A stretch of DNA of 64,000 bases from Heterotrichella gracilis (taxonomy: Eukaryota; Sar; Xanthophyceae; Tribonematales; Xanthonemataceae), in NCBI GenBank assembly GCA_032358255.1, contig JAULBX010003999.1, positions 1-64,000 of the forward strand, read 5' to 3'. Below are positions 1-64,000 of this stretch, piece by piece. Both the position numbers and the translations under genes were made by a program. Under the pieces are notes generated by a model. The model was given only the letters and a program-made list of their open reading frames with translations, searched no databases and had not been told where the DNA came from. The number at the start of each line of letters is the position of its first letter. Within the stretch, counting starts at the first letter, position 1.

Positions 1-2991
1 GCGGCGGGCGCGGCGCGGGCGGCGGGCGGCAGAAACGGCGGCGGCGGCGGCGGCGCGTCGTCATCGGAATCCTCCTCGGTGTTGTTGGCAAACTCCGCGG
101 AGAGCACCGGCGGCGGCTGGGACCGGGTCACAGGCCGCGGAGGGGGTGAAGGGGGTCCAGCTGCCCTTGCTGCTTGTTGTGGAGGCTGGCTAGGTGCGTG
201 GGAGGGGGTGATGGGTGGGTTGGGTTTGGGTCCCTCCCCTGTAGGGTTCCTTTGCCCTTTCTTCCCTGGCAGGTTGCCCTTCTGCAGGGCCTGGAGCTCC
301 TCCATGGTGAGGATGGTCTCCGCTTGGCTGTCGAATATCTCGTCCACCTTGCCCTCGTCCACCATGTCCTGCATCTCCTGCACCAAGGGGGTGACACACG
401 TTGGGGCACATTAAAATCGCTTTTTGAAACCACATTGAAGCCACGATTGCCTTGGCCAATCCCATGTGCATGCACCATGTGACCGCATTCGGTCTTTTTA
501 CCACGATCAGCTTAAAATTTCGGCTTCCTTAAAAACCCCACAAGCACATGCCGGTAGTAATCAACAACACTACAGGAGGGCACTATCGCCAATGCATCCA
601 ACAACAGGCCTCCACATGTATTCCTGCATTGCCCGCACCTTCATTTTCTTCTGCGCCTCTGCAGCTATCATCTCCTGGATGTCTGGCAGGTCATTGGTGG
701 CCCTGCCGCTCTCCTCCCACATCTCACGGGAGGGATTCTTGCGGGTGCGCTGGGACTGCAAAGGAAAGAGGAAAACCCTTCAAGTTTTTGCGGGTGCAGT
801 GAGACTGCAAGAGAGGATGCCGTGCTGGGGTAAAATAGTTTTCGGGAACATGGCCAATGTGAAGGGTCCTTAGCATTTTGAGGGGATGATGAGCATTTAC
901 AGAGGGGATGATAAGCATTGACATATCATTGGATCCGTACATCATGTACCCCTAATATGGTTAAGAGAATCGCAGAGGCACAACATACTCCTTTTCTGAA
1001 ACCCTACCTTGACTGCTTCCGCCAACACCATCCCCCAGCACCCTGTCCCCAGCATCTCCATATAACCCCACATGCCTACATGGGAATCCCAAGCCCTACA
1101 TAAACCCTGGCCAACAACCCTACCTTGACTGCTTCCGCCAGCACCTCCCCCAGCACCCTGCCCCCAACATCCTCTATGGACCCCTCACCCCATTTCAGGC
1201 CCCTCCATGTAATCCTAACCCTACATGCAACCCTACGCCCTTCCCAAAAGCCTACCTTGACTGCTTCCGCCAGCACCTCCCCCAGCACCCTGGCCCCATC
1301 CTCCTCCATGGCCACAGCGATGCACACCGGGGGCAGCCCAGACTCCTCGAGCAGCTCAACTAGGGCAGCCTGGGCTTGGATGCTGCGGTAAGGGGGTGGG
1401 TGGATTGGATGGGGTAGGTGCAGGGGAGGTGTGTTGGCGCTGCTATGTAGAGATTGGGGGGATGTGGTGCTGGTGGTGGGGGCAAGCGATACCGTGTGTA
1501 GGGTAATGTGTCTGGTAGGATAAGCATGGGTACAATAGGGTAGAGGCGGGGCGCATCCACCACTAGTTTGCGGTTGAGTAGGAGGTGCAGCAAGTGACAT
1601 CCATGCCGGGCGAATTAGGATGCTGCTCTGGGCACGATGAGCAGTCATTGTGTACACTGCCTTTGTATATAATCCTTTCATGCCCAACTGTATGGGAGGT
1701 ATTCACATACAATATCGTGTCAGAGGGTCTGATCGGGCCATTGCCAAGCCTCGCCAACCATGCAGGGTTGCCAGGCTGCCACTAAAACCCCACGCTAGCG
1801 TCTTTGGGTTGCCCCCACCACCTACCTCATCCCCGAAAACAGCATGGTGCGGTTGGATCCCCAGCCGCCGCCCCTGATCCAGTCCCCGGGACGCGGCGAC
1901 TCCCAGTCGGGTTCTGGGGATTCCAGCGCCTGGTCCAGGGTTTGGTACAGCAGCTGTTGCGAGCAGGGGACCACCTTGATGGCCTGGCCACCTGCGGAGT
2001 CGAGTATGATGCGCACCATGGCTAGCTCCTCTGCTCGGAAACCCGCCAGCACCACCGCCTGCGGGAGGAAAATAAAACATTTTTTTATTAGATAAAAATA
2101 GGAGAGCAAATGGGTTATTCAATGTATTCTTTATTTATGCGCGCCATGGCAAGCTTTTTGGCTTGGACCCCGGCCAGCATAACCACCTGCTAGTGGGCGG
2201 CTGGGGTATTTTGGAGGGTGGGCGGCAAGCTTATACGGTGTGGTCTTGATAGCAGCCACAAAATGCATACACACGCCAGGACACCATATGCATGCATACA
2301 TGTGACGCAAACAAAACACGCATGCACGCACAACGTTGTGCAGTATATAATCCTAAATCCGAAAAGGCCTGATAAACATTTTTCGCTGAGTGCTGCACTT
2401 ATTTGTATTCAGCGCCCATTATGCATGCATATGCGATGGGCAGCCGACACATGCCGTGGAAAAAGGATGCGAGAAAAAGCGATTGCCTCCCCCTGCTATG
2501 CAAACAACCCATACCTCTGGCCCATACAGTTCCTGGTTCTCTATGTCGTCCATCAGGAACTGGGGCGTGTTTTCTCCCGTGGAGAACAGGTCCTCCAGCT
2601 TGAGGTCGTCCCCCAAGGGGTCGATGTCGTCGGCAGAGAAGCCTAGCTGCGCGTTGTACTCGTCCTCGTCCAGCCCCATCTCCTTATAGTACGCCTCGTC
2701 CAGACGGATGCTATCGAAGTCAGGGTTTTCCGGCTGCTCATCCTCGTCATCCTCGGGGTGGTGGGGTTCCGTCACATGCTCGACAGGCGGCTGGCTGGCA
2801 GGGGTGGGATCGAACCCCGGCCCGCTGTGCGCCGCGAGGCGCACCACGAAGCGGCGATGCCGTGGGCCAAGTGCGTGCTGGAGGTGTGGCAGGACGCCGC
2901 CCTGGTGCGATGGTTTGATTGGGCGCTGGCTAGTACTGCACGGCACAGAAAGGTGCCGTGCCACATGCATGCTAGCCAGCCCAGTCTGCAT
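1..2991 (-). CDS. Unrecognised acidic, probably plastid-targeted protein (3' end beyond window)
   Basis: Five exons join in frame: 2515-2991, 1826-2058, 1256-1382, 639-755 and 1-377; the last stays open to the window edge, so the C-terminus is missing. The ATG at 2991 opens a basic, Ser/His/Arg-rich stretch ending RRFVVRLAA, which resembles a chloroplast transit peptide (inference). A very acidic segment (runs such as PEDDEDEQPENPDFD and DEDEYNAQLGFSADD) follows. The middle exons encode an alternating hydrophobic domain starting AVVLAGFRAEELAMVRIIL and continuing LVELLEESGLPPVCIAVAM. It faintly recalls the small DUF3783-type domain of plastid/bacterial proteins, but I would not rely on that. 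The last exon is a charged helix (EMQDMVDEGKVDEIFDSQ) running into a long Pro/Ala/Gln-rich tail with seven consecutive prolines. Function unknown. Introns hold copies of the exon 2 and exon 3 edges. Confidence 0.72.
1002..1312 (+). repeat. Three tandem copies of the exon 3 donor edge, acidic-protein gene
   Basis: Copies begin near 1002 and 1118; the functional edge is at 1251-1312. Each has CCTACCTTGACTGCTTCCGC followed by Cys/Pro-coding-like CCCAGCACCCTG. Spacing is 116 and about 133 bp, and the copies lie in the intron after the exon. Confidence 0.9.
2136..2195 (+). repeat. Degenerate copy of the exon 2 acceptor side
   Basis: Resembles 2006-2065 (GCGCGCCATGGCAAGC versus GCGCACCATGGCTAGC, then GGCCAGCATAACCACCTGC versus CGCCAGCACCACCGCCTGC). 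It lies in the intron upstream of exon 2. Confidence 0.8.
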
Positions 2992-4007
2992 AGTATTGAA
3001 GAATACAGACGGAGTAACCCCGCTGTATCGACAGAAGGCTAATGCTTTGAACTAGCCTACGGAACGCTGTTTTGCACAACTGTGGTTGCAATGCTCACAG
3101 CCCCCCACACACAACCTGACCTACACCCCCGGACTGGTGGGCGAGAGCAACAGCGTTGCGTTCCTATAATAAAATGAACAGTAAGACATATTAGGGGTAT
3201 GTTTGCTGTATGCGGAACCACCAAGCTTTGACCTCAAACTTTGAGCGAGGTTCCTGGAAAACAAAACCTTTTTCCTTCCGTTTTTACGTCGATTTTACTT
3301 TGAAAAGCGTCATAATTTCCACCGAACCCCTGCTAAGATGAAGAGCAAACCTTGTGGGCCACAGGTGGGTGACAGGGAAGACACATTCACCGTGGCCCAC
3401 CTCAGTTGTCCAGCACTTTGTGCCAACAGTTAACATGTAATTATAATTCGCATTGTCTGTGATGATCACCTCCCCACGTCTGTGACATCAAGTGCGTTGT
3501 GCTGTTGTGACAAGACAGTCTCACCCAGAGTCTGGAGCGCTACCCACCCAGTAACCAGCTGGAGCATGTATTACACCCCATATACCATGCACGCCACCGC
3601 CTGAATCCTATGCAGTTAACCACTGTAACCAATCCACATGCAACAATCCACCTGGTCCACAACTGCACCTTTAGACCAGGGCACCTCGCTGTCCCCGAGA
3701 CACTGTTCTCCTCCTCCCCTCCGAACCCCTCACATATTCTTCCCCTTCCCCAACGCAACACCAACCCACACCCCATTAATACCCCCCCCCCCCCCCTTCT
3801 CCCAGTGCACACACACACAGCGCTACCCTGGCCAATCAGGGCCAAAACCCTGTGGCCGGGTGTAGTGTGACCCTTTAGCAGAGTTTGTGCAATATCCCCT
3901 AGGTAAGGCTTCCACCCCCGAGACACCTCAGTATCCCCAGTGCCCGCAGTATCCCCAGCTGGTCAGCTCCAACCCAAGCCACTGATCCAGGGTTTCCCAC
4001 CCCCTGC
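2992..4007. other. Intergenic: upstream of the acidic-protein gene and 3' UTR of the Snu114 gene
   Basis: Both flanking genes are on the minus strand. The right part should be the 3' UTR of the Snu114 gene; the left part should hold the promoter of the acidic-protein gene. A 15-base C run lies at 3782-3796. The small open frames here have no recognisable product and no splice-consistent partners. Confidence 0.6.
3571..3575 (-). terminator. Candidate polyadenylation signal TGTAA for the Snu114 gene
   Basis: TGTAA, the usual chlorophycean poly(A) signal, reads on the minus strand about 430 bp after the stop. This is a plausible 3' UTR length for such algae, but the motif is short and could be chance. 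Confidence 0.35.
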
Positions 4008-7000
4008 TCACAGTATCTGCTGCAGGTCTGCATCCTGCCTGGCCAACTCCAGGAGCATGGGGTCGTCGAAGAACTTATTGATGCTCACGTCGTCGCTCAT
4101 ACCCTGCGCATGGTTTGAGACACGGGTCAGGTGGTGGTGGCGTGGTGGTTGGGAAGGGGCGGTTGCAATGGGCAACATCATGCTGCGCCAAGCCGCAATT
4201 TCCAAGCGTCCAAGGTACATCTCAAAACCCAAAGAGGTTTGAAAGCAATGTTCACAGGCACCAGGATGGTCGTCAGGGGCGGTAGTACCTCCGTGGCTCC
4301 CAGGATGCCAACCATGCTCATCACAGTATGGAACAAAATTTGATGTGTCATGTTGTGTGCGCACTCGGGACACACCCTTTGGCATGCATTTTGTTCCACC
4401 CCCCAAACGTTCCAGCCAACCTTTTGCATTGTTGGGCGTTGGCCATAAACTCGCACCAAAGTAACACACCACACATCCAGGCACACCGCCCAAAACCCGC
4501 TGCCCGCACCTTGCGCCGCCGCGTCTTGACCATGAACTCCCTGGCCAGCACGTTCATGGGCGCAGGCTCCAGGCCGGCGCAGCACATCTTAAAAACCCTC
4601 GCACCCTACCCCCAAACCCTCCTTTCGCCAACACGCCTTCACCGCATACCACCCGCAACCACGTCTTCACAACCCTTAAACCTAAGCCCGCTTCCCAAAA
4701 CCTCTGCCCCCACCTTGCGCCGCCGCGTCTTGACCATGAACTCCCTGGCAAGCACGTTCATGGGTGCAGGCTCCAGCGGGCGCAGCACGATGCTCTTGTC
4801 CAGCGGGTCACCCGGCACAATCTGCCAGTGGTCAAACACAGACTGACAGAAGGCCTGGCCCTGTGGGGGTGGTGGGGAGGTGGGGTGGGGTGAGGGGTGG
4901 GTAATTTGGGTGGTGCGGGGTGTGGATGTTTTGAGTGTGGTGTGTTTAGTGGAAGACGTGTGCTGGTGGGTTTTGCTGGGTTGGGTGGGGTGCTGTGAGG
5001 GGAGGCGCAATCAAGCCATGTAACATTGACTGCACTCTAGAAATCCATGCATTTGCCAAGCTGCAGTGCCAGTGCAGGTTAAGGTACAGATTTGCGTGAA
5101 CCAAGCACCTGGTTAAGATGCGTATACCCTAATCAGGTCCAAGTTTTCACAAAGGTAAATAGGTTACCTGCGTGTGGTAGCGCAGATCTGTCTCAAAGCC
5201 AAAGCTCTCCACCACTGGCAGAAAGCACCTGACCAGGAAGATGGGCGTGCCTGGTTTGGGCAGGTCCTGGGTCACGTGGCCTCGCCGCTTGGACAGCACG
5301 TTGTAGATGGCGGTGATGCAATCTGGAAGGGGGGGTGATCAGCTCATGAGGGGCGTACGGGGTGTATCAAAGATGCAGATGGTGCAATTCACTGCGAGCC
5401 ACGTGCCACGGGCGGCCATGTCCAGGACTTATAACCTCCCAAATCCTCATGCCCAAAAACCCTAACCATCAAATCGCAGAGTCTAGTATCCCCGCGAAGT
5501 ACACAGGCTCCACAAGACGGAAGGTAGGATGGAACCCCAGCCCCAAACCCTTATAACACACACAAACCCTCTAAAACCTACCTGCCGGCGTCTGGATCTC
5601 CACGTAGTACACTGGCTCCATGAGGCGGGGTGTGGCCATGAGGAAGGCGGAGTAGCACACGCGGCGGGCGGTGGGGATGACCTGCCCCCCCCCTCGGTGC
5701 AGCGGCTCGGGCGCAATGGCGGCATCCAGGATCTTGAACTTGACGTTCCGGATGGGTTCGTCGCACAGCGGGCCCTCCCGCGTGCCCCATTGGAAGCCCT
5801 GCGGGTAGGGTGGGGTGGGAGGGAGGTGCATATACCAAGTTCGCATTTCCCTTGGTTTCAAGAAAAATCAAAAAATTAGAAAGTATTATTTCGAATGGGT
5901 TCTATGCCACCCACGCTCAAATCCAACCATTCTGTGCATTGCAGCAACATTCAAAGCCACTTGGCAGCAACATTTACACCCACATGGGCCCCCGGAGCAC
6001 ACAGCACCCCCCCACGACCCATACTCAACAGCAAAACCCTAACTCAACCCTAAAACCCTACCCACCTGCACAATGGACTCGCGCACCGCCCCCAGCAGGC
6101 CCTTGTCCACCTCAGCAGGCAGGGTGTCATCCAGCAAAATGTTGGGACCCGCCCGTTCGGGCCCAAATGCCCACACGCTCCGCGCCGCCAGCAGATCCCA
6201 GTCGTACTTTGACTGGAAGAAGTCGCCCAGGCGCTTGCGAGGCCACTCGATCCTGACTGCGCCACCCTCGATGTCCTCGGCAAGACCCTAAACGAGGGTT
6301 TTAAGGGGGTTACGGGGGGAAGAAAACCCCTAGGGGAGGGTTTGGGGTGGCGCTGTACAGGTCTGGGGCCAGAGGAGCAAAGTATGCTTTGACAATAGTG
6401 GTGGAGGGTCTTTTCTGCCAGGTTTCTAGCACAATGCCATGTGGGCTCATCCTCAAATATCAAGGTAATTTTGCCCTAAATGTATTGATGTTACGTTAGG
6501 TATGAATGACTCCACCCCATTCCCCACCCCTCACCTTCTCCAGCGGCTCCGCGATCATGGTGATCTTGTTGCGCTTGTTGGGCGTCTCAGCAAAGCACTT
6601 TAGCGAGGAGGTCTCCACCACAGTCTCGCAGAACGACACCACTGGGTCGGCGACCTTGACCTCAACCTCGGCATACAGCTCCCGCAGGTCCTGTGGGGTG
6701 TTTATTTATTTTAAATGATACATGACGACGATGTTATTTTCAACTACCTTTGAACAAAGCAAGAATCCGTGTGAAGATCAATGCTATATAGAGATGTATG
6801 GGGAAATAGTGGTGTAGTCAAAACCTGGCCGCACCTTTATGAGTGAGGTCAGGTACACCCTTGTGCCCAGGGAAGCATTTTTATAAAAGCGATGTACTAA
6901 CAACAATGCATGTAACAATAACAAACCGGGAAACATCGATAACTAAACGGTGCCTAGTTTGTTTTAGAGCCATGCCACAAAGAAAGCTGCACCTTCATGA

Positions 7001-10000
7001 GCGAGTCCAGGTAGACCTCCCCTGTGCCCAGCATGTAATGGATAAAGATTTACACGTATGTACAATTATTTATATCGAATTCGCTGACGATACACAGGAC
7101 CATTGACAAAGAAGCTGCCCGCACCTTCATGAGCGAGTCCAGGTAGACCTCCCCTGTGCCCAGGATTGTGTGCTCCCCTGACTCCTCCACCTTGGTCACT
7201 GCAAGGGGGTAGCTCTTGTTGATCTTGCGCAGGCCCTCAACCATCTTGGGCAGCTCGCTGGGGTTGAGCGGCTCAGTGGCGATCTTCATCACGCTCTGGG
7301 TCTGGAAGGTCAGCGGCCTGGAAGTGACAAGTAACCAAGTATAAGAAATGTACATAAAAAAAAAAAAAAAAAAAAAAACATTATATTATTGAGTAGTTTC
7401 ATCATCTTATCATGCTATGGGTCTGGACGATGAGCGGCATGGAGGGGAAGGCGCGGAAGGGATAAAGCCTCTGTTGCCACAGCATCACCCGCATGAAAAC
7501 AAATAATCATTGACGCATAAGCATTGACAAAGCCAGCCACAGGCATGCAAGAGCAGGCCTGTGCCCTGAACGCACAGGAGAGCACCAGCCCCACCTGAAT
7601 ATGTACAGGTCCTCCTCAAAGAACTCCGGCACCAGCGTGGCTGTCTTTGTGATGGTGGCGTCCACCCCTTGGAGCAGCACCCAGTTGCCAGCCACCGCCT
7701 TGGTCAGGGGAATCCTGCATGGGGAGAGATGTGTGTCTGGGGGGGTTGTTACATGTATACAATCCACTGGGGATGTAAAAAGGCATGATGGCGATACTGG
7801 TGGCGCTACATGGACACAATGGATCAGGCCATTGGTGGTGTTTTGCATGGAGGCCAAGCCTAAATGAGGGTTGTACACTATGGCCCCCAAACCTCCCGGC
7901 TACCCCACACAGAAATGCGCACCTGTATCTGGCCTGGTAGGTCCACACGTTGGTCACCTCAGCCACACACGAATCCTCCTCGTCGTCGGGCGAGTAGGCC
8001 TCACCTAGCACGCGCACCTGCAGCCATGCGGGGTATAAATTCAATTTCAAGTCCACATATTGTTCCAACATATCCCTATGTCCCAGCAGCAAAGCGAAAG
8101 GGTTGGCCACCCTACACCCATCCCACAAATAAGTGTCTGCGGGCAGAGTATCGTATTGACTTCTCATAACCCCAGGAACTGGCATTGATTTGGTACAAAG
8201 AGGGTGGTCCCCGCCTTCCATCGCCATCCATACACAGGCAACACACACCGCAAACACAAGACACAAAGCAGTCTACCAGCTTACCTTGTCCCCTGGCTTC
8301 ACGGTGCCCGACAGTATCCTGCCGAACGCGTCGAAGCCCGATGCGTCTGTCTTTGGGAACAGCTTGCACACGTAGATCATGATGGGGCCGCGCGGATTGC
8401 ACGCCTTCATGTGCGCAACAACTTCGCCATCCTGGGGGCCCGTGTAGCACCGCTCAACCTGGGAAGGGGGGGGAGGAGTGTGTCAATTAGGAGGAAGATG
8501 GGCGTGCATGCACGCTGGGGATAGCAGATGTGTGCATCTTATGATTTTTTGTCCTGGGTCTTGGTTGCTGTGTGGGTGACCTAGACCCTAAACCTTGAAC
8601 CCTAAAACCTATTGGTCATGTAATGTGGTCGTGTGATGACCTCCGCCACAGGCGGGAATCAGCCCACTACCGCTTTTCCCCCGGAAGCCCTCCACAACGC
8701 TATGCCTCACACCATCCTGCTTCTTTCACCAAGCACCTGCAATGATCACCCCATCTCCAAACCCCACCACCCACTTCACTGCCCCACCTTCTTGGCCGCA
8801 ACAACCTTGGAGGAGGGCAGGTGCCTGGCACTTACATCCTCAAGGGAACTGTGGGCGATGCCGAACATTATTGCGCAGCCTCCTTAGGGAAGCTTCTGCC
8901 ATCCCCGCCACCCCCACCCCGTTCCCACTCCCAATCACCCATCACCCCCTCCCATCCACCCAGCAATTTCCACACACCACACCGCGCCCACCTTCTTGGC
9001 AGTGGCCACCTGAAGGGCAGGTGCCTAGCCACCATTCAGCGATGTCTGTGGCGCTGCCAAAGATCTTGGCGCATGCCTCCTCAAACGAGCACCTTGCCAT
9101 TCACCTAACCCCACTCCCACTTCCCATCACACCCACCCAGCAACTCCCCCCACATCCCCCCACGCACCTTCTTGGCAGTGGCCACCTTTGAGGAGGGCAG
9201 GTGCCTGGCCACCATGTCCGCAATGCCTGTGGCGCTGCCAAAGATCTTGGCGCATGCCTCCTTGAGCAGCGCCTTGACATCCATGCCGTAGGATGAGGGC
9301 TTGAGCCACACGCCCAGGTCGTCCATCATGCCCTTGATGGAGGCGTCGTGCTCACCCAGGACCTGCAGTTGTAGCAATCAGGGTTTAGGGCTTAGGGCTT
9401 AGGGTCAGTGTGAGGGTTGAGTTAGGGCACCTGTCCAGCGGTGTGCCGCAGCCACCACCATCCGCCACCAAACATCTGCAACCCCCCTCCGTCACCCATT
9501 CAGCCACCATCCGTGCTTAAATTACCATGCCGCCGCCTTACATGCGAGTGACTCTCCAGAGGGCCCGCATGCAGGTAAGCCAGTGCGGCCAACTAGGTGG
9601 CAAAGTGTGCATACGTTGGGCTACACTCCACACGCCAGTCTCAACGGGGTCACCACACCCACCACCCAGCCAGCGCCCCAGCGCCACCCACCTGGCTGTA
9701 AATCTTGTACAGCGGCTCCAGAATGAACTCCACAAAGGAGCGCTTGGGCGACTCGGCATCCAGAGGGGCCTTTTTCCTGAACACCCGGGTGTCGGGGTGG
9801 AAATACATGTCCCCCCACAGCCGCCGCGCAAACTCGCGGTGGTCCACTTGTGCCCCATACACCTGGCAGTACATCTTGGCAAAGGACTGGAGCGTGAACG
9901 ACCACCCGTACTGTGCAGCCACGAAGGCCACGTTGCCCGCCAAGGGGTCCAGCTGCGGGTGGGGGAATGGGGGGTTAAGGCCGGGGGTGGGGTGGATGGA

Positions 10001-13000
10001 GGGGTGGGGGGGGTGCGGTAAGGGGGTATGAGGTGCATGCGGAAACGCGGGAAAAAAGCGGGGCGGTATGGGTAGGGGATTGTGCGCCAACCGATGTTGC
10101 AGTTGCAGGTCAGTTGTCCAGCGGTCACAGCAACTGCAGCACCAATTTAACTTTGAACACACTGGTTTGATGTAGAGGGGCACACCAAGGTTTTCTTAGG
10201 GTTCTCACGCACCAGAGGCATCTCCTCCCCTCCCGCGTACGTCTCAATGAGGCCGTTGACCTCGTCGATTGTGTGCCGCAGCTTGAAGTATGCGTCCGTG
10301 GGGGGCAGCTTGAGCTCGGTGATGAGCCGGTCAACCTGGGGCCAGGGGTATAGGATGTTTATATAGTTAATGAAATGATTTTTATGATGACGAGGAGCAT
10401 GCTTATATTCATCAGGATTGACGGTGACAAGCACGACGCAATGCATGGACCCATATGCATCTCCCAAGCAGAGCGACTCCCAACCCAGGGATTCATGCAA
10501 AAGCTTGCGCTACACATAGAAAGAACAAGACACGTGACATGCAGCACCCCACCTTTGACAGCACCAGCACGATGGCCAGACCCTCGCTTAGGGCTTGCCT
10601 GATGGCCCGGTCTGTGGCCACCATCACCCCCTCCACCGCATCCACCACCAGCACCACACCGTCAGACATGCGCATGGCGGCAGACACCTCGTCGTTGAAG
10701 TTGACGTGGCCTGGGGTGGGGGAGGGGAACATCTAAAGGGTCATGGGTGCACGATGAGGGTGTTCAGAGGTTAGAAGATGCAACCCCTACCCCCCTTCTC
10801 CAGCATCAACAGACATGGGGCAGGCATTGAGCCTTGACACGCAGCCCACCCCACCCCACCGGCCCACAGGACACCCACCACAGCCTCACAGCCTTCATAA
10901 ACACACCACCACCACCCCACACCCCGCCCCTCCACCCACCTGGCGTGTCAAACAGGTTGACCAGGAACGACTTCCCGCTGTCGGTCTCCAGCACCAGCGA
11001 CATGGGGCAGGCCTTGAGGCTGATGCCGCGCGCCTGCTCATCCAGCCGGGTGTCTGTGAAGCGCATGGGCTTCTCGTTGGAACGCACCTCGTGCCGGACC
11101 TCGTGCGTCTGCTCGATCAGCATGTCAACAAGCTGCGAGGGGGGGTATACGGGAAGACGTTAGGGGTTAGGATTTAGGGTTTGGCGCATGCCTCGATGCA
11201 GGGCAGGAACCCTCTCCCACAGGCCTCCCTTCCTCATTGCCCCGTCACCCCGTCGCCTCCACATGGATTTGCCGCGGAGCATGTGGCCAACCACTGCCAC
11301 AATTGGTGGATGATGCAGGTTTTCAGGTCCCCCCCCACCCCCCAATGCCCGCAGCCACCCATTTTGGTCTTTGCTGTAGTGCAGTTGGCCCACCACCAGC
11401 ACAATACAGCACTCCACATGCGGGTAATCTCCCCCACAAAAACCACCACACAAATCCCATACCCCACACCCCCTGCCACCCACCATGGTCTTCCCGTGGT
11501 GCAGGTGCCCCACAATTGCCACGTTGCGGACCAAGTCGGGTGTGGCGGACAGGCCTGCCAGGAACTCGTTGGAGTAGGCGGAGGGAAGCGGCTGGCGCTC
11601 AAGTACCTCGATCTGCCGGTGCTTCACAGGGGCGATGATGGGGACCTGGGGGCAGGGGTGGGTGAATGTGCAGGGTGGGTGATGTGTGTGTGTGGTGTGG
11701 AGGGGGTTCTTTGTGGTAGTGGGGTGCTTCTGAGGGTGGAGTGGTTGCGTGTGGGTTAATTGAGTAGGAGGAGGTTTCGATATGCAACGTTTTGGGGACT
11801 GGTGTGGAGTGGGTGCAGGCAAGTGAGGGGGACGGCGATGCGTGCCCCTGCCCTGGCCTGCGCAGTACCCACATAGCTTGCACCTCCCCACCGCCATGCA
11901 CAGGTGGCACACGCCACTACCCCGCGCCTTAACCACTCCCATGGTTCTTGCAAGACTTGCGGCCGGTTTCTCACCATCATCCTTTGCAAAAATGTCTGTG
12001 CAAAAGAAAGGTGCACCTTTATGCCATCTTTGTGTTTGCCACCAACACATGCCAGTGAACCACCATCCCCGCTCATCCCACCACCGCCACCGCACCCGCC
12101 CCCAAGCACCATCCCTTGCTGGCACACCCCAAAGCTTTGTGCTGCAGTGTGCAGTCCCACCACCCACCACCATCCACCCACCACCATGCCACCCACCTCC
12201 AACGGTTGTGCGTCCTCATCCATGACCAGCGCCTCGGTTTCCTTGCCAAAGGTCTCCTCAGCAGTCGGGTAGTACTTCTTGTCCTCCTGCAAAGCAAAGA
12301 GAAATGTGAGCAAAAAAAAACATAGGCGCCTCATCGCGACGCAAGCATGAGACTGGTGGGTTGAAGAGACCAAGTGAGAGTTGCTGGGCACTACGCCACA
12401 CGTCCCTCCCATTGTTGCTTGAGACAGGGGCTGCACATAAGGCATAGGGCTCAAGTCCAAAATTTAAAGATCCCACCTGGAGCACGATTGAGGTCCCGGG
12501 TTCCTCCTCCTCTTCCTCATCTTCTAGCCCGGCGGTGGCATGGAAGCGGGCGTTGGCCCGCTCCTCGGCATCTTCCATATCCTCATCTTCGTCATCCTCG
12601 TCTAGTACCCCCTCCTGCTCCTCCTCCTCTTCCTCCTCGTCCTGTTCAAGGGGTGTTGCATAATGAGGGGGTGATGGCGTGCATGGGAGGGTGGTGGGTG
12701 AGGGAGCGGGGGCTGGTTATAAGGGTGGGGCCGGTGCATGGAAGTTGCTGGTAGTGGGAAGGAGGGGTGAAGGGGAGAGGTATCAAAAATTTGCTTATGC
12801 TGTACAGTAAGAAGGTGGAAAATCGGTGCATATTATGCAGATGCTGTCATATGCACGTTCACACATGCATGCATATAGCCACACACACCCTTCCACCCAC
12901 AAACTAGGCGCTGGAACTTTTACACAAGGAACCCATTATTAGTGCTGTCATGTGTAACTACCGCTGCATCCGCATACCTCCTCCTCGTCTGAAAGGTCTG

Positions 13001-13043
13001 GCCCGATGTAGTTGCCGAACTCATCATACAGTGATTCGTCCAT
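4008..13043 (-). CDS. EFTUD2: U5 snRNP GTPase Snu114 / EFTUD2 (plant CLOTHO) homologue
   Basis: EF-2-like GTPase of the U5 snRNP that controls spliceosome activation and disassembly in the nucleus. Nineteen exons join without frame conflict into 995 aa: 12978-13043, 12477-12641, 12197-12286, 11484-11645, 10940-11132, 10553-10710, 10213-10335, 9692-9952, 9168-9362, 8285-8458, 7923-8017, 7595-7714, 7125-7317, 6535-6690, 6066-6287, 5582-5798, 5168-5322, 4714-4860, 4008-4103. The start [19 protein letters not shown] is the family signature, followed by an acidic region. The P-loop GHLHHGKT is at about 153-160 and DTPGH at 223-227. The G4 box reads SKVD (277-280) instead of the usual NKxD. EF-2 domains II-V follow (for example [14 protein letters not shown]), and the end [13 protein letters not shown] is typical. 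The exon 15 acceptor is TTTAG inside a telomere-like TTTAGGG. At least five introns carry copies of neighbouring exon edges. Confidence 0.96.
4507..4780 (+). repeat. Near-perfect duplicate of the Snu114 exon 18 donor edge
   Basis: 4507-4573 repeats 4712-4776 almost exactly (CACCTTGCGCCGCCGCGTCT onward), donor included, about 205 bp apart inside intron 18. It still reads as an intact splice donor. Confidence 0.92.
6831..7165 (+). repeat. Three copies of the Snu114 exon 13 donor edge
   Basis: Copies at about 6831-6874 and 6971-7035 resemble the true edge 7101-7165 (GCACCTTCATGAGCGAGTCC). The middle copy also includes the adjoining intron (GACAAAGAAGCTGC-like), so the duplicated unit crosses the splice site. 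Confidence 0.9.
7356..7378 (+). repeat. Poly(A) run of 23
   Basis: Uninterrupted A tract in Snu114 intron 12; in the transcript it is a U tract about 40 nt upstream of the exon 13 acceptor. Confidence 0.95.
8786..9275 (+). repeat. Three copies of about 100 bp of Snu114 exon 9 plus adjoining intron
   Basis: Units start near 8786, 8989 and 9166 (spacing 203 and 177 bp). Shared words are ACCTTCTTGGC, GGGCAGGTGCCTGGC and GATCTTGGCGCATGCCTCCT. The intron sides (CCCATC...CACCCAGCAA) match too. Confidence 0.9.
9380..9405 (+). repeat. Telomere-like tract (TTTAGGG / CTTAGGG)
   Basis: Three tandem heptamers just upstream (in transcript sense) of the Snu114 exon 9 acceptor, so the RNA reads CCCTAAG/CCCTAAA. 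Confidence 0.85.
10801..11032 (+). repeat. Copy of part of Snu114 exon 5
   Basis: 10801-10842 resembles 10990-11032 (GACATGGGGCAGGCNTTGAG). The copied part lies inside the exon, not only at its edge. Confidence 0.7.
11260..11530 (+). repeat. Three copies of the P-loop-coding exon end of Snu114
   Basis: On the minus strand the true exon 4 end encodes [10 protein letters not shown]. Decayed copies downstream in the intron encode [10 protein letters not shown] (about 11357-11412) and [10 protein letters not shown] (about 11260-11308). Confidence 0.85.
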
Positions 13044-13783
13044 GGTGTGTGTTTAGCAGCCCCCCTGCTCCCGAGTTGACGTCCTGTTTCCTCCCAGCCT
13101 TTTTCACGTGAGCTCACCACCTCACGTACAGCACGTAAGTGCCAACAGACCAACAGGGCTCGTCACCATGCCTTGGGGCTTGTGGAGCGATGCGGGGGCT
13201 TGTTTAGAGGGCGTTAAGTGGCTGATCAACCAAAGCGATGTCTACTGCCTTTGTCTATGTCGCTAAGTCGCTATTGGTGTACAAAACTGCGGCCAATCTG
13301 CCTGACATCCCTGCTCAAAAACGCATCATTTGGAAAAACAGAAGTGGTTGCGGCCACTGAGCCAGGGTTCAACCTTCCCGTTTTCTTGGACATTGCTTCT
13401 CTCTTGCCACCTGCCACATCAGCTAGCAGGCTCGTGAGTATTTTCCTGCCAGTGGCGGGAAAGACGATACTCGATAGGATATGGCGACACCAAAGCACCT
13501 CGGTGGGCGTTCAATCAGGCTTGTCAACAGGCAATAACACAGCCTTTGGTTGGGCTGGACCCTGCTGGTGTGCCCTACAGCCGAAAGCAGGGGCGAGAGG
13601 ACTGTTGCAATGGTGTCGACACCATGGAGCACTGACCCATTGTGCACATTACTATAGCAGGCTCTTCCTTCCTTGAAAGTTCCCCTTTGCCACCCTTCAG
13701 CCCCTGGTATGTAACTCCAACATCCATGTGTGCAGCCTTGTAATCCCCCTCTAGTCCACCCCCAAAGTGCCCCGTCGCCCGCC
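13044..13783. promoter_or_regulatory. Divergent spacer between Snu114 and the alpha/beta hydrolase
   Basis: The two start codons face away from each other across 740 bp, so the promoters and 5' UTRs of both genes must lie here or overlap. I see no convincing TATA box. The short open frames within it give no recognisable protein. Confidence 0.5.
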
Positions 13784-16700
13784 ATGGCCCTCCACCACCC
13801 CACCATACACACCTCCAGACTCGCCCGCTCCCCGTCTACGGAAAGCGTCGCCTCCCTATGCCCATCAGTTCGAGTAAAGCTCCCAGAGGACAGGGCAACA
13901 CCCGCTGAGGGCATGGCAACCAGGAGCAATTGGACTGCCTTGGGCAGCTGTCGTACAGGTCAGCTGCTGACACACCAGCCCACACAGCACACACAGAACA
14001 CTGGCCCAACAACTGTCTTATGTGGTTGTGTAACCCAAGCATTAAGGCCTCTCGCAGTTATGCAGGACTGGACAGGGCCATGCTCATATGTTTGGACTTA
14101 TCCAGGTGCAGTTATCCTGTTAGTTGATTAGTCAACATCGCTTCATGAAGTTAAAAGTTCATGGTGCACGGGTGCATCCAGACAGCTGGCGCAAGAGGTC
14201 CAAACTGCACGCACAATAGCAACACAAGGCATCTGCTTGGTATCGCACCTAACGCCTCGCTTGCCCACCAGGCTCCCTGCAGCGGTTCCTGTCGAGCGGG
14301 CGGGGCCAGCAGGGTGGCTGGCAGCTGCCCCTCAAGGTGCCCAGCGAGCTGTGGGGGGCGTACAACGTCATACACTATGCGCTGCAGGCCTCGCCCGCAG
14401 GCTGGGCAAGGGGGGCACGTGTGCCCACCAAGGTACTGCACCATCGTAGTAAAGAGTGAATTAATATTTGCCGGGCATCATTTATATTATTTTTGGACAC
14501 AAACCTTTTAAATTAAAGGATAGTGAGATAACAAACAGGACCTTCTGTAGTGTGGCTATTTCGGTACTGCATCACTGTTTTTCACTAGAAATTCGTGCCA
14601 GTACATGGCCATAGTGTGCTCAGTGAGCACTGCTCACATATACGGTTGTCGCTACGTGGACCAAAAAACAAGGCGGTGGGAGCCTGGGGACCCCCCTGGT
14701 GCCAAGGCGGTGTGTACATGCTTCACGGGGGCAACGTCCTGTATACACTAGTAACATTTTTTTTTGGAAATCTGCTTATTTTATTTATCGTCCTATGGGC
14801 AGGCTGCTGCCAGCGAGCCGCTTGAAGGCGCAGCACCACCCCAGGGTACCAAGTCAGTTGAGGAGCTACTTGAATTCAAGCCACGGCTGACAGGCCAGCA
14901 GGTACCAAACTCTACAACACTAAACTTCACACCCTGCGCCCGCCCGCCCGCACGGGCCTTTGCCACAAGGGACCCTTCCTTTGCGCCAATTTCCCCATCT
15001 ACATCCACCGTGGGGCACACTTCACATGCTTCACCCCCCCTTGGCCGCTCCCACGCACACTCCCTACTCCCTACTCAGATCTTCCCCATGACCCCTTCCA
15101 GGTCCTGGCCTGCCTGCTTGCCGCTGTGGCTGTGTGCGCCCTCGTGTACCGCCATACAGCACCCCCTGCCCCCCGACTGGCATACAGCCTGGCCATTGCG
15201 GGACTGGCGGGAGTGGTGGTGCTGGCTACAAGGGCATTCTTCCTGCAGCAGGCATATTCGGTGCGTGGGTGCCTGGCAGGCGGGGGCGTGGCATGGGCAT
15301 ATACTGCATTGTCATTGGCATGCATTCTGCGGGGGGCATGGCATTTGGAATTTACCCATGGGCATTTGGCATGGGCATCTTGCTTTTGACAGGAGTGCAT
15401 GCTGTTTTAGGGGTGGGGAATTCCGGCATATAGAAGCATTTTTTCCTGCAGCGGGCGTGGATGGATGCTGCTGCACTGGAGCATGGAGTTTTACTCACAT
15501 GCATCGAGGTGACCACGTCTGTATCAACTTGCACATCCCACTTAGCATCTGCACACGCGTATGCAGTGCACACCCCACACCCGCACCCACCCGCAGGCCA
15601 ACGAGTTCCCCGAAACCTCCCTGGGCGATCCCCACTCACGATTCCGAGACATCGATTCAGTCAAGGTGCACTACAAGGTGGCGCGCCCCACCACCGGCCC
15701 CCCCAACCTCCACCCGTGGGCCCTCCACTGCTACCACGGCTTTGGCGCCAACACCTTCTCCTGGGCCCTGGTGCAAGGGGTGCTGGCGGAGCGGCTGGCG
15801 GCGCAGGTCACGGCCCACGACATGCCGGGGTTTGGCCTCACGTCAAGGTGGGCTGGGAGGAGGGAATTGGGGGGGAGGGGGGGGAGGGGGTCACTGCGCA
15901 CGATATGTTAGGCATTTGCCTCACGTCAAGGTGGGTGGGGGGTTGGCGGTGGTGGTGATGGTGGTGGACTAGCATATGATACGCCAGGGTTTGGCCTCAT
16001 ATTAGAGTGGGGGGTTGGGTGGCGGTGGCGGTAGTTAGTGGGGTAGCGCATGGCATGCCGAGGTGCATTGGGAGGATGGGGGGTGCAGGTGGGGAAATGA
16101 GGGACCGTTCCTGGGAATGCGTGTGGCATTTGTGGAGACTTTATGTGGGTGTACAGGGAAGTAAACATTCCCGAGCAAGTTGATGAATGTTGTTTGTTCA
16201 CCTAAGCATATTAAAATATTTTTTATATATTAACAATTTCATCCTTTTTGTATAATGTCGAGTTTATGGGTGTTTTACCCTTCCAAAAATATTTTCGCGC
16301 TTATGCACCTGCTCCACCTACACATCCTGCCACCCCCACCTAGACTCCTTCACCTCTCCCTGCTCCACCCCTTGACAGGCCCACGAGCCTTGCCCCCTAC
16401 ACGCTCCAGTTCAATGGCCACCTGGGGCGGCGGGTGATGGACGCTGAGCTGGCGGCAAGCGGACAGCTGGCACCACAGGAGGGGCTGCGGCGGGAGGACT
16501 CGGCATATGTGAACCGGGGGGAGCTGGCGGCTGGTGGTGGTGGTGGTGGTGGTGGTGTTGTGGAGCCAAAGCGGGTGCTGGTGGGGCACTCGCTGGGGGC
16601 GGCGTGCGCGGCTGCGGAGGTGATTGCCAACCCCAAGGTGGGTTTGGTGAGGGAGAGGGGGAGGAGGGGGGGGGAGAGAAGGGAAAAGGGCCTTGTCATG

Positions 16701-18545
16701 GTTGGGATGTGTCTTATTCCGTATGCAACTGTTGTATATGAAACACGGCGTGCAATTCGGCATAGGGTTTAGGGGTTTGGGTTTGTGGCCGGCCTCACCT
16801 CCATCCCTGACCTGTAGTTCCCCCACCGCCACTCATTCATGCCACAACCCCTGGCCCCCACATTGCCACATCCTGCCGAGCTTGATGGACAACCTAACCG
16901 CCCTCCCACCCCACCTGCCACCCATCACTCCACATGCACACACTGCATACCGAGCCCAAAACCCTTGTGTAGGGTATTGCTGCGCTGGTCCTGGTGGCCC
17001 CCGCCATCTTTGCCCTGCAGTTGCGGCCCCCAGGTTCCCCCCCTCGCTCCCCCTCGGTGGCGGCACAGGTGGAACGGCTTGTGGGCGAGAGCAAAGAGGA
17101 GTTCATGGAGCCAGGGTAGGTCCACTATGAACCCTAAAACCCTATAACCCGCATTTTGACCCTGAACCTGAAGGTGACTGGCGATGCTGGTGGCGCAGCT
17201 GGTTGGCGAGGGCGAGAGGAGGGCTTTGGAACCAGGCTTGGCTCCATGAAGCTTGGAACCCTAGCAAACCTGGATACTGTTGCACGATTTTTTGCACCCT
17301 GCAAATATACCGGTATGTTTAATTTCGCTCGTTGGTCAAGGAGAATGGCCTGGAAGCAGGATGGCCGATGGAGGCAATTGGGCTTGAAACCCTATCTGAA
17401 AACCCTAGAGCCTGTTGGGCATCAGCAGCTTGTATGCCATGCGCACACTAATGTCACAAACACCCCCGCACTTGCCCCACCCTGCCCGTACCCACCACCC
17501 CCCGCAGGCCAGGGTCCGCCGGCGGCGTGTGGCGGTGGGGGGTGGTGCGCGCAGCCGCCGCGTGCGCCTCTGCCCTCGCGCTGCTTGGCCTGCGGGTGGG
17601 GCTGTGGGTGGCTCAGCCTGTGCTGGTGGTGGTGCTGCGCAACCTGGTGCGGTCAAGGGCGTTCTGGGAGAAGGGGCTGCGCAGCGCATGGTGAGTGGAG
17701 GGGGGTGGAGGGGAGGCGGGCAGCAAGTGTGAACACCCTCCTCACCCTGCGCCAACTATTTTTCCTGTAAGTTGGTAATTCTTGGCGTTTCACCTGTTTC
17801 TTCACACCAATGGCTCCTTGCAGAATGGGTATTGTATGCTGTTCAAACCCTAGACCCTATGGCAGGTAGAACAAGTCCGGTCTGATCCGCTGTGGTTGGC
17901 GCCTACCGTGTGGCTCAACCCCCTTGAACCCTAGGCCCTAAACCCTAAACCCTGCTGCAGGTACAACAAGTCCGGTTTGAGCCGCGCTGTGGTTGACGCC
18001 TACCGCCTGCCTCAGCTGGTCAAGGGCTGGGAGATGGGCATGGTCAGGTTCCTGGCAGCCAGGGTGACAGGTGCGATGGGGAAACAAGCCCTACGTACAG
18101 CCTAAACACCTACATCTAACGCTACCTGATACCCTACTGCATGCCCTAAAACCCTAAGCCCCAGCCCAGGCGAAAAGTGCGGCGTGTTGGCGCCGAGCCC
18201 CGACAACCCTACGCCTGCCCCTGCCAACTACCCTCAAACCTATTCCTAACCCCTTGCCCTGCAGAGAAGCGCGGCGTGTGGCGCGCGGTTTCCGAGGCCA
18301 TGGACGGCAGCACGCGGGGATCCCAGGCGGAGCAGCTGGCCGCGGCGATTTCCATCCACAACATCCGGGTGCTGCTGGTGCACGGGGAGGATGACCTGCT
18401 GGTACCTGCGGCCAATAGCAGGCGCCTGGCGCAGCTTCTGCCCAATTGCCGGCTGGAGGTGGTGACGGGGTGTGGGCACATGCCGCAGGAGGAGGTGCCT
18501 GCCTGGTTTGTGGAGGTGGTGGAGGGGTTTCTGCAGGGGGCGTGA
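13784..18545 (+). CDS. Alpha/beta hydrolase with internal membrane segments
   Basis: Ten exons give 606 aa with all phases matching: 13784-13958, 14272-14432, 14803-14901, 15102-15260, 15597-15847, 16379-16637, 16973-17115, 17508-17690, 17961-18070, 18265-18545. The ATG sits in GCCATGG and opens a Ser/Thr/Arg-rich, acid-poor leader that could be a transit peptide. Exon 4 encodes two hydrophobic helices (VLACLLAAVAVCALVYRH and a second ending VVVLATRAFF). The fold proper starts around WALHCYHGFGANTFSWALV (oxyanion region). The nucleophile elbow GHSLG has Ser353, the acid is in HGEDDLLVP (Asp556 or 557), and the base is His585 in GCGHMPQEE. A Gly8 run precedes the elbow. Exon 8 inserts a further hydrophobic cap-like segment. 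The substrate cannot be told; lipid, ester or pheophytinase-like roles are all possible. The final exon has a decayed copy in the 3' UTR. Confidence 0.9.
15808..16058 (+). repeat. Four copies of the hydrolase exon 5 donor edge
   Basis: The true edge 15808-15855 (CACGACATGCCGGGGTTTGG) is echoed at about 15888-15935, 15965-16012 and, more weakly, 16040-16058. The copies decay with distance and the spacing is about 80 bp. Confidence 0.88.
17861..18020 (+). repeat. Copy of the hydrolase exon 9 acceptor edge
   Basis: 17861-17925 (GGCAGGTAGAACAAGTCCGG) copies 17957-18020 (TGCAGGTACAACAAGTCCGG), with a telomere-like tract between them. Confidence 0.9.
17926..17954 (+). repeat. Telomere-like tract CCCTAAA
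   Basis: Three units ending 7 bp before the acceptor of hydrolase exon 9. Confidence 0.88.
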
Positions 18546-20512
18546 GGGGCCTGACGGCGGCGATTGCAACCCATATCATCTGCATGTTGCGGGTGCACGG
18601 TGCCGATGATTTGCTGGTCACTGCGGCCAGTAGCAGGCGCCAGGCCCAGCTGCCGCCTGGAGGTGGTTGTGGCGGGGTGGGCATATGCCGCAGGGGGAGG
18701 TGCCGGGCTGGTTGGTGGAGGTGGTGGAGTTTTTTTTGTGGATACTCCCACCCCTCAACGCCGCTGTGCTACACTAACATGGTGTAGAGTTAGTGGGGTA
18801 ACACTACACCTTAAATCCTCCAGGTGCAGTGTTCGTGGAGAGGTTTTTGCAGGGGTTGACTCAAGAGTGGGAAGGAGGGTATAGCGTAGGATGGAGGGTG
18901 CTGTAGTCTAGTGTGCACTGTTCACTGCGTTTGCATGCAGTTTTTGTACTCCGGTTGTAGTCAGGGCTAGGTTGGATTAGGTGTGCTCAATTGGGTGCTA
19001 GGCACCAATTGGTATAAACTGTTAAATACAATTTGGTATGTAGGATGTTGTGTTGTGCTTGTGGTAGCAACATCTGACAGGATCTTTGTGTACACGTTAT
19101 GGTTGTGCTAGGACCGCATACCCATGTATGTAGGTGTGTTTATATCGGTTGAGGATTGGGTTTTTAGATATACGCAGGCCCCTATACACTGGCAGTACAT
19201 GTATATGTAGATGCATCCGGGATGCGGGGACTCGGATCCGGGATCCGGGAACCCCATTGCAGTCACTAAACACTATAACTTCACTGCAATGGGCATCGTT
19301 TCAGCAATCTGCCACAATTTTGAAAAACTTTGAATATGGGTGAGGAGGTTCTGCAGTTTTTGCACAACTACTGTCCATGATATCGGTCCGGCACTGCCAG
19401 TGGACTCCAAGGGCTTTTATCAATTTGACAATGTGCAAGGGGTGCGGAACCCTAGGCAGGTGGGGATAACAGTTCCGGACATTGCGGCCCTGTCTGACTG
19501 CTACAGTGTCATCAGTGATAACCCTAGTAGGGTTTGTTTTTGTTGCCGGACGGCCCGTTGCAAAATTGACAAGACATCTACGGTAGTACTCTGCAAGTAT
19601 GGACCATGGGTGGGCTTTTGGTCTCAACTTCCAGTCTGGGAGTCCAATCTCCGAAATTGCACGCGCTCGCCACTGGCATGCGCTCGCCACGGTGGCCCCA
19701 GTCAGACTGGGGAGAAACACTGCAGGAACAACATGCCATGGGCCAGGCTCCATGCAGTCTTATCCGCTCAAGAATGATCGATAATGATTCACAGCTGAGC
19801 TCACTCGGGGTCTGGCTTTAATCAGTTGAAGCAATGGGTATGTCCATCCTACTGCTGCTACCTGGCTGGGTTTTGTACTGACGGTGTTCAGTTCATCAAA
19901 AATACCAAACTACCTATAACAGTGCCACCCTGGATGCATCAACATACCAACACAGAGGTGGCCGCCAAAACAAACTGCAAACAAAACGAATATGTTCCTC
20001 CTAAATCGGCAGTACTTGCCACGTAAGCCAATGTTTGTTTTGGGATCCTCCCTCATAAAATTATAACTGGGCTTGAACCACGCCCATTGCCTCACGGCTG
20101 CATGCAGCTCCAGGCTGCACTCGGCTTGCTGGCAACGGCATGGTTCACCCGTTCCCCTCCCCCCTCCGTGCATGACCCCAGTCAGTTGGAACACTACCAG
20201 CATGCCCACCCAAGCACCCACCCATCGTGCAGGCCTCGCTGGCTGGCCTCCATCCCACGCAAGGGCTTGATGGGCGGCATTTCTTGGCCGCACATGAGTG
20301 TGGGTGCCTCATGCGACTGCAGTGCTGCCCCACCCACCAGCCCCAGCATGACTACCCACCCATGCACTCCATATGTGAATGCCTGCTGACGTGGTACGGC
20401 AGTACTCCAGCAGCCACACCCTGCCCCCAGCTGACCCCCCCCCGGTGCATCCGCATGAGTGCTGAATCACACCATGCGCACCCCACATCCCATCATCACA
20501 CCATCTTGCAAC
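18546..20512. other. Convergent intergenic region: 3' UTRs of the hydrolase and of SGAT
   Basis: The first 320 bp hold decayed copies of the hydrolase's last exon (listed separately). At 20390-20455 a fragment resembles the SGAT last exon around 20540-20610, so both flanking genes have exon copies in their 3' regions. A short GGATCCGGGATCCGGG-like stretch lies near 19230-19250. No gene is recognised. Confidence 0.55.
18556..18860 (+). repeat. Decayed copies of the hydrolase last exon in its 3' UTR
   Basis: 18556-18735 resembles 18336-18530 over most of its length, including the region encoding HGEDDLLVP (here HGADDLLVT). A shorter copy of the terminal 40 bp is at 18819-18860. Confidence 0.88.
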
Positions 20513-23500
20513 CTACACCAGGGTCTCCCGGGAGGGGATGATGGCGGACGTCTCGTGCCAGTACTCCAGCGCAGCAGCCACACCCGACCCCAGCTTGATG
20601 TCGATGCCCGCGTCCCGCATGGCCATCTCTGCGCCTCCCAGTGCGCTGACCATCATGAGCTCATCCATGTTGCCCAGGTGGCCGATCCGGAACACCTTGC
20701 CGGAGACCTCGGCAAGGCCGATGCCTGCGGGGGGGGTGAGGGTGCGGGTGAGAAGGCAACCCATAAGGGTGTAATGAGGTGCAGGGGGATGAGAATATAA
20801 GTGAAATGCATACCCCGTAGGCACAGGGGGTTCACACAAGGGTTCACACAAGGATGCACACAAGGATGCATAACCTGCAACTGCATTGGAGGGGTGAGGG
20901 AGATTGCAAAGCATTTTCAAGGTGATTGCGGGTGGAGAAGGTGCAGGGGGCAAATGCCGAGCATGCCCGCGGGCGCCCGTCAGCACCGCACCACATTGTA
21001 GCTGCAGCCTGATGCTGCTGCCTTTGCCTACGGGTGCCGTGCACGACCATGCTGCCATGGCAACACATCACGATCAGGATCAAAAACGAGTTTGCAATGC
21101 CAGGGCACCACTTCCTGGTGGCAATTGAGCAACGATGACTGTCAATCTGGCTGCATTGCAGGAACAGGCGTAACCAGACTATATTGCTCAACTTGAGTGT
21201 AGAATACAGAGCATCTGTCATACCATGTACTGACACTTGTAACGGTGTACGGTGCCGTGGATAGTATACCGTAGTAAGAAAAATGCAACCAGGCTCACCC
21301 AGCGACAGTTGTAATTTTCCTACGCGCAAGAAATTCCCTTATTGTGTCATCCATTTGCCATCAATTTCCTCACCTAGCGACAGGTTGTACTTTGCATATG
21401 CGTTCTTGACCACGTTGAGGCTGTCCACACCCTCGGGCACCTCAATGACGGTGAGAGAGTTGGACACCCAGCGCGGGTCCTTGCACAGCAGCTTCAGACC
21501 CCAGGCGGCCACGGCGCGCCGCGTGCCCTCACCCAGTCTGGAGAGGGGGGGAGAGGGGGCGTATGAGATGGGTGGACATGATGCAGGGGAGGCGGTTGCG
21601 GGTGGGGGTGTGAGTTGGTGGTGGAGGGTCGATGGCTCTACGTGAGGAATTTGCTATGCATGCATTACAAAATTCGCCACAAAATCACCAAGCATCACAT
21701 GCCCTATTAGATCAAAACTGCTGCACAGTGCCGCATTCCTATGCGTTATACGCTTTCAATCACCACGCGTCGCATTTCATAAAAATGCGATGTCGATTTA
21801 ACATCACGACTGCCCCACACCAGCCATATCTCGCCACCCACCTGTGGTGCCTTGCGATGACGTTGTCAATCCCCTCCGCCTGCAGCAGCTTGAGTGACTC
21901 CTCCAGGCCGTACATGAGCATGAGGGCGGGCGTGTAGGGCACGTTGCCGCTGGGGTTGGTGCGCAGCTGGTCCTGGAAGTCGTAGTAGCACCGCTTGGAG
22001 GTGGCGGTCTTCATGCTGTCAAGAGCCTGCGTGAGAACGGTTTACTTACTACCTGCCTGACAAGCACCCAATCAGGTTTTGTGGGGTAGAGGAGCAGTGG
22101 TAGCACCGCATGGAGGTCGCGGGCTGCATGTAGTCAAGCCTTGGGGGGAAAGGGAATACGTGGGGGGTGCAATTCCCTAAACCCGAATACAGTGTGGTGT
22201 GTACCTTGTCTGAGGCGCACACCAGCGCCAGGCCGGTGGGCAGGGACAGGGCTTTTTGCGAGCCCGTCACCGCCACGTCCACCCTCCACTCGTCGAACCG
22301 GAAGTCCAGGGCCCCGATGGAGGACACGCCATCCACCAGCAGCAGCGCGGGGTGGTCGCTGTCATCCATCACCTGCCTGCAAAACACCCCAACACAAGAA
22401 TGATTAGAAGCTCCCCCCACGAATTTCTTAGGAACCTTACGCAACCTCCCATGCAAAGCGGTTGTTGATCCCGGAGAGGCATGCAAAGAGCAACACGGGC
22501 ATTAAATGCGCATGGGGAAATCAATACCAGGACTCCAAGCTAGGAAGAACCCTAGTAGCCAGGAAATGAACCCTAAAGCACTTGCCTGCACTGGCCAATG
22601 TCGCTGGTCACCCCCGTGGTGGTCTCGTTGTGCACCACGCACACCGCCTTGATCTTCTTCTCTGTGTCTGCCTTGAGGATCTCGGCGAGCTTGCCCTCGT
22701 CCGCCCCGGTGCCCCACTGGCACTCCACCACCGTCACGTCCAGCCCCATGCGCTGCATCATGTCGATCCAAAGGTGGGAGAAGAGCCCATATCTGAACGC
22801 CACCACCTTGTCACCTGGGGAGAGGGAAAAGGGCATGGAAAAGAACACCAATATGTGGTGGCGGCGGTGGTTGTGGTGGTGGGTGTGGCGGCGGAGCTAG
22901 TGTTCCCTCTCCTCTGGTGCAGGGTGGTGACGTTGGTGAGGCGTGTGTGCGGGGTTTGGGGCTGGTTGGGATGGTGGTTGTTATGGATGGTGTCGACTTT
23001 CGCAGGCCGGCAGCACCACGGGCATCTCCTCCCACGTGGATCAAAGGGCCATAGGCAGGTGACACAGGGTAAGCAGCGTACCACCAACACAGGCATGCCA
23101 CCACCCTAAAACCCTAGACACGCGACTGCACCTGGGGAGAGGGTGTTGGTGAGGGCTGCCTCCCAGCCCCCGGTGCCCGTCCCCGGGAAGATGAAGGGCG
23201 TGCCCTTGGTGGTCTTGTAGATGAACTTGGTGGACTCAAGGACGGATGAGAACCAGGGGGCGAACCAGGGATCCCTGTGGTTCTGGCCAGGCACGTTCAT
23301 GGCACGCAGCACCCTGTCATGGATGTTCACTGGCCCTGGACCACACACAGGAGGGTTCTGTCTCAGTGTGTGGGCTTGGAAAGGAGTAGCTAGTAGTGGG
23401 TTGGGGTGCTTCACCGTTCCGTGAATTCAAGTTGCCAGACGCTGTTTGAAACCAAGTGATGGTGAGCAACTATTCGTACCTGGCACAAACAGGTGGTTCC

Positions 23501-23787
23501 GGCCAGGTGGGTTGTAGGACATCGGGGCAGAGGCGAAGCATCTGGAGAGTTGCTCGGCCGCGATGGGGACCTGCGCGGTGCATGAGAGTTGGTGGGATGC
23601 TCGTCACACACACGTTGGCCTAATAGTAGCTTTGCTGGCATGGGAGCGGGAGATGGAGTGAAATGGGCTGACTCTGATGGGGGATTTTACGCACCTCTGA
23701 GCAGCCAGCAGCGGCTTGTGTGCCTGATCGAGAAAGCAGCGACGTGCTGCCGAACAGCTGTCGCTGCAAGAGCCTCCTAGAGCCCAT
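20513..23787 (-). CDS. SGAT: Serine:glyoxylate aminotransferase, mitochondrial form (photorespiration)
   Basis: Class V PLP enzyme: serine + glyoxylate gives hydroxypyruvate + glycine. Eight exons give 449 aa: 23695-23787, 23480-23570, 23132-23335, 22582-22814, 22205-22372, 21842-22026, 21374-21537, 20513-20724. Exon 1 encodes MGSRRLLQRQLFGSTSLLSR, an Arg/Leu/Ser-rich amphipathic mitochondrial presequence. It continues to RCFAS (41-45), a plausible cleavage site, before the mature start PGRNHLFVPGPVNIHDRV. Other hallmarks are GTPFIFPGTGTGGWEAALTN, VVHNETTTGV, LLLVDGVSSIGALDFRFDEW and the PLP lysine in TGSQKALSLPTG (Lys247), with KVFRIGHLGN near the end. The C-terminus SRETLV lacks the peroxisomal tripeptide of the plant enzyme. 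It is divergent from glycolate dehydrogenase over 449 bp. The exon 4/5 junction can be spliced as GT-AG or GC-AG with the same protein result. Confidence in function is high; targeting is inferred. Confidence 0.95.
22083..22140 (+). repeat. Copy of the SGAT exon 6 start
   Basis: Matches 21976-22033 with changes (GTAGCACCGCATGGAGGTCG versus GTAGCACCGCTTGGAGGTGG). It lies in the intron upstream of exon 6. Confidence 0.8.
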
Positions 23788-24236
23788 TGCTGTTTGACAG
23801 CAAGCTGCTCTGTTAGGTGATCTCTAGCTAGTTGCAGGCAAAGAGGTGAACCCAGTCGTTGCTGTCCAATACAGGGTTACACTTTGTTGCAGCGTGCAGC
23901 GATTGATGCGGAGGTTGAGGGAAAGATAGCACCGTTTCCCTGCCACCTTGACCCTTTGTCCTGGGCCAAGAAGGAGGTCCTGCAATTGAGGTAGCTGGCA
24001 CAAGAGTTGGCGAACACATGGCACCAAAATGCTGATGTGGCAATCTTCCCTACTACAAAACAGTCCGGGACAGTGAAGGGACCCCTGGCATCCCCAAGTC
24101 TGAGGTGGGAACCCACCACACCCACACTGCGTTGTTTCCTCGGATAACTATCTGCTCCAACCACCACTTCCGCAGTTTTACACCAGGTAGTATTGGTAGT
24201 ATCTGTTTCTATCCAGTTGCGGTGGTGTGAGGCAAG
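23788..24236. promoter_or_regulatory. 449-bp divergent promoter region, SGAT / glycolate dehydrogenase
   Basis: This is the only sequence between the start codons of two consecutive photorespiratory enzymes, so it should contain both core promoters and both 5' UTRs. Shared control (for example by low CO2 or light) is an inference; I could not identify a known algal CO2-response element by eye. Confidence 0.6.
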
Positions 24237-27200
24237 ATGGGTCGGCGTGCAGCAGGAAAGTCCCTGCTGAGGCTGGCTACCTCCACAGCCAAGCAGTCTC
24301 GAGCGCACCAACAGGCCCACATCTCCACAACTTCCAAACAGGCCTCCTCCTCGGCCACCACCGGGGCTCTCAAGCCCCGTTCAGCCAACAATGCTGCCCA
24401 ACAGCAGTCCCGCACGGCGGTCATGCCCGCAGCTGCGGTCAGGTTGCAGCCAGAGGTGGCCACGCTACCCCTCACAAGGGTGGACGAGTTTGGGGCTATC
24501 TCCATGGTGGCACCCACGGATGCTCCCCAGGAGGAGGGCGTGTTCAAGAACGTGGACGGACACCGCAACGAGGACGGCAGGTACACGGCGTTCATGAAGG
24601 ACATCAGCGAGTTCGTGCCCCAGTCCCGCCAGTTCACCGACCCGGTTCGAACCTTCGCCTACGGGACAGATGCCAGCTTCTACCGCCTCAACCCCAAGCT
24701 GGTGGTCAAGATACACAACGAGGAGGACGTGAAGCGGATCCTGCCCATAGCCAGGAAGCACGAGGTGCCAGTGACGTTCAGGGCAGCGGGGACATCCCTC
24801 TCTGGCCAGGCCATCACCGACTCGGTGCTCCTCAAGCTGAGCCACACGGGCAAGAACTTCAGGAACTACACCGTGCACGTAAGTCAATTCCTCGTTCCAC
24901 ACCGACGGCTGTGCATCAACTGCGTGTGTGGTGTGGCTAGTGGGTGCCTAGTTGGGTGCAATGAGGTGTGTGTGTGGCCACACATGTGCCTCACCTTGAA
25001 TAGTAGTGTTTGGGATGCCACAGCCATGCATGCCAGCCACATATTGCATCCAAGTGTGCAACCACTGCAGCACTCCTGGCAAGCTGTTGCCCAACCTAGA
25101 TCAAGCACCTGCCCAATATAGTTATTGTGGCAAGCTTGCTTGTTCTGTTCCCAGTATTACACTCCCCTTGGCATATGCACCACCCACCATATATCCTCCA
25201 CCACCCACATCCATACCCATGTACCCACCACATGCCCCCCACCCTAATACCCTTTAATAAGATGTTCATCCACTTAGCTGCCATCTCACCCATTCACCTA
25301 CCCACCGCCCCATTACCCTTATCCAGGGTGACGGCAGCACCATCACGGTGGAGCCAGGCCTGATTGGTGGGGAGGTCAACCGCATCCTGGCGGCGCACAA
25401 GAAGAAGCACAACCACTCCATCCAGTACAAGATCGGGCCCGACCCGTCCTCCATCGACAGCTGCATGATCGGCGGCATCGTGTCCAACAACTCATCGGGC
25501 ATGTGCTGCGGCGTGTCGCAAAACACCTACCACACGCTGAGGGACCTGCGCGCGGTGTTTGCTGACGGGACTGTGCTGGACACCGCTGACGCGGCCAGCA
25601 GGGCGGCGTTCCTGCAGGTGGGTGAATGCCCTAGCTTAGGGTTTTTAAAGACGTTGAAACCTGGCCTAGTTCTTGCTGTTGGGACAGTGCTGGGCACCTC
25701 TGGCGCGGCCAGCAGGGCGGCGTTACTCCAAGTGGGTGGATGTCCTAAGGTAGGGTTTTGCTGCTGTGCACTGCGTCGGCTTGAACTATGAGTTTTCTGC
25801 TTTGCAATTTCCCTAGCCTAGGGTTTTGCATCAGCCATGCTCCAGCCATGCAGCCTCTCGCGCAACCACTACGCGCATTGTCTCCCCTCTACCTGCATAT
25901 CCACCTGCACCCGTGCCTCACTATGGCGCAAGCACCCACCCACCCACCCACCCACCGCCCCACCTCCATCCACCCCCCACCGCAGACCCACAAGGAGCTG
26001 TGCGACGGCGTGGTGGACCTGGCACGGCGCGTGCAGTCTGACCGCGAGCTCACCGCGCTCATCCGCCGCAAGTTCGCCATCAAGTGCACCACGGGCTACT
26101 CGCTCAACGCGCTGGTTGACTTCCCGCTGGACGATCCCATTGAGATCATCAAGCGGCTGCTGATTGGCAGCGAGGGCACGCTGGGCTTTGTGTCCAGGGC
26201 GACGTACAACACCGTGCCGGAGTGGCCCAACAAGGTGGGTGAGGAGGTGGGGGGTGGGTGGGTGTGGGGGGTGGGCGTGGAATGGGTTGGGGTGGGTGGG
26301 GGTGTGGGGATATAAAACGAGGATCCTTTAATCACCGTGCCAAATGGCGTATCAATGTGGATGGGTCAAGTGTAGGATGGGTTAGAAGGAGGGGAAGGCT
26401 GCAGGACATGTGCCAGGAGGTTCGGCTGGGTGGAGGCGTGTGGTGGGGTGTGGGCTGCATCGCATGGCGATCAAGATTGTACGCCTGCAGGGCCGTGCTG
26501 GAGTGGTCCGCCTTCAGCCTGGACAAACGGTTGTGTGGCCATGCATACAGAGAAAACAGAGAGGTCAATTACATGTGCATGCGGGGGTTATGCTAACAAG
26601 ACTCCTCTCAATATCCTCATTGCCTATGCCGCTGTATTGTATGTCGCCTTACCAGGTATAATTCCCGCCTTTCTGCCAGGCCTCTGCCTTCATCATGTTC
26701 CCGGATGTCTACTCGGCATGCAAGGCGGCCGCGGTGCTGCGCAATGAGACCTCTGTGGACGCGGTGGAGATGTTTGACAGGGCGTCGCTCAGGTGCGGGG
26801 CCAAACCCTAGCCAAATCCCTGAACCCTGAAATTGCACGCGACTTGGTTGATATGTGGTCGGTGTCTGACAGCAACGGATATTGCCCTTCGATCACAGGG
26901 GCCTGGAGGAAATGCACCCGCAATGTTCCCCTCGTGCGCCTGGCATCACCATCAACACCTGAGCACAAAAACCCTGTGAATCCTAACCGCTGTTCCCCTG
27001 CATCTCTAGGGAGTGCGGCAACGACGAGGGCATGGTGGAGCTTGTGCCGGACATCAACGACTGCGACCCTATGGCTGCATCGCTACTCATTGAGTGCAGA
27101 GGGCAGACAGCGGAGGACCTGGAGGTAACCTAGAGCCAAACCCTAAAATCCTAAATTTGAATACTGAATGGAATGTGACCCCCATGCATTGGTGCTTGCA

Positions 27201-30200
27201 TATACACCTGGATAGCTATATACCAAACAGAACATAAAATTTATTGAATGTTGCTGACATGTACACCATCATGCACCCCCTTGCACACACTGTGCATCAG
27301 ATATGTCACATTGTTCCAACCCACCACCCACTGCACCCCACAGGCCCGCATTGCCGAGGTGACCAGCGCCCTGCGCAAGTCCGGCCTACCTGTTGGCGCC
27401 ACCTCGGCCCTTCCCAAGCCCCTGGAGGCGTACCCCTTCCACAAGGAGCCCAAGAAGGCAAACAAGTACTGGGACGTGCGCAAGGTAGGGGTGGTGTGGG
27501 TGGTGTGGGGGAGGGAGGGTGTTTCCACCAATGCAGCCACCAATACATCCAACCCATGCGTCAACCAGTGCATCCATCTGTTGGCCTGATGTATTAACCA
27601 ATGCATCCACCAGTTCCACCCTTCACTCCTCACCTCTCAGAACTCAATCCCCATCGTGGCCGCATTAGCGTGCCCCCGCTCCTCACACACCTCACACATA
27701 ACCCCGCAGGGCCTGATCCCCATCGTGGGGGCCGCGCGCGAGGTTGGCACTAGCATGCTCATCGAGGATGTGGCCTGCCCCGTGGACAAGCTTGCCAACA
27801 TGACTGTGGACCTGGTGCACATGTTTGAGAAGTTTGGCTACAACGACGCATCCTGCTTCGGCCACGCGCTGGAGGGGAACCTGCATCTGGTGTTCTCACA
27901 GGTGGGGAGTGGGTCTTGGGGGCGAGGGCACACGGCGGCAGTGGTTGCATCTCCACATCCTCAAAAACCAAGGTGCAACGCCTCCAGGCCATGTTGACCA
28001 TTGAAGTCAGCCTGTTTGAAAGATCCTAGGCAGGGTTTCCGCTTGCCCAAAGAGGTGCAGCACCACCACATGAAATGCCTGGAACAAGCTATACCATGGC
28101 CACAACCCTGAATCAGTTCAAACCCTTCCCTAGGGTTGCTACACCCCCGAGGAGGTGCAGCGCCTCCACCACACAACGGACAAATTCCGCCTTCTCCTAC
28201 AAGCCCTAACCCAATCCCAAACGCTTCCCAGGGTTTCCGCACGCCTGAGGAGGTGCAGCGCTTCCACAACATGATGGACGAGATGTGCTACATCGTGGCA
28301 ACCAAGCACGGGGGCTCGCTCAAGGGCGAGCACGGCACCGGCAGGAACGTGGCGCCCTACGTGGAGATGGAGTGGGGCTCCAAGGCGTACGACCTCATGT
28401 GGCAGCTAAAAGAGCTGTTTGACCCAGACTATGTGCTCAACCCAGGGGTCATCCTCAACAAGGTGAGGATGGAAGGCGTACGACCGCATGTGGCAGCTGA
28501 ATGACATGTGTGTCACCCGCGGGCCGTGGCGTGTGGGAGGCGTGTTGCATGCATCCAGCTGCGATACCCGTCATACAACTTTACATTCTACATCGTAAAT
28601 GGCCACAGACCGTGCCCCCGGGGCAGTGCGTCACATTTTGAGCACCACCAATGCCCTCCAAATTTGAACTGCATGCATGTGAGGAATGCAACCCCCACAT
28701 ACCCACACCGCCACAACACTCCTGAACCCTGACCCACCCCCCTCCAGGACCCCCTGACCCACGTCAAGTTCCTCAAGCCCTCCCCCCCTGCCTCGGCCAC
28801 CGTGGACCGCTGCATCGAGTGCGGGTTCTGCGAGAGCAACTGCCCCTCCAGGGACCTCACGCTCACCCCCCGCCAGCGCATCTCAACCTACCGCGAGATT
28901 AAGCGCCTGCAGGCAATGCCCGCCAGGACGGCAGACGACGACAAGAGGTGGGTGGGGGTGTGGAGAGACTGGTTGAGGGTTGAAAGGGGGGAGTCTTTGT
29001 GGCAATGGTGGTGGTAGTGGTGGTGGTGGTGGTTGCTTCTCTGGGATATATTGTGAGGTATTTAGGGTCTGGGTCAGCATTATTCCTTCATTGGTAGGGA
29101 CGGCGGTGGCAACCTAGCACTGGCTGGTCGGCGGGTGGGGCCGTGTGGCTCTCTGTGGCTGAGGGCTGGATTGTTACAATCTGACTGTCACACTCAATTC
29201 AGGCCACCCCCGCCAGAATCTAGCTCGCTCAATGCAGCTCAATTCCCTGGCACCCCCCACCTCCGCCGTAATAACATCAACCCCCTGCCCCCTCCAGGCT
29301 GTCTGATTTCCAGGACATCTTCGCCTACCAGGGGGAGCAAACCTGCGCGGCAGACGGCATGTGCCAGGAGAAGTGCCCGGTCAAGATCAATACGGGAGAC
29401 CTCATCAAGCAGGTGCGGCGGTTGCGTGACAAGCTGCTGCGTGTTGCACCCTGCTCCCTTGCATGGGCATAATGTAGCTCCTTTATTTCGAGAGGGTCAC
29501 CACAATAGGTGTGTACTCTCACCACCGGCAGCTCCTTTGAATGAAGCATTTACTTGCTATTGTTCTATTCTGTTTGACATGTGATTTCAACTGTTGTCTT
29601 TGACACCATATGTTAATATTTCCAGTGCTGTTTACCAACTGGTTTTCAGTCCTGTCTATCACATTCACATGCAATGAATTATATAAAACCTAATGTGCAA
29701 AATACAATTATAGAGTTATTTATAGTTTTGAGCATGGTGTGTGTGGCATGGCAGGTGCGGGCTGAGCAGGTAGCGGAGCAGGGCGCATCCGTCGGGTCCA
29801 GGGCAGCCTCAGCGGTGGCCAACCACTTTGCCGCATTCACCTGGGGGGCGGGCAAGTTCCTGGGGGTGGTGGACTTTGCGCACCGCCTGATTGGGCCCCG
29901 GCCCCTGGAGTACATCAGCAGCGGGCTCAACAAGCTGAGCGGGAACAGCGTGCCGGTGTGGAACAAGTACATGCCCAGGGTACGCCCGGACCCCAAACCT
30001 AGACCCTAAACCTTGGGAAGTTAGTCCTCGGGGTGCGCTGGACCGTACATGCCCATGTATGCCTGGACTGCACCACCCAACTGCCCCGACACCCACCCAT
30101 CTTCACTATGCCGCAGGGGCGCTGTACCTGTTGACCTGGCGCAAAACCTGAACCCTAAACCCTAAAATAAGAACCCACCATCCTGCAGGGCGCCGCGCCG

Positions 30201-31841
30201 GTCGACCTGCACCCCACCCAGCCCGCGCCCTCCCCCGGCCTGCCCCGCCAGGTTGTGTACATGCCCTCCTGCGTCACGCGCATGATGGGCCCATCCAGGT
30301 CAGATGACACCTCGGACCCAGTGCATGCCAAGCTGCTGTCGCTGTTTGCAAAGGCGGGCTACCAGGTCATCTACCCACAGGTAAGGGTCTGGGGTTTGCA
30401 TTTCGGGGGTGTTCATTACAGGCTGCTTTAGGGTGTCGCCATCTATCCACAGGTGGGGCTTTCCGGCGACCTGAGTCAGGGGTTGCCTGTGATAGCTGGT
30501 ATTGTGGAATTAGGGTTTGCCATTGCATTCCTGAGAAGACATGAACGGATTGGTAACTCTTATACATGGGCAATATTTGGTGAAGACTTGCATACACGGC
30601 ACACCTCAACCTACCCCCCTGTCCAAACAAACACCCTCCCTCTCCCATGCCCCGCCCCCCACCTGACCCCGCCCTTCTCCACACCCCGCAGAACCTGTCC
30701 AGCCAGTGCTGCGGCATGCTGTTTAACAGCCGCGGCTTCAAGGGCGCCGCAGGCACCAAGAGCTCAGACCTGGAGGCCGCCCTCATGGAGGCCAGCCAGG
30801 GTGGCAAGATCCCCATTGTGTGCGACACCTCGCCCTGCCTGGCCCAGATCAAGACCAGCCTGAGCGAGCCGGGGCTGCGCTTTGCGCTGTACGAGCCAGT
30901 GGAGTTCATCAGGTGAGGAGGAAGCCCTAGCTAGGGTTTGCGCCCTGCCCTGGCCTATAGGTTGGTCAGTGATGCTTCAATCTTCATTTGCTAAGCAAAG
31001 AATGCCATTAACCCCCAATCTCCACCCAGGCACTGTCTATTTAAATAAGCGTGCTTCAGTTCCACAACTGTGAACACATCCCCAAAAGTGTTAACCTTAC
31101 CCCTCTCCCTGCCAGGCACTTCCTGTCGGCAAGCTGTAGCATACTGATAATTACGACTGTTATTTTAAACCCTGACCCCTAAACCGCACCCCCCACCCCC
31201 CCGCAGGCACTTCCTGTTGGACAAGCTTGAGTTCCGGCAGGTTCGCGACAGCGTGGCTGTGCACGTGCCCTGCTCCTCCAAAAAGATGGGCATAGAGGAG
31301 GCATTCACCAAGGTGGCGAGCATGTGCGCAAAGGAGGTGAGCAAAAGGCGATTAGGGTTTAGGGTTTAGGTGGGGGCATCGAGGAGGCCTTCAGCGGGGT
31401 GGCAAGCATGCGCGCAATGGAGGCGGCTGAGGTGTGGCTGGCTGGGGTTTGGAGTAATGATTAGAATAAAGACGACACACAGGCAATCTGCATGGCTGTG
31501 TTGCGCTGGAGCATGCCGCCTAGTTAACACACTGGCCGTCCTCCTCTCCCCCAGCACACACAATCCCCAGCCTACCACCACCCACCCCACTCACACCCCA
31601 CCCGCAGGTCCACCACACCGGCATCCCCTGCTGCGGCATGGCTGGCGACCGAGGCATGCGCTACCCCGAGCTCACTGGCTCCTCCCTACAGCACCTGGCG
31701 CTGCCCGCATCCTGCACCGACGGCTACTCCACCAGCCGCACCTGCGAGATGTCGCTGAGCAACCACTCGGGGGTTGACTTCAGGGGGCTGGTGTACCTGG
31801 TGGATGAGGCCACGCGCCCGCTGCCAAACCCTAAAGCCTAA
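24237..31841 (+). CDS. GYD1: Glycolate dehydrogenase, mitochondrial (FAD + 2x[4Fe-4S] + CCG domains)
   Basis: Oxidises photorespiratory glycolate to glyoxylate (also D-lactate in the family), passing electrons to the quinone pool at the mitochondrial membrane. Fifteen exons give 1096 aa: 24237-24878, 25327-25617, 25986-26234, 26680-26792, 27010-27124, 27344-27484, 27710-27901, 28232-28462, 28748-28947, 29298-29412, 29755-29979, 30189-30380, 30692-30912, 31207-31336, 31608-31841. The leader MGRRAAGKSLLRLATSTAKQ is mitochondrial-like. The FAD-binding PCMH domain carries TFRAAGTSLSGQ and IGGIVSNNSSGMCCGV, followed by the FAD-oxidase C domain (KHGGSLKGEHGTGRN). The ferredoxin-like part has CIECGFCESNCP (Cys680, 683, 686, 690) and CAADGMCQEKCP (741-752). 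CCG domains carry QCCGM (908-910) and PCCGM (1027-1029). This order matches the Chlamydomonas enzyme, not plant peroxisomal glycolate oxidase. The last codons come from a telomere-like stretch. Several introns carry exon-edge copies. Confidence 0.96.
25660..25740 (+). repeat. Copy of the glycolate dehydrogenase exon 2 donor edge
   Basis: Resembles 25555-25621 (GCGGCCAGCAGGGCGGCGTT shared). It includes the donor-like GTGGGTG. Confidence 0.88.
27968..28275 (+). repeat. Up to three upstream copies of the glycolate dehydrogenase exon 8 acceptor edge
   Basis: Copies near 28028-28075 and 28128-28170, and a fragment near 27968-27990, precede the true edge at 28225-28275 (GAGGAGGTGCAGCGC). The exon's 3' end is also echoed at 28466-28500. 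Confidence 0.85.
30149..30170 (+). repeat. Telomere-like tract CCCTAAA
   Basis: Two to three units about 20-40 bp upstream of the glycolate dehydrogenase exon 12 acceptor. Confidence 0.85.
31105..31425 (+). repeat. Copies of both edges of glycolate dehydrogenase exon 14
   Basis: 31112-31136 copies the acceptor edge (CAGGCACTTCCTGT) and 31373-31425 copies the donor edge (ATCGAGGAGGCCTTCAGC). The exon is flanked by its own echoes on both sides. Confidence 0.85.
31351..31370 (+). repeat. Telomere-like tract TTTAGGG
   Basis: Just after the exon 14 donor, immediately before the copied exon edge. Confidence 0.85.
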
Positions 31842-31890
31842 GTTCGGGGTTAACTTCAGGGGCCTGGTGGATCGCTGCCAAAACCCTGAA
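31842..31890 (+). repeat. Copy of the glycolate dehydrogenase terminal exon after the stop
   Basis: Resembles 31768-31838 with a gap (GGGGTTAACTTCAGGGGCCTGG versus GGGGTTGACTTCAGGGGGCT), ending in CTGCCAAAACCCTGAA. Confidence 0.82.
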
Positions 31891-33392
31891 GGGTTTTCGT
31901 GGGAAGGGGCAAAATTCTTTGGATGTCGTCATGAGACCGCGCAGGAGCGGAGGGGAGACCCTATGCAAGGGTATATGGGGTGTTAGAATTGGGGCGAGGG
32001 CGTGTGGTTTCAACCGAGTTTGTGTGAAATTTTGAAATGCCATTTGGGGTGGGATTTGAGGGTGGGGTAAAGGGGCTGGCTAGGCGGCCAGGCTTGCTCA
32101 TAGCAGCACTGCAGCTTTTTTGTGTCTTTGGGGACGCCCATGGGTTTGGCGGCGGTTTACTGCTGGACGATTTGGGCGGGGTGTCATGGCGGAGGGTATT
32201 GCAGGGCTTGTTGGCTCTCACTGGGGTGCAATATTGTGGGACCTTACATGCTGAACCTTATGCCTCTGCGCGTTTTTTGCCATGCTCGTAAACGAAGGGG
32301 ACCACATTTACGTGTGCCTTTGGTCGCACCAGAATGGCTCTTGCTGCGGTGGTTTAGGGTGCCGCGGCGTGTAGGAGGAACAGGTTAGGACAGTCCAGAG
32401 GCTGGGCGTTGCCTCGTGGGTCATATCTGACCTCGCCCCAAATTTAGAATGTTTTTCACTACGTATTATTAAGGCCATGGCGTTGTCCTGCATCAGGGTG
32501 GTTGCCAGCCTCTATCTTGGTGTCTCGCCAAGGAACCGTACTATACTTAATAATTAGGTATTTCCAGCGTAGTCTCTGTGCGGTGGTATATATGTTGTCT
32601 GCAATGTCATTTGGATAATGTGCCTCAGGCAGGCTCTGTTTGCAGGCTCTGCTGGGCCCCCATGCTGACTGTCAATGGTAGGCTACGGGCATGTCTTGTG
32701 ACGTTGTCAATGTACTACAGAAAGCACAGTGACTGGTAATATTACAATAATATTCAATTTGCCAATTATTATTAAAGTGTGAGCTCCCGCAGACTCTACA
32801 TTGAATGTAGTGCACTGGAGGCTGCATCACAGGATGGTACAGTGTTGAGGTAAAATTAGTTTATTGTACTTTAAACTGATGGGGTCCACGGTCACAACAG
32901 GATCCACCTGTCATTGATCTCAAGACATCAACACATCTTCTGCACTGTTGACAACTCGCTGATGTTCTTCTCCTCTACTAGAAAGAAGGAAGGTCGCCCT
33001 TGCTCTACGTCCCGAGTGCGCTACATTAAATGACATGAGCAACGACCGCCAACTTGAAAGTCAGTAACAATTAACAAAGAAAAACATGTCAACACGCTGC
33101 AATGGCGTCGCAGCCACAGCTGCTGCATCACACATCCCGCTGCTAAAAAATCCGTTTCACCCTTGGAAGCCAACCCTTGCACAAGAAGCATATGTGAACA
33201 TATGCGAGACGAAAACTGCCGATGATGGTGTGCAATCCACGCGCACACCCTAGTAAGGTGCCTGTGTCCACAGCCACAGACCCACCTTGCAACAATGAAG
33301 ATCCAATGCTCTAGCTGCATTTGACTGCGCATGCCACAGTGGCTGTGCTGCTAGTATAATTCATCCTAAGAAAGCAGCAACTACCTAAGGAT

Positions 33393-33397
33393 TTACA
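33393..33397 (-). terminator. Candidate polyadenylation signal TGTAA for the aminotransferase
   Basis: TGTAA on the minus strand 133 bp beyond the aminotransferase stop; position and motif fit green-algal poly(A) signals. Confidence 0.45.
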
Positions 33398-33529
33398 TCA
33401 AATCCCCAGTATGCCACAAATCCGTCCTGCGGCCGCAAGACAATTGCCAGAAACCCCCAATAAAACAACATGAACAACCCTTCCTAGGTTTCCGGCCTGG
33501 GAACCCTCCACAGATTCTGATCTGGACCC

Positions 33530-37759
<4,230 letters not shown>

Positions 37760-40273
37760 GGTGGCCACAGCTTTGCCAAGTTTGCTAAGAGCTGGTTGAG
37801 GCGAGTGGTGTTGACAGTGATGCGTATATCACGTTGTTCAACTGTTGGGTGCTTAAGCTGTCAAGCAGGCGCAGTACTTTGCAGTCCTATTTCACGTTAA
37901 ACAGTCTAATGAGAACGAGGTGATTTTGGCTTTGCCCGCTCCTGTTCACACGCCCTTATCTGCTGCGTGGTCACGCAGCAGAGATAGGCTTTGTTGGGTC
38001 ACGTGATGTTTTTACCCTTTCACGTGTGCGCCAGCCTGTGCCAGTTTCGCAAGTCCTGTTCAAACCATGTTGCTCAACCAGCTAGATGCGCATGCACGTA
38101 ATGCGGCATTATTGAGCACCCCTTCTGTTGTGCGGTTAACCGCGGTTCCGAGATGTTATGACCGACGTGAGGCATCCGGTGGCATGCCATTGCCCAACTG
38201 CGTATCAACACAGTTCGATAATGTGAGCCACAGGCTTGCCAAGACGCCGAATACAACACAGCCCTTGTTCATGCCTCGTTGGAGTTCCCCCGGATGGTCA
38301 TACTCATGTGAACAGTTGCCAGGTGAAACTTGACAGCTAACCCATCACAGCCCCATCACCATCCTCAAGGCAGCTGCCACCCTTGGTCGCCACCGTCAGC
38401 AATTGCCTTGTGGTTAGCCAGAAGGCATCACCACTGGTACTCTGTGGGGCCAAAGCTGCCGCATAGCTGCCAACGTGGCTGCACCACACAACGTTCGTGT
38501 GTTGTGGTTTCAGCAGTTGCTGTGTGATTGGCCTTGCACCTGCACGAATGGCTGACAGCCACCACCCACCAGATGCCATCTGTGTGCTGCTTGGTAGCCT
38601 CAGAATGTGGCATGGCTAACTTGGCTACTGAGTAGCAACCAAGAAACCAGTGCACTTGCAGTTATGTTGTATAGGGAACCTCGCAGATGGGTAGCTGCAC
38701 AGGACCCATGGCTATTTACCAGCCAACCCCCAGGCCTAGGGACCCTGGTGCGCTGTTAGCAGCTGTGAACGCTCAGCTAAGCAGTGGCGTTTTTGTTAAT
38801 ATGGAGAGCCTTTCAGTACAATCCGTTACAAATATTCATAATACCCCATGGATCGTGTGTTGACGTGTGTGTTGTTAACACCAAGCCTTGCAGTTTTCAA
38901 CTTTTTAGTGGACTTCACAACCATCTAGCTGTCATCAACACCGACAACACAGTGGAAGGCAGCCGCACACTGTATGACACAGGTTCCAAGTCTAACCCAA
39001 GAGTGTAATGAATTTGCTGTTTACAAACACCAGACCTCTTCACTAACTAATTGCCCACGGCCAAATAACAGTTATTCAATCCCGTCACCAATCTACCACC
39101 TTGAAGGGTACCACCACCGCAAAAGGTGCAGGACAGCTGCATGGCACACTGCCCCATGGCCTACCCTCCAATTTTTCACCCACATAACTACACAAGTTTT
39201 AACTAATATGCGATAGACACGCTTGCAACAATTCAACTGCAGGGAAGTTGCAATACGATACAGAAAAAATGCACAGCAGGCGCACAAAGGGCCTTAAAAA
39301 GAACATATGAAAGAACACAACGCCACTCTCCGGAATCTAGTTGGCAGGAGACTTGCGGCAAGCCAGATCCTGGCAGCCTGGAATACAGCCAGCATGAGGG
39401 TGTGCTCACAACACCCTCTCCAGTTTCTCAAAAATGACTACCGTAGAGCACAAAAACTGGAGGCTGCAAACCAGCCTCCACAAAACAACACACGACAGAG
39501 TCACCTTGCTCAAAACTGTGAGCCAGACAAGGTCAGAACACAGGCAAGATGGTCATGACAGAATGCCGTAGCGGTCTGGTAACTACATGCATGGAACAGC
39601 ATGGCGACGAGAGCAAAGTTCTGAGGTTTGCATACGATACGCCCGACGCACCTGGGGCTGTCAGCCTCGGTGAAGCTGGACAAATGGGGACCATTGCAAA
39701 TTGAAACTAGTTTATCCTGTACACGACATCACACTACTTGAAAATCGACACCTATCCCCTATTCAGCGTATCCACTTGGACTCAGAATACGCCAGCAGGA
39801 ATATTTCACCGCGCCCACGATATCACCACGCCTGGCTAACAGAAACTACACTACATGAACGTCGCAGCGCAGACTCTGCCAGCAAATCTCAACGGAAAAT
39901 GCTCGAGGGCCAGCAGAAACCTGCCCTCACAGATGAGCCTTTCAAAACCTCTTTTTTTTTAAAAATTGAGCACATTCGAGTTGTGAATGCCAAAACTCTC
40001 CCTCAAAAATCTGTGCCGCACAAAGCTAACACAAGAAAGGTGCTGGGTGGTGCGTGCGTTTCAACAGAAATCTATTTTTATCCGACTAAAGACTGTTAGT
40101 TGGGAGCTGTAACCAGCGGCCAAAATCACTGGCCTCTCCTCATCATCTCACCACCTTTCCAGCTGGCTGCTACACCCAGGACCAATTCAAAGCATACCTC
40201 AGCTTTTTCCAGTTATTTACCAAAACCATTCCACCAATCTACACCCCTCCACCTCAATCCCCACCCCAACCCC
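37760..40273. other. Long intergenic region without recognised gene
   Basis: It must hold the aminotransferase promoter (right of 37759) and the START-gene 3' UTR (left of 40274). Open frames up to 132 codons occur, including 39307-39558 and 39701-40099 (+), but they match no family I know, show no splice partners, and lie in AT-richer sequence. Unlike the introns, this stretch shows no exon copies or telomere-like tracts. Confidence 0.5.
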
Positions 40274-42525
40274 CTACTCTGCAACGCGCACACGGTGGTG
40301 GCTGTGCTTCTTGTGTGGCTGCAGCTGCCGCGTGCTGGCGGAGCGGTTCAGCACCAGCGCTGCGCCCGACACCAGCGCCACAGCAGCCAGTTTCCGCAGC
40401 GAGCCAGCAGACTTGGTGCGCTGCCGCCGCGCGCGCAGCTCGCCCGTGAGCGGCGCCATGCCCTCGGACTCGGTGAGGCTGTACTCCGAGCTGCCCTCCA
40501 CCGAGCTGACCGAGGTGCTGGCCTGGGAGTAGGAGCGGGAGATGCGGGGCAGGGCCAGGCCGTAGGCGCGCGTGTCCGCAGTGAACTGCACACCAAGGGA
40601 GGAGTAGGTTGGTCAGCTTGCAAGCCTTGGTGCAGCGGAAGGTAACGTTTAACAAGCGCCCAGTGCACAACCTTGCAACAGTGCTGCACGTTTTGGATGG
40701 TCAAGGCTCAAGCGGTAGATTCACCAGCACGATTGTGAAATGTGCATATGTATCCATTGTGCGTAGTGGTTTGAAAAAGATAAGGCGTCATTTATGGTAG
40801 GATTTGGCAGGCAGCTGCTTACCGGGTCGCAGTGCTTCCTCCTGTTCTCAACGAACCCCCGCACCGCTGGCCCCATCTTCTTCACAAAGCCCACCATGCC
40901 GTGCCTCACAGCAAACCTGGCCAGGTTCTCCGGGATTTTGAACTGCTCGTGGTGCAGCAGGACGGTCTCGCAGGCCGGCTTCCCGCTGCCGTTGGGGCAA
41001 GGGATGGTTCTGCAGCGCCACATGGAGTAGAACTCGTCCATCGAGACCAGGCCAGTGTCCTTTGGTGCGTTGGGGTGCTTGATGCCCTTGGTGATGCCGT
41101 ACAGGCTGCCGTCTGCGCCCCTGAACAGCCGCCTGCCGATCACATACTCCCTCTGCTGGATGAAGGAGAAGGGGAAGGTGCGGATCCAGTGGACCACCTG
41201 GCAGCGCTCCTTGGGGTCGCCGTTCTCGATCACGTCACAGTGCGAGATCATGGTGTCCTGTGGGGGGAGTAAATAACGGTAAGGCAAGCCCAAGAGAATG
41301 CTGAGAAGGTATGCACTGCTGCCCCTTCACTTGCATGGTATGCACGGCATGTAGAGCAAGCCCAACGGCGTATGTGCATACTCACCCAGGTGGGGCGGGT
41401 GCTGTCGTCCATGTAGAAGTCCATCTTCTCCTCGGCGGTGGCATTCTGGGTAATTGTCACACTCTTGTATTCTGTCTTTCCGTTCTGCAAAACCAAAGAA
41501 CCAACCTCAGCTTCCAGCAAGCCACATAAACTAACGTTTATCAACTGGGTGCAACCACTGGAGTTTTTGCAGCCCAGTACCCAAAGTGGGTTACAGTGTG
41601 CACAAAAGTGGGCTTGCTTACCGGCAGCGACCGCCTCTCAGCCAGGTAGCTCCAGTCGTCAAAGTCCTTGTTGCACAGCGTCTCCCACTTGCCAGTCCCA
41701 GGCAAGGCCTCACCTTGCTCGACGGTGCGTTTGAAAAACTCCAGGTCCTCAGTGGTGACATGCCTGGACAGCAAGACCCATTTCAAAACGGGATCTGGAA
41801 ACTATTCCAGTGAAAGCAACCGCAGCTCGGGGGCTTTCAAGCACGCACGCGGGCTTGTATGGCAACGGTGCTTCACGTCGCAAACAAAAGGCAAACGTAC
41901 CAGTCGCTGCTCTCCTGTGCAGCGGTGGCCTCTGCCACATCGTCAATGGGCTCCTGGGCGATGGGCAGGTTGAACCCTTGGCCACGCAGCCACCCCCAGC
42001 ACGCCCGCGCAAACGCCCTAAGCGTCCCTGGCTGGAAGAAGTAGTACCACACTTCCCTGCACAAGCACACCACGCGTCAGAAGCCCAATAATCCACCACT
42101 TTTTGAAGCTCGTCTTTGGTATGCACAGGTTCACCCACACTGATGGTGGGCTCAAGGCTTACCTGATAATGACTGCTCCCTGGAATACCAGAGCGGTCCT
42201 TCTTAGGAACGTGCCCGGAGGTGTCGACAGGAAGAGGGCACTGGACCGAAGCCCGCTCTCCAGCCACTTGGGCCGAGGCAGCTGCACACACCCACAACGT
42301 GTTACTAAGCAGCAATCAACCAGACCGCTTCAAACAGGCAAGGGTGAGACTTGGGTATGCGCAAAAACTAAACCCCAAATGCATGTCCAAGGCGCCTGTT
42401 CCGAAACATACCAGGAGGCCGATGATAGCGCCGCAGACCCAGATAGGAAGTGCGGCTGCCAGAAAGGTGCCTGCGTCAACGTTTGCCAGCCAGTCCAACC
42501 CCACGTGCGTGACTCCAACCCCCAT
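40274..42525 (-). CDS. START-domain lipid-binding membrane protein
   Basis: Seven exons give 458 aa: 42412-42525, 42163-42281, 41901-42056, 41622-41763, 41386-41484, 40823-41257, 40274-40585. Exon 1 encodes a probable membrane anchor (FLAAALPIWVCGAIIGLL, about 21-38). The START fold spans roughly 130-350: HVTTEDLEFFKRTVEQG, TEYKSVTITQNATAEEKMDF, VVHWIRTFPFSFIQQREYVI, GRRLFRGADGSLYGITKGI and LLHHEQFKIPENLARFAVRH. This matches the plant START proteins often annotated polyketide cyclase/dehydrase and lipid transport superfamily (CP5-like). The tail is Ser/Arg-rich with a short hydrophobic patch (LAAVAVALVSGAALVL-like) and ends HKKHSHHRVRVAE. Ligand and membrane are unknown. It is divergent from the PI-synthase-like gene, also a lipid gene. 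Confidence 0.9.
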
Positions 42526-43155
42526 CGTGCACTCCGATGAAAGGGACAAGCCACCGGCAATGCTCGAGAGAATTGGTGGTAGGATTGGCTGGTTGCGGAG
42601 TTTTTGTTTCGAGGTTTTGAGGCGCACAGGATAAAAGGCTTTGAAAAGCGACTCCTGCACTGGGGCTTTTGTACGGTGCGGGCTCGGGGATTGGGTCCAC
42701 CCGATTTTGATTGGCGAAGAGCAATCCGCCTAGGGGAGCGATTATACAATAGGAAAACGAGTATGTGGCATGCCAGGTGGCGTGTCGTGGTGGACGGGTA
42801 CCTGCGCTGCAGCTTGGTGAAAGCGCTAGGCGGGAGCAGGTGGGCAGTAGCGATGGTAATGGAGGTGCACTTTCCAAAGAAGACCAACCGAGCAGAGCTG
42901 GAGGAAACGTGCTGCCCCGGCTGACTGATACGATCTGGGCGGACATGCCGATGCATGCATGTGGGTGCACTACTAGTCCACTGCTTGGGCAACCACGGCA
43001 CGAGTGCCTTGGCAAATCGTTTCCTTCAAAAGTGTATATTAGCCGAGGGCAGTACGCAAGGTGAACAAGGCAAACGCGCATAGCACCTGAGCCCCCTGTG
43101 AACTCGGGCAACACCTAGCACGCAAACCCTACTGGGTACCTCAAAGCGCCTTGCG
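42526..43155. promoter_or_regulatory. Divergent spacer between the START gene and the PI-synthase-like gene
   Basis: Start codons face apart across 630 bp, so both promoters lie here. Both products act on lipids, which makes shared regulation possible but unproven. No specific motif was identified. Confidence 0.45.
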
Positions 43156-44883
43156 ATGGACAAAGCCAAGGTGTGGCCTTGCTTCTACACCAGGATAAAT
43201 GTACTGACCTTGGCCTGTGCAGTCTCACCTGAAGCAAGCCATGAAAAAACACTTGGCTGCATGCCCCACTCTCTCCCATTGCCTCAGCTCAACATCCACC
43301 CGCAGCTCAACTCTCCATACATGCTCTCTGCATAGGTACTCTGCAATGTGCCAAACTCTATATGCTACGCACGGATTGGATTATTTGCATGCGGAGTCAT
43401 CTTGGCCACGAGGTTCCATGCCCCGGAGCATGCCCTGTGGCTATTCTTCATATCCTTCCTGCTGGACGCCTTTGATGGGATGCTGGCCAGGAGGCTCAAC
43501 CAGGTAACAAACACACAACGCCCGATTGTAGTCAGCTAACCTTCCCAGCCTTGTCCATGCGGCGCCAAGCAGTCCTACCCTGGGTGCTAATCTTGAGGTC
43601 CTGGGTCAGGTTAGTAGTTATCAGCTCAACACCCGTCGGTCTGCTCAGCCTGGTCTGCTGCCAATATATTGCTGCTCAGCTCATAATGCCACTCTCAATG
43701 GAGCCGCTCAGCTCCTTTGCCCACCACCACCCGACCCTACCTCAGGTCACAGAGCTGGGTGCCTTTCTGGACGTGGCGGTGGATGTGACGTGTCGAGGCA
43801 TGCTGTGGGCGTGGTCGCTGCCTGGCCCCGCTGGTGCCCTGGTGCCGCTGCTGGAGTGCATCGCATTTGTGTGCACCTACAAGGTATGGATAGGGGCCAT
43901 GTGACTTCGCCAGCTGATCCCATCAAGCACCCCACTTCATTGCCACTGCTGTTTCGGGTAAACCCTAAACCAGATTGTGTGCACCTACAAGGTATAGATG
44001 GGCACTGGTGTGGCTGCGCCAGCTGATCGCATTAACCACCCCGCTTCATGCCACTGCTTATTTAGGGTAAACCCTAAACCCTAAACCCTACACCCAACTT
44101 CCCGCTTCATGCCACTGCTGGCTCATATCACCGCCTGCCCATATTTGATCCATACAACCTACCTACCTACCCAGCACACGCCGCAACTCTTATACGCGTG
44201 TGCAGGGGGGAGGTGCCGCCTGGAAGACCGGGGCATTCACCTCGGCCCCGCGCTGGGTCAGCGCAGTGATGGCCAATGGGTTCAAAACCCCGGCAGGGTT
44301 TCTGGCTGTGGCGGGCCTCATGGGCCTCCCCATGTGGTTGTGGGCGTACAGGTGGGGTGGGGTGCAGAGGAGCGAGTTAGGGCAGTCCTGGCCATGCCTG
44401 CTTGGGGCACCATGTGGGCTGTGGCAGTGCGCATATTCTACAACAAATACATCATTAGATAGCTACACAGCCTGTACTTGAACAAGCGCGTTGGTTAAGG
44501 AAGAGGAGTTAGCAAAGAGGAAGGCAATACCCTCCTGTCCACAAGGCGTATTCAAAGCGGCGGCTGTGGCATGCCGTTACCACGCATGCCCTGTTTGGGG
44601 TATGTCTGTGTTCCAACATGCGGGTAAACCCTCCACACCGTGCATATCTGGCTGAACCTTTTCAGCCCGGTCCTAGGGAGACATTCAAGGTGATGTAATT
44701 CCAAATTGTTGTTCCAGGTTTCTCCCCTCCACGCTCTACTCCTCCCCATGGCTGGGCGTCGCCGCTGTGTCCGGCCGCCTGCTGGCTGGTGCTGTGGAGG
44801 TGTGGGTGGTGCAGCGCCATCTGGCGGGGCTTCTGGAGGTGGATGTGGGGCGACTGGGGGGACAGCCGGGGAAGCAGGAGTAG
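43156..44883 (+). CDS. PIS1: CDP-alcohol phosphatidyltransferase, phosphatidylinositol synthase-like
   Basis: Transfers a phosphatidyl group from CDP-diacylglycerol to an alcohol, most likely inositol, at the ER/Golgi membrane. Five exons give 220 aa, the normal size of PI synthases: 43156-43200, 43336-43503, 43746-43883, 44206-44351, 44718-44883. The short first exon MDKAKVWPCFYTRIN joins to VLCNVPNSICYARIGLFACG, matching the family's PNxIxYxRI motif. The catalytic signature DGx2ARx8Gx3Dx3D is complete at residues 62-84 (DGMLARR...GAFLDVAVD) and is split by intron 2. Hydrophobic helices occupy most of the remainder. PG-phosphate synthase or choline/ethanolamine phosphotransferase are less likely on length and on the PNxIxYxR start. 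Intron 3 carries copies of exon 3's end plus adjoining intron. Confidence 0.88.
43870..44125 (+). repeat. Three copies spanning the PI-synthase exon 3 donor and following intron
   Basis: 43870-43955 is echoed at 43975-44060 and partly at 44100-44125 (GTGTGCACCTACAAGGTAT, CCAGCTGATC, TTCATGCCACTGCT). Most of each unit is intron. Confidence 0.88.
44061..44093 (+). repeat. Telomere-like tract, both orientations meeting
   Basis: TTTAGGG is followed directly by three CCCTAAA units, forming a small inverted arrangement in PI-synthase intron 3. Confidence 0.86.
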
Positions 44884-45029
44884 GTAGTACGTTTGGCGGG
44901 ATTTCGCCACTTGGAAACTTGCCTCAGGCTGGCAGTGGCGCACGCCATGATGTGCACACTCAGTAAGCGCTTGTACAACTGTATGGTACCATTTTATGGA
45001 GGGACAAGAACGTTCGGCCATCGGAGGTA

Positions 45030-45034
45030 TGTAA
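45030..45034 (+). terminator. Candidate polyadenylation signal TGTAA for the PI-synthase-like gene
   Basis: TGTAA 147 bp after the stop on the coding strand, a usual position for a green-algal poly(A) signal. Confidence 0.45.
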
Positions 45035-45881
45035 TGTTATTCAATGCGCGTATGGGCCCGCCAGGGACTGCCAAGGAGCTCGTCATGAAGGTCATAAAAT
45101 ATCCGTTTAATTGTCCTTTTCCTCGCCATATCAGGGCACCATGCCTAGCCTAAGGCTCAGTCTGCCCATTTTGCCAGTGGTGATTTTGCTCAGGGTCAAC
45201 CTTTTTGGGTTAGAGCACCTAATAGTATAGATTTTGCACCAGTTCATTCTACTCATTGCTCAAGCGTTGCGCATTGCCAACGGGAACAAAAGAAGCGTTC
45301 ATTGTGGGCACAAAGGGCGCGATTGAGGATTTATTGATCCGCTGATAATAAATGCAGCATCTGAACATTCCAGTTGCAACGAAGCAAACGCAACACAGTG
45401 GACCAACAGGCAGATGTTTAAAGCGGGTAGGCCAACTGTGCAAAGTTGGGGAGTCATCATATGTAGCTACTTAGTCTAGCAATAAGGTATTGATGGGCGG
45501 TGCTGAGCATAGCATAGCCTTCAAGACTTAAGCATTTAGTTGATGTTCAATAGAAAACTGTGTGGTGTGGCGATCAGAATCTGAGGCACGCATGTCCGGC
45601 CAAGTGAATGCCACACAGTGTTCAAAGCACAGCTAGCTTCTGCTTGGCAAGTGGACCATGTAAACAATTACCCAATAAATGCGGCCCATGTGATGTGGTG
45701 CTAAGCACAATAATGGGATTGCACGCACAAGACGTGACGGCTGCACTGGCATGCAAGGTTGTTGCAGCCGTGCACTGGCATTGACGGCGCCCGGCTGCGA
45801 GTGGTAAGCAACTTGTAGCGCAACAATGCCTTCATACACCAATTTTGGCATCCAGCAAGAGTATCAGATTGCCTGTACAGG

Positions 45882-45900
45882 CTAAACCCTAAACCCTGAA
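45882..45900 (+). repeat. Telomere-like tract CCCTAAA
   Basis: Two units in the convergent intergenic region near the LIKE-COV 3' end. Confidence 0.8.
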
Positions 45901-46464
45901 CATTGCTGTGCTTGTGGGTGCGGCTGCGCATGGCTGTGCCCCATGCACCATGCGCATCAGCGGGCTGGATGGGCGCTCACAACCCAAGATTGAGCATGAA
46001 ATGTAGCTACATTGTCCATTTCCTGCAGCTTCAACCCAAAATCCTAGCATGTGGGATAAAATGTAGGTACATTGGCAGCAACGCGTGGCTGTGGCTCAGG
46101 GCTGAGGTGTGCTCCAAAAAACCCTTGTCCAGGGTCTACCAACACCAAAGCTGCTGCCAGGTGCCCAGTCTGCCTGGCGTGCCACTGGTGCTACTAGCAA
46201 GGTGGCGCACGCAGGTACATTGCTCCAGTGGCAGTGCACCCCTGGAGGACACACATTGCGCGCGCACATCCCCAGTGCTGGTCCCAGCGCTTGCAGGTGG
46301 AGATAGCTTGCCGGGTGTACAAAAAGAGCATGGGCGAGGGCGTTCCCAGTCGTCACCCAACCCAGAACCGTGCATATTGGAAGCCCTCTCAAGCTGGGCA
46401 GTGAGGCGTCCGCAAACCGCTTGCGCGCAGGTTCTGGGGTCGATGGCGGGCAGGGGTTCTGGGT

Positions 46465-49400
46465 TCAATGGCGGGCAGTGGAGACCTGCGTGAGGCTGGG
46501 GGGCAGCGCCATCCCCAGGGAAACCAAGATTTCTGCAGCAGGAGGGGGGAAGGGGAGGTGAGCGAGGATGGGTTGGCAGTTGCTCAGGGCTGTGATCACA
46601 TGGGTCACATGGGTGCTGTTGGTGTTGTCATGCGCCCATTTGTTGGAGACACAGCCTCTAGAATACGGCACTTCACTGAAGGCCACAGGTGCAGCAATGC
46701 CGTGGTCAGGCCCAAGGATGTGATCTGCCCCTTTGTAAAGCAACAAATTTGGCTGGCGTACAAAGACATAAATCTCATCACACAAAACCCACATAAATAT
46801 TTTGTATCATGCACGCAACATGCTGAGCTCAGTCCCTTGCCCCCCCCCCCCCGCCCGCCAAAGGCACAGCCCCTCCCCACACCAAGGCACCCACCTAGCC
46901 CTTCCCGCACGGTGAGGTTGTTCTTTATTATGTCCACCTTGTTCATCAGGAACACATCCCCGAAGAACAGGTGGTTGGTGGGAACGTACACGCAGAACAG
47001 CTCAAGGTCGCCGTCCTCGGTCTGCAAAAGGGTGTTTATGGGTAGGTGCGGGGATAGGGAATGGGTGGGTGGGTGGGTGCTGTGTGTGGTAAGGGGAAGG
47101 CTCCAGATGTGTGTGGGAGTGGCAATAGGAGAAGGGGCTCAGTGTATGGCCATGATGGTGGTCGGGAAAGGAGGGCAGGGGCCACATATCAGATATGTGG
47201 TGGGTACATGCATGCACAACAATTTGCCATCGTGGTAAGGGCGGTAGTGGGATGCTGATAGGGCCTGTGGCAGTGGCACATCACACATACTAGAATGCCA
47301 TCCTCAGCTTGAAAAATCCTAAACGTTGCCCTACACCCGGGCCACCTCCTGCACCGTGATGAACCCAAACGCATTCCTGCCCCACGAACCCCAGACCTAT
47401 TAGTAAACCCGTACCCCGTAACCCTACACCTTTCCAAACCCTAGCCCCGCCCCACCTGCAGCACCGTGTGCCCCGTGATGAAGCCAAACGCGTACTGGCC
47501 CTGGCGCGGGTGGCGTATGATGACGCACTCCTGGAAAGACTTGGCGGACTCGTTGTCGGGGCTCACTGCACTGCTCACCTGCACGCACAACCAGTCCAGG
47601 GTTTAGGGTTTAGCGTGTAGGGTTTCAGCAGGCAGTGGGACCCTAAAATCCTCATCGGGGCTCACCGCACCCCACACGCATGCGCGGGAGACTGAAAGCT
47701 AGAAGCCCTACAGCTATGAAGCCATGGCCGGCTGACCTGCCTACAGCATGTAGCATGTAGGGTAGACTAGCATGCTGGCTGCATGTGCTTCATGAACCAG
47801 GGGCAGGCGCTGATAAGGATTTGGAGCCAACCTTGTGGAAGTTTCAGGGGATCCGGGCTGACCTATTTGGCAGTATATGTGCTGTATATGTGCTTCACGA
47901 ATGGCAGGCCCTGTTTAGGGTTTGGGTTTAGGGTATAGGATCCCAGGCTCACCTGTTTTGCTGCGCTGTATATGTGCTTGACCAGCGGCAGGCGCTTGAT
48001 GATCCACTCGCCGATGCGCACAAAGAAGTTGCCCAGCCACGATGAAACAAAGATGCCGGTGGCCAGGATGAAACCCTGGGACAGGGTACAGGGAAGGGTT
48101 AATGAAACCCTAGGACGGGATGCCTGGGGTTGATATAACTCTAGGGTAGGTTGAGGTGGCCAATGAGATTATAAGGAAGGGTGGTGGAGGTCAATGAAAC
48201 CCCAGTGCTGGGGTACTGGAGGACAATGTACAGCTTTGGGAATGACGCCTTGCACACAGGCATGCATGGCGCTGTTTTCAATCAACCACATCGCTGCATC
48301 TGCTCACACATGCCGATGGAAACAGTACATGCATGGTGCTGTTCAGCTCCTACAATTTAGGGCATCGTGTTGCGCACCATCAACATGACAAAGCCAACCC
48401 CAGAATGGTGGATTAGGGTTTAGGGTCTAGGATTCAGGGCATGGTGTCGCGCACCATCGACGTGACAAAGCCAAGCCCAAAGACGTGGAAGCCAAACAGC
48501 TTGTGGTAGAGCGGCTGCAGCGCAACGCATAGATGAAAGTGTTACCGCTGACAAACAAACAAAAAATAGATGGGCGCGTCACAGGTGTGCACACAGTGTG
48601 GCATGTGGTTCTAGGCGCCCAGCTGTGGGAGTGCAGTGGTGGGGTGCTTGCGTGCACCGAGGAAAACCCTATGGGATGGGGACCAGCGTACCGAGAAGAA
48701 TCCATCGAAGAAGTTGAGGAACCATATCGTGACCCACACCGTCACTGCCACAGGGAACAGGATGGCGCTGCGGAAGGGGGGGCGTGTGAGGGGGGGCAGG
48801 CAGTGGATGCTGGTGGTGTGGACGAATGCATATGTATGCATGAGGCGCACAGACATGCGACAATGGCCGTGCAGTGCACACATGTGTGCGCAAAGAGAGC
48901 ATGCGCAGTGGCCAGGAGCACAGCCATGTGCAACTATGCGTCGGTGGGCATTGTTGCGCGTGACCTTGCGCCCTGGAGGCCACGGTCTGGTGTGCATGAA
49001 TGCGTGCGGGCTAGAGCCATAAGTGCTAGCGCCATATATGCTGGCGCCATGGAACCGTGCACATGGTCAACCGCCATAGGCCACGCATATATGCATGTGT
49101 GATAGGGTCGTGCATACACATAAGCGCCACAGGCCAGAGGGCATGCATGGCACCAGTGCAAGAGTAATATGGTCCTCGGAAGCTGGTACAATGCTGGCAG
49201 ATTGGGGGTGCGTTGGGGGTTGATGGTATGCGTGCAGTGCCACTGGCAGTGGTTGCCGGGTGTGGGGGGGCATGCGCCACAGGCCTTGTGCATATGCATG
49301 CGTATGACCTCTGCTCAGCGGCTACAGTGAGGCAAGTGCAATGCATACCCGGTGCGTGCATGCGTGCCACCTACCAGCCACTCATGAACTTCTTGGAGGC

Positions 49401-49745
49401 CCAACTCGACAGGATCACGTGCACCGCCTGCACACCACACCAAGCCCAGGTCAAGCACCCCATAACACCCCCCCTCCCCCCCTCCCCCAACCCACAACTC
49501 CACCCCCAGGACCAACCCCACATCCAAAATCCCCCCCCAACACAGCCTGACGGACCACAATGCAAAGCACACACTAGTACAGCAAGGTTCTATGTGACAA
49601 CAGCACCTACCTCTCTCCCCGTCTGCGCTGCACTGAGCCTGGGCGTGAACACCTTGCTGTTGGCACCCTCCGCATCGCTCAGCAGCCTGTCGGTATCGGT
49701 GTTTATCTCGGAGGGCAGGGTGCCGCGGCCAGAGGGTCCGGCCAT
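46465..49745 (-). CDS. LCV: LIKE-COV family membrane protein (DUF502)
   Basis: Homologue of plant CONTINUOUS VASCULAR RING / LIKE-COV proteins, integral membrane proteins of the trans-Golgi linked in plants to vacuolar trafficking. Eight exons give 254 aa: 49611-49745, 49375-49427, 48692-48767, 48455-48514, 47953-48075, 47456-47578, 46895-47021, 46465-46532. A Ser/Thr-rich cytosolic start (MAGPSGRGTLPSEINTDTDR) leads to VILSSWASKKFMSGCAILFP and the first membrane span (VAVTVWVTIWFLNFF). GFVTSM and the second span GFILATGIFVSSWLGNFF follow. The conserved core is EWIIKRLPLVKHIYSAAKQ, AVSPDNESAKSFQECVIIRH, PRQGQYAFGFITG, VYVPTNHLFFGDVFLMN and LTVREGLEILVSLGMALP. ATG 49745 is chosen because longer in-frame sequence upstream lacks another ATG. 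Introns carry copies of exon 4, 5 and 6 edges. Confidence 0.92.
47331..47490 (+). repeat. Copy of the LIKE-COV exon 6 donor edge
   Basis: 47341-47382 resembles 47452-47500 (CCACCTNCNGCACCGTG and GTGATGAANCCAAACGC). Confidence 0.78.
47599..47625 (+). repeat. Telomere-like tract TTTAGGG
   Basis: Reads CCCTAAA in the LIKE-COV transcript, about 20-45 nt before the exon 6 acceptor. Confidence 0.85.
47725..48000 (+). repeat. Two copies of the LIKE-COV exon 5 donor edge
   Basis: Copies at about 47725-47815 and 47860-47925 of the edge 47945-48000 (GTATATGTGCTTNACNANNGGCAGG). The nearer copy is the better preserved. Confidence 0.8.
48360..48475 (+). repeat. Copy of the LIKE-COV exon 4 donor edge
   Basis: 48360-48405 resembles 48438-48482 (GCGCACCATCNACNTGACAAAGCC), with a TTTAGGG-type tract between the two. 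Confidence 0.82.
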
Positions 49746-50490
49746 CTCGGCCTCTGCGGCAGTGTGCGCGCGCTTCCGGCTGCTCTCCAGCCTCAACCAG
49801 GGACCCCACTACAGGGTCACACACCGCAGGGGTGGGGGTGAACAGCCTAGGGGTGTACACCTAGGGTAGGGTGTACTGCACCCGGCACGGTTGGGTGTGC
49901 TGTGCTAGGGAGCGCGAGGGGCGGGGTTCGCGGTGGGATGGGTGCGGCTTTCTGGGTGCGGGCCGTGGTCAGCGATGTATGCATGCAAGTGGTTTCAGCC
50001 GAGGTGGGGCGTGTGAGGAGCAAGTGAGGAAGGAGACAGGTGCAGGGAAGGAGGCATGCGCGTTTCAAGGTATGCAGGCACTGGGCAGAGGGGCTGTTGG
50101 TAGATAAGGCGAGTCGCAGGGGAGAGGTGCTGCAGTTCAAACCCACGGTGCATGGTGCCCCCCTTGGTGAAGCGAGGAGGAAACAAAAAGTTTCTTATTT
50201 TAAAAGACAACTGAATTTTGCACATTTATGTGTATGTGTATTTTGTGTACCCATCTTGTATCCAAAGGCCTTCATAATGAGCCGAATTGCTTTGTCTTCG
50301 GGACTACAATAGTCTTATCGAGAAGCCTTGGCGGTCTAGGGGAGCACTTAGGGCCACATGGGCTGCTCTCGTTACTAAGGACCTGCAGGCTGGGCACATT
50401 CAAATGGTACAAACAATGCCAGGACAGGACTGAGTGGCGCATGCTTGTGCAAGGTCGATTGCTGATCTGGCCTTTGTGGCTGGTATGCAT

Positions 50491-50516
50491 GTAATAATAA
50501 TAATAATAATAATAAT
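50491..50516 (+). repeat. TAA microsatellite
   Basis: Eight to nine ATA/TAA units in the intergenic region. Confidence 0.95.
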
Positions 50517-50698
50517 TACATGTGGCAGGCAGGATCTCGGTGATTACCAAAGGCATTCACCACAAACCGTTTGTGGTGAACTGAGGAATGCCACTGTGAC
50601 AGCCGGTCAGCTGCCTGCAACACTGCATGATGCGCTTCACCAAAGGTATCCCTTTTTACAGCTGCATGTCTTGATCCACTCCGTTGAAGTACCGGTAG

Positions 50699-50808
50699 TT
50701 AGCGAGCTGGTCGATCGGAATGCTAATAATATGTTGACAAAAGGTAATTAGCGAGCTGGTACAATGGGACCATTATGGGACACTAATAGTATGTTGACAG
50801 AAGGTAAA
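50699..50808 (+). repeat. Two-unit direct repeat
   Basis: TTAGCGAGCTGGT and CTAATANTATGTTGACANAAGG occur in the same order twice, about 50-55 bp apart. Confidence 0.85.
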
Positions 50809-51098
50809 CATATGCGAATACACTTGCTTGGCGTTGAACTTCATACTACTTTGTAAGACTTGTACAGCCAAAGCTGGTCCACTTGAACCATCACCAATCT
50901 ACCTGGGCAGAGGCATCAGATGACGAATCTTGTTCTCTCTTATAACATAAACGTTCCTTAACAATATGTCGATCACCGTATATGCTACGATCATTGATCG
51001 TGTTACCTCACCGTGTACTTTTCCCACCCTTGACAAATGTCTACAATATATTCTGCATCACTCACGCATATTGCTGCGTTGATCAATGAGCCACCCGT

Positions 51099-52901
51099 TT
51101 ACCCAATGGTCATGCCATGGCATGCAGCCTGCTCCTCCACATAGCCCTGCACCCACTGCAAGGCACCTAGCCTCTCACCATCACCCACTGCCTCCGCCAG
51201 CTGTCCTTCAAGCTCCGTAACCCTGAAACATTTCCTCTGCCCCTCCGACTGATCAACCAGCTGATCGCACTCCACTGCTATCTCCCACCCCTGCCCAACC
51301 ACCCGCAGCTGTTCTGGCGACATACGCGGTGCCCAAAGCCTTAAGCAGGGGTGCAAGGAAGCCGTGAGGGTCAGGGCACGAGTTTTCCCCAAATCCAGAT
51401 AGGTGAGATTGGGTAAAGCGGGAAGATGAATGGGAACGCGGCCCTCTTTTGTACGTCTTGTGCCGTATATACTCAGGTGAGAGACAGTGGCTGGCACGTG
51501 TGGTAGCAGCTGGGCATCTACCTCCCGTATTTTACCAAACCCCAGACATGTCACTAATGGCAGGAAGCGTGGCCAGTCACTCTCTGCCACTACTGGTGGT
51601 ATTGTGCATCGTCGTCCATCTGTCCAATGTCCGTCAGACTTGACGCTGAATTCCTGCAGGCCTGCTGGCCACCAGGGAAAGCCCTCTGGCAGCCGCAGTG
51701 TCGACCACCATGTTGCCAGCTTGAGAGCGGTCAGCGCGGTTGCGGGGCGTAGGTCCAACATGAACTTGTCATGGCGTGCGTACACCACCTCCAGGCTCAA
51801 ACTGCGCAGGTTGGGCAAGCTGCTGACAGGGAGGCGCCAATCTCCTGGGGCTGTTGGGTAGCGACTGTCCCTCTTGCCCATGCTCAGCGTGGCGTCCCCC
51901 ACAGAGGGCATTGGAGGCAAGGGGAAGGTGATGTTGCCGACCATGGCACCCCCAAATTGAGACTCCAAATCCAGGGACAGGCTTGTGAGAGCTGTCAGGC
52001 GGCTGAGGACTGCGTAGGCACCTGCCAAGTTTTTGTAGTCGAGTTCATCGTCCCTGTAATCTTGGTCTGCCACTGCAGTCACAGTGAGGTTCAACACCTG
52101 GAGCCTGTGCAGGCAAGCAATTGCCTTGAACAGCTCTACTGGAGGCATGCTAAAATCTCGATAGTTGTCCCGGGCGTGAAGCCGCACAATTTGGGCATGT
52201 GCAGGCGCCAGAGCTTCCACCACACCAAAGGCGTGTGAACCACCATTGATGTAGTTGTTGGAAAGGTCGAGCTCCGTTGTGTGCTGCAGGCATTCCCGCA
52301 TTGTGTCGTACGCCTGGTTGTAGGCAGGGGTGTTTTTGACGTGGCTGCAAGGCAGGAATTTATCCACCCGCTCCCACACCAGGCTCTCCGGAAGCAGGCT
52401 GTGCCAGCGCTTGCACACGGTGGCGGCCCGCGCGCGATCAGACATGTCCAAGCACAGCAGCACCTGTGGCAGAGGGACAGAGGTTGTACAGTGCAGGCCT
52501 CTTTGAGAGTAGTGCAAGCACACACCCTTAGGGCTGGGCGTAGCTCTGCCAATGCAAAAAAACTAGGTTTGCTCTAACTATCAGCTGCAGGTCTACTGAT
52601 TGGTCATTGGCCTCAAGTCAAGACTTGAAGTCCCCCCGTTGAGTGGCTTATGAGGGCATATCAACCAGCAGCCACAGGAGCGTTTATTATGCTAAACCTT
52701 TACTTAAAAGAGCTGATCTTTCCAAGCACAACAGTGTGGCACCAAACCCACACCTGATCTCTGAACCATAGTTTTTGTTCAAACACGCTCTCCACTTTGC
52801 AAGGCAGCTGGTACCTGTTCCAGGGCGTCATCAGGCAGGCTATTGAGGGTGGCTTGATCATCAGACTGTAACGTCTCTTCAGCAGTCTCCAGGGACGTCA
52901 T
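51099..52901 (-). CDS. F-box / leucine-rich-repeat-like protein
   Basis: Two exons (52815-52901, 51099-52463) give 483 aa. The intron splits the F-box itself: exon 1 ends LNSLPDDALEQ and exon 2 begins VLLCLDMSDRARAATVCKRW, followed by HSLLPESLVWERV. The remainder has irregular leucine-rich stretches (TTELDLSNNYING, LHRLQVLNLTVTAV, RLTALTSLSLDLESQ, LPNLRSLSLEVVY, LPNLTYLDLGKTRAL), consistent with an LRR substrate-recognition region. Such proteins normally dock to SKP1 in an SCF ubiquitin ligase; the target is unknown. The single large coding exon contrasts with its intron-dense neighbours. The first exon could be missed by gene finders, which would then start in the intron. Confidence 0.87.
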
Positions 52902-53966
52902 GGGAGGCTGCCCTACACTCAGTGACCACACAAACGGGTTTGCTGGCGGGATATCCACTGCCAGCGTTAACGTTGCAGACAGTCAGGGATATAGAGGTGT
53001 CTGTGTAGAACACGATGCAGCTTTGAAGTAAAGAGGATCGGACAACCAGATACGTAACACCAGACAGCAAAGTTGGTGCGCGAGACTTCAGCATACTATT
53101 CGGGTATATATTTTCCAGGATAATGCATGCATGCAAACTGTAGCAATACCCTACACTGGGGTAATGCTAGATGACCTGCTGTGACTGGTGCTAGCTTGTT
53201 GTCATTTTTGCTCTGAAAGGGAACCAGGTTTTGGAGGGCCCCGGCCTTGCGCTTTGCATCCCAGACCCTCCAGTGGAAGTTTATTTTGTCAGGGTATCGA
53301 TACCCTACAGGGTATCTATATCCCAGTGTCAAGTTAAATACCCACGTCTGCTCCAGAGTGACCCCCGGCTGGTCAAGGTTTCTTGGCCGACTGAGCATTA
53401 ATTCTACTTGTAAAAGATACTTGGTGTTTGTTGCACTTAATGCGTTGAACACATAGACAAATACCAGGAAATATACACGAGCCATGGGGTATATAAGGCA
53501 AGGTTTTGGGGCAATGTCCATAAGGGTACGTTGGATGAGGAACGGCCATGTCCTGTCACCAATGACGCTGAGCAAACTTAAATAAATACTTGCTAAAGTT
53601 ATTGATTAATATAAAAGGAAAACAAGGCTTGGAAATAAACAAAATTGTCAAAATAATGTTCAAACCCGTTGCGCAATACCTGGTCAATCACCCTTGCAAC
53701 AAATTGACAGAAGAAGACCTAAACATCTGCCTGTTCAGGGCATGAACACTGCAGCAAACACTCCACAGTTCTAAGAAGTCTTGTAAGTTGCAGGGACCAA
53801 CATGCAAGCCATGCTCAGCAAGCAGGCAACAAAATTTTGGTCACGCAACCACCCAGGTGCGTGCAGACAAGCGCCACTCTCTAAAAACAGCAGCACTGCA
53901 CACTCTCAGTATCCAAATCTAGTTCCTCCGGCCCGCCAACCCCTCGCTATCTCGATGCGCCACGGC
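52902..53966. other. Intergenic: F-box promoter and glycosyltransferase 3' UTR
   Basis: Holds a perfect 14-bp palindrome (53292-53305). The minus-strand open frame 53096-53575 (159 codons) has no recognisable domain and no splice partners, so I do not call it. Confidence 0.5.
53292..53305. repeat. Perfect 14-bp palindrome GGGTATCGATACCC
   Basis: Self-complementary; half of it (GGGTATC) recurs a few bases on at 53310. Confidence 0.85.
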
Positions 53967-56900
53967 TCAGTATGAGGTTTGCGTCGCGTTGTCTGCCTTG
54001 GCATACGTTGGAGTGCCTGCCCCCGCAGTACACTTTGCATCCTGCAGCAAAGGGGTGGTTACATGAATAGATGTGAGCCACGGGCGATTATGGAGTACTT
54101 TCCGCTGCCGTTGGGAGAAAAGTGCTGTAGAAAAACATACTGAAATGCACTTTGGGAATTTGATATACCCTTAGTGTCATGTTTCCGGGAATTTGCTATT
54201 ATTGTACCACTTTTGTGTTTGGCTTCATGGCAGTGGTCTCACCTCCAAGAGTATCCTCCCTCCATCAGCAAACAGCTTCAAAATGTTCTCGCTCTCAAAG
54301 TAGTGCTTGAAGCGCGGCTGGCCGGTCTGGTCCATACTGCCCTTGTAAAACTCCAGCCTGTCAGCCGCGTTCTTCAACACCCCGCTGTGCCACTTGAAGT
54401 GAAAGACCTGCACGCCAAACAAAGGGCTGGGCAAGGGCAGCGACATCAGAGCTAAATGAACTACTTGATTACAAACAGTCAGGCCTTGGCCACTTCAAAG
54501 GCTTGCCTGACCATGGCTACTCCTGTGACCACTGGTGCACCCTTCCTGCTTCCCTTCTAACCGGATGCAAGCAACAAAGAATATCAAACAATTTGCCCTT
54601 TCAGCCCCTGTCAACATGTATTTGTGATGAGCCAATGGGATGGTACAGCATGAACACAGTGGCAAGTTGGCACGGGAATTGCATCCACTTGGGGGTATTA
54701 TCCCCACCTTTAGGACCTGTGGGTACCGCAGCATCTGCCATTGCCCAGGCTCAGTCCTTGACGTCTTGTACTTGTACCGAGACTTATACTTGTAGTAGGG
54801 CGTTAATCTGTACAGGTCAGCCGCCCCGTAGAACCCTCCCCTGCAGCATGCCAAAAAAGGGGTGGGGACCAGCCAGACAGCGCACAAAACCATCGCTTCC
54901 CACCAACATTTTGCAAAATATCTTCTTTGTGCCTGACAGCAATAACAGAATTGATTGCATAACGATGCACTCATAACCCATAAGGAAAAAAGAGGTCGCT
55001 GTCCCCGGTGCTAGTCATGCGAGCATCTGACCCGCTTGCGTCAGCATGGCACTGGCACCAATACCAATATGTACCGTGTGGGACCAAGCGCACACCAAGG
55101 GGGTCCCCTCCTCTGATTCAATCGCCAGAATACATGTCTCTAACTAATTACGCAAAATGCCAGCAAAAAGCTGGGAGGCAGTGGCATTGTACTCTGCGCA
55201 CACAGCCACCCGCTGAGGTTTAGCTGTCATGCGTGCCTTTCAGGTGGCTTGATCATTGGCATTGCGGTAGTACCAAGCAAGCCGCATGTGGTATGGTATG
55301 TGGTATGGTATGTGGTATGGCATGTGGTATGGCAGTGATTGCTGCTTTAGGGTTGCCACTTTGACACAATGTCCCACCTGCGATTTGGCTGGTCGCGCTT
55401 CGCAGCCCCAAAGTAAGCCTTGGCGGTGTCTGGTTCGACAATGTAGTGGTTGCCTGTGTTGGATCGCAGGTATGCCTTGAAGGCGGTGGTCTTCCAGATG
55501 TAGCCGCCCGTCAGCTGCTTTACCACCAGGCAGTCGAGGGGAAACTGGCCCCATATGTCCACATCTGCAGTGGGTTTCAGCGTACTGTTATCAATCTGTT
55601 ACCTAGAATTATCAAAATAACACAAAGTTTTGCCAGCGACCTTCTAGCTCCGCCATTGTCATTCAGAACGTTCTTAAGTTCAGAAATTTGATCAGAAAAC
55701 AGGTTCAAATGTTTGCACAAATTGCGGATGGTTTCCCGCACACCAGATAAATATTGCACAATTCCCTGCCACTGAGTGCTGCCCCGGCAAGTCTTGCACC
55801 ATTGCTGAACCTGGCAATGGAAGGGTTGTGCAGTTTTCCATTTTGACCAGGGCCACCTCAGCCGAAGAACCATCAGAACACTGATGCCATGGTAAGAATG
55901 AGGCACCTGGTCCCCCTCTTTCAAACCTACCATCAGCGAGAACAAGGCATCGATTCTCCTCCCCTCCCCACCCCTCCGCCAACCCCACATACCTGGCTGC
56001 AGCGCTGGCAAGCCACCGTCCCCAGCCACCCTGTCCACCAGCGACCCCAGGATCCAGCTTGACTTCATCTGGTCTGCCCGGGCCACCACCTCCTGAATGG
56101 TGGGCGCAACCTCGGTGAAGTTGTAGAACTCATCGGCGTCAGCGATGACGATCCAGTCCTCGGGCCAGGTCACCTCGGCCTCCAGGTACTGCAGCTTGAT
56201 CTGCACCAAGGATGGATTGTGAGTAATAGTATGATTATGATTATGAGTGTAACAATGGATTATGACTCTCACTGCCATTTTCAGGCCATGTCACCTCGGC
56301 CTCCAGGTACTGCAGCTTGATCTGCACCAAGCGTGGAGCATGAGTATGATTGTGAACATGATTGTGATTGTGAACATGATTGTGAACATGATTATGATTG
56401 TTAACATGATTAAGATTGTGAACATGATTGTGATTGTGAACATGATTGTGATGCCGGTGTGAGGGTAATTATGATCATGGCTGTGGCTCTCGCAATGATC
56501 CTCTGGCGGGGTCGCCTCAGCCTCCAGGTATTGCAGCCTGATCTGACCACCGAGTGCATATTGCAAGTCCAATTATCGACGGCTTCAAGCTGGGCACCAT
56601 CTTATGCCAGACCTTTGTGGTGGTGGGGATATAAAGGGAAAAAATAAAGAGAATATGTTGTGGCCTTGTGTAATGAACTAGGTTCCAATCCTGACAGTGA
56701 AGAAGGGCAAAAGCAACGCACGAAATGTGCATGGCATTATGGAAAAAATCAACAATCTCAGCTCTGCCCTACGAATGCAATCACGTGTGATGTTCATGTC
56801 ATATGCGGCATGAAATGCAGAATGGCGCTGCTGTTGCCATTACTGTAGCCAACCATAGGGCAAGTACCTTGAGGTGGGCGTCCGAGGAGTACCTCTCCGT

Positions 56901-57893
56901 CCACACATAGTAGGGTATGTCGTGGTCGCTGAGCGTGCGCACAATCTTGCTGAACTCGTCCTTGGCCTCGGGCGCGGTGCAGTTGTGGTTCACCACCACC
57001 AGCATGTTCTCTGTGCTAAACCCCAAATTGAGGTAGTGCTGCAGCCAGAAGGGGAGCATGGTGGCTGCCCCCTGGTAATCCGCCCCGATGAGGGTGTACA
57101 GCCAGATGCGGGGGGACCCGGGGGGCGGGCTGCTGGGGTCGAAATCCTCCTCGTCGTCGTCCCAGTGCCGGTGCCGCTTGGGCTTGAAGCCCTCGTTGAG
57201 CCTGGAGCGCACCCTGACGGGCGGGGGCAGCGTCTTTTGGCGCCTGGTGAGGTAGGATAGGATCCCCGTTGGGGGTGGTTTCCTGTCCCCGAGAATTACC
57301 ACTTTGGTGGCTGTGCCCGTGCCCTTGACTGGCACATAGAGGTCTGCCATGTCTACCTTGTGCACCCGCTTGTGCTTCATGAGGTGCTTGGCCTTGGGGG
57401 GCCTGCGTGCCATGGCATAGGGATTAGGGTTCCGTCTTAGGGTTTTAGGATTGGTGTTTGCCACCTGTGTACCATTGGAGGCTTTGATGCACAGTGGATA
57501 GCTTTGTACGGGAAGAACCAACCAGCCAATTGCGTGTAGGTATTGTCCAACCCACTTGGTGGTGGCACCGCCCTTGCTCCTATACATGGCTGATAAAGAT
57601 GAAACGTTTATTATAAACCATCTAAGCGCTCTTTGCGCCCAATCGACTTAAAAAGCGCTTGACCCCCCATTATAATAGAACAATATTTAAGTTTTTACTC
57701 TCGCAACCCACCTGGTGGCGGCACTGCCCCTGCTCCTCAGGTAGCTGAGCACCAGCGGCGCCACCACCATGCTGCACACTTGGAGTATGAGCAGCAACAC
57801 CAGGCAGCGCGTGATGTTCCACTTGCCCCTCAGCTGTGGCTTGGGGGCCTTCGCAGGCGAGGGGAAGCTGCCCTGGGAGCCCGAGCGCTTCAT
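53967..57893 (-). CDS. Type II membrane glycosyltransferase (GT2-like / GT92-like, DxD)
   Basis: Seven exons give 494 aa: 57712-57893, 56868-57402, 55993-56200, 55378-55564, 54708-54840, 54243-54407, 53967-54041. A short basic cytosolic tail (MKRSGSQGSFPSPAKAPKPQ) precedes a signal anchor at about 30-52 (CLVLLLILQVCSMVVAPLVL), then a basic, Pro-rich stem. The catalytic part begins LYTLIGADYQGAATMLPFWL and has MLVVVNHNCTAPEA, LEAEVTWPEDWIVIADADEF with the DxD motif Asp260-Ala-Asp262, and later VVKQLTGGYIWKTTAFKAYL and VFHFKWHSGVLKNAADRLEF. This layout is that of Golgi glycosyltransferases that recruit nucleotide sugars through a metal at DxD; donor and acceptor are unknown. An in-frame ATG at 58031 would add 46 residues and is an alternative start. 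Introns contain copies of the exon 1 donor and exon 3 acceptor. Confidence 0.88.
55283..55335 (+). repeat. TGTGGTATGG minisatellite
   Basis: About four copies of a 10-11 bp unit inside glycosyltransferase intron 4, close to the exon 4 donor. Confidence 0.92.
56160..56545 (+). repeat. Three copies of the glycosyltransferase exon 3 acceptor edge
   Basis: The true edge 56160-56211 is repeated nearly exactly at 56282-56332 (CACCTCGGCCTCCAGGTACT) and less well at 56500-56545. A GATTGTGAACAT simple repeat fills the gap between the second and third copies. Confidence 0.92.
56340..56452 (+). repeat. GATTGTGAACAT simple repeat
   Basis: Imperfect 6/12-bp units between two exon-edge copies in glycosyltransferase intron 2. 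Confidence 0.92.
57553..57745 (+). repeat. Copy of the glycosyltransferase exon 1 donor edge
   Basis: 57547-57588 resembles 57705-57742 (CCACCTGGTGGCGGCACTGC versus CCACTTGGTGGTGGCACCGC). Confidence 0.82.
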
Positions 57894-59551
57894 GGCCTTG
57901 TGCACTGAAACCAGGGGCAGGTGGGCAGGATGAGTTGATGTCACTGAGACGCTGTCACATCCTGATAATGTAGGAATGGGAGGCAAATTCATTCCAGCAT
58001 ATGGAGAAACTGAGGGTGGGAGGGGACCCAATTTTCAAAAGCCACCTTGTACATCCCTGTCACCCATCAACACCATAGCAGAGGGCATCATGCAGGCAGG
58101 GTTCGCTCCAACACTGCAACCACTTACGTGGCTCGGTTCCACGGAACATCTTGCAGGTGTTATTGGCAGCGCCTTGGCCTCAGGCAGTCATGGTCCTCAT
58201 CCACATCCACCCACCAAGCCACCCAGACACGCGGTTGACCCTCAGCAGCACACTAGGAAACCCGTTGAACTGATACAAACCAACTGCCAAAGCTTTAGGT
58301 AGTTCACATCGCCATCGGCCGATCGGCCAACGACGCGGGTGGTGAAAGTGGCTCTCAGATGCAGCAGCCAACACCCAGACTGTTTCACCTGGCTTAAGAC
58401 AAAGTCAAGCTTGCTATCTGCACAGCACTCTTCAGGGGTCCAACAACACTCCAGTGTGTTTTGAGACGTCTCTTTCGTGACGCCAATAGCCTATTGGCAC
58501 GAAAACGTGAATACACAACCAACTCAAATCAACGAAAGTGGGTTGTGCAGTTGCAACTGTCAGCGAGCAGCCACCCTGCCGCAAAGCGGACACTAGTAGG
58601 GTCTGGTGCCAGCAAGTCAAAGACGTGTTGTTGGACGAACAACAACCATACTTGTGTTCTTTTTATCTGCAAAGGCCCTCGAGTTGCAACCTGAACACTT
58701 TCAAATTTACATCGTACAGGGTAAACCCTTCCAGAGGGTTTTCAAGAACGCCATTGATGGCCCACTGGGGTGGATTAAACACAACTTGCCAGGCAGAAAA
58801 ACAGTGTTCTACTCTATTGTCCCAGTGGAAGGTTGGTCAATTTAAAATAGAAATAACCTCGTGAGACACTGCAAGCATGACCAAATCGCTTTCGTTGGCA
58901 CTAATAGTATGCCTGGCCCAGCGCGAGTGCAGCTTGACAAGTCTCTAGAGACAAGCTTAAGAGGATCAATGCTGCCGCCTCACCGCGTAGTACAAGTAGT
59001 AATCTGGATGTAGTGAATTTGTCCAATGGCAGCCTGGTTCAGAAATCCAGGACGAACAAAAGGCACGGAGCCAGCAATCAGCATATGTATCCAGTGGACG
59101 CTGCTTGTACCCAGGTAGTTGCCTGATACTTTCAATGGCTTGGGTACAGAACCCATTGTCCACCTCCACTCCCCCCTCCACCACATCACTGTGCCTAGGA
59201 TACTCCTCCAGCGATGTACATTCCCTCCAAAGACCTGGCAATGAAGCAATCCCTTGCGCAAAATGTAATAAATTGTTGCTACCCAGTCCAATGCAGCATG
59301 TGGCTGCATCTTGACTGTCAAGGCTAGCTTGCAAAGAATCTGTGCTACAAAAGCCTACCACCATATGACCCTGCCCTAAGAATCATTTGCCAGCTGGTTC
59401 AGAAGCTGAACGCACACCACTATCATCAAGCAGAGCATGATCCTCACCCCACTGCCAGCAAGGGGTGCACACCACCACATGCAACAATGATGCCGTGGGG
59501 ACTAGTAAAGTCTTATGTTAGTTCCCCCTGCTATTGGTGCCTCCGCCTCCC
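57894..59551. other. Intergenic: glycosyltransferase promoter and SNF2-gene 3' UTR
   Basis: No recognised gene. A 132-codon open frame on the minus strand (58966-59364) lies in the presumed 3' UTR of the remodeller gene and matches nothing I know. Confidence 0.5.
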
Positions 59552-62500
59552 CTACGAATCGCGCTTGAAAGTACTCCCTCCTAGCTTGATCTTGAAGCCA
59601 AATGGCTTCTTGGCAGCCGGCGGCGCCTCGGCGTTGGCATGGCCCGATGCGGCAGGCGGCGCAGGGCCTGCACGCGGCGGCGCACCCACGCCGCTGACAC
59701 CATCTGGCGCGGGCCGCTTCTGGCCGCACACCGCATCCCCCGGCTGGCCATCCCGCTGCATGGGCATCGCACCGGCTGGCGGCGGAGGCGCTGCGGGCAT
59801 GGGCTCGGAGGTACTGCCGGCAGTGGCGAGCACCTGGGGCGGTGCAGCAGCGGCAGGCAGCGCCGTTGATGTGCTCTCTGCAGTGGCCAGCGCCGGCAGC
59901 GGGGCAGGCGCGGCGCCCGCCATGTGGCGGGGCACGGCGGGCGGCGGCATGCTGCCTGGGGCTGGTGCGGCATTGCCGGCGGCGGCTGCAGGTGCGGCGG
60001 CGGGCGCGGATTGGGTGTGCGCTGACGTGGCGCCATCCAGCACCGCCACGTCACTGGCTACCCTGCCAAGTGCCGCCCCCTCGGAGGTGCTAGGGTTGTA
60101 GCTAGGGTCCCGCCCGTTGTCCTCATCGTCCAGCACCACGTTCACGCCTGCGCCATAAGAAGCATGGGGTCAAGTGCATACAGCTTAGGCTGACAAGTAA
60201 TGTGGCTGTACTGCATGCACTATAATGCATGCATTAGTCCCTGCACTACAGCTTGCAGATTAGTATGTATTCAAACGAATATCCTTAGGATTTGAGTCAG
60301 GGTGCATGATGTGCTCCGCTGGACCCACTGCAGGCCTAGCCATGCGCAGCCCGTTACCCAACAGATACCCTTCTCATCCCCATGAATGTACCCCACGCAC
60401 ATGTCCCCATGGCAAACCCAGCGCGTGCCCCACGTACCCACGACCTCCTCCTCTGTGTCGTCGTCCTCCTCCCCCCCCTTGCCCCCCGCCACCTCTTCCT
60501 CCTCCTCCTCCTCCTCCCGCTGGCTACTACTGGGCCCAGCCATCTCAGACAAGCTGGCCATGCTGGGCAGCGCGGCGGGCGCGGCGGCGGGGGCGGCGGT
60601 GCCCGGGTGCCTGCCATGGGGATGGAAAACCTTAAGCAAGGACTCCTTGGTTGAACCAAATATGCATGCATATAATGAACAGCACCATTTTACATCGTTT
60701 TATGCTTAAATATGACAGGACCAAACTTGGTTTAGCCAGCCAAAAAAAAACCAACTCGCATTTGGATGGACCACATTCGGCCCCTGGCGCAGAACACACA
60801 CACACACACACACACTACATTAATGGAGACTGCCTCCACCATGAGCAAAATCAGCGAAATCCACACCCCTGGATATACATGATTCAACACGATCAATACC
60901 CACTCACTTGGGCGGCCTGCCCCTCCTGCGCGGCGGCTTCTTCTCCTGCTTTGCCTTCTGCAGCCAGTGCACGGGCTGGGTGGCCTCGGAGAGCATGCCT
61001 GATGGCGGCTGCGAGGGGCGCGCCTTGGTGGTGCTGGCCACTGCCTCGGACAGCTGCTCGGGGGTGAAGGACAGCCAGTCGGGGATGTCGCTCACGTCTG
61101 TAGGTTAGGGAAGAGGAAAAGGGGTGGGTTGAGGTGGAGGTGGGGGGGAGGTGGGTAGGTGTGCGAGTGGGGTGGAGACCAGTGACGTGCAACATGTGTG
61201 TGGATGGGTGGGCGCCAGAAGGGGGCGGGTGGCGATGTGGTCATCCGATGCCTAGCAGACATCCCCCCACCCCTAAACTCTAAACCATCTAGGGGTGGAT
61301 GGTGCTGGTTTAGGCTATGCAGACCATTTAAACAGCACATCCCCTCCCAAACACACTTTCCCGCCACAGCAAAAGCGCAGCCACGAGAACACACCGCCAG
61401 GGCACCCTCCTCACCCACCTGCCAGCGGTCGCGGCCATGGGTACTCCCTGTCCAGCCTGTTGAACAGCTCCAGCTCCTCGGGGGTGCGGGCAAGCTGCGC
61501 GTTCAGCTCCTCCATGGTGGGGGGCGTGTTCTCGGCGCGCTTCAGCCGCTCCTCGTCCTGCAGGAGGTCAAGGAGGTGTGGGTATGTGGGTGGGTATGAG
61601 TGCGGGTGTGAACCAAGGGGCCCTGCGCTGAGCCTACCAGCCGCCTCCCCACATCATGCAGCCACCACTATTGACCCGGCCGCCACCACCACCCAGCTGC
61701 TGTCACGTCATCTACCCGCCGCCATCCACTCCACCTGCAGTTTATACCTGCAGCAGAGTCTCCACCGTCTGCTTACCATCCCAACCCCCACATCATGCAG
61801 CCCTTGACACACCCCTCCCCACCACCTCTCCCCACCACCACCCACCTGCAGCAGGGTCTCCAGCGTCTGCTTGCGCTCCTCCATGGATGTCTGCATGTCA
61901 AACCTGCCGGCATCAATCACCTCATTGGCCATGTCAATCTTCATCTTCTGGATGTTGTTGCGCACAAGGGACTCAACGCTGTCGCCATACAGCGCAGCGG
62001 GGGGGGCGGGGGGGGCCTGCAGGTGGGGTTGGACAGTTGCTGGGAACGATGGGGGGAAGACAACAAGGGTGTGTGTGTGTAAGCGCATTATCAAGGTGCA
62101 TTGGTCTTGCCCGGTATTGGGACTACATCAGCACTAATTGTGTACCAAACACCCACGAATGATCCAACCTACATAAGGGGTAGCGTAATCACCCCACAGG
62201 AACATGCCACTCCGAACCCACCCACCCACCCATCAGCACAACCACCCACCTGCTGCTCCCCAGCCCCCTCCGCCCCCTCCACAACCGCAGGCGCCGGCGC
62301 CGCCCCCTCCGCCACCCCGCCGTCCCCCCGCCACCCCGCCGCAGCCACCACCGACTCCAGGTGGATGACCCGCACTTCGCGCTTCTGGCCGATGCGGTGC
62401 GAGCGCGCGATGGCCTGCTCCTCGTTCTTTGGGTTGGGGTCTGGGTCGTAGATGATGACGGTGTCCGAGGTCTGCAGGTTGAGGCCCCGCCCCGCTGCGC

Positions 62501-64000
62501 GTATTGACAGCAGGAAGATGAAGGCGTCGGAGCCGGGGGCGTTAAACTGCTGGATGGCGGTCTCCCTGCGGGGCAGGATTTCTGTTCAACACATGTTCCC
62601 CGAGGTTGATGTGGATTCATTTGGTGGCTTAGGGTAGTGCATGTGCAGCCTGAAAGTGGTTTAGGGTAATGCGATGTACAGCATGAAAGTGGTTTAGGGT
62701 AATGCGATGTACAGCATGATGGTGCACAGCAGGAAGATTGAAGGCATCTCACCCAGGCTCACCAAATTGCTACAAGGCAATCATATGTACCTCCCGCATG
62801 ATGGAGAGCAATGGTCAGAATATGCAGCACCAACAACACCCATCACCCCCCACCCCACCCCACCCCAGTCCCCACCTGTCCTCCAGCGCCGTTGACCCGT
62901 CGATCCGCAGGTACTTCATCTGCACCCCGTCCGGCAGCGTGCGCCACTTGAGGTACACCTCCATCAGGTCAAGCAGACGCGTCATGGTGGAGAACAGGAG
63001 CACCTGGGGCAGCCAAAGGGAACTTATTTCTGGGTTCACATGGGTTAAAGTTGAAGATCTGGCACTCGCCAGGCGGGGTAGGACGCAGGCGTGCACGGCT
63101 GTGGCCATTGTCAGGGAAATGCATGTTCCAAATTGGGAAACGCATGGTACCGCAAACTGTGTGGCACATGAGCATGACCCATAATACTGCAGACTGTATG
63201 GCACACATGAGCAGGGACCGTAAATGTAAATGATACATGGGCAGGGGCTGTAATTGTACATGTCACGTGCGCACCTTGTGTCCCGATGCGCGCAGCTTGA
63301 CCAGCACCCTGTCCAGCACCCACAGCTTGCCGCATGACCTGACCAGGAACTCGCCTTCGTCGCCGCCAATGAACTCGGGCGGGTAGCACAGGTAGGGGTG
63401 GTTGCACACCTGGAAGGGGCGATGGGTGGGTTAGGTGAGTTGCAGAGAAAAGCGATTGATTGCTGAGCCAGTCGCCGGTTTACTAAACATACGGTCTTGC
63501 CGATGCTGCCATTCCACCAAGTCGTTTCGGCCATGCCTCTTCCCTCTTGCTAATCCAAAACAGGCATTTGTATATGCATGCATGCGCATGTGTCACCACC
63601 GGCAAACCCTAAACCCTAAACCATAACACTACATCCCCCAAAACCCACCACCCGCCCACCTTGCGCAGCTCCATGACCTTGTTGTTGAGGGGTGCAAAGT
63701 CCCTGTGCGCCTTGCCCCGCATGGGCCCGTAGGGGTCCAGGCGCAGCGTGGCGGTTGCCTTGACCCACTGGTATATCACCCCTTGGTAGGCGGACAGGGG
63801 GACCTTGAGGATGACGGGGACCTGAGGGGGAAAAAGGCAGAAGGAGATGGTTTAGTTAGTATTCTCCCGCATCACTACTTCAATTGCTGCCCATTTGGCC
63901 AGAAAAAATAGGGGATGGATAGGACGGGGGAATGGACACGATCAATTATTACTTTAAGGTGGCTGTATCTAGTTGTGAGGTGTATGAACAGATATAGCCA
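59552..64000 (-). CDS. SWI2/SNF2-class chromatin remodelling ATPase (BRM/SNF2-like), C-terminal part
   Basis: ATP-dependent nucleosome remodeller of the SWI/SNF class. Visible exons: 63660-63821, 63275-63409, 62876-63003, 62250-62565, 61846-62016, 61419-61557, 60908-61097, 60438-60610, 59552-60147 (669 aa, one frame). The N-terminus and helicase lobe 1 lie beyond the right edge. Lobe 2 is clear: [98 protein letters not shown] and motif [23 protein letters not shown] SnAC domain follows ([40 protein letters not shown]), which separates SWI2/SNF2 from ISWI and CHD. Then come an AT-hook (RRRGRPPK), an acidic Glu run and a long Ala/Pro-rich tail ending [16 protein letters not shown]. No bromodomain is visible. 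An unusual Ala/Gly-rich linker sits between lobe 2 and SnAC. Confidence 0.94.
60794..60815 (+). repeat. CA dinucleotide microsatellite
   Basis: About ten CA units in a remodeller intron. Confidence 0.95.
61728..61885 (+). repeat. Copy of a remodeller exon donor edge (SnAC exon)
   Basis: 61733-61780 resembles 61840-61885 (CTGCAGCAGNGTCTCCANCG). A second nearby duplication of CCACATCATGCAGCC occurs at 61649 and 61787. Confidence 0.78.
62632..62750 (+). repeat. Short tandem repeat plus exon copy in a remodeller intron
   Basis: A unit of about 40 bp (GTGGTTTAGGGTAATGCGAT) occurs twice with a partial third. The following ACAGCAGGAAGATTGAAGGC copies exon sequence at 62505-62526. TTTAGGG is part of the unit. 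Confidence 0.8.
63603..63623 (+). repeat. Telomere-like tract CCCTAAA
   Basis: Two to three units shortly downstream of the donor of the remodeller exon ending at 63660. Confidence 0.85.

Follow-up and report, generated by a model that had tools for sequence, protein, structure and literature searches.

Introduction

Repair of staggered double-strand breaks in new Daphnia introns was reportedly described by Li et al. in 2009. The direct repeats at the edges of young Daphnia introns are read as filled-in staggered breaks with filler; the repeats common to the neointron and the adjacent exon measure 4 to 12 bp and mark the birth of the intron, and young introns are also described as having been lengthened by repeated events (PMC4202315). 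In mammals, telomerase inserts interstitial telomeric sequences at double-strand breaks, sometimes with a target duplication, which the horse paper ascribes to staggered breaks; pure duplications form a minority in these accounts (6 of 130 loci in rodents, 4 of 25 in primates and 3 of 66 in the horse), and the intronic share of human telomeric insertions, 31%, fits random insertion (PMC2246262, PMC7215372).

We analyzed a window of 64,000 nucleotides, the whole stretch of Heterotrichella gracilis DNA presented above, together with 23 other 10-kb samples (294 kb in total). A preliminary description of the window had reported decayed direct copies of exon edges (echoes) inside introns and had stated that no described system produces them at such density, which was too strong given the relatives published in Daphnia (PMC4202315) and mammals (PMC2246262, PMC7215372). 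The introns studied here share edge direct repeats and filler with the Daphnia introns (PMC4202315), but the duplicated units span 23 to 111 bp and contain the splice site of an intron already present, the filler is mostly telomeric, and the signature of intron birth, donor and acceptor contexts alike in register, was seen in 0 of 259 introns. With the mammalian insertions they share short telomere repeats at internal sites and occasional target duplications (PMC2246262, PMC7215372); unlike those insertions, 128 of 149 telomere runs here are intronic and near splice sites, and flank duplication is seen in 40% of 179 runs. Exon-edge specificity, as observed here, is described in neither system as far as these accounts go (PMC4202315, PMC2246262, PMC7215372).

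In the AGGT model, a tandem genomic duplication yields two copies of AGGT, and a new intron arises between them (reviewed in PMC3443670). Here, too, a tandem duplication with a splice site contributes intron sequence, but an intron already present grows larger, with the same splice-site side retained in both copies; AGGT duplication was rejected as the route, with donor and acceptor contexts alike in 3 of 259 introns and in register in none. Introners, intron-creating elements that occur in families of similar sequence, likewise constitute an intron-linked, genome-wide insertion process (PMC9860276), whereas the inserted copy here derives from the neighboring exon. Introners were likewise rejected: 6 of 33411 intron pairs were alike with telomere words masked and a low-complexity filter (E ≤ 1e-3; longest match, 60 bp), and 21 were alike with the same masking when this filter was omitted. 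Tandem duplications in rice (patch-mediated) and in Arabidopsis (from paired nicks) reportedly cover tens to hundreds of bases and involve paired nicks and filler. They resemble the present structures as tandem duplications with filler and are not known to be directed to exon edges or to be telomeric.

Results

Gene models were predictions of a gene finder built for the present analysis, which converged on the donor CAG/GTGNGT and the acceptor YYYCTGCAG/G (the slash marks the splice site). Pfam domains were present in seven of the eight window proteins submitted, and the predicted Snu114 protein aligned end to end with known Snu114 chains. Across the 294 kb, 120 direct repeat pairs lay 40 to 600 bp apart, against 2 inverted pairs, and two more distant offset bands contained 0 and 0 direct pairs. 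Self-BLAST of the window at E < 1e-3 returned 29 direct repeats, 28 of them within 500 bp, and 1 inverted repeat. Of the 18 loci that were usable in the first sample, 11 contained at least one close direct pair and 7 contained none. An exon or exon edge was paired with an intron in 84 of the 120 pairs, and 11 were intron-intron pairs.

Duplication of exon edges is real, genome-wide and far beyond chance. A copy of the adjoining exon edge was present in 60 of 259 introns, comprising 19 of 78 testable introns in the window, spread over 11 genes, and 41 of 181 outside it. The earlier estimate of at least 20 introns in at least nine genes was thus about right; two further Snu114 copies (approximately 4510-4566 and 8788-8838), which the gene finder called mini-exons, were left out of the count. 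Both mini-exon calls are absent from the Snu114 homologue 8xi2_C, and both copies are still open in frame. Echoes occurred at 65 of 518 edges, 40 donor and 25 acceptor, in keeping with the claim that either splice site can be copied; mismatched introns gave 0 of 1554 and the reverse-complement control 1 of 518. Had copies been just as frequent inside exons and in intergenic DNA, the preliminary description would have been refuted, but this was not what we observed: copies were found at 65 of 510 edges, compared with 12 of 557 exon interiors, 28 of 585 intron interiors and 6 of 1310 intergenic positions, and copies at least 88% identical at 35 of 510, 3 of 557, 11 of 585 and 5 of 1310, respectively. 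UTR-like stretches (22 of 1060), like intron interiors, were above the intergenic level. The concentration of copies at splice sites is a statistical result; inspection of 30 donor and 21 acceptor borders on the exon side revealed no sequence motif, and a test of the idea that G-tracts target splice sites gave no support.

The two window examples named in the preliminary description are both present. On the minus strand, 4507-4573 lies inside a donor-side echo at 4489-4585 that copies the Snu114 exon edge at 4694-4788 with 92.8% identity over 97 bp (its 57-bp core was called a mini-exon); on direct reading, the filler at 4586-4693 is unlike both copies and contains AAACCCT-like pieces. Likewise, 56282-56332 lies inside the near acceptor-side echo at 56281-56376 (minus), which copies the exon edge at 56160-56254 with 83.3% identity over 96 bp; a far echo of the same edge (56499-56549, 85%) follows beyond a microsatellite within 56281-56549.

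Other donor-side echoes on the minus strand were found at approximately 986-1061 and 1116-1179 (exon edge 1234-1309; 84% identity for 986-1061), a locus in which the array 1000-1179 also matches 1116-1311 at 79%; within 6822-7034 (edge 7106-7166; near copy 6977-7034, 90%; far copy 6822-6871, 79%); at 57548-57581 (edge 57704-57737, 88%); and at 61746-61774 (edge 61844-61872, 93%). Approximately three echoes of the donor edge 36202-36255 occupy 35888-36201 (minus) with a period of approximately 105 bp and 78 to 87% identity, interspersed with AAACCCTAAACCC. The donor-side echo at 47849-47912 (minus; edge 47938-47996, 74%) is separated from its exon by a telomeric filler (47913-47937, 22 of 25 bases), and that at 48355-48402 (minus; edge 48432-48479, 87.5%) by a partly telomeric one (48403-48431, 14 of 29 bases). 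Two decayed Snu114 copies with 72 to 75% identity lie at 8767-9103 (minus; real copy approximately 9165-9263), the far one being the second mini-exon call. Minus-strand acceptor-side echoes were located at 2137-2190 (edge 2009-2062, 76%; exon part 50 bp, intron part 4 bp), 7404-7443 (edge 7282-7322, 83%) and 22097-22138 (edge 21982-22023, 83%), and an intronic copy of exon segment 10985-11021 at 10797-10834 (minus, 87%).

On the plus strand, the donor edge at 31288-31337 is followed by a telomeric filler, TGAGCAAAAGGCGATTAGGGTTTAGGGTTTAGGTGG (31338-31373), and an echo at 31374-31423 (84%), while the filler at 25646-25672, between edge 25559-25645 and its donor-side echo at 25673-25759 (84%; exon part 59 bp, intron part 28 bp), has no telomere heptamer. 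A decayed donor-side array at 15889-16032, from the exon edge starting at 15806, retains 69% identity over 153 bp with a period of 83 bp, and a donor-side echo of 43867-43971 at 43975-44080 (84% over 107 bp), a unit that is mostly intronic, is followed by a CCCTAAA run. Acceptor-side echoes were found at 17845-17917 (edge 17940-18014, 83%), with a telomere heptamer in the filler at 17918-17939, and at 28031-28070 and 28119-28181 (edge 28218-28279; 80% and 81%); an intronic copy of exon segment 28382-28421 lies at 28473-28512 (85%). All features in this paragraph are on the plus strand.

Among the 20 pairs with at least 88% identity, offsets ranged from 64 to 442 bp and 18 lay at 64 to 189 bp, close to the usual spacing of 80 to 200 bp given earlier. 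In 18 of the 20, a gap of 25 to 153 bp separated the copies, and its sequence was mostly unlike the duplicated unit (in L011:929, the spacer is a further copy). The unit usually extended only slightly past the splice site into the intron (median, 8 bp in these pairs), and placement of the splice site within it was non-uniform (median intron share, 0.14; KS P = 0.0003; n = 19); tandem arrays having long intronic parts also occur. Such gaps, the position of the unit ends and the mostly telomeric short spacers (19 of 24) argue against plain replication slippage, one of the origins proposed in the preliminary description, as the main path. Its claim that copies worsen with distance held for edges with several copies: in 17 of 20 of these, identity was higher for the nearest copy than for the farthest one (Wilcoxon P = 0.00085; ranking by score gave 15 of 20, P = 0.04). 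It did not hold for the best copy per edge across all edges (Spearman, -0.04; P = 0.74). Differences between copy and exon by codon position were 0.098, 0.093 and 0.165, and 16 of 60 copies had indels in the exon part, which fits a neutral copy compared with a constrained exon. Echo introns were longer than other introns (median, 408 versus 294 bp) and more often contained a telomere heptamer (50 of 60 versus 90 of 199); both differences are partly expected, because long introns have room for both.

The telomere repeats in the spacers are a new observation, beyond the preliminary description. Because (CCCTAAA)7 arrays sit at contig ends, oriented as telomeres should be (on the plus strand within the first 200 bp of six contigs, and on the minus strand within the last 280 bp of five), TTTAGGG is the telomere repeat. 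A CCCTAAA-type heptamer was present in 19 of 24 fillers of 10 to 60 bp and absent from 5, so that the inserted repeat in the 19 is the species' own terminal unit. Heptamers covered 263 of 862 filler bases, compared with 3.7% of all intron bases (0.65% for a reversed control word). Genome-wide, AAACCCTAAACCCTAAAC had 2076 matches, terminal arrays included, and the reversed word 0; TTTTAGGG-type triple repeats were found in only 9 places, against 834 for the TTTAGGG type. The 149 telomere runs of at least 10 bp in the 294 kb comprised 128 intronic, 19 intergenic and 2 exonic runs, the intronic ones lying a median of 39.5 bp from a splice site versus 85 bp for random intron positions. Flanks were duplicated in 40% of 179 runs, a set that includes loci selected by telomere repeat, compared with 0.9% when re-paired, 8.8% at random intron positions and 2.2% at intergenic positions. 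In a blind set of 16 places selected by telomere repeat alone, flanks were duplicated in 5 (score of at least 30) and, by a stricter spanning test, in 4, which does not clearly exceed the rate at random intron positions (305 of 1850). Of 17 intergenic runs, only 2 had duplicated flanks, indicating that a telomere patch can also originate, or persist, when no duplication accompanies it. The clearest case, L039, is a perfect 56-bp duplication flanking 41 bp of telomere-like filler. Among non-exonic pairs with a gap, a heptamer was present in only 3 of 17 gaps, all 3 intronic. Of 247 acceptor windows, 42 had telomere motifs in the CCCTAAA sense versus 5 in the opposite one, compared with 38 versus 37 at donors. 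The TERT RNA-binding domain PF12009 was detected in the genome.

Discussion

We consider it probable that introns already in place gain length at their ends, growing inward, as DNA breaks across the exon-intron border are repaired again and again. The ends of such a break would be staggered by approximately 25 to 110 bases, one end lying approximately 10 to 75 bp from the splice site in the exon and the other usually a few bases into the intron. The staggered ends would be filled in, a short DNA patch, usually TTTAGGG-like and either synthesized by telomerase or taken from a telomere, would be added, and the ends would then be joined, producing an exon edge with its splice site, a telomeric filler and a second exon edge with its splice site. 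If the outermost splice site remained in use, the filler and second copy would turn intronic and drift neutrally, and a later event would again place the newest copy beside the exon. Own-genome DNA searches with two queries returned the query place and partial matches only (11 short; one of approximately 150 bp), and for this reason we infer the insertion step from the structure. As expected of staggered breaks, a direct target duplication flanks the filler; positions independent of gene structure, also expected although not strictly defining, were not found, given the enrichment at exon edges.

We propose more tentatively, and would not yet favor, a mutational process directed to splice sites and involving telomerase or fragments of telomeres. 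Exon-intron borders would be the preferred places for breaks or nicks to be made or repaired, and introns would grow outward from both splice sites genome-wide.

Alternatively, tandem duplication may be blind to position, with selection purging exon-internal duplications and edge-straddling ones staying visible longest as the sole kind with a conserved partner, which would roughly halve the rate of decay. The depletion of exon interiors, the copies in intron interiors and the arrays with long intronic parts are consistent with this, and any edge-straddling duplication would yield the newest-nearest order. However, both kinds should be about equally visible when young, yet copies at least 88% identical favor edges over intergenic DNA (35 of 510 versus 5 of 1310); the splice site is also placed non-uniformly in the unit, and heptamers occupy 3 of 17 non-exonic gaps versus 19 of 24 short edge fillers. 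We regard this explanation as unlikely.

Repair of the polymerase-theta type typically leaves filler and a copy of the flank, and copying in both orientations is frequent. Templated insertion by such end joining or by template switching, in which an intronic break near the edge would copy the exon edge and add filler, would leave an identical final structure and agrees with the intron-side border near the splice site in young pairs. It is nonetheless quite improbable in our view: copies extend mostly into the exon and not to the same degree into the intron (84 exon-intron versus 11 intron-intron pairs of 120), units reach 23 to 111 bp with one 56-bp copy perfect, and only 2 inverted pairs accompany 120 direct ones. 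A reverse transcriptase, telomerase or another, copying the edge of the nascent pre-mRNA into a break in the same intron would account for the splice-site targeting, the sense orientation, the small intronic extension of young pairs and the accompanying telomere repeats, themselves a reverse-transcriptase product, but a DNA-level event explains the same structures, and we find RNA-templated repair very hard to credit. Retention of the copies and telomere motifs as splicing enhancers or as decoy or alternative exons is just as improbable, for although sense CCCTAAA near acceptors could serve as branch point and pyrimidine tract and two Snu114 copies remain open in frame, the copies drift like neutral DNA, with indels in the exon part of 16 of 60, and purging of TTTAGGG, which would add AG acceptors, equally explains the acceptor orientation.

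The interpretation in the preliminary description is partly supported: a duplication process acts at exon edges and one copy is taken up by the intron, but plain replication slippage is not supported as the main path. Telomeric insertion at breaks and intron growth from staggered breaks were known already; their combination and density here are, to us, apparently new. Intron growth is usually inferred from ancient remains, but about a quarter of the sampled introns are layered, with an exon edge, a telomere patch, a copy and sometimes an older copy. With such ordered layers in so many introns, a single genome can show how fast, in which direction and by what machinery introns grow, and this growth can be tested in strains. 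If the concentration at splice sites held in unselected mutations, DNA breakage or repair would be tied to splicing signals, and telomerase would emerge as a surprising influence on gene structure; a splice-site-directed process, if true, would mean that splice-site recognition or co-transcriptional structure is physically coupled to DNA damage.

Exon edges are copied within the adjacent introns

The assembly comprises 68.5 Mb in 903 contigs, and the window lies within contig 42. For comparison, 25 further 10-kb loci were sampled, two of which were excluded: L006, which consists wholly of N, and L001, leaving the window and 23 loci (294 kb) as the working set. L001 lies on an 894-kb contig (C1, GC content 36%) with intron-free open reading frames that read as Bacteroidota-like; the contig seems to be bacterial, a contaminant or companion, and the assembly therefore seems to derive from a non-axenic culture. 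Gene models came from a purpose-built gene finder, which converged at 266 introns with clean splice signals. As a check on these models, seven of eight submitted proteins from the window carried Pfam domains, and the window's Snu114 protein aligned along its full length with spliceosomal Snu114 chains, its closest structural match being 8xi2_C, presumably a Chlamydomonas chain; taken with the splice consensus, this match points to a chlorophyte.

The repeats are local and direct in orientation. Self-BLAST of the 294 kb, at a fixed score and with a low-complexity filter, detected 120 direct pairs at offsets of 40 to 600 bp, against 2 inverted pairs within 600 bp and no direct pairs at offsets of 3000 to 3560 or 6000 to 6560 bp. 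That filter lost some long array pairs; with an entropy filter in its place, 135 pairs were obtained; in 82 of these, involving 55 of 266 introns, one copy contained a splice site and its partner lay within the intron concerned. Close repeats were found in 11 of the 18 loci of the first sample, and the two repeats named as examples in the preliminary description were both recovered from the window by self-BLAST. An assembly artefact is not supported, since identity is graded between 69% and 100%, and changes of neutral type and indels are seen in the copies.

We then compared each exon edge (6 bp of intron joined to at most 60 bp of exon) with its own intron at a score of at least 36. Decayed direct copies, here termed echoes, were present at 65 of 518 edges (40 donor and 25 acceptor); the control scans gave 0 of 1554 for mismatched introns and 1 of 518 for reverse complements. 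At least one echo was carried by 60 of 259 introns overall and by 19 of 78 within the window, and the number of echoes varied among genes beyond expectation (p = 0.011). With 300-bp targets, copies accompanied 65 of 510 edges, 6 of 1310 intergenic segments, 12 of 557 exon interiors, and 28 of 585 intron interiors, the last of these perhaps including copied echoes. When only copies of at least 88% identity were counted, the corresponding values were 35 of 510, 5 of 1310, 3 of 557, and 11 of 585. This excess at edges is therefore at odds with equal frequency in exon interiors and intergenic DNA, the outcome that the preliminary description had itself set against its claim.

Anatomy and decay of the copies

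In young donor-side pairs (at least 88% identical), the exon tail, splice site and a few intron bases are followed by a filler, mostly unlike, then by the same unit again and the remaining intron. Acceptor-side pairs are arranged in mirror fashion, the copy lying upstream of the genuine edge. Counting one event per edge at this identity, the median unit was 42 bp and the median gap 71 bp; the median intron share of the unit was 0.14 and non-uniform (Kolmogorov-Smirnov [KS] p = 0.0003, n = 19). The intronic parts were often longer in older pairs (median, 85 bp at less than 80% identity), many of which are arrays.

Exon and copy differed by 0.098 at first codon positions, 0.093 at second positions, and 0.165 at third positions, and indels were present in the exon part of 16 of 60 copies. 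These data indicate that the copy is free to drift, with exon changes falling chiefly at third positions. The proposal that copies worsen with distance held for edges with several copies, where identity was higher for the nearest copy than for the farthest in 17 of 20 cases, but across all edges there was no trend (Spearman, -0.04).

Other repeats were also observed. The last-exon region of an alpha/beta hydrolase gene (18336 to 18524) has a 77% copy at 18551 to 18729, directly past the stop codon; this is a larger duplication, located at a gene end and not at a splice site. An echo-bearing intron holds, between two echoes, a microsatellite at 56339 to 56452 with a 12/18-bp, CATGATTGTGAA-like unit. 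At L025:7762-8000, a sampled locus, a 119-bp intergenic tandem duplication is 97.5% identical, near-abutting and without telomeric filler; it differs in kind from the exon-edge duplications.

Telomere-like sequence lies between the copies

The terminal repeat of this genome is TTTAGGG, arrays of which lie at the beginning of six contigs and at the far end of five, and the genome encodes a TERT domain; the Chlamydomonas telomere unit is TTTTAGGG. The telomere heptamer occurred in 19 of 24 fillers of 10 to 60 bp, and 263 of 862 filler bases were telomeric. It covered 3.7% of intron bases (reversed word, 0.65%), 0.76% of intergenic bases (0.53%), and 0.29% of exon bases (0.40%). An 18-base telomere word matched the genome at 2076 places, a count that takes in the terminal arrays, and its reverse matched nowhere. 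Telomere runs of at least 10 bp in the 294 kb were intronic in 128 cases, intergenic in 19, and exonic in 2, and the intronic runs lay a median of 39.5 bp from a splice site, versus 85 bp for random intron positions. The heptamer was present in 50 of 60 echo introns versus 90 of 199 others, as raw counts from introns of unequal length. Same-orientation telomere words also recur 104 to 126 bp apart across the genome (e.g., C15:16522/16626/16737 and C7:3539/3665), a spacing equal to that of echo arrays.

Flanks were duplicated around 40% of 179 telomere runs, a set that includes loci picked by telomere repeat, compared with 0.9% for re-paired flanks, 8.8% for random intron positions, and 2.2% for random intergenic positions. 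Sixteen further places were picked blindly, solely by telomere repeat: 12 of them were intronic, and the flanks were duplicated at 5. Under a more stringent spanning criterion, 4 of the 16 qualified, versus 305 of 1850 random intron positions, a difference that is not significant by itself. The clearest example, at locus L039, is a perfect 56-bp duplication around TGTTGAGGGATTAGGGATTGTGGTTTAGGGTTTAGGGTTTT, and the duplicated unit reads as 46 exonic plus 10 intronic bases at the edge of a candidate protein kinase exon. In 247 windows each, donors had 38 CCCTAAA and 37 TTTAGGG, and acceptors had 42 and 5 in the gene sense. Selection could explain the bias at acceptors, because TTTAGGG would introduce AG acceptors directly before the genuine one.

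Origin of the duplications

A filler flanked by two direct copies is what a filled-in staggered break would produce, and the patch between the copies resembles a telomerase product. Position-blind duplication followed by selection would account for the scarcity of copies in exon interiors; we consider it improbable, however, as it explains neither the shortage of young intergenic copies nor the skewed place of the splice site within the unit. Targeting of whole exons, with copies surviving at the edges alone, is mildly contradicted by UTR-like stretches, where copies in 22 of 1060 segments, part of which unannotated UTR introns may explain, exceed the intergenic level (6 of 1310) and fall far below that of edges (65 of 510). 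Plain replication slippage without insertion, suggested in the preliminary description, is unlikely for most young pairs, since filler parts the copies. Intron ends in all samples are G-rich after donors and C-rich before acceptors, beyond intron middles, but G-rich tracts were rejected as break sites: the G content after donor echoes (0.272, n = 34) was not above that of ordinary donors (0.314). A sequence-specific endonuclease was likewise rejected, no motif being seen at 30 donor and 21 acceptor exon-side borders, as was an introner family, 6 of 33411 intron pairs being alike.

Two dispersed similarities were observed. Introns on different contigs, at L003:7395 and L005:8493 (gene-sense coordinates), have about 60 bp in common at 78%, not of low complexity, possibly a small dispersed element. 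Intronic positions 4238 to 4389 of the window match C398:213499-213647 over about 150 bp at 78% and, from this match, would be a dispersed repeat or mobile-element piece.

Daphnia neointrons have 4- to 12-bp repeats in common with an adjacent exon, which are attributed to staggered breaks, and lengthen through repeated breaks; internal repeats are given for 100 of 617 established introns (PMC4202315). Passages on mammalian interstitial telomeric repeats describe insertion at breaks, sometimes with target duplication, and a human intron share consistent with chance (PMC2246262, PMC7215372). A 2025 survey reports short direct repeats of 4 to 30 bp close to intron borders across life (PMC11782384), and models of intron gain through tandem duplication and break repair have been reviewed (PMC3443670). 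Telomere repeats in introns were not mentioned among 12 of 17 matching passages of the Auxenochlorella genome paper (PMC12633428). Exon-edge copies with telomeric filler were described in none of the literature matches listed, which comprise titles and abstract openings, mostly outside subscription journals.

Consequences for introns

Introns with an echo measured a median of 408 bp, versus 294 bp for those without. None of 259 introns bore the in-register mark expected had it arisen through tandem duplication, and intron birth via AGGT duplication was rejected on this ground. The process therefore lengthens pre-existing introns. If the sampled share holds, extrapolation would give thousands of echo introns genome-wide. 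Two echoes in the Snu114 gene (window positions 4510 to 4566 and 8788 to 8838) retain an open frame and usable splice signals; the gene finder called them as mini-exons. Both pieces face gaps in the homologue alignment, the second over the part listed; judged from this alignment, the predicted mini-exons are echoes absent from the homologue. Such in-frame echoes might provide material from which new or alternative exons arise.
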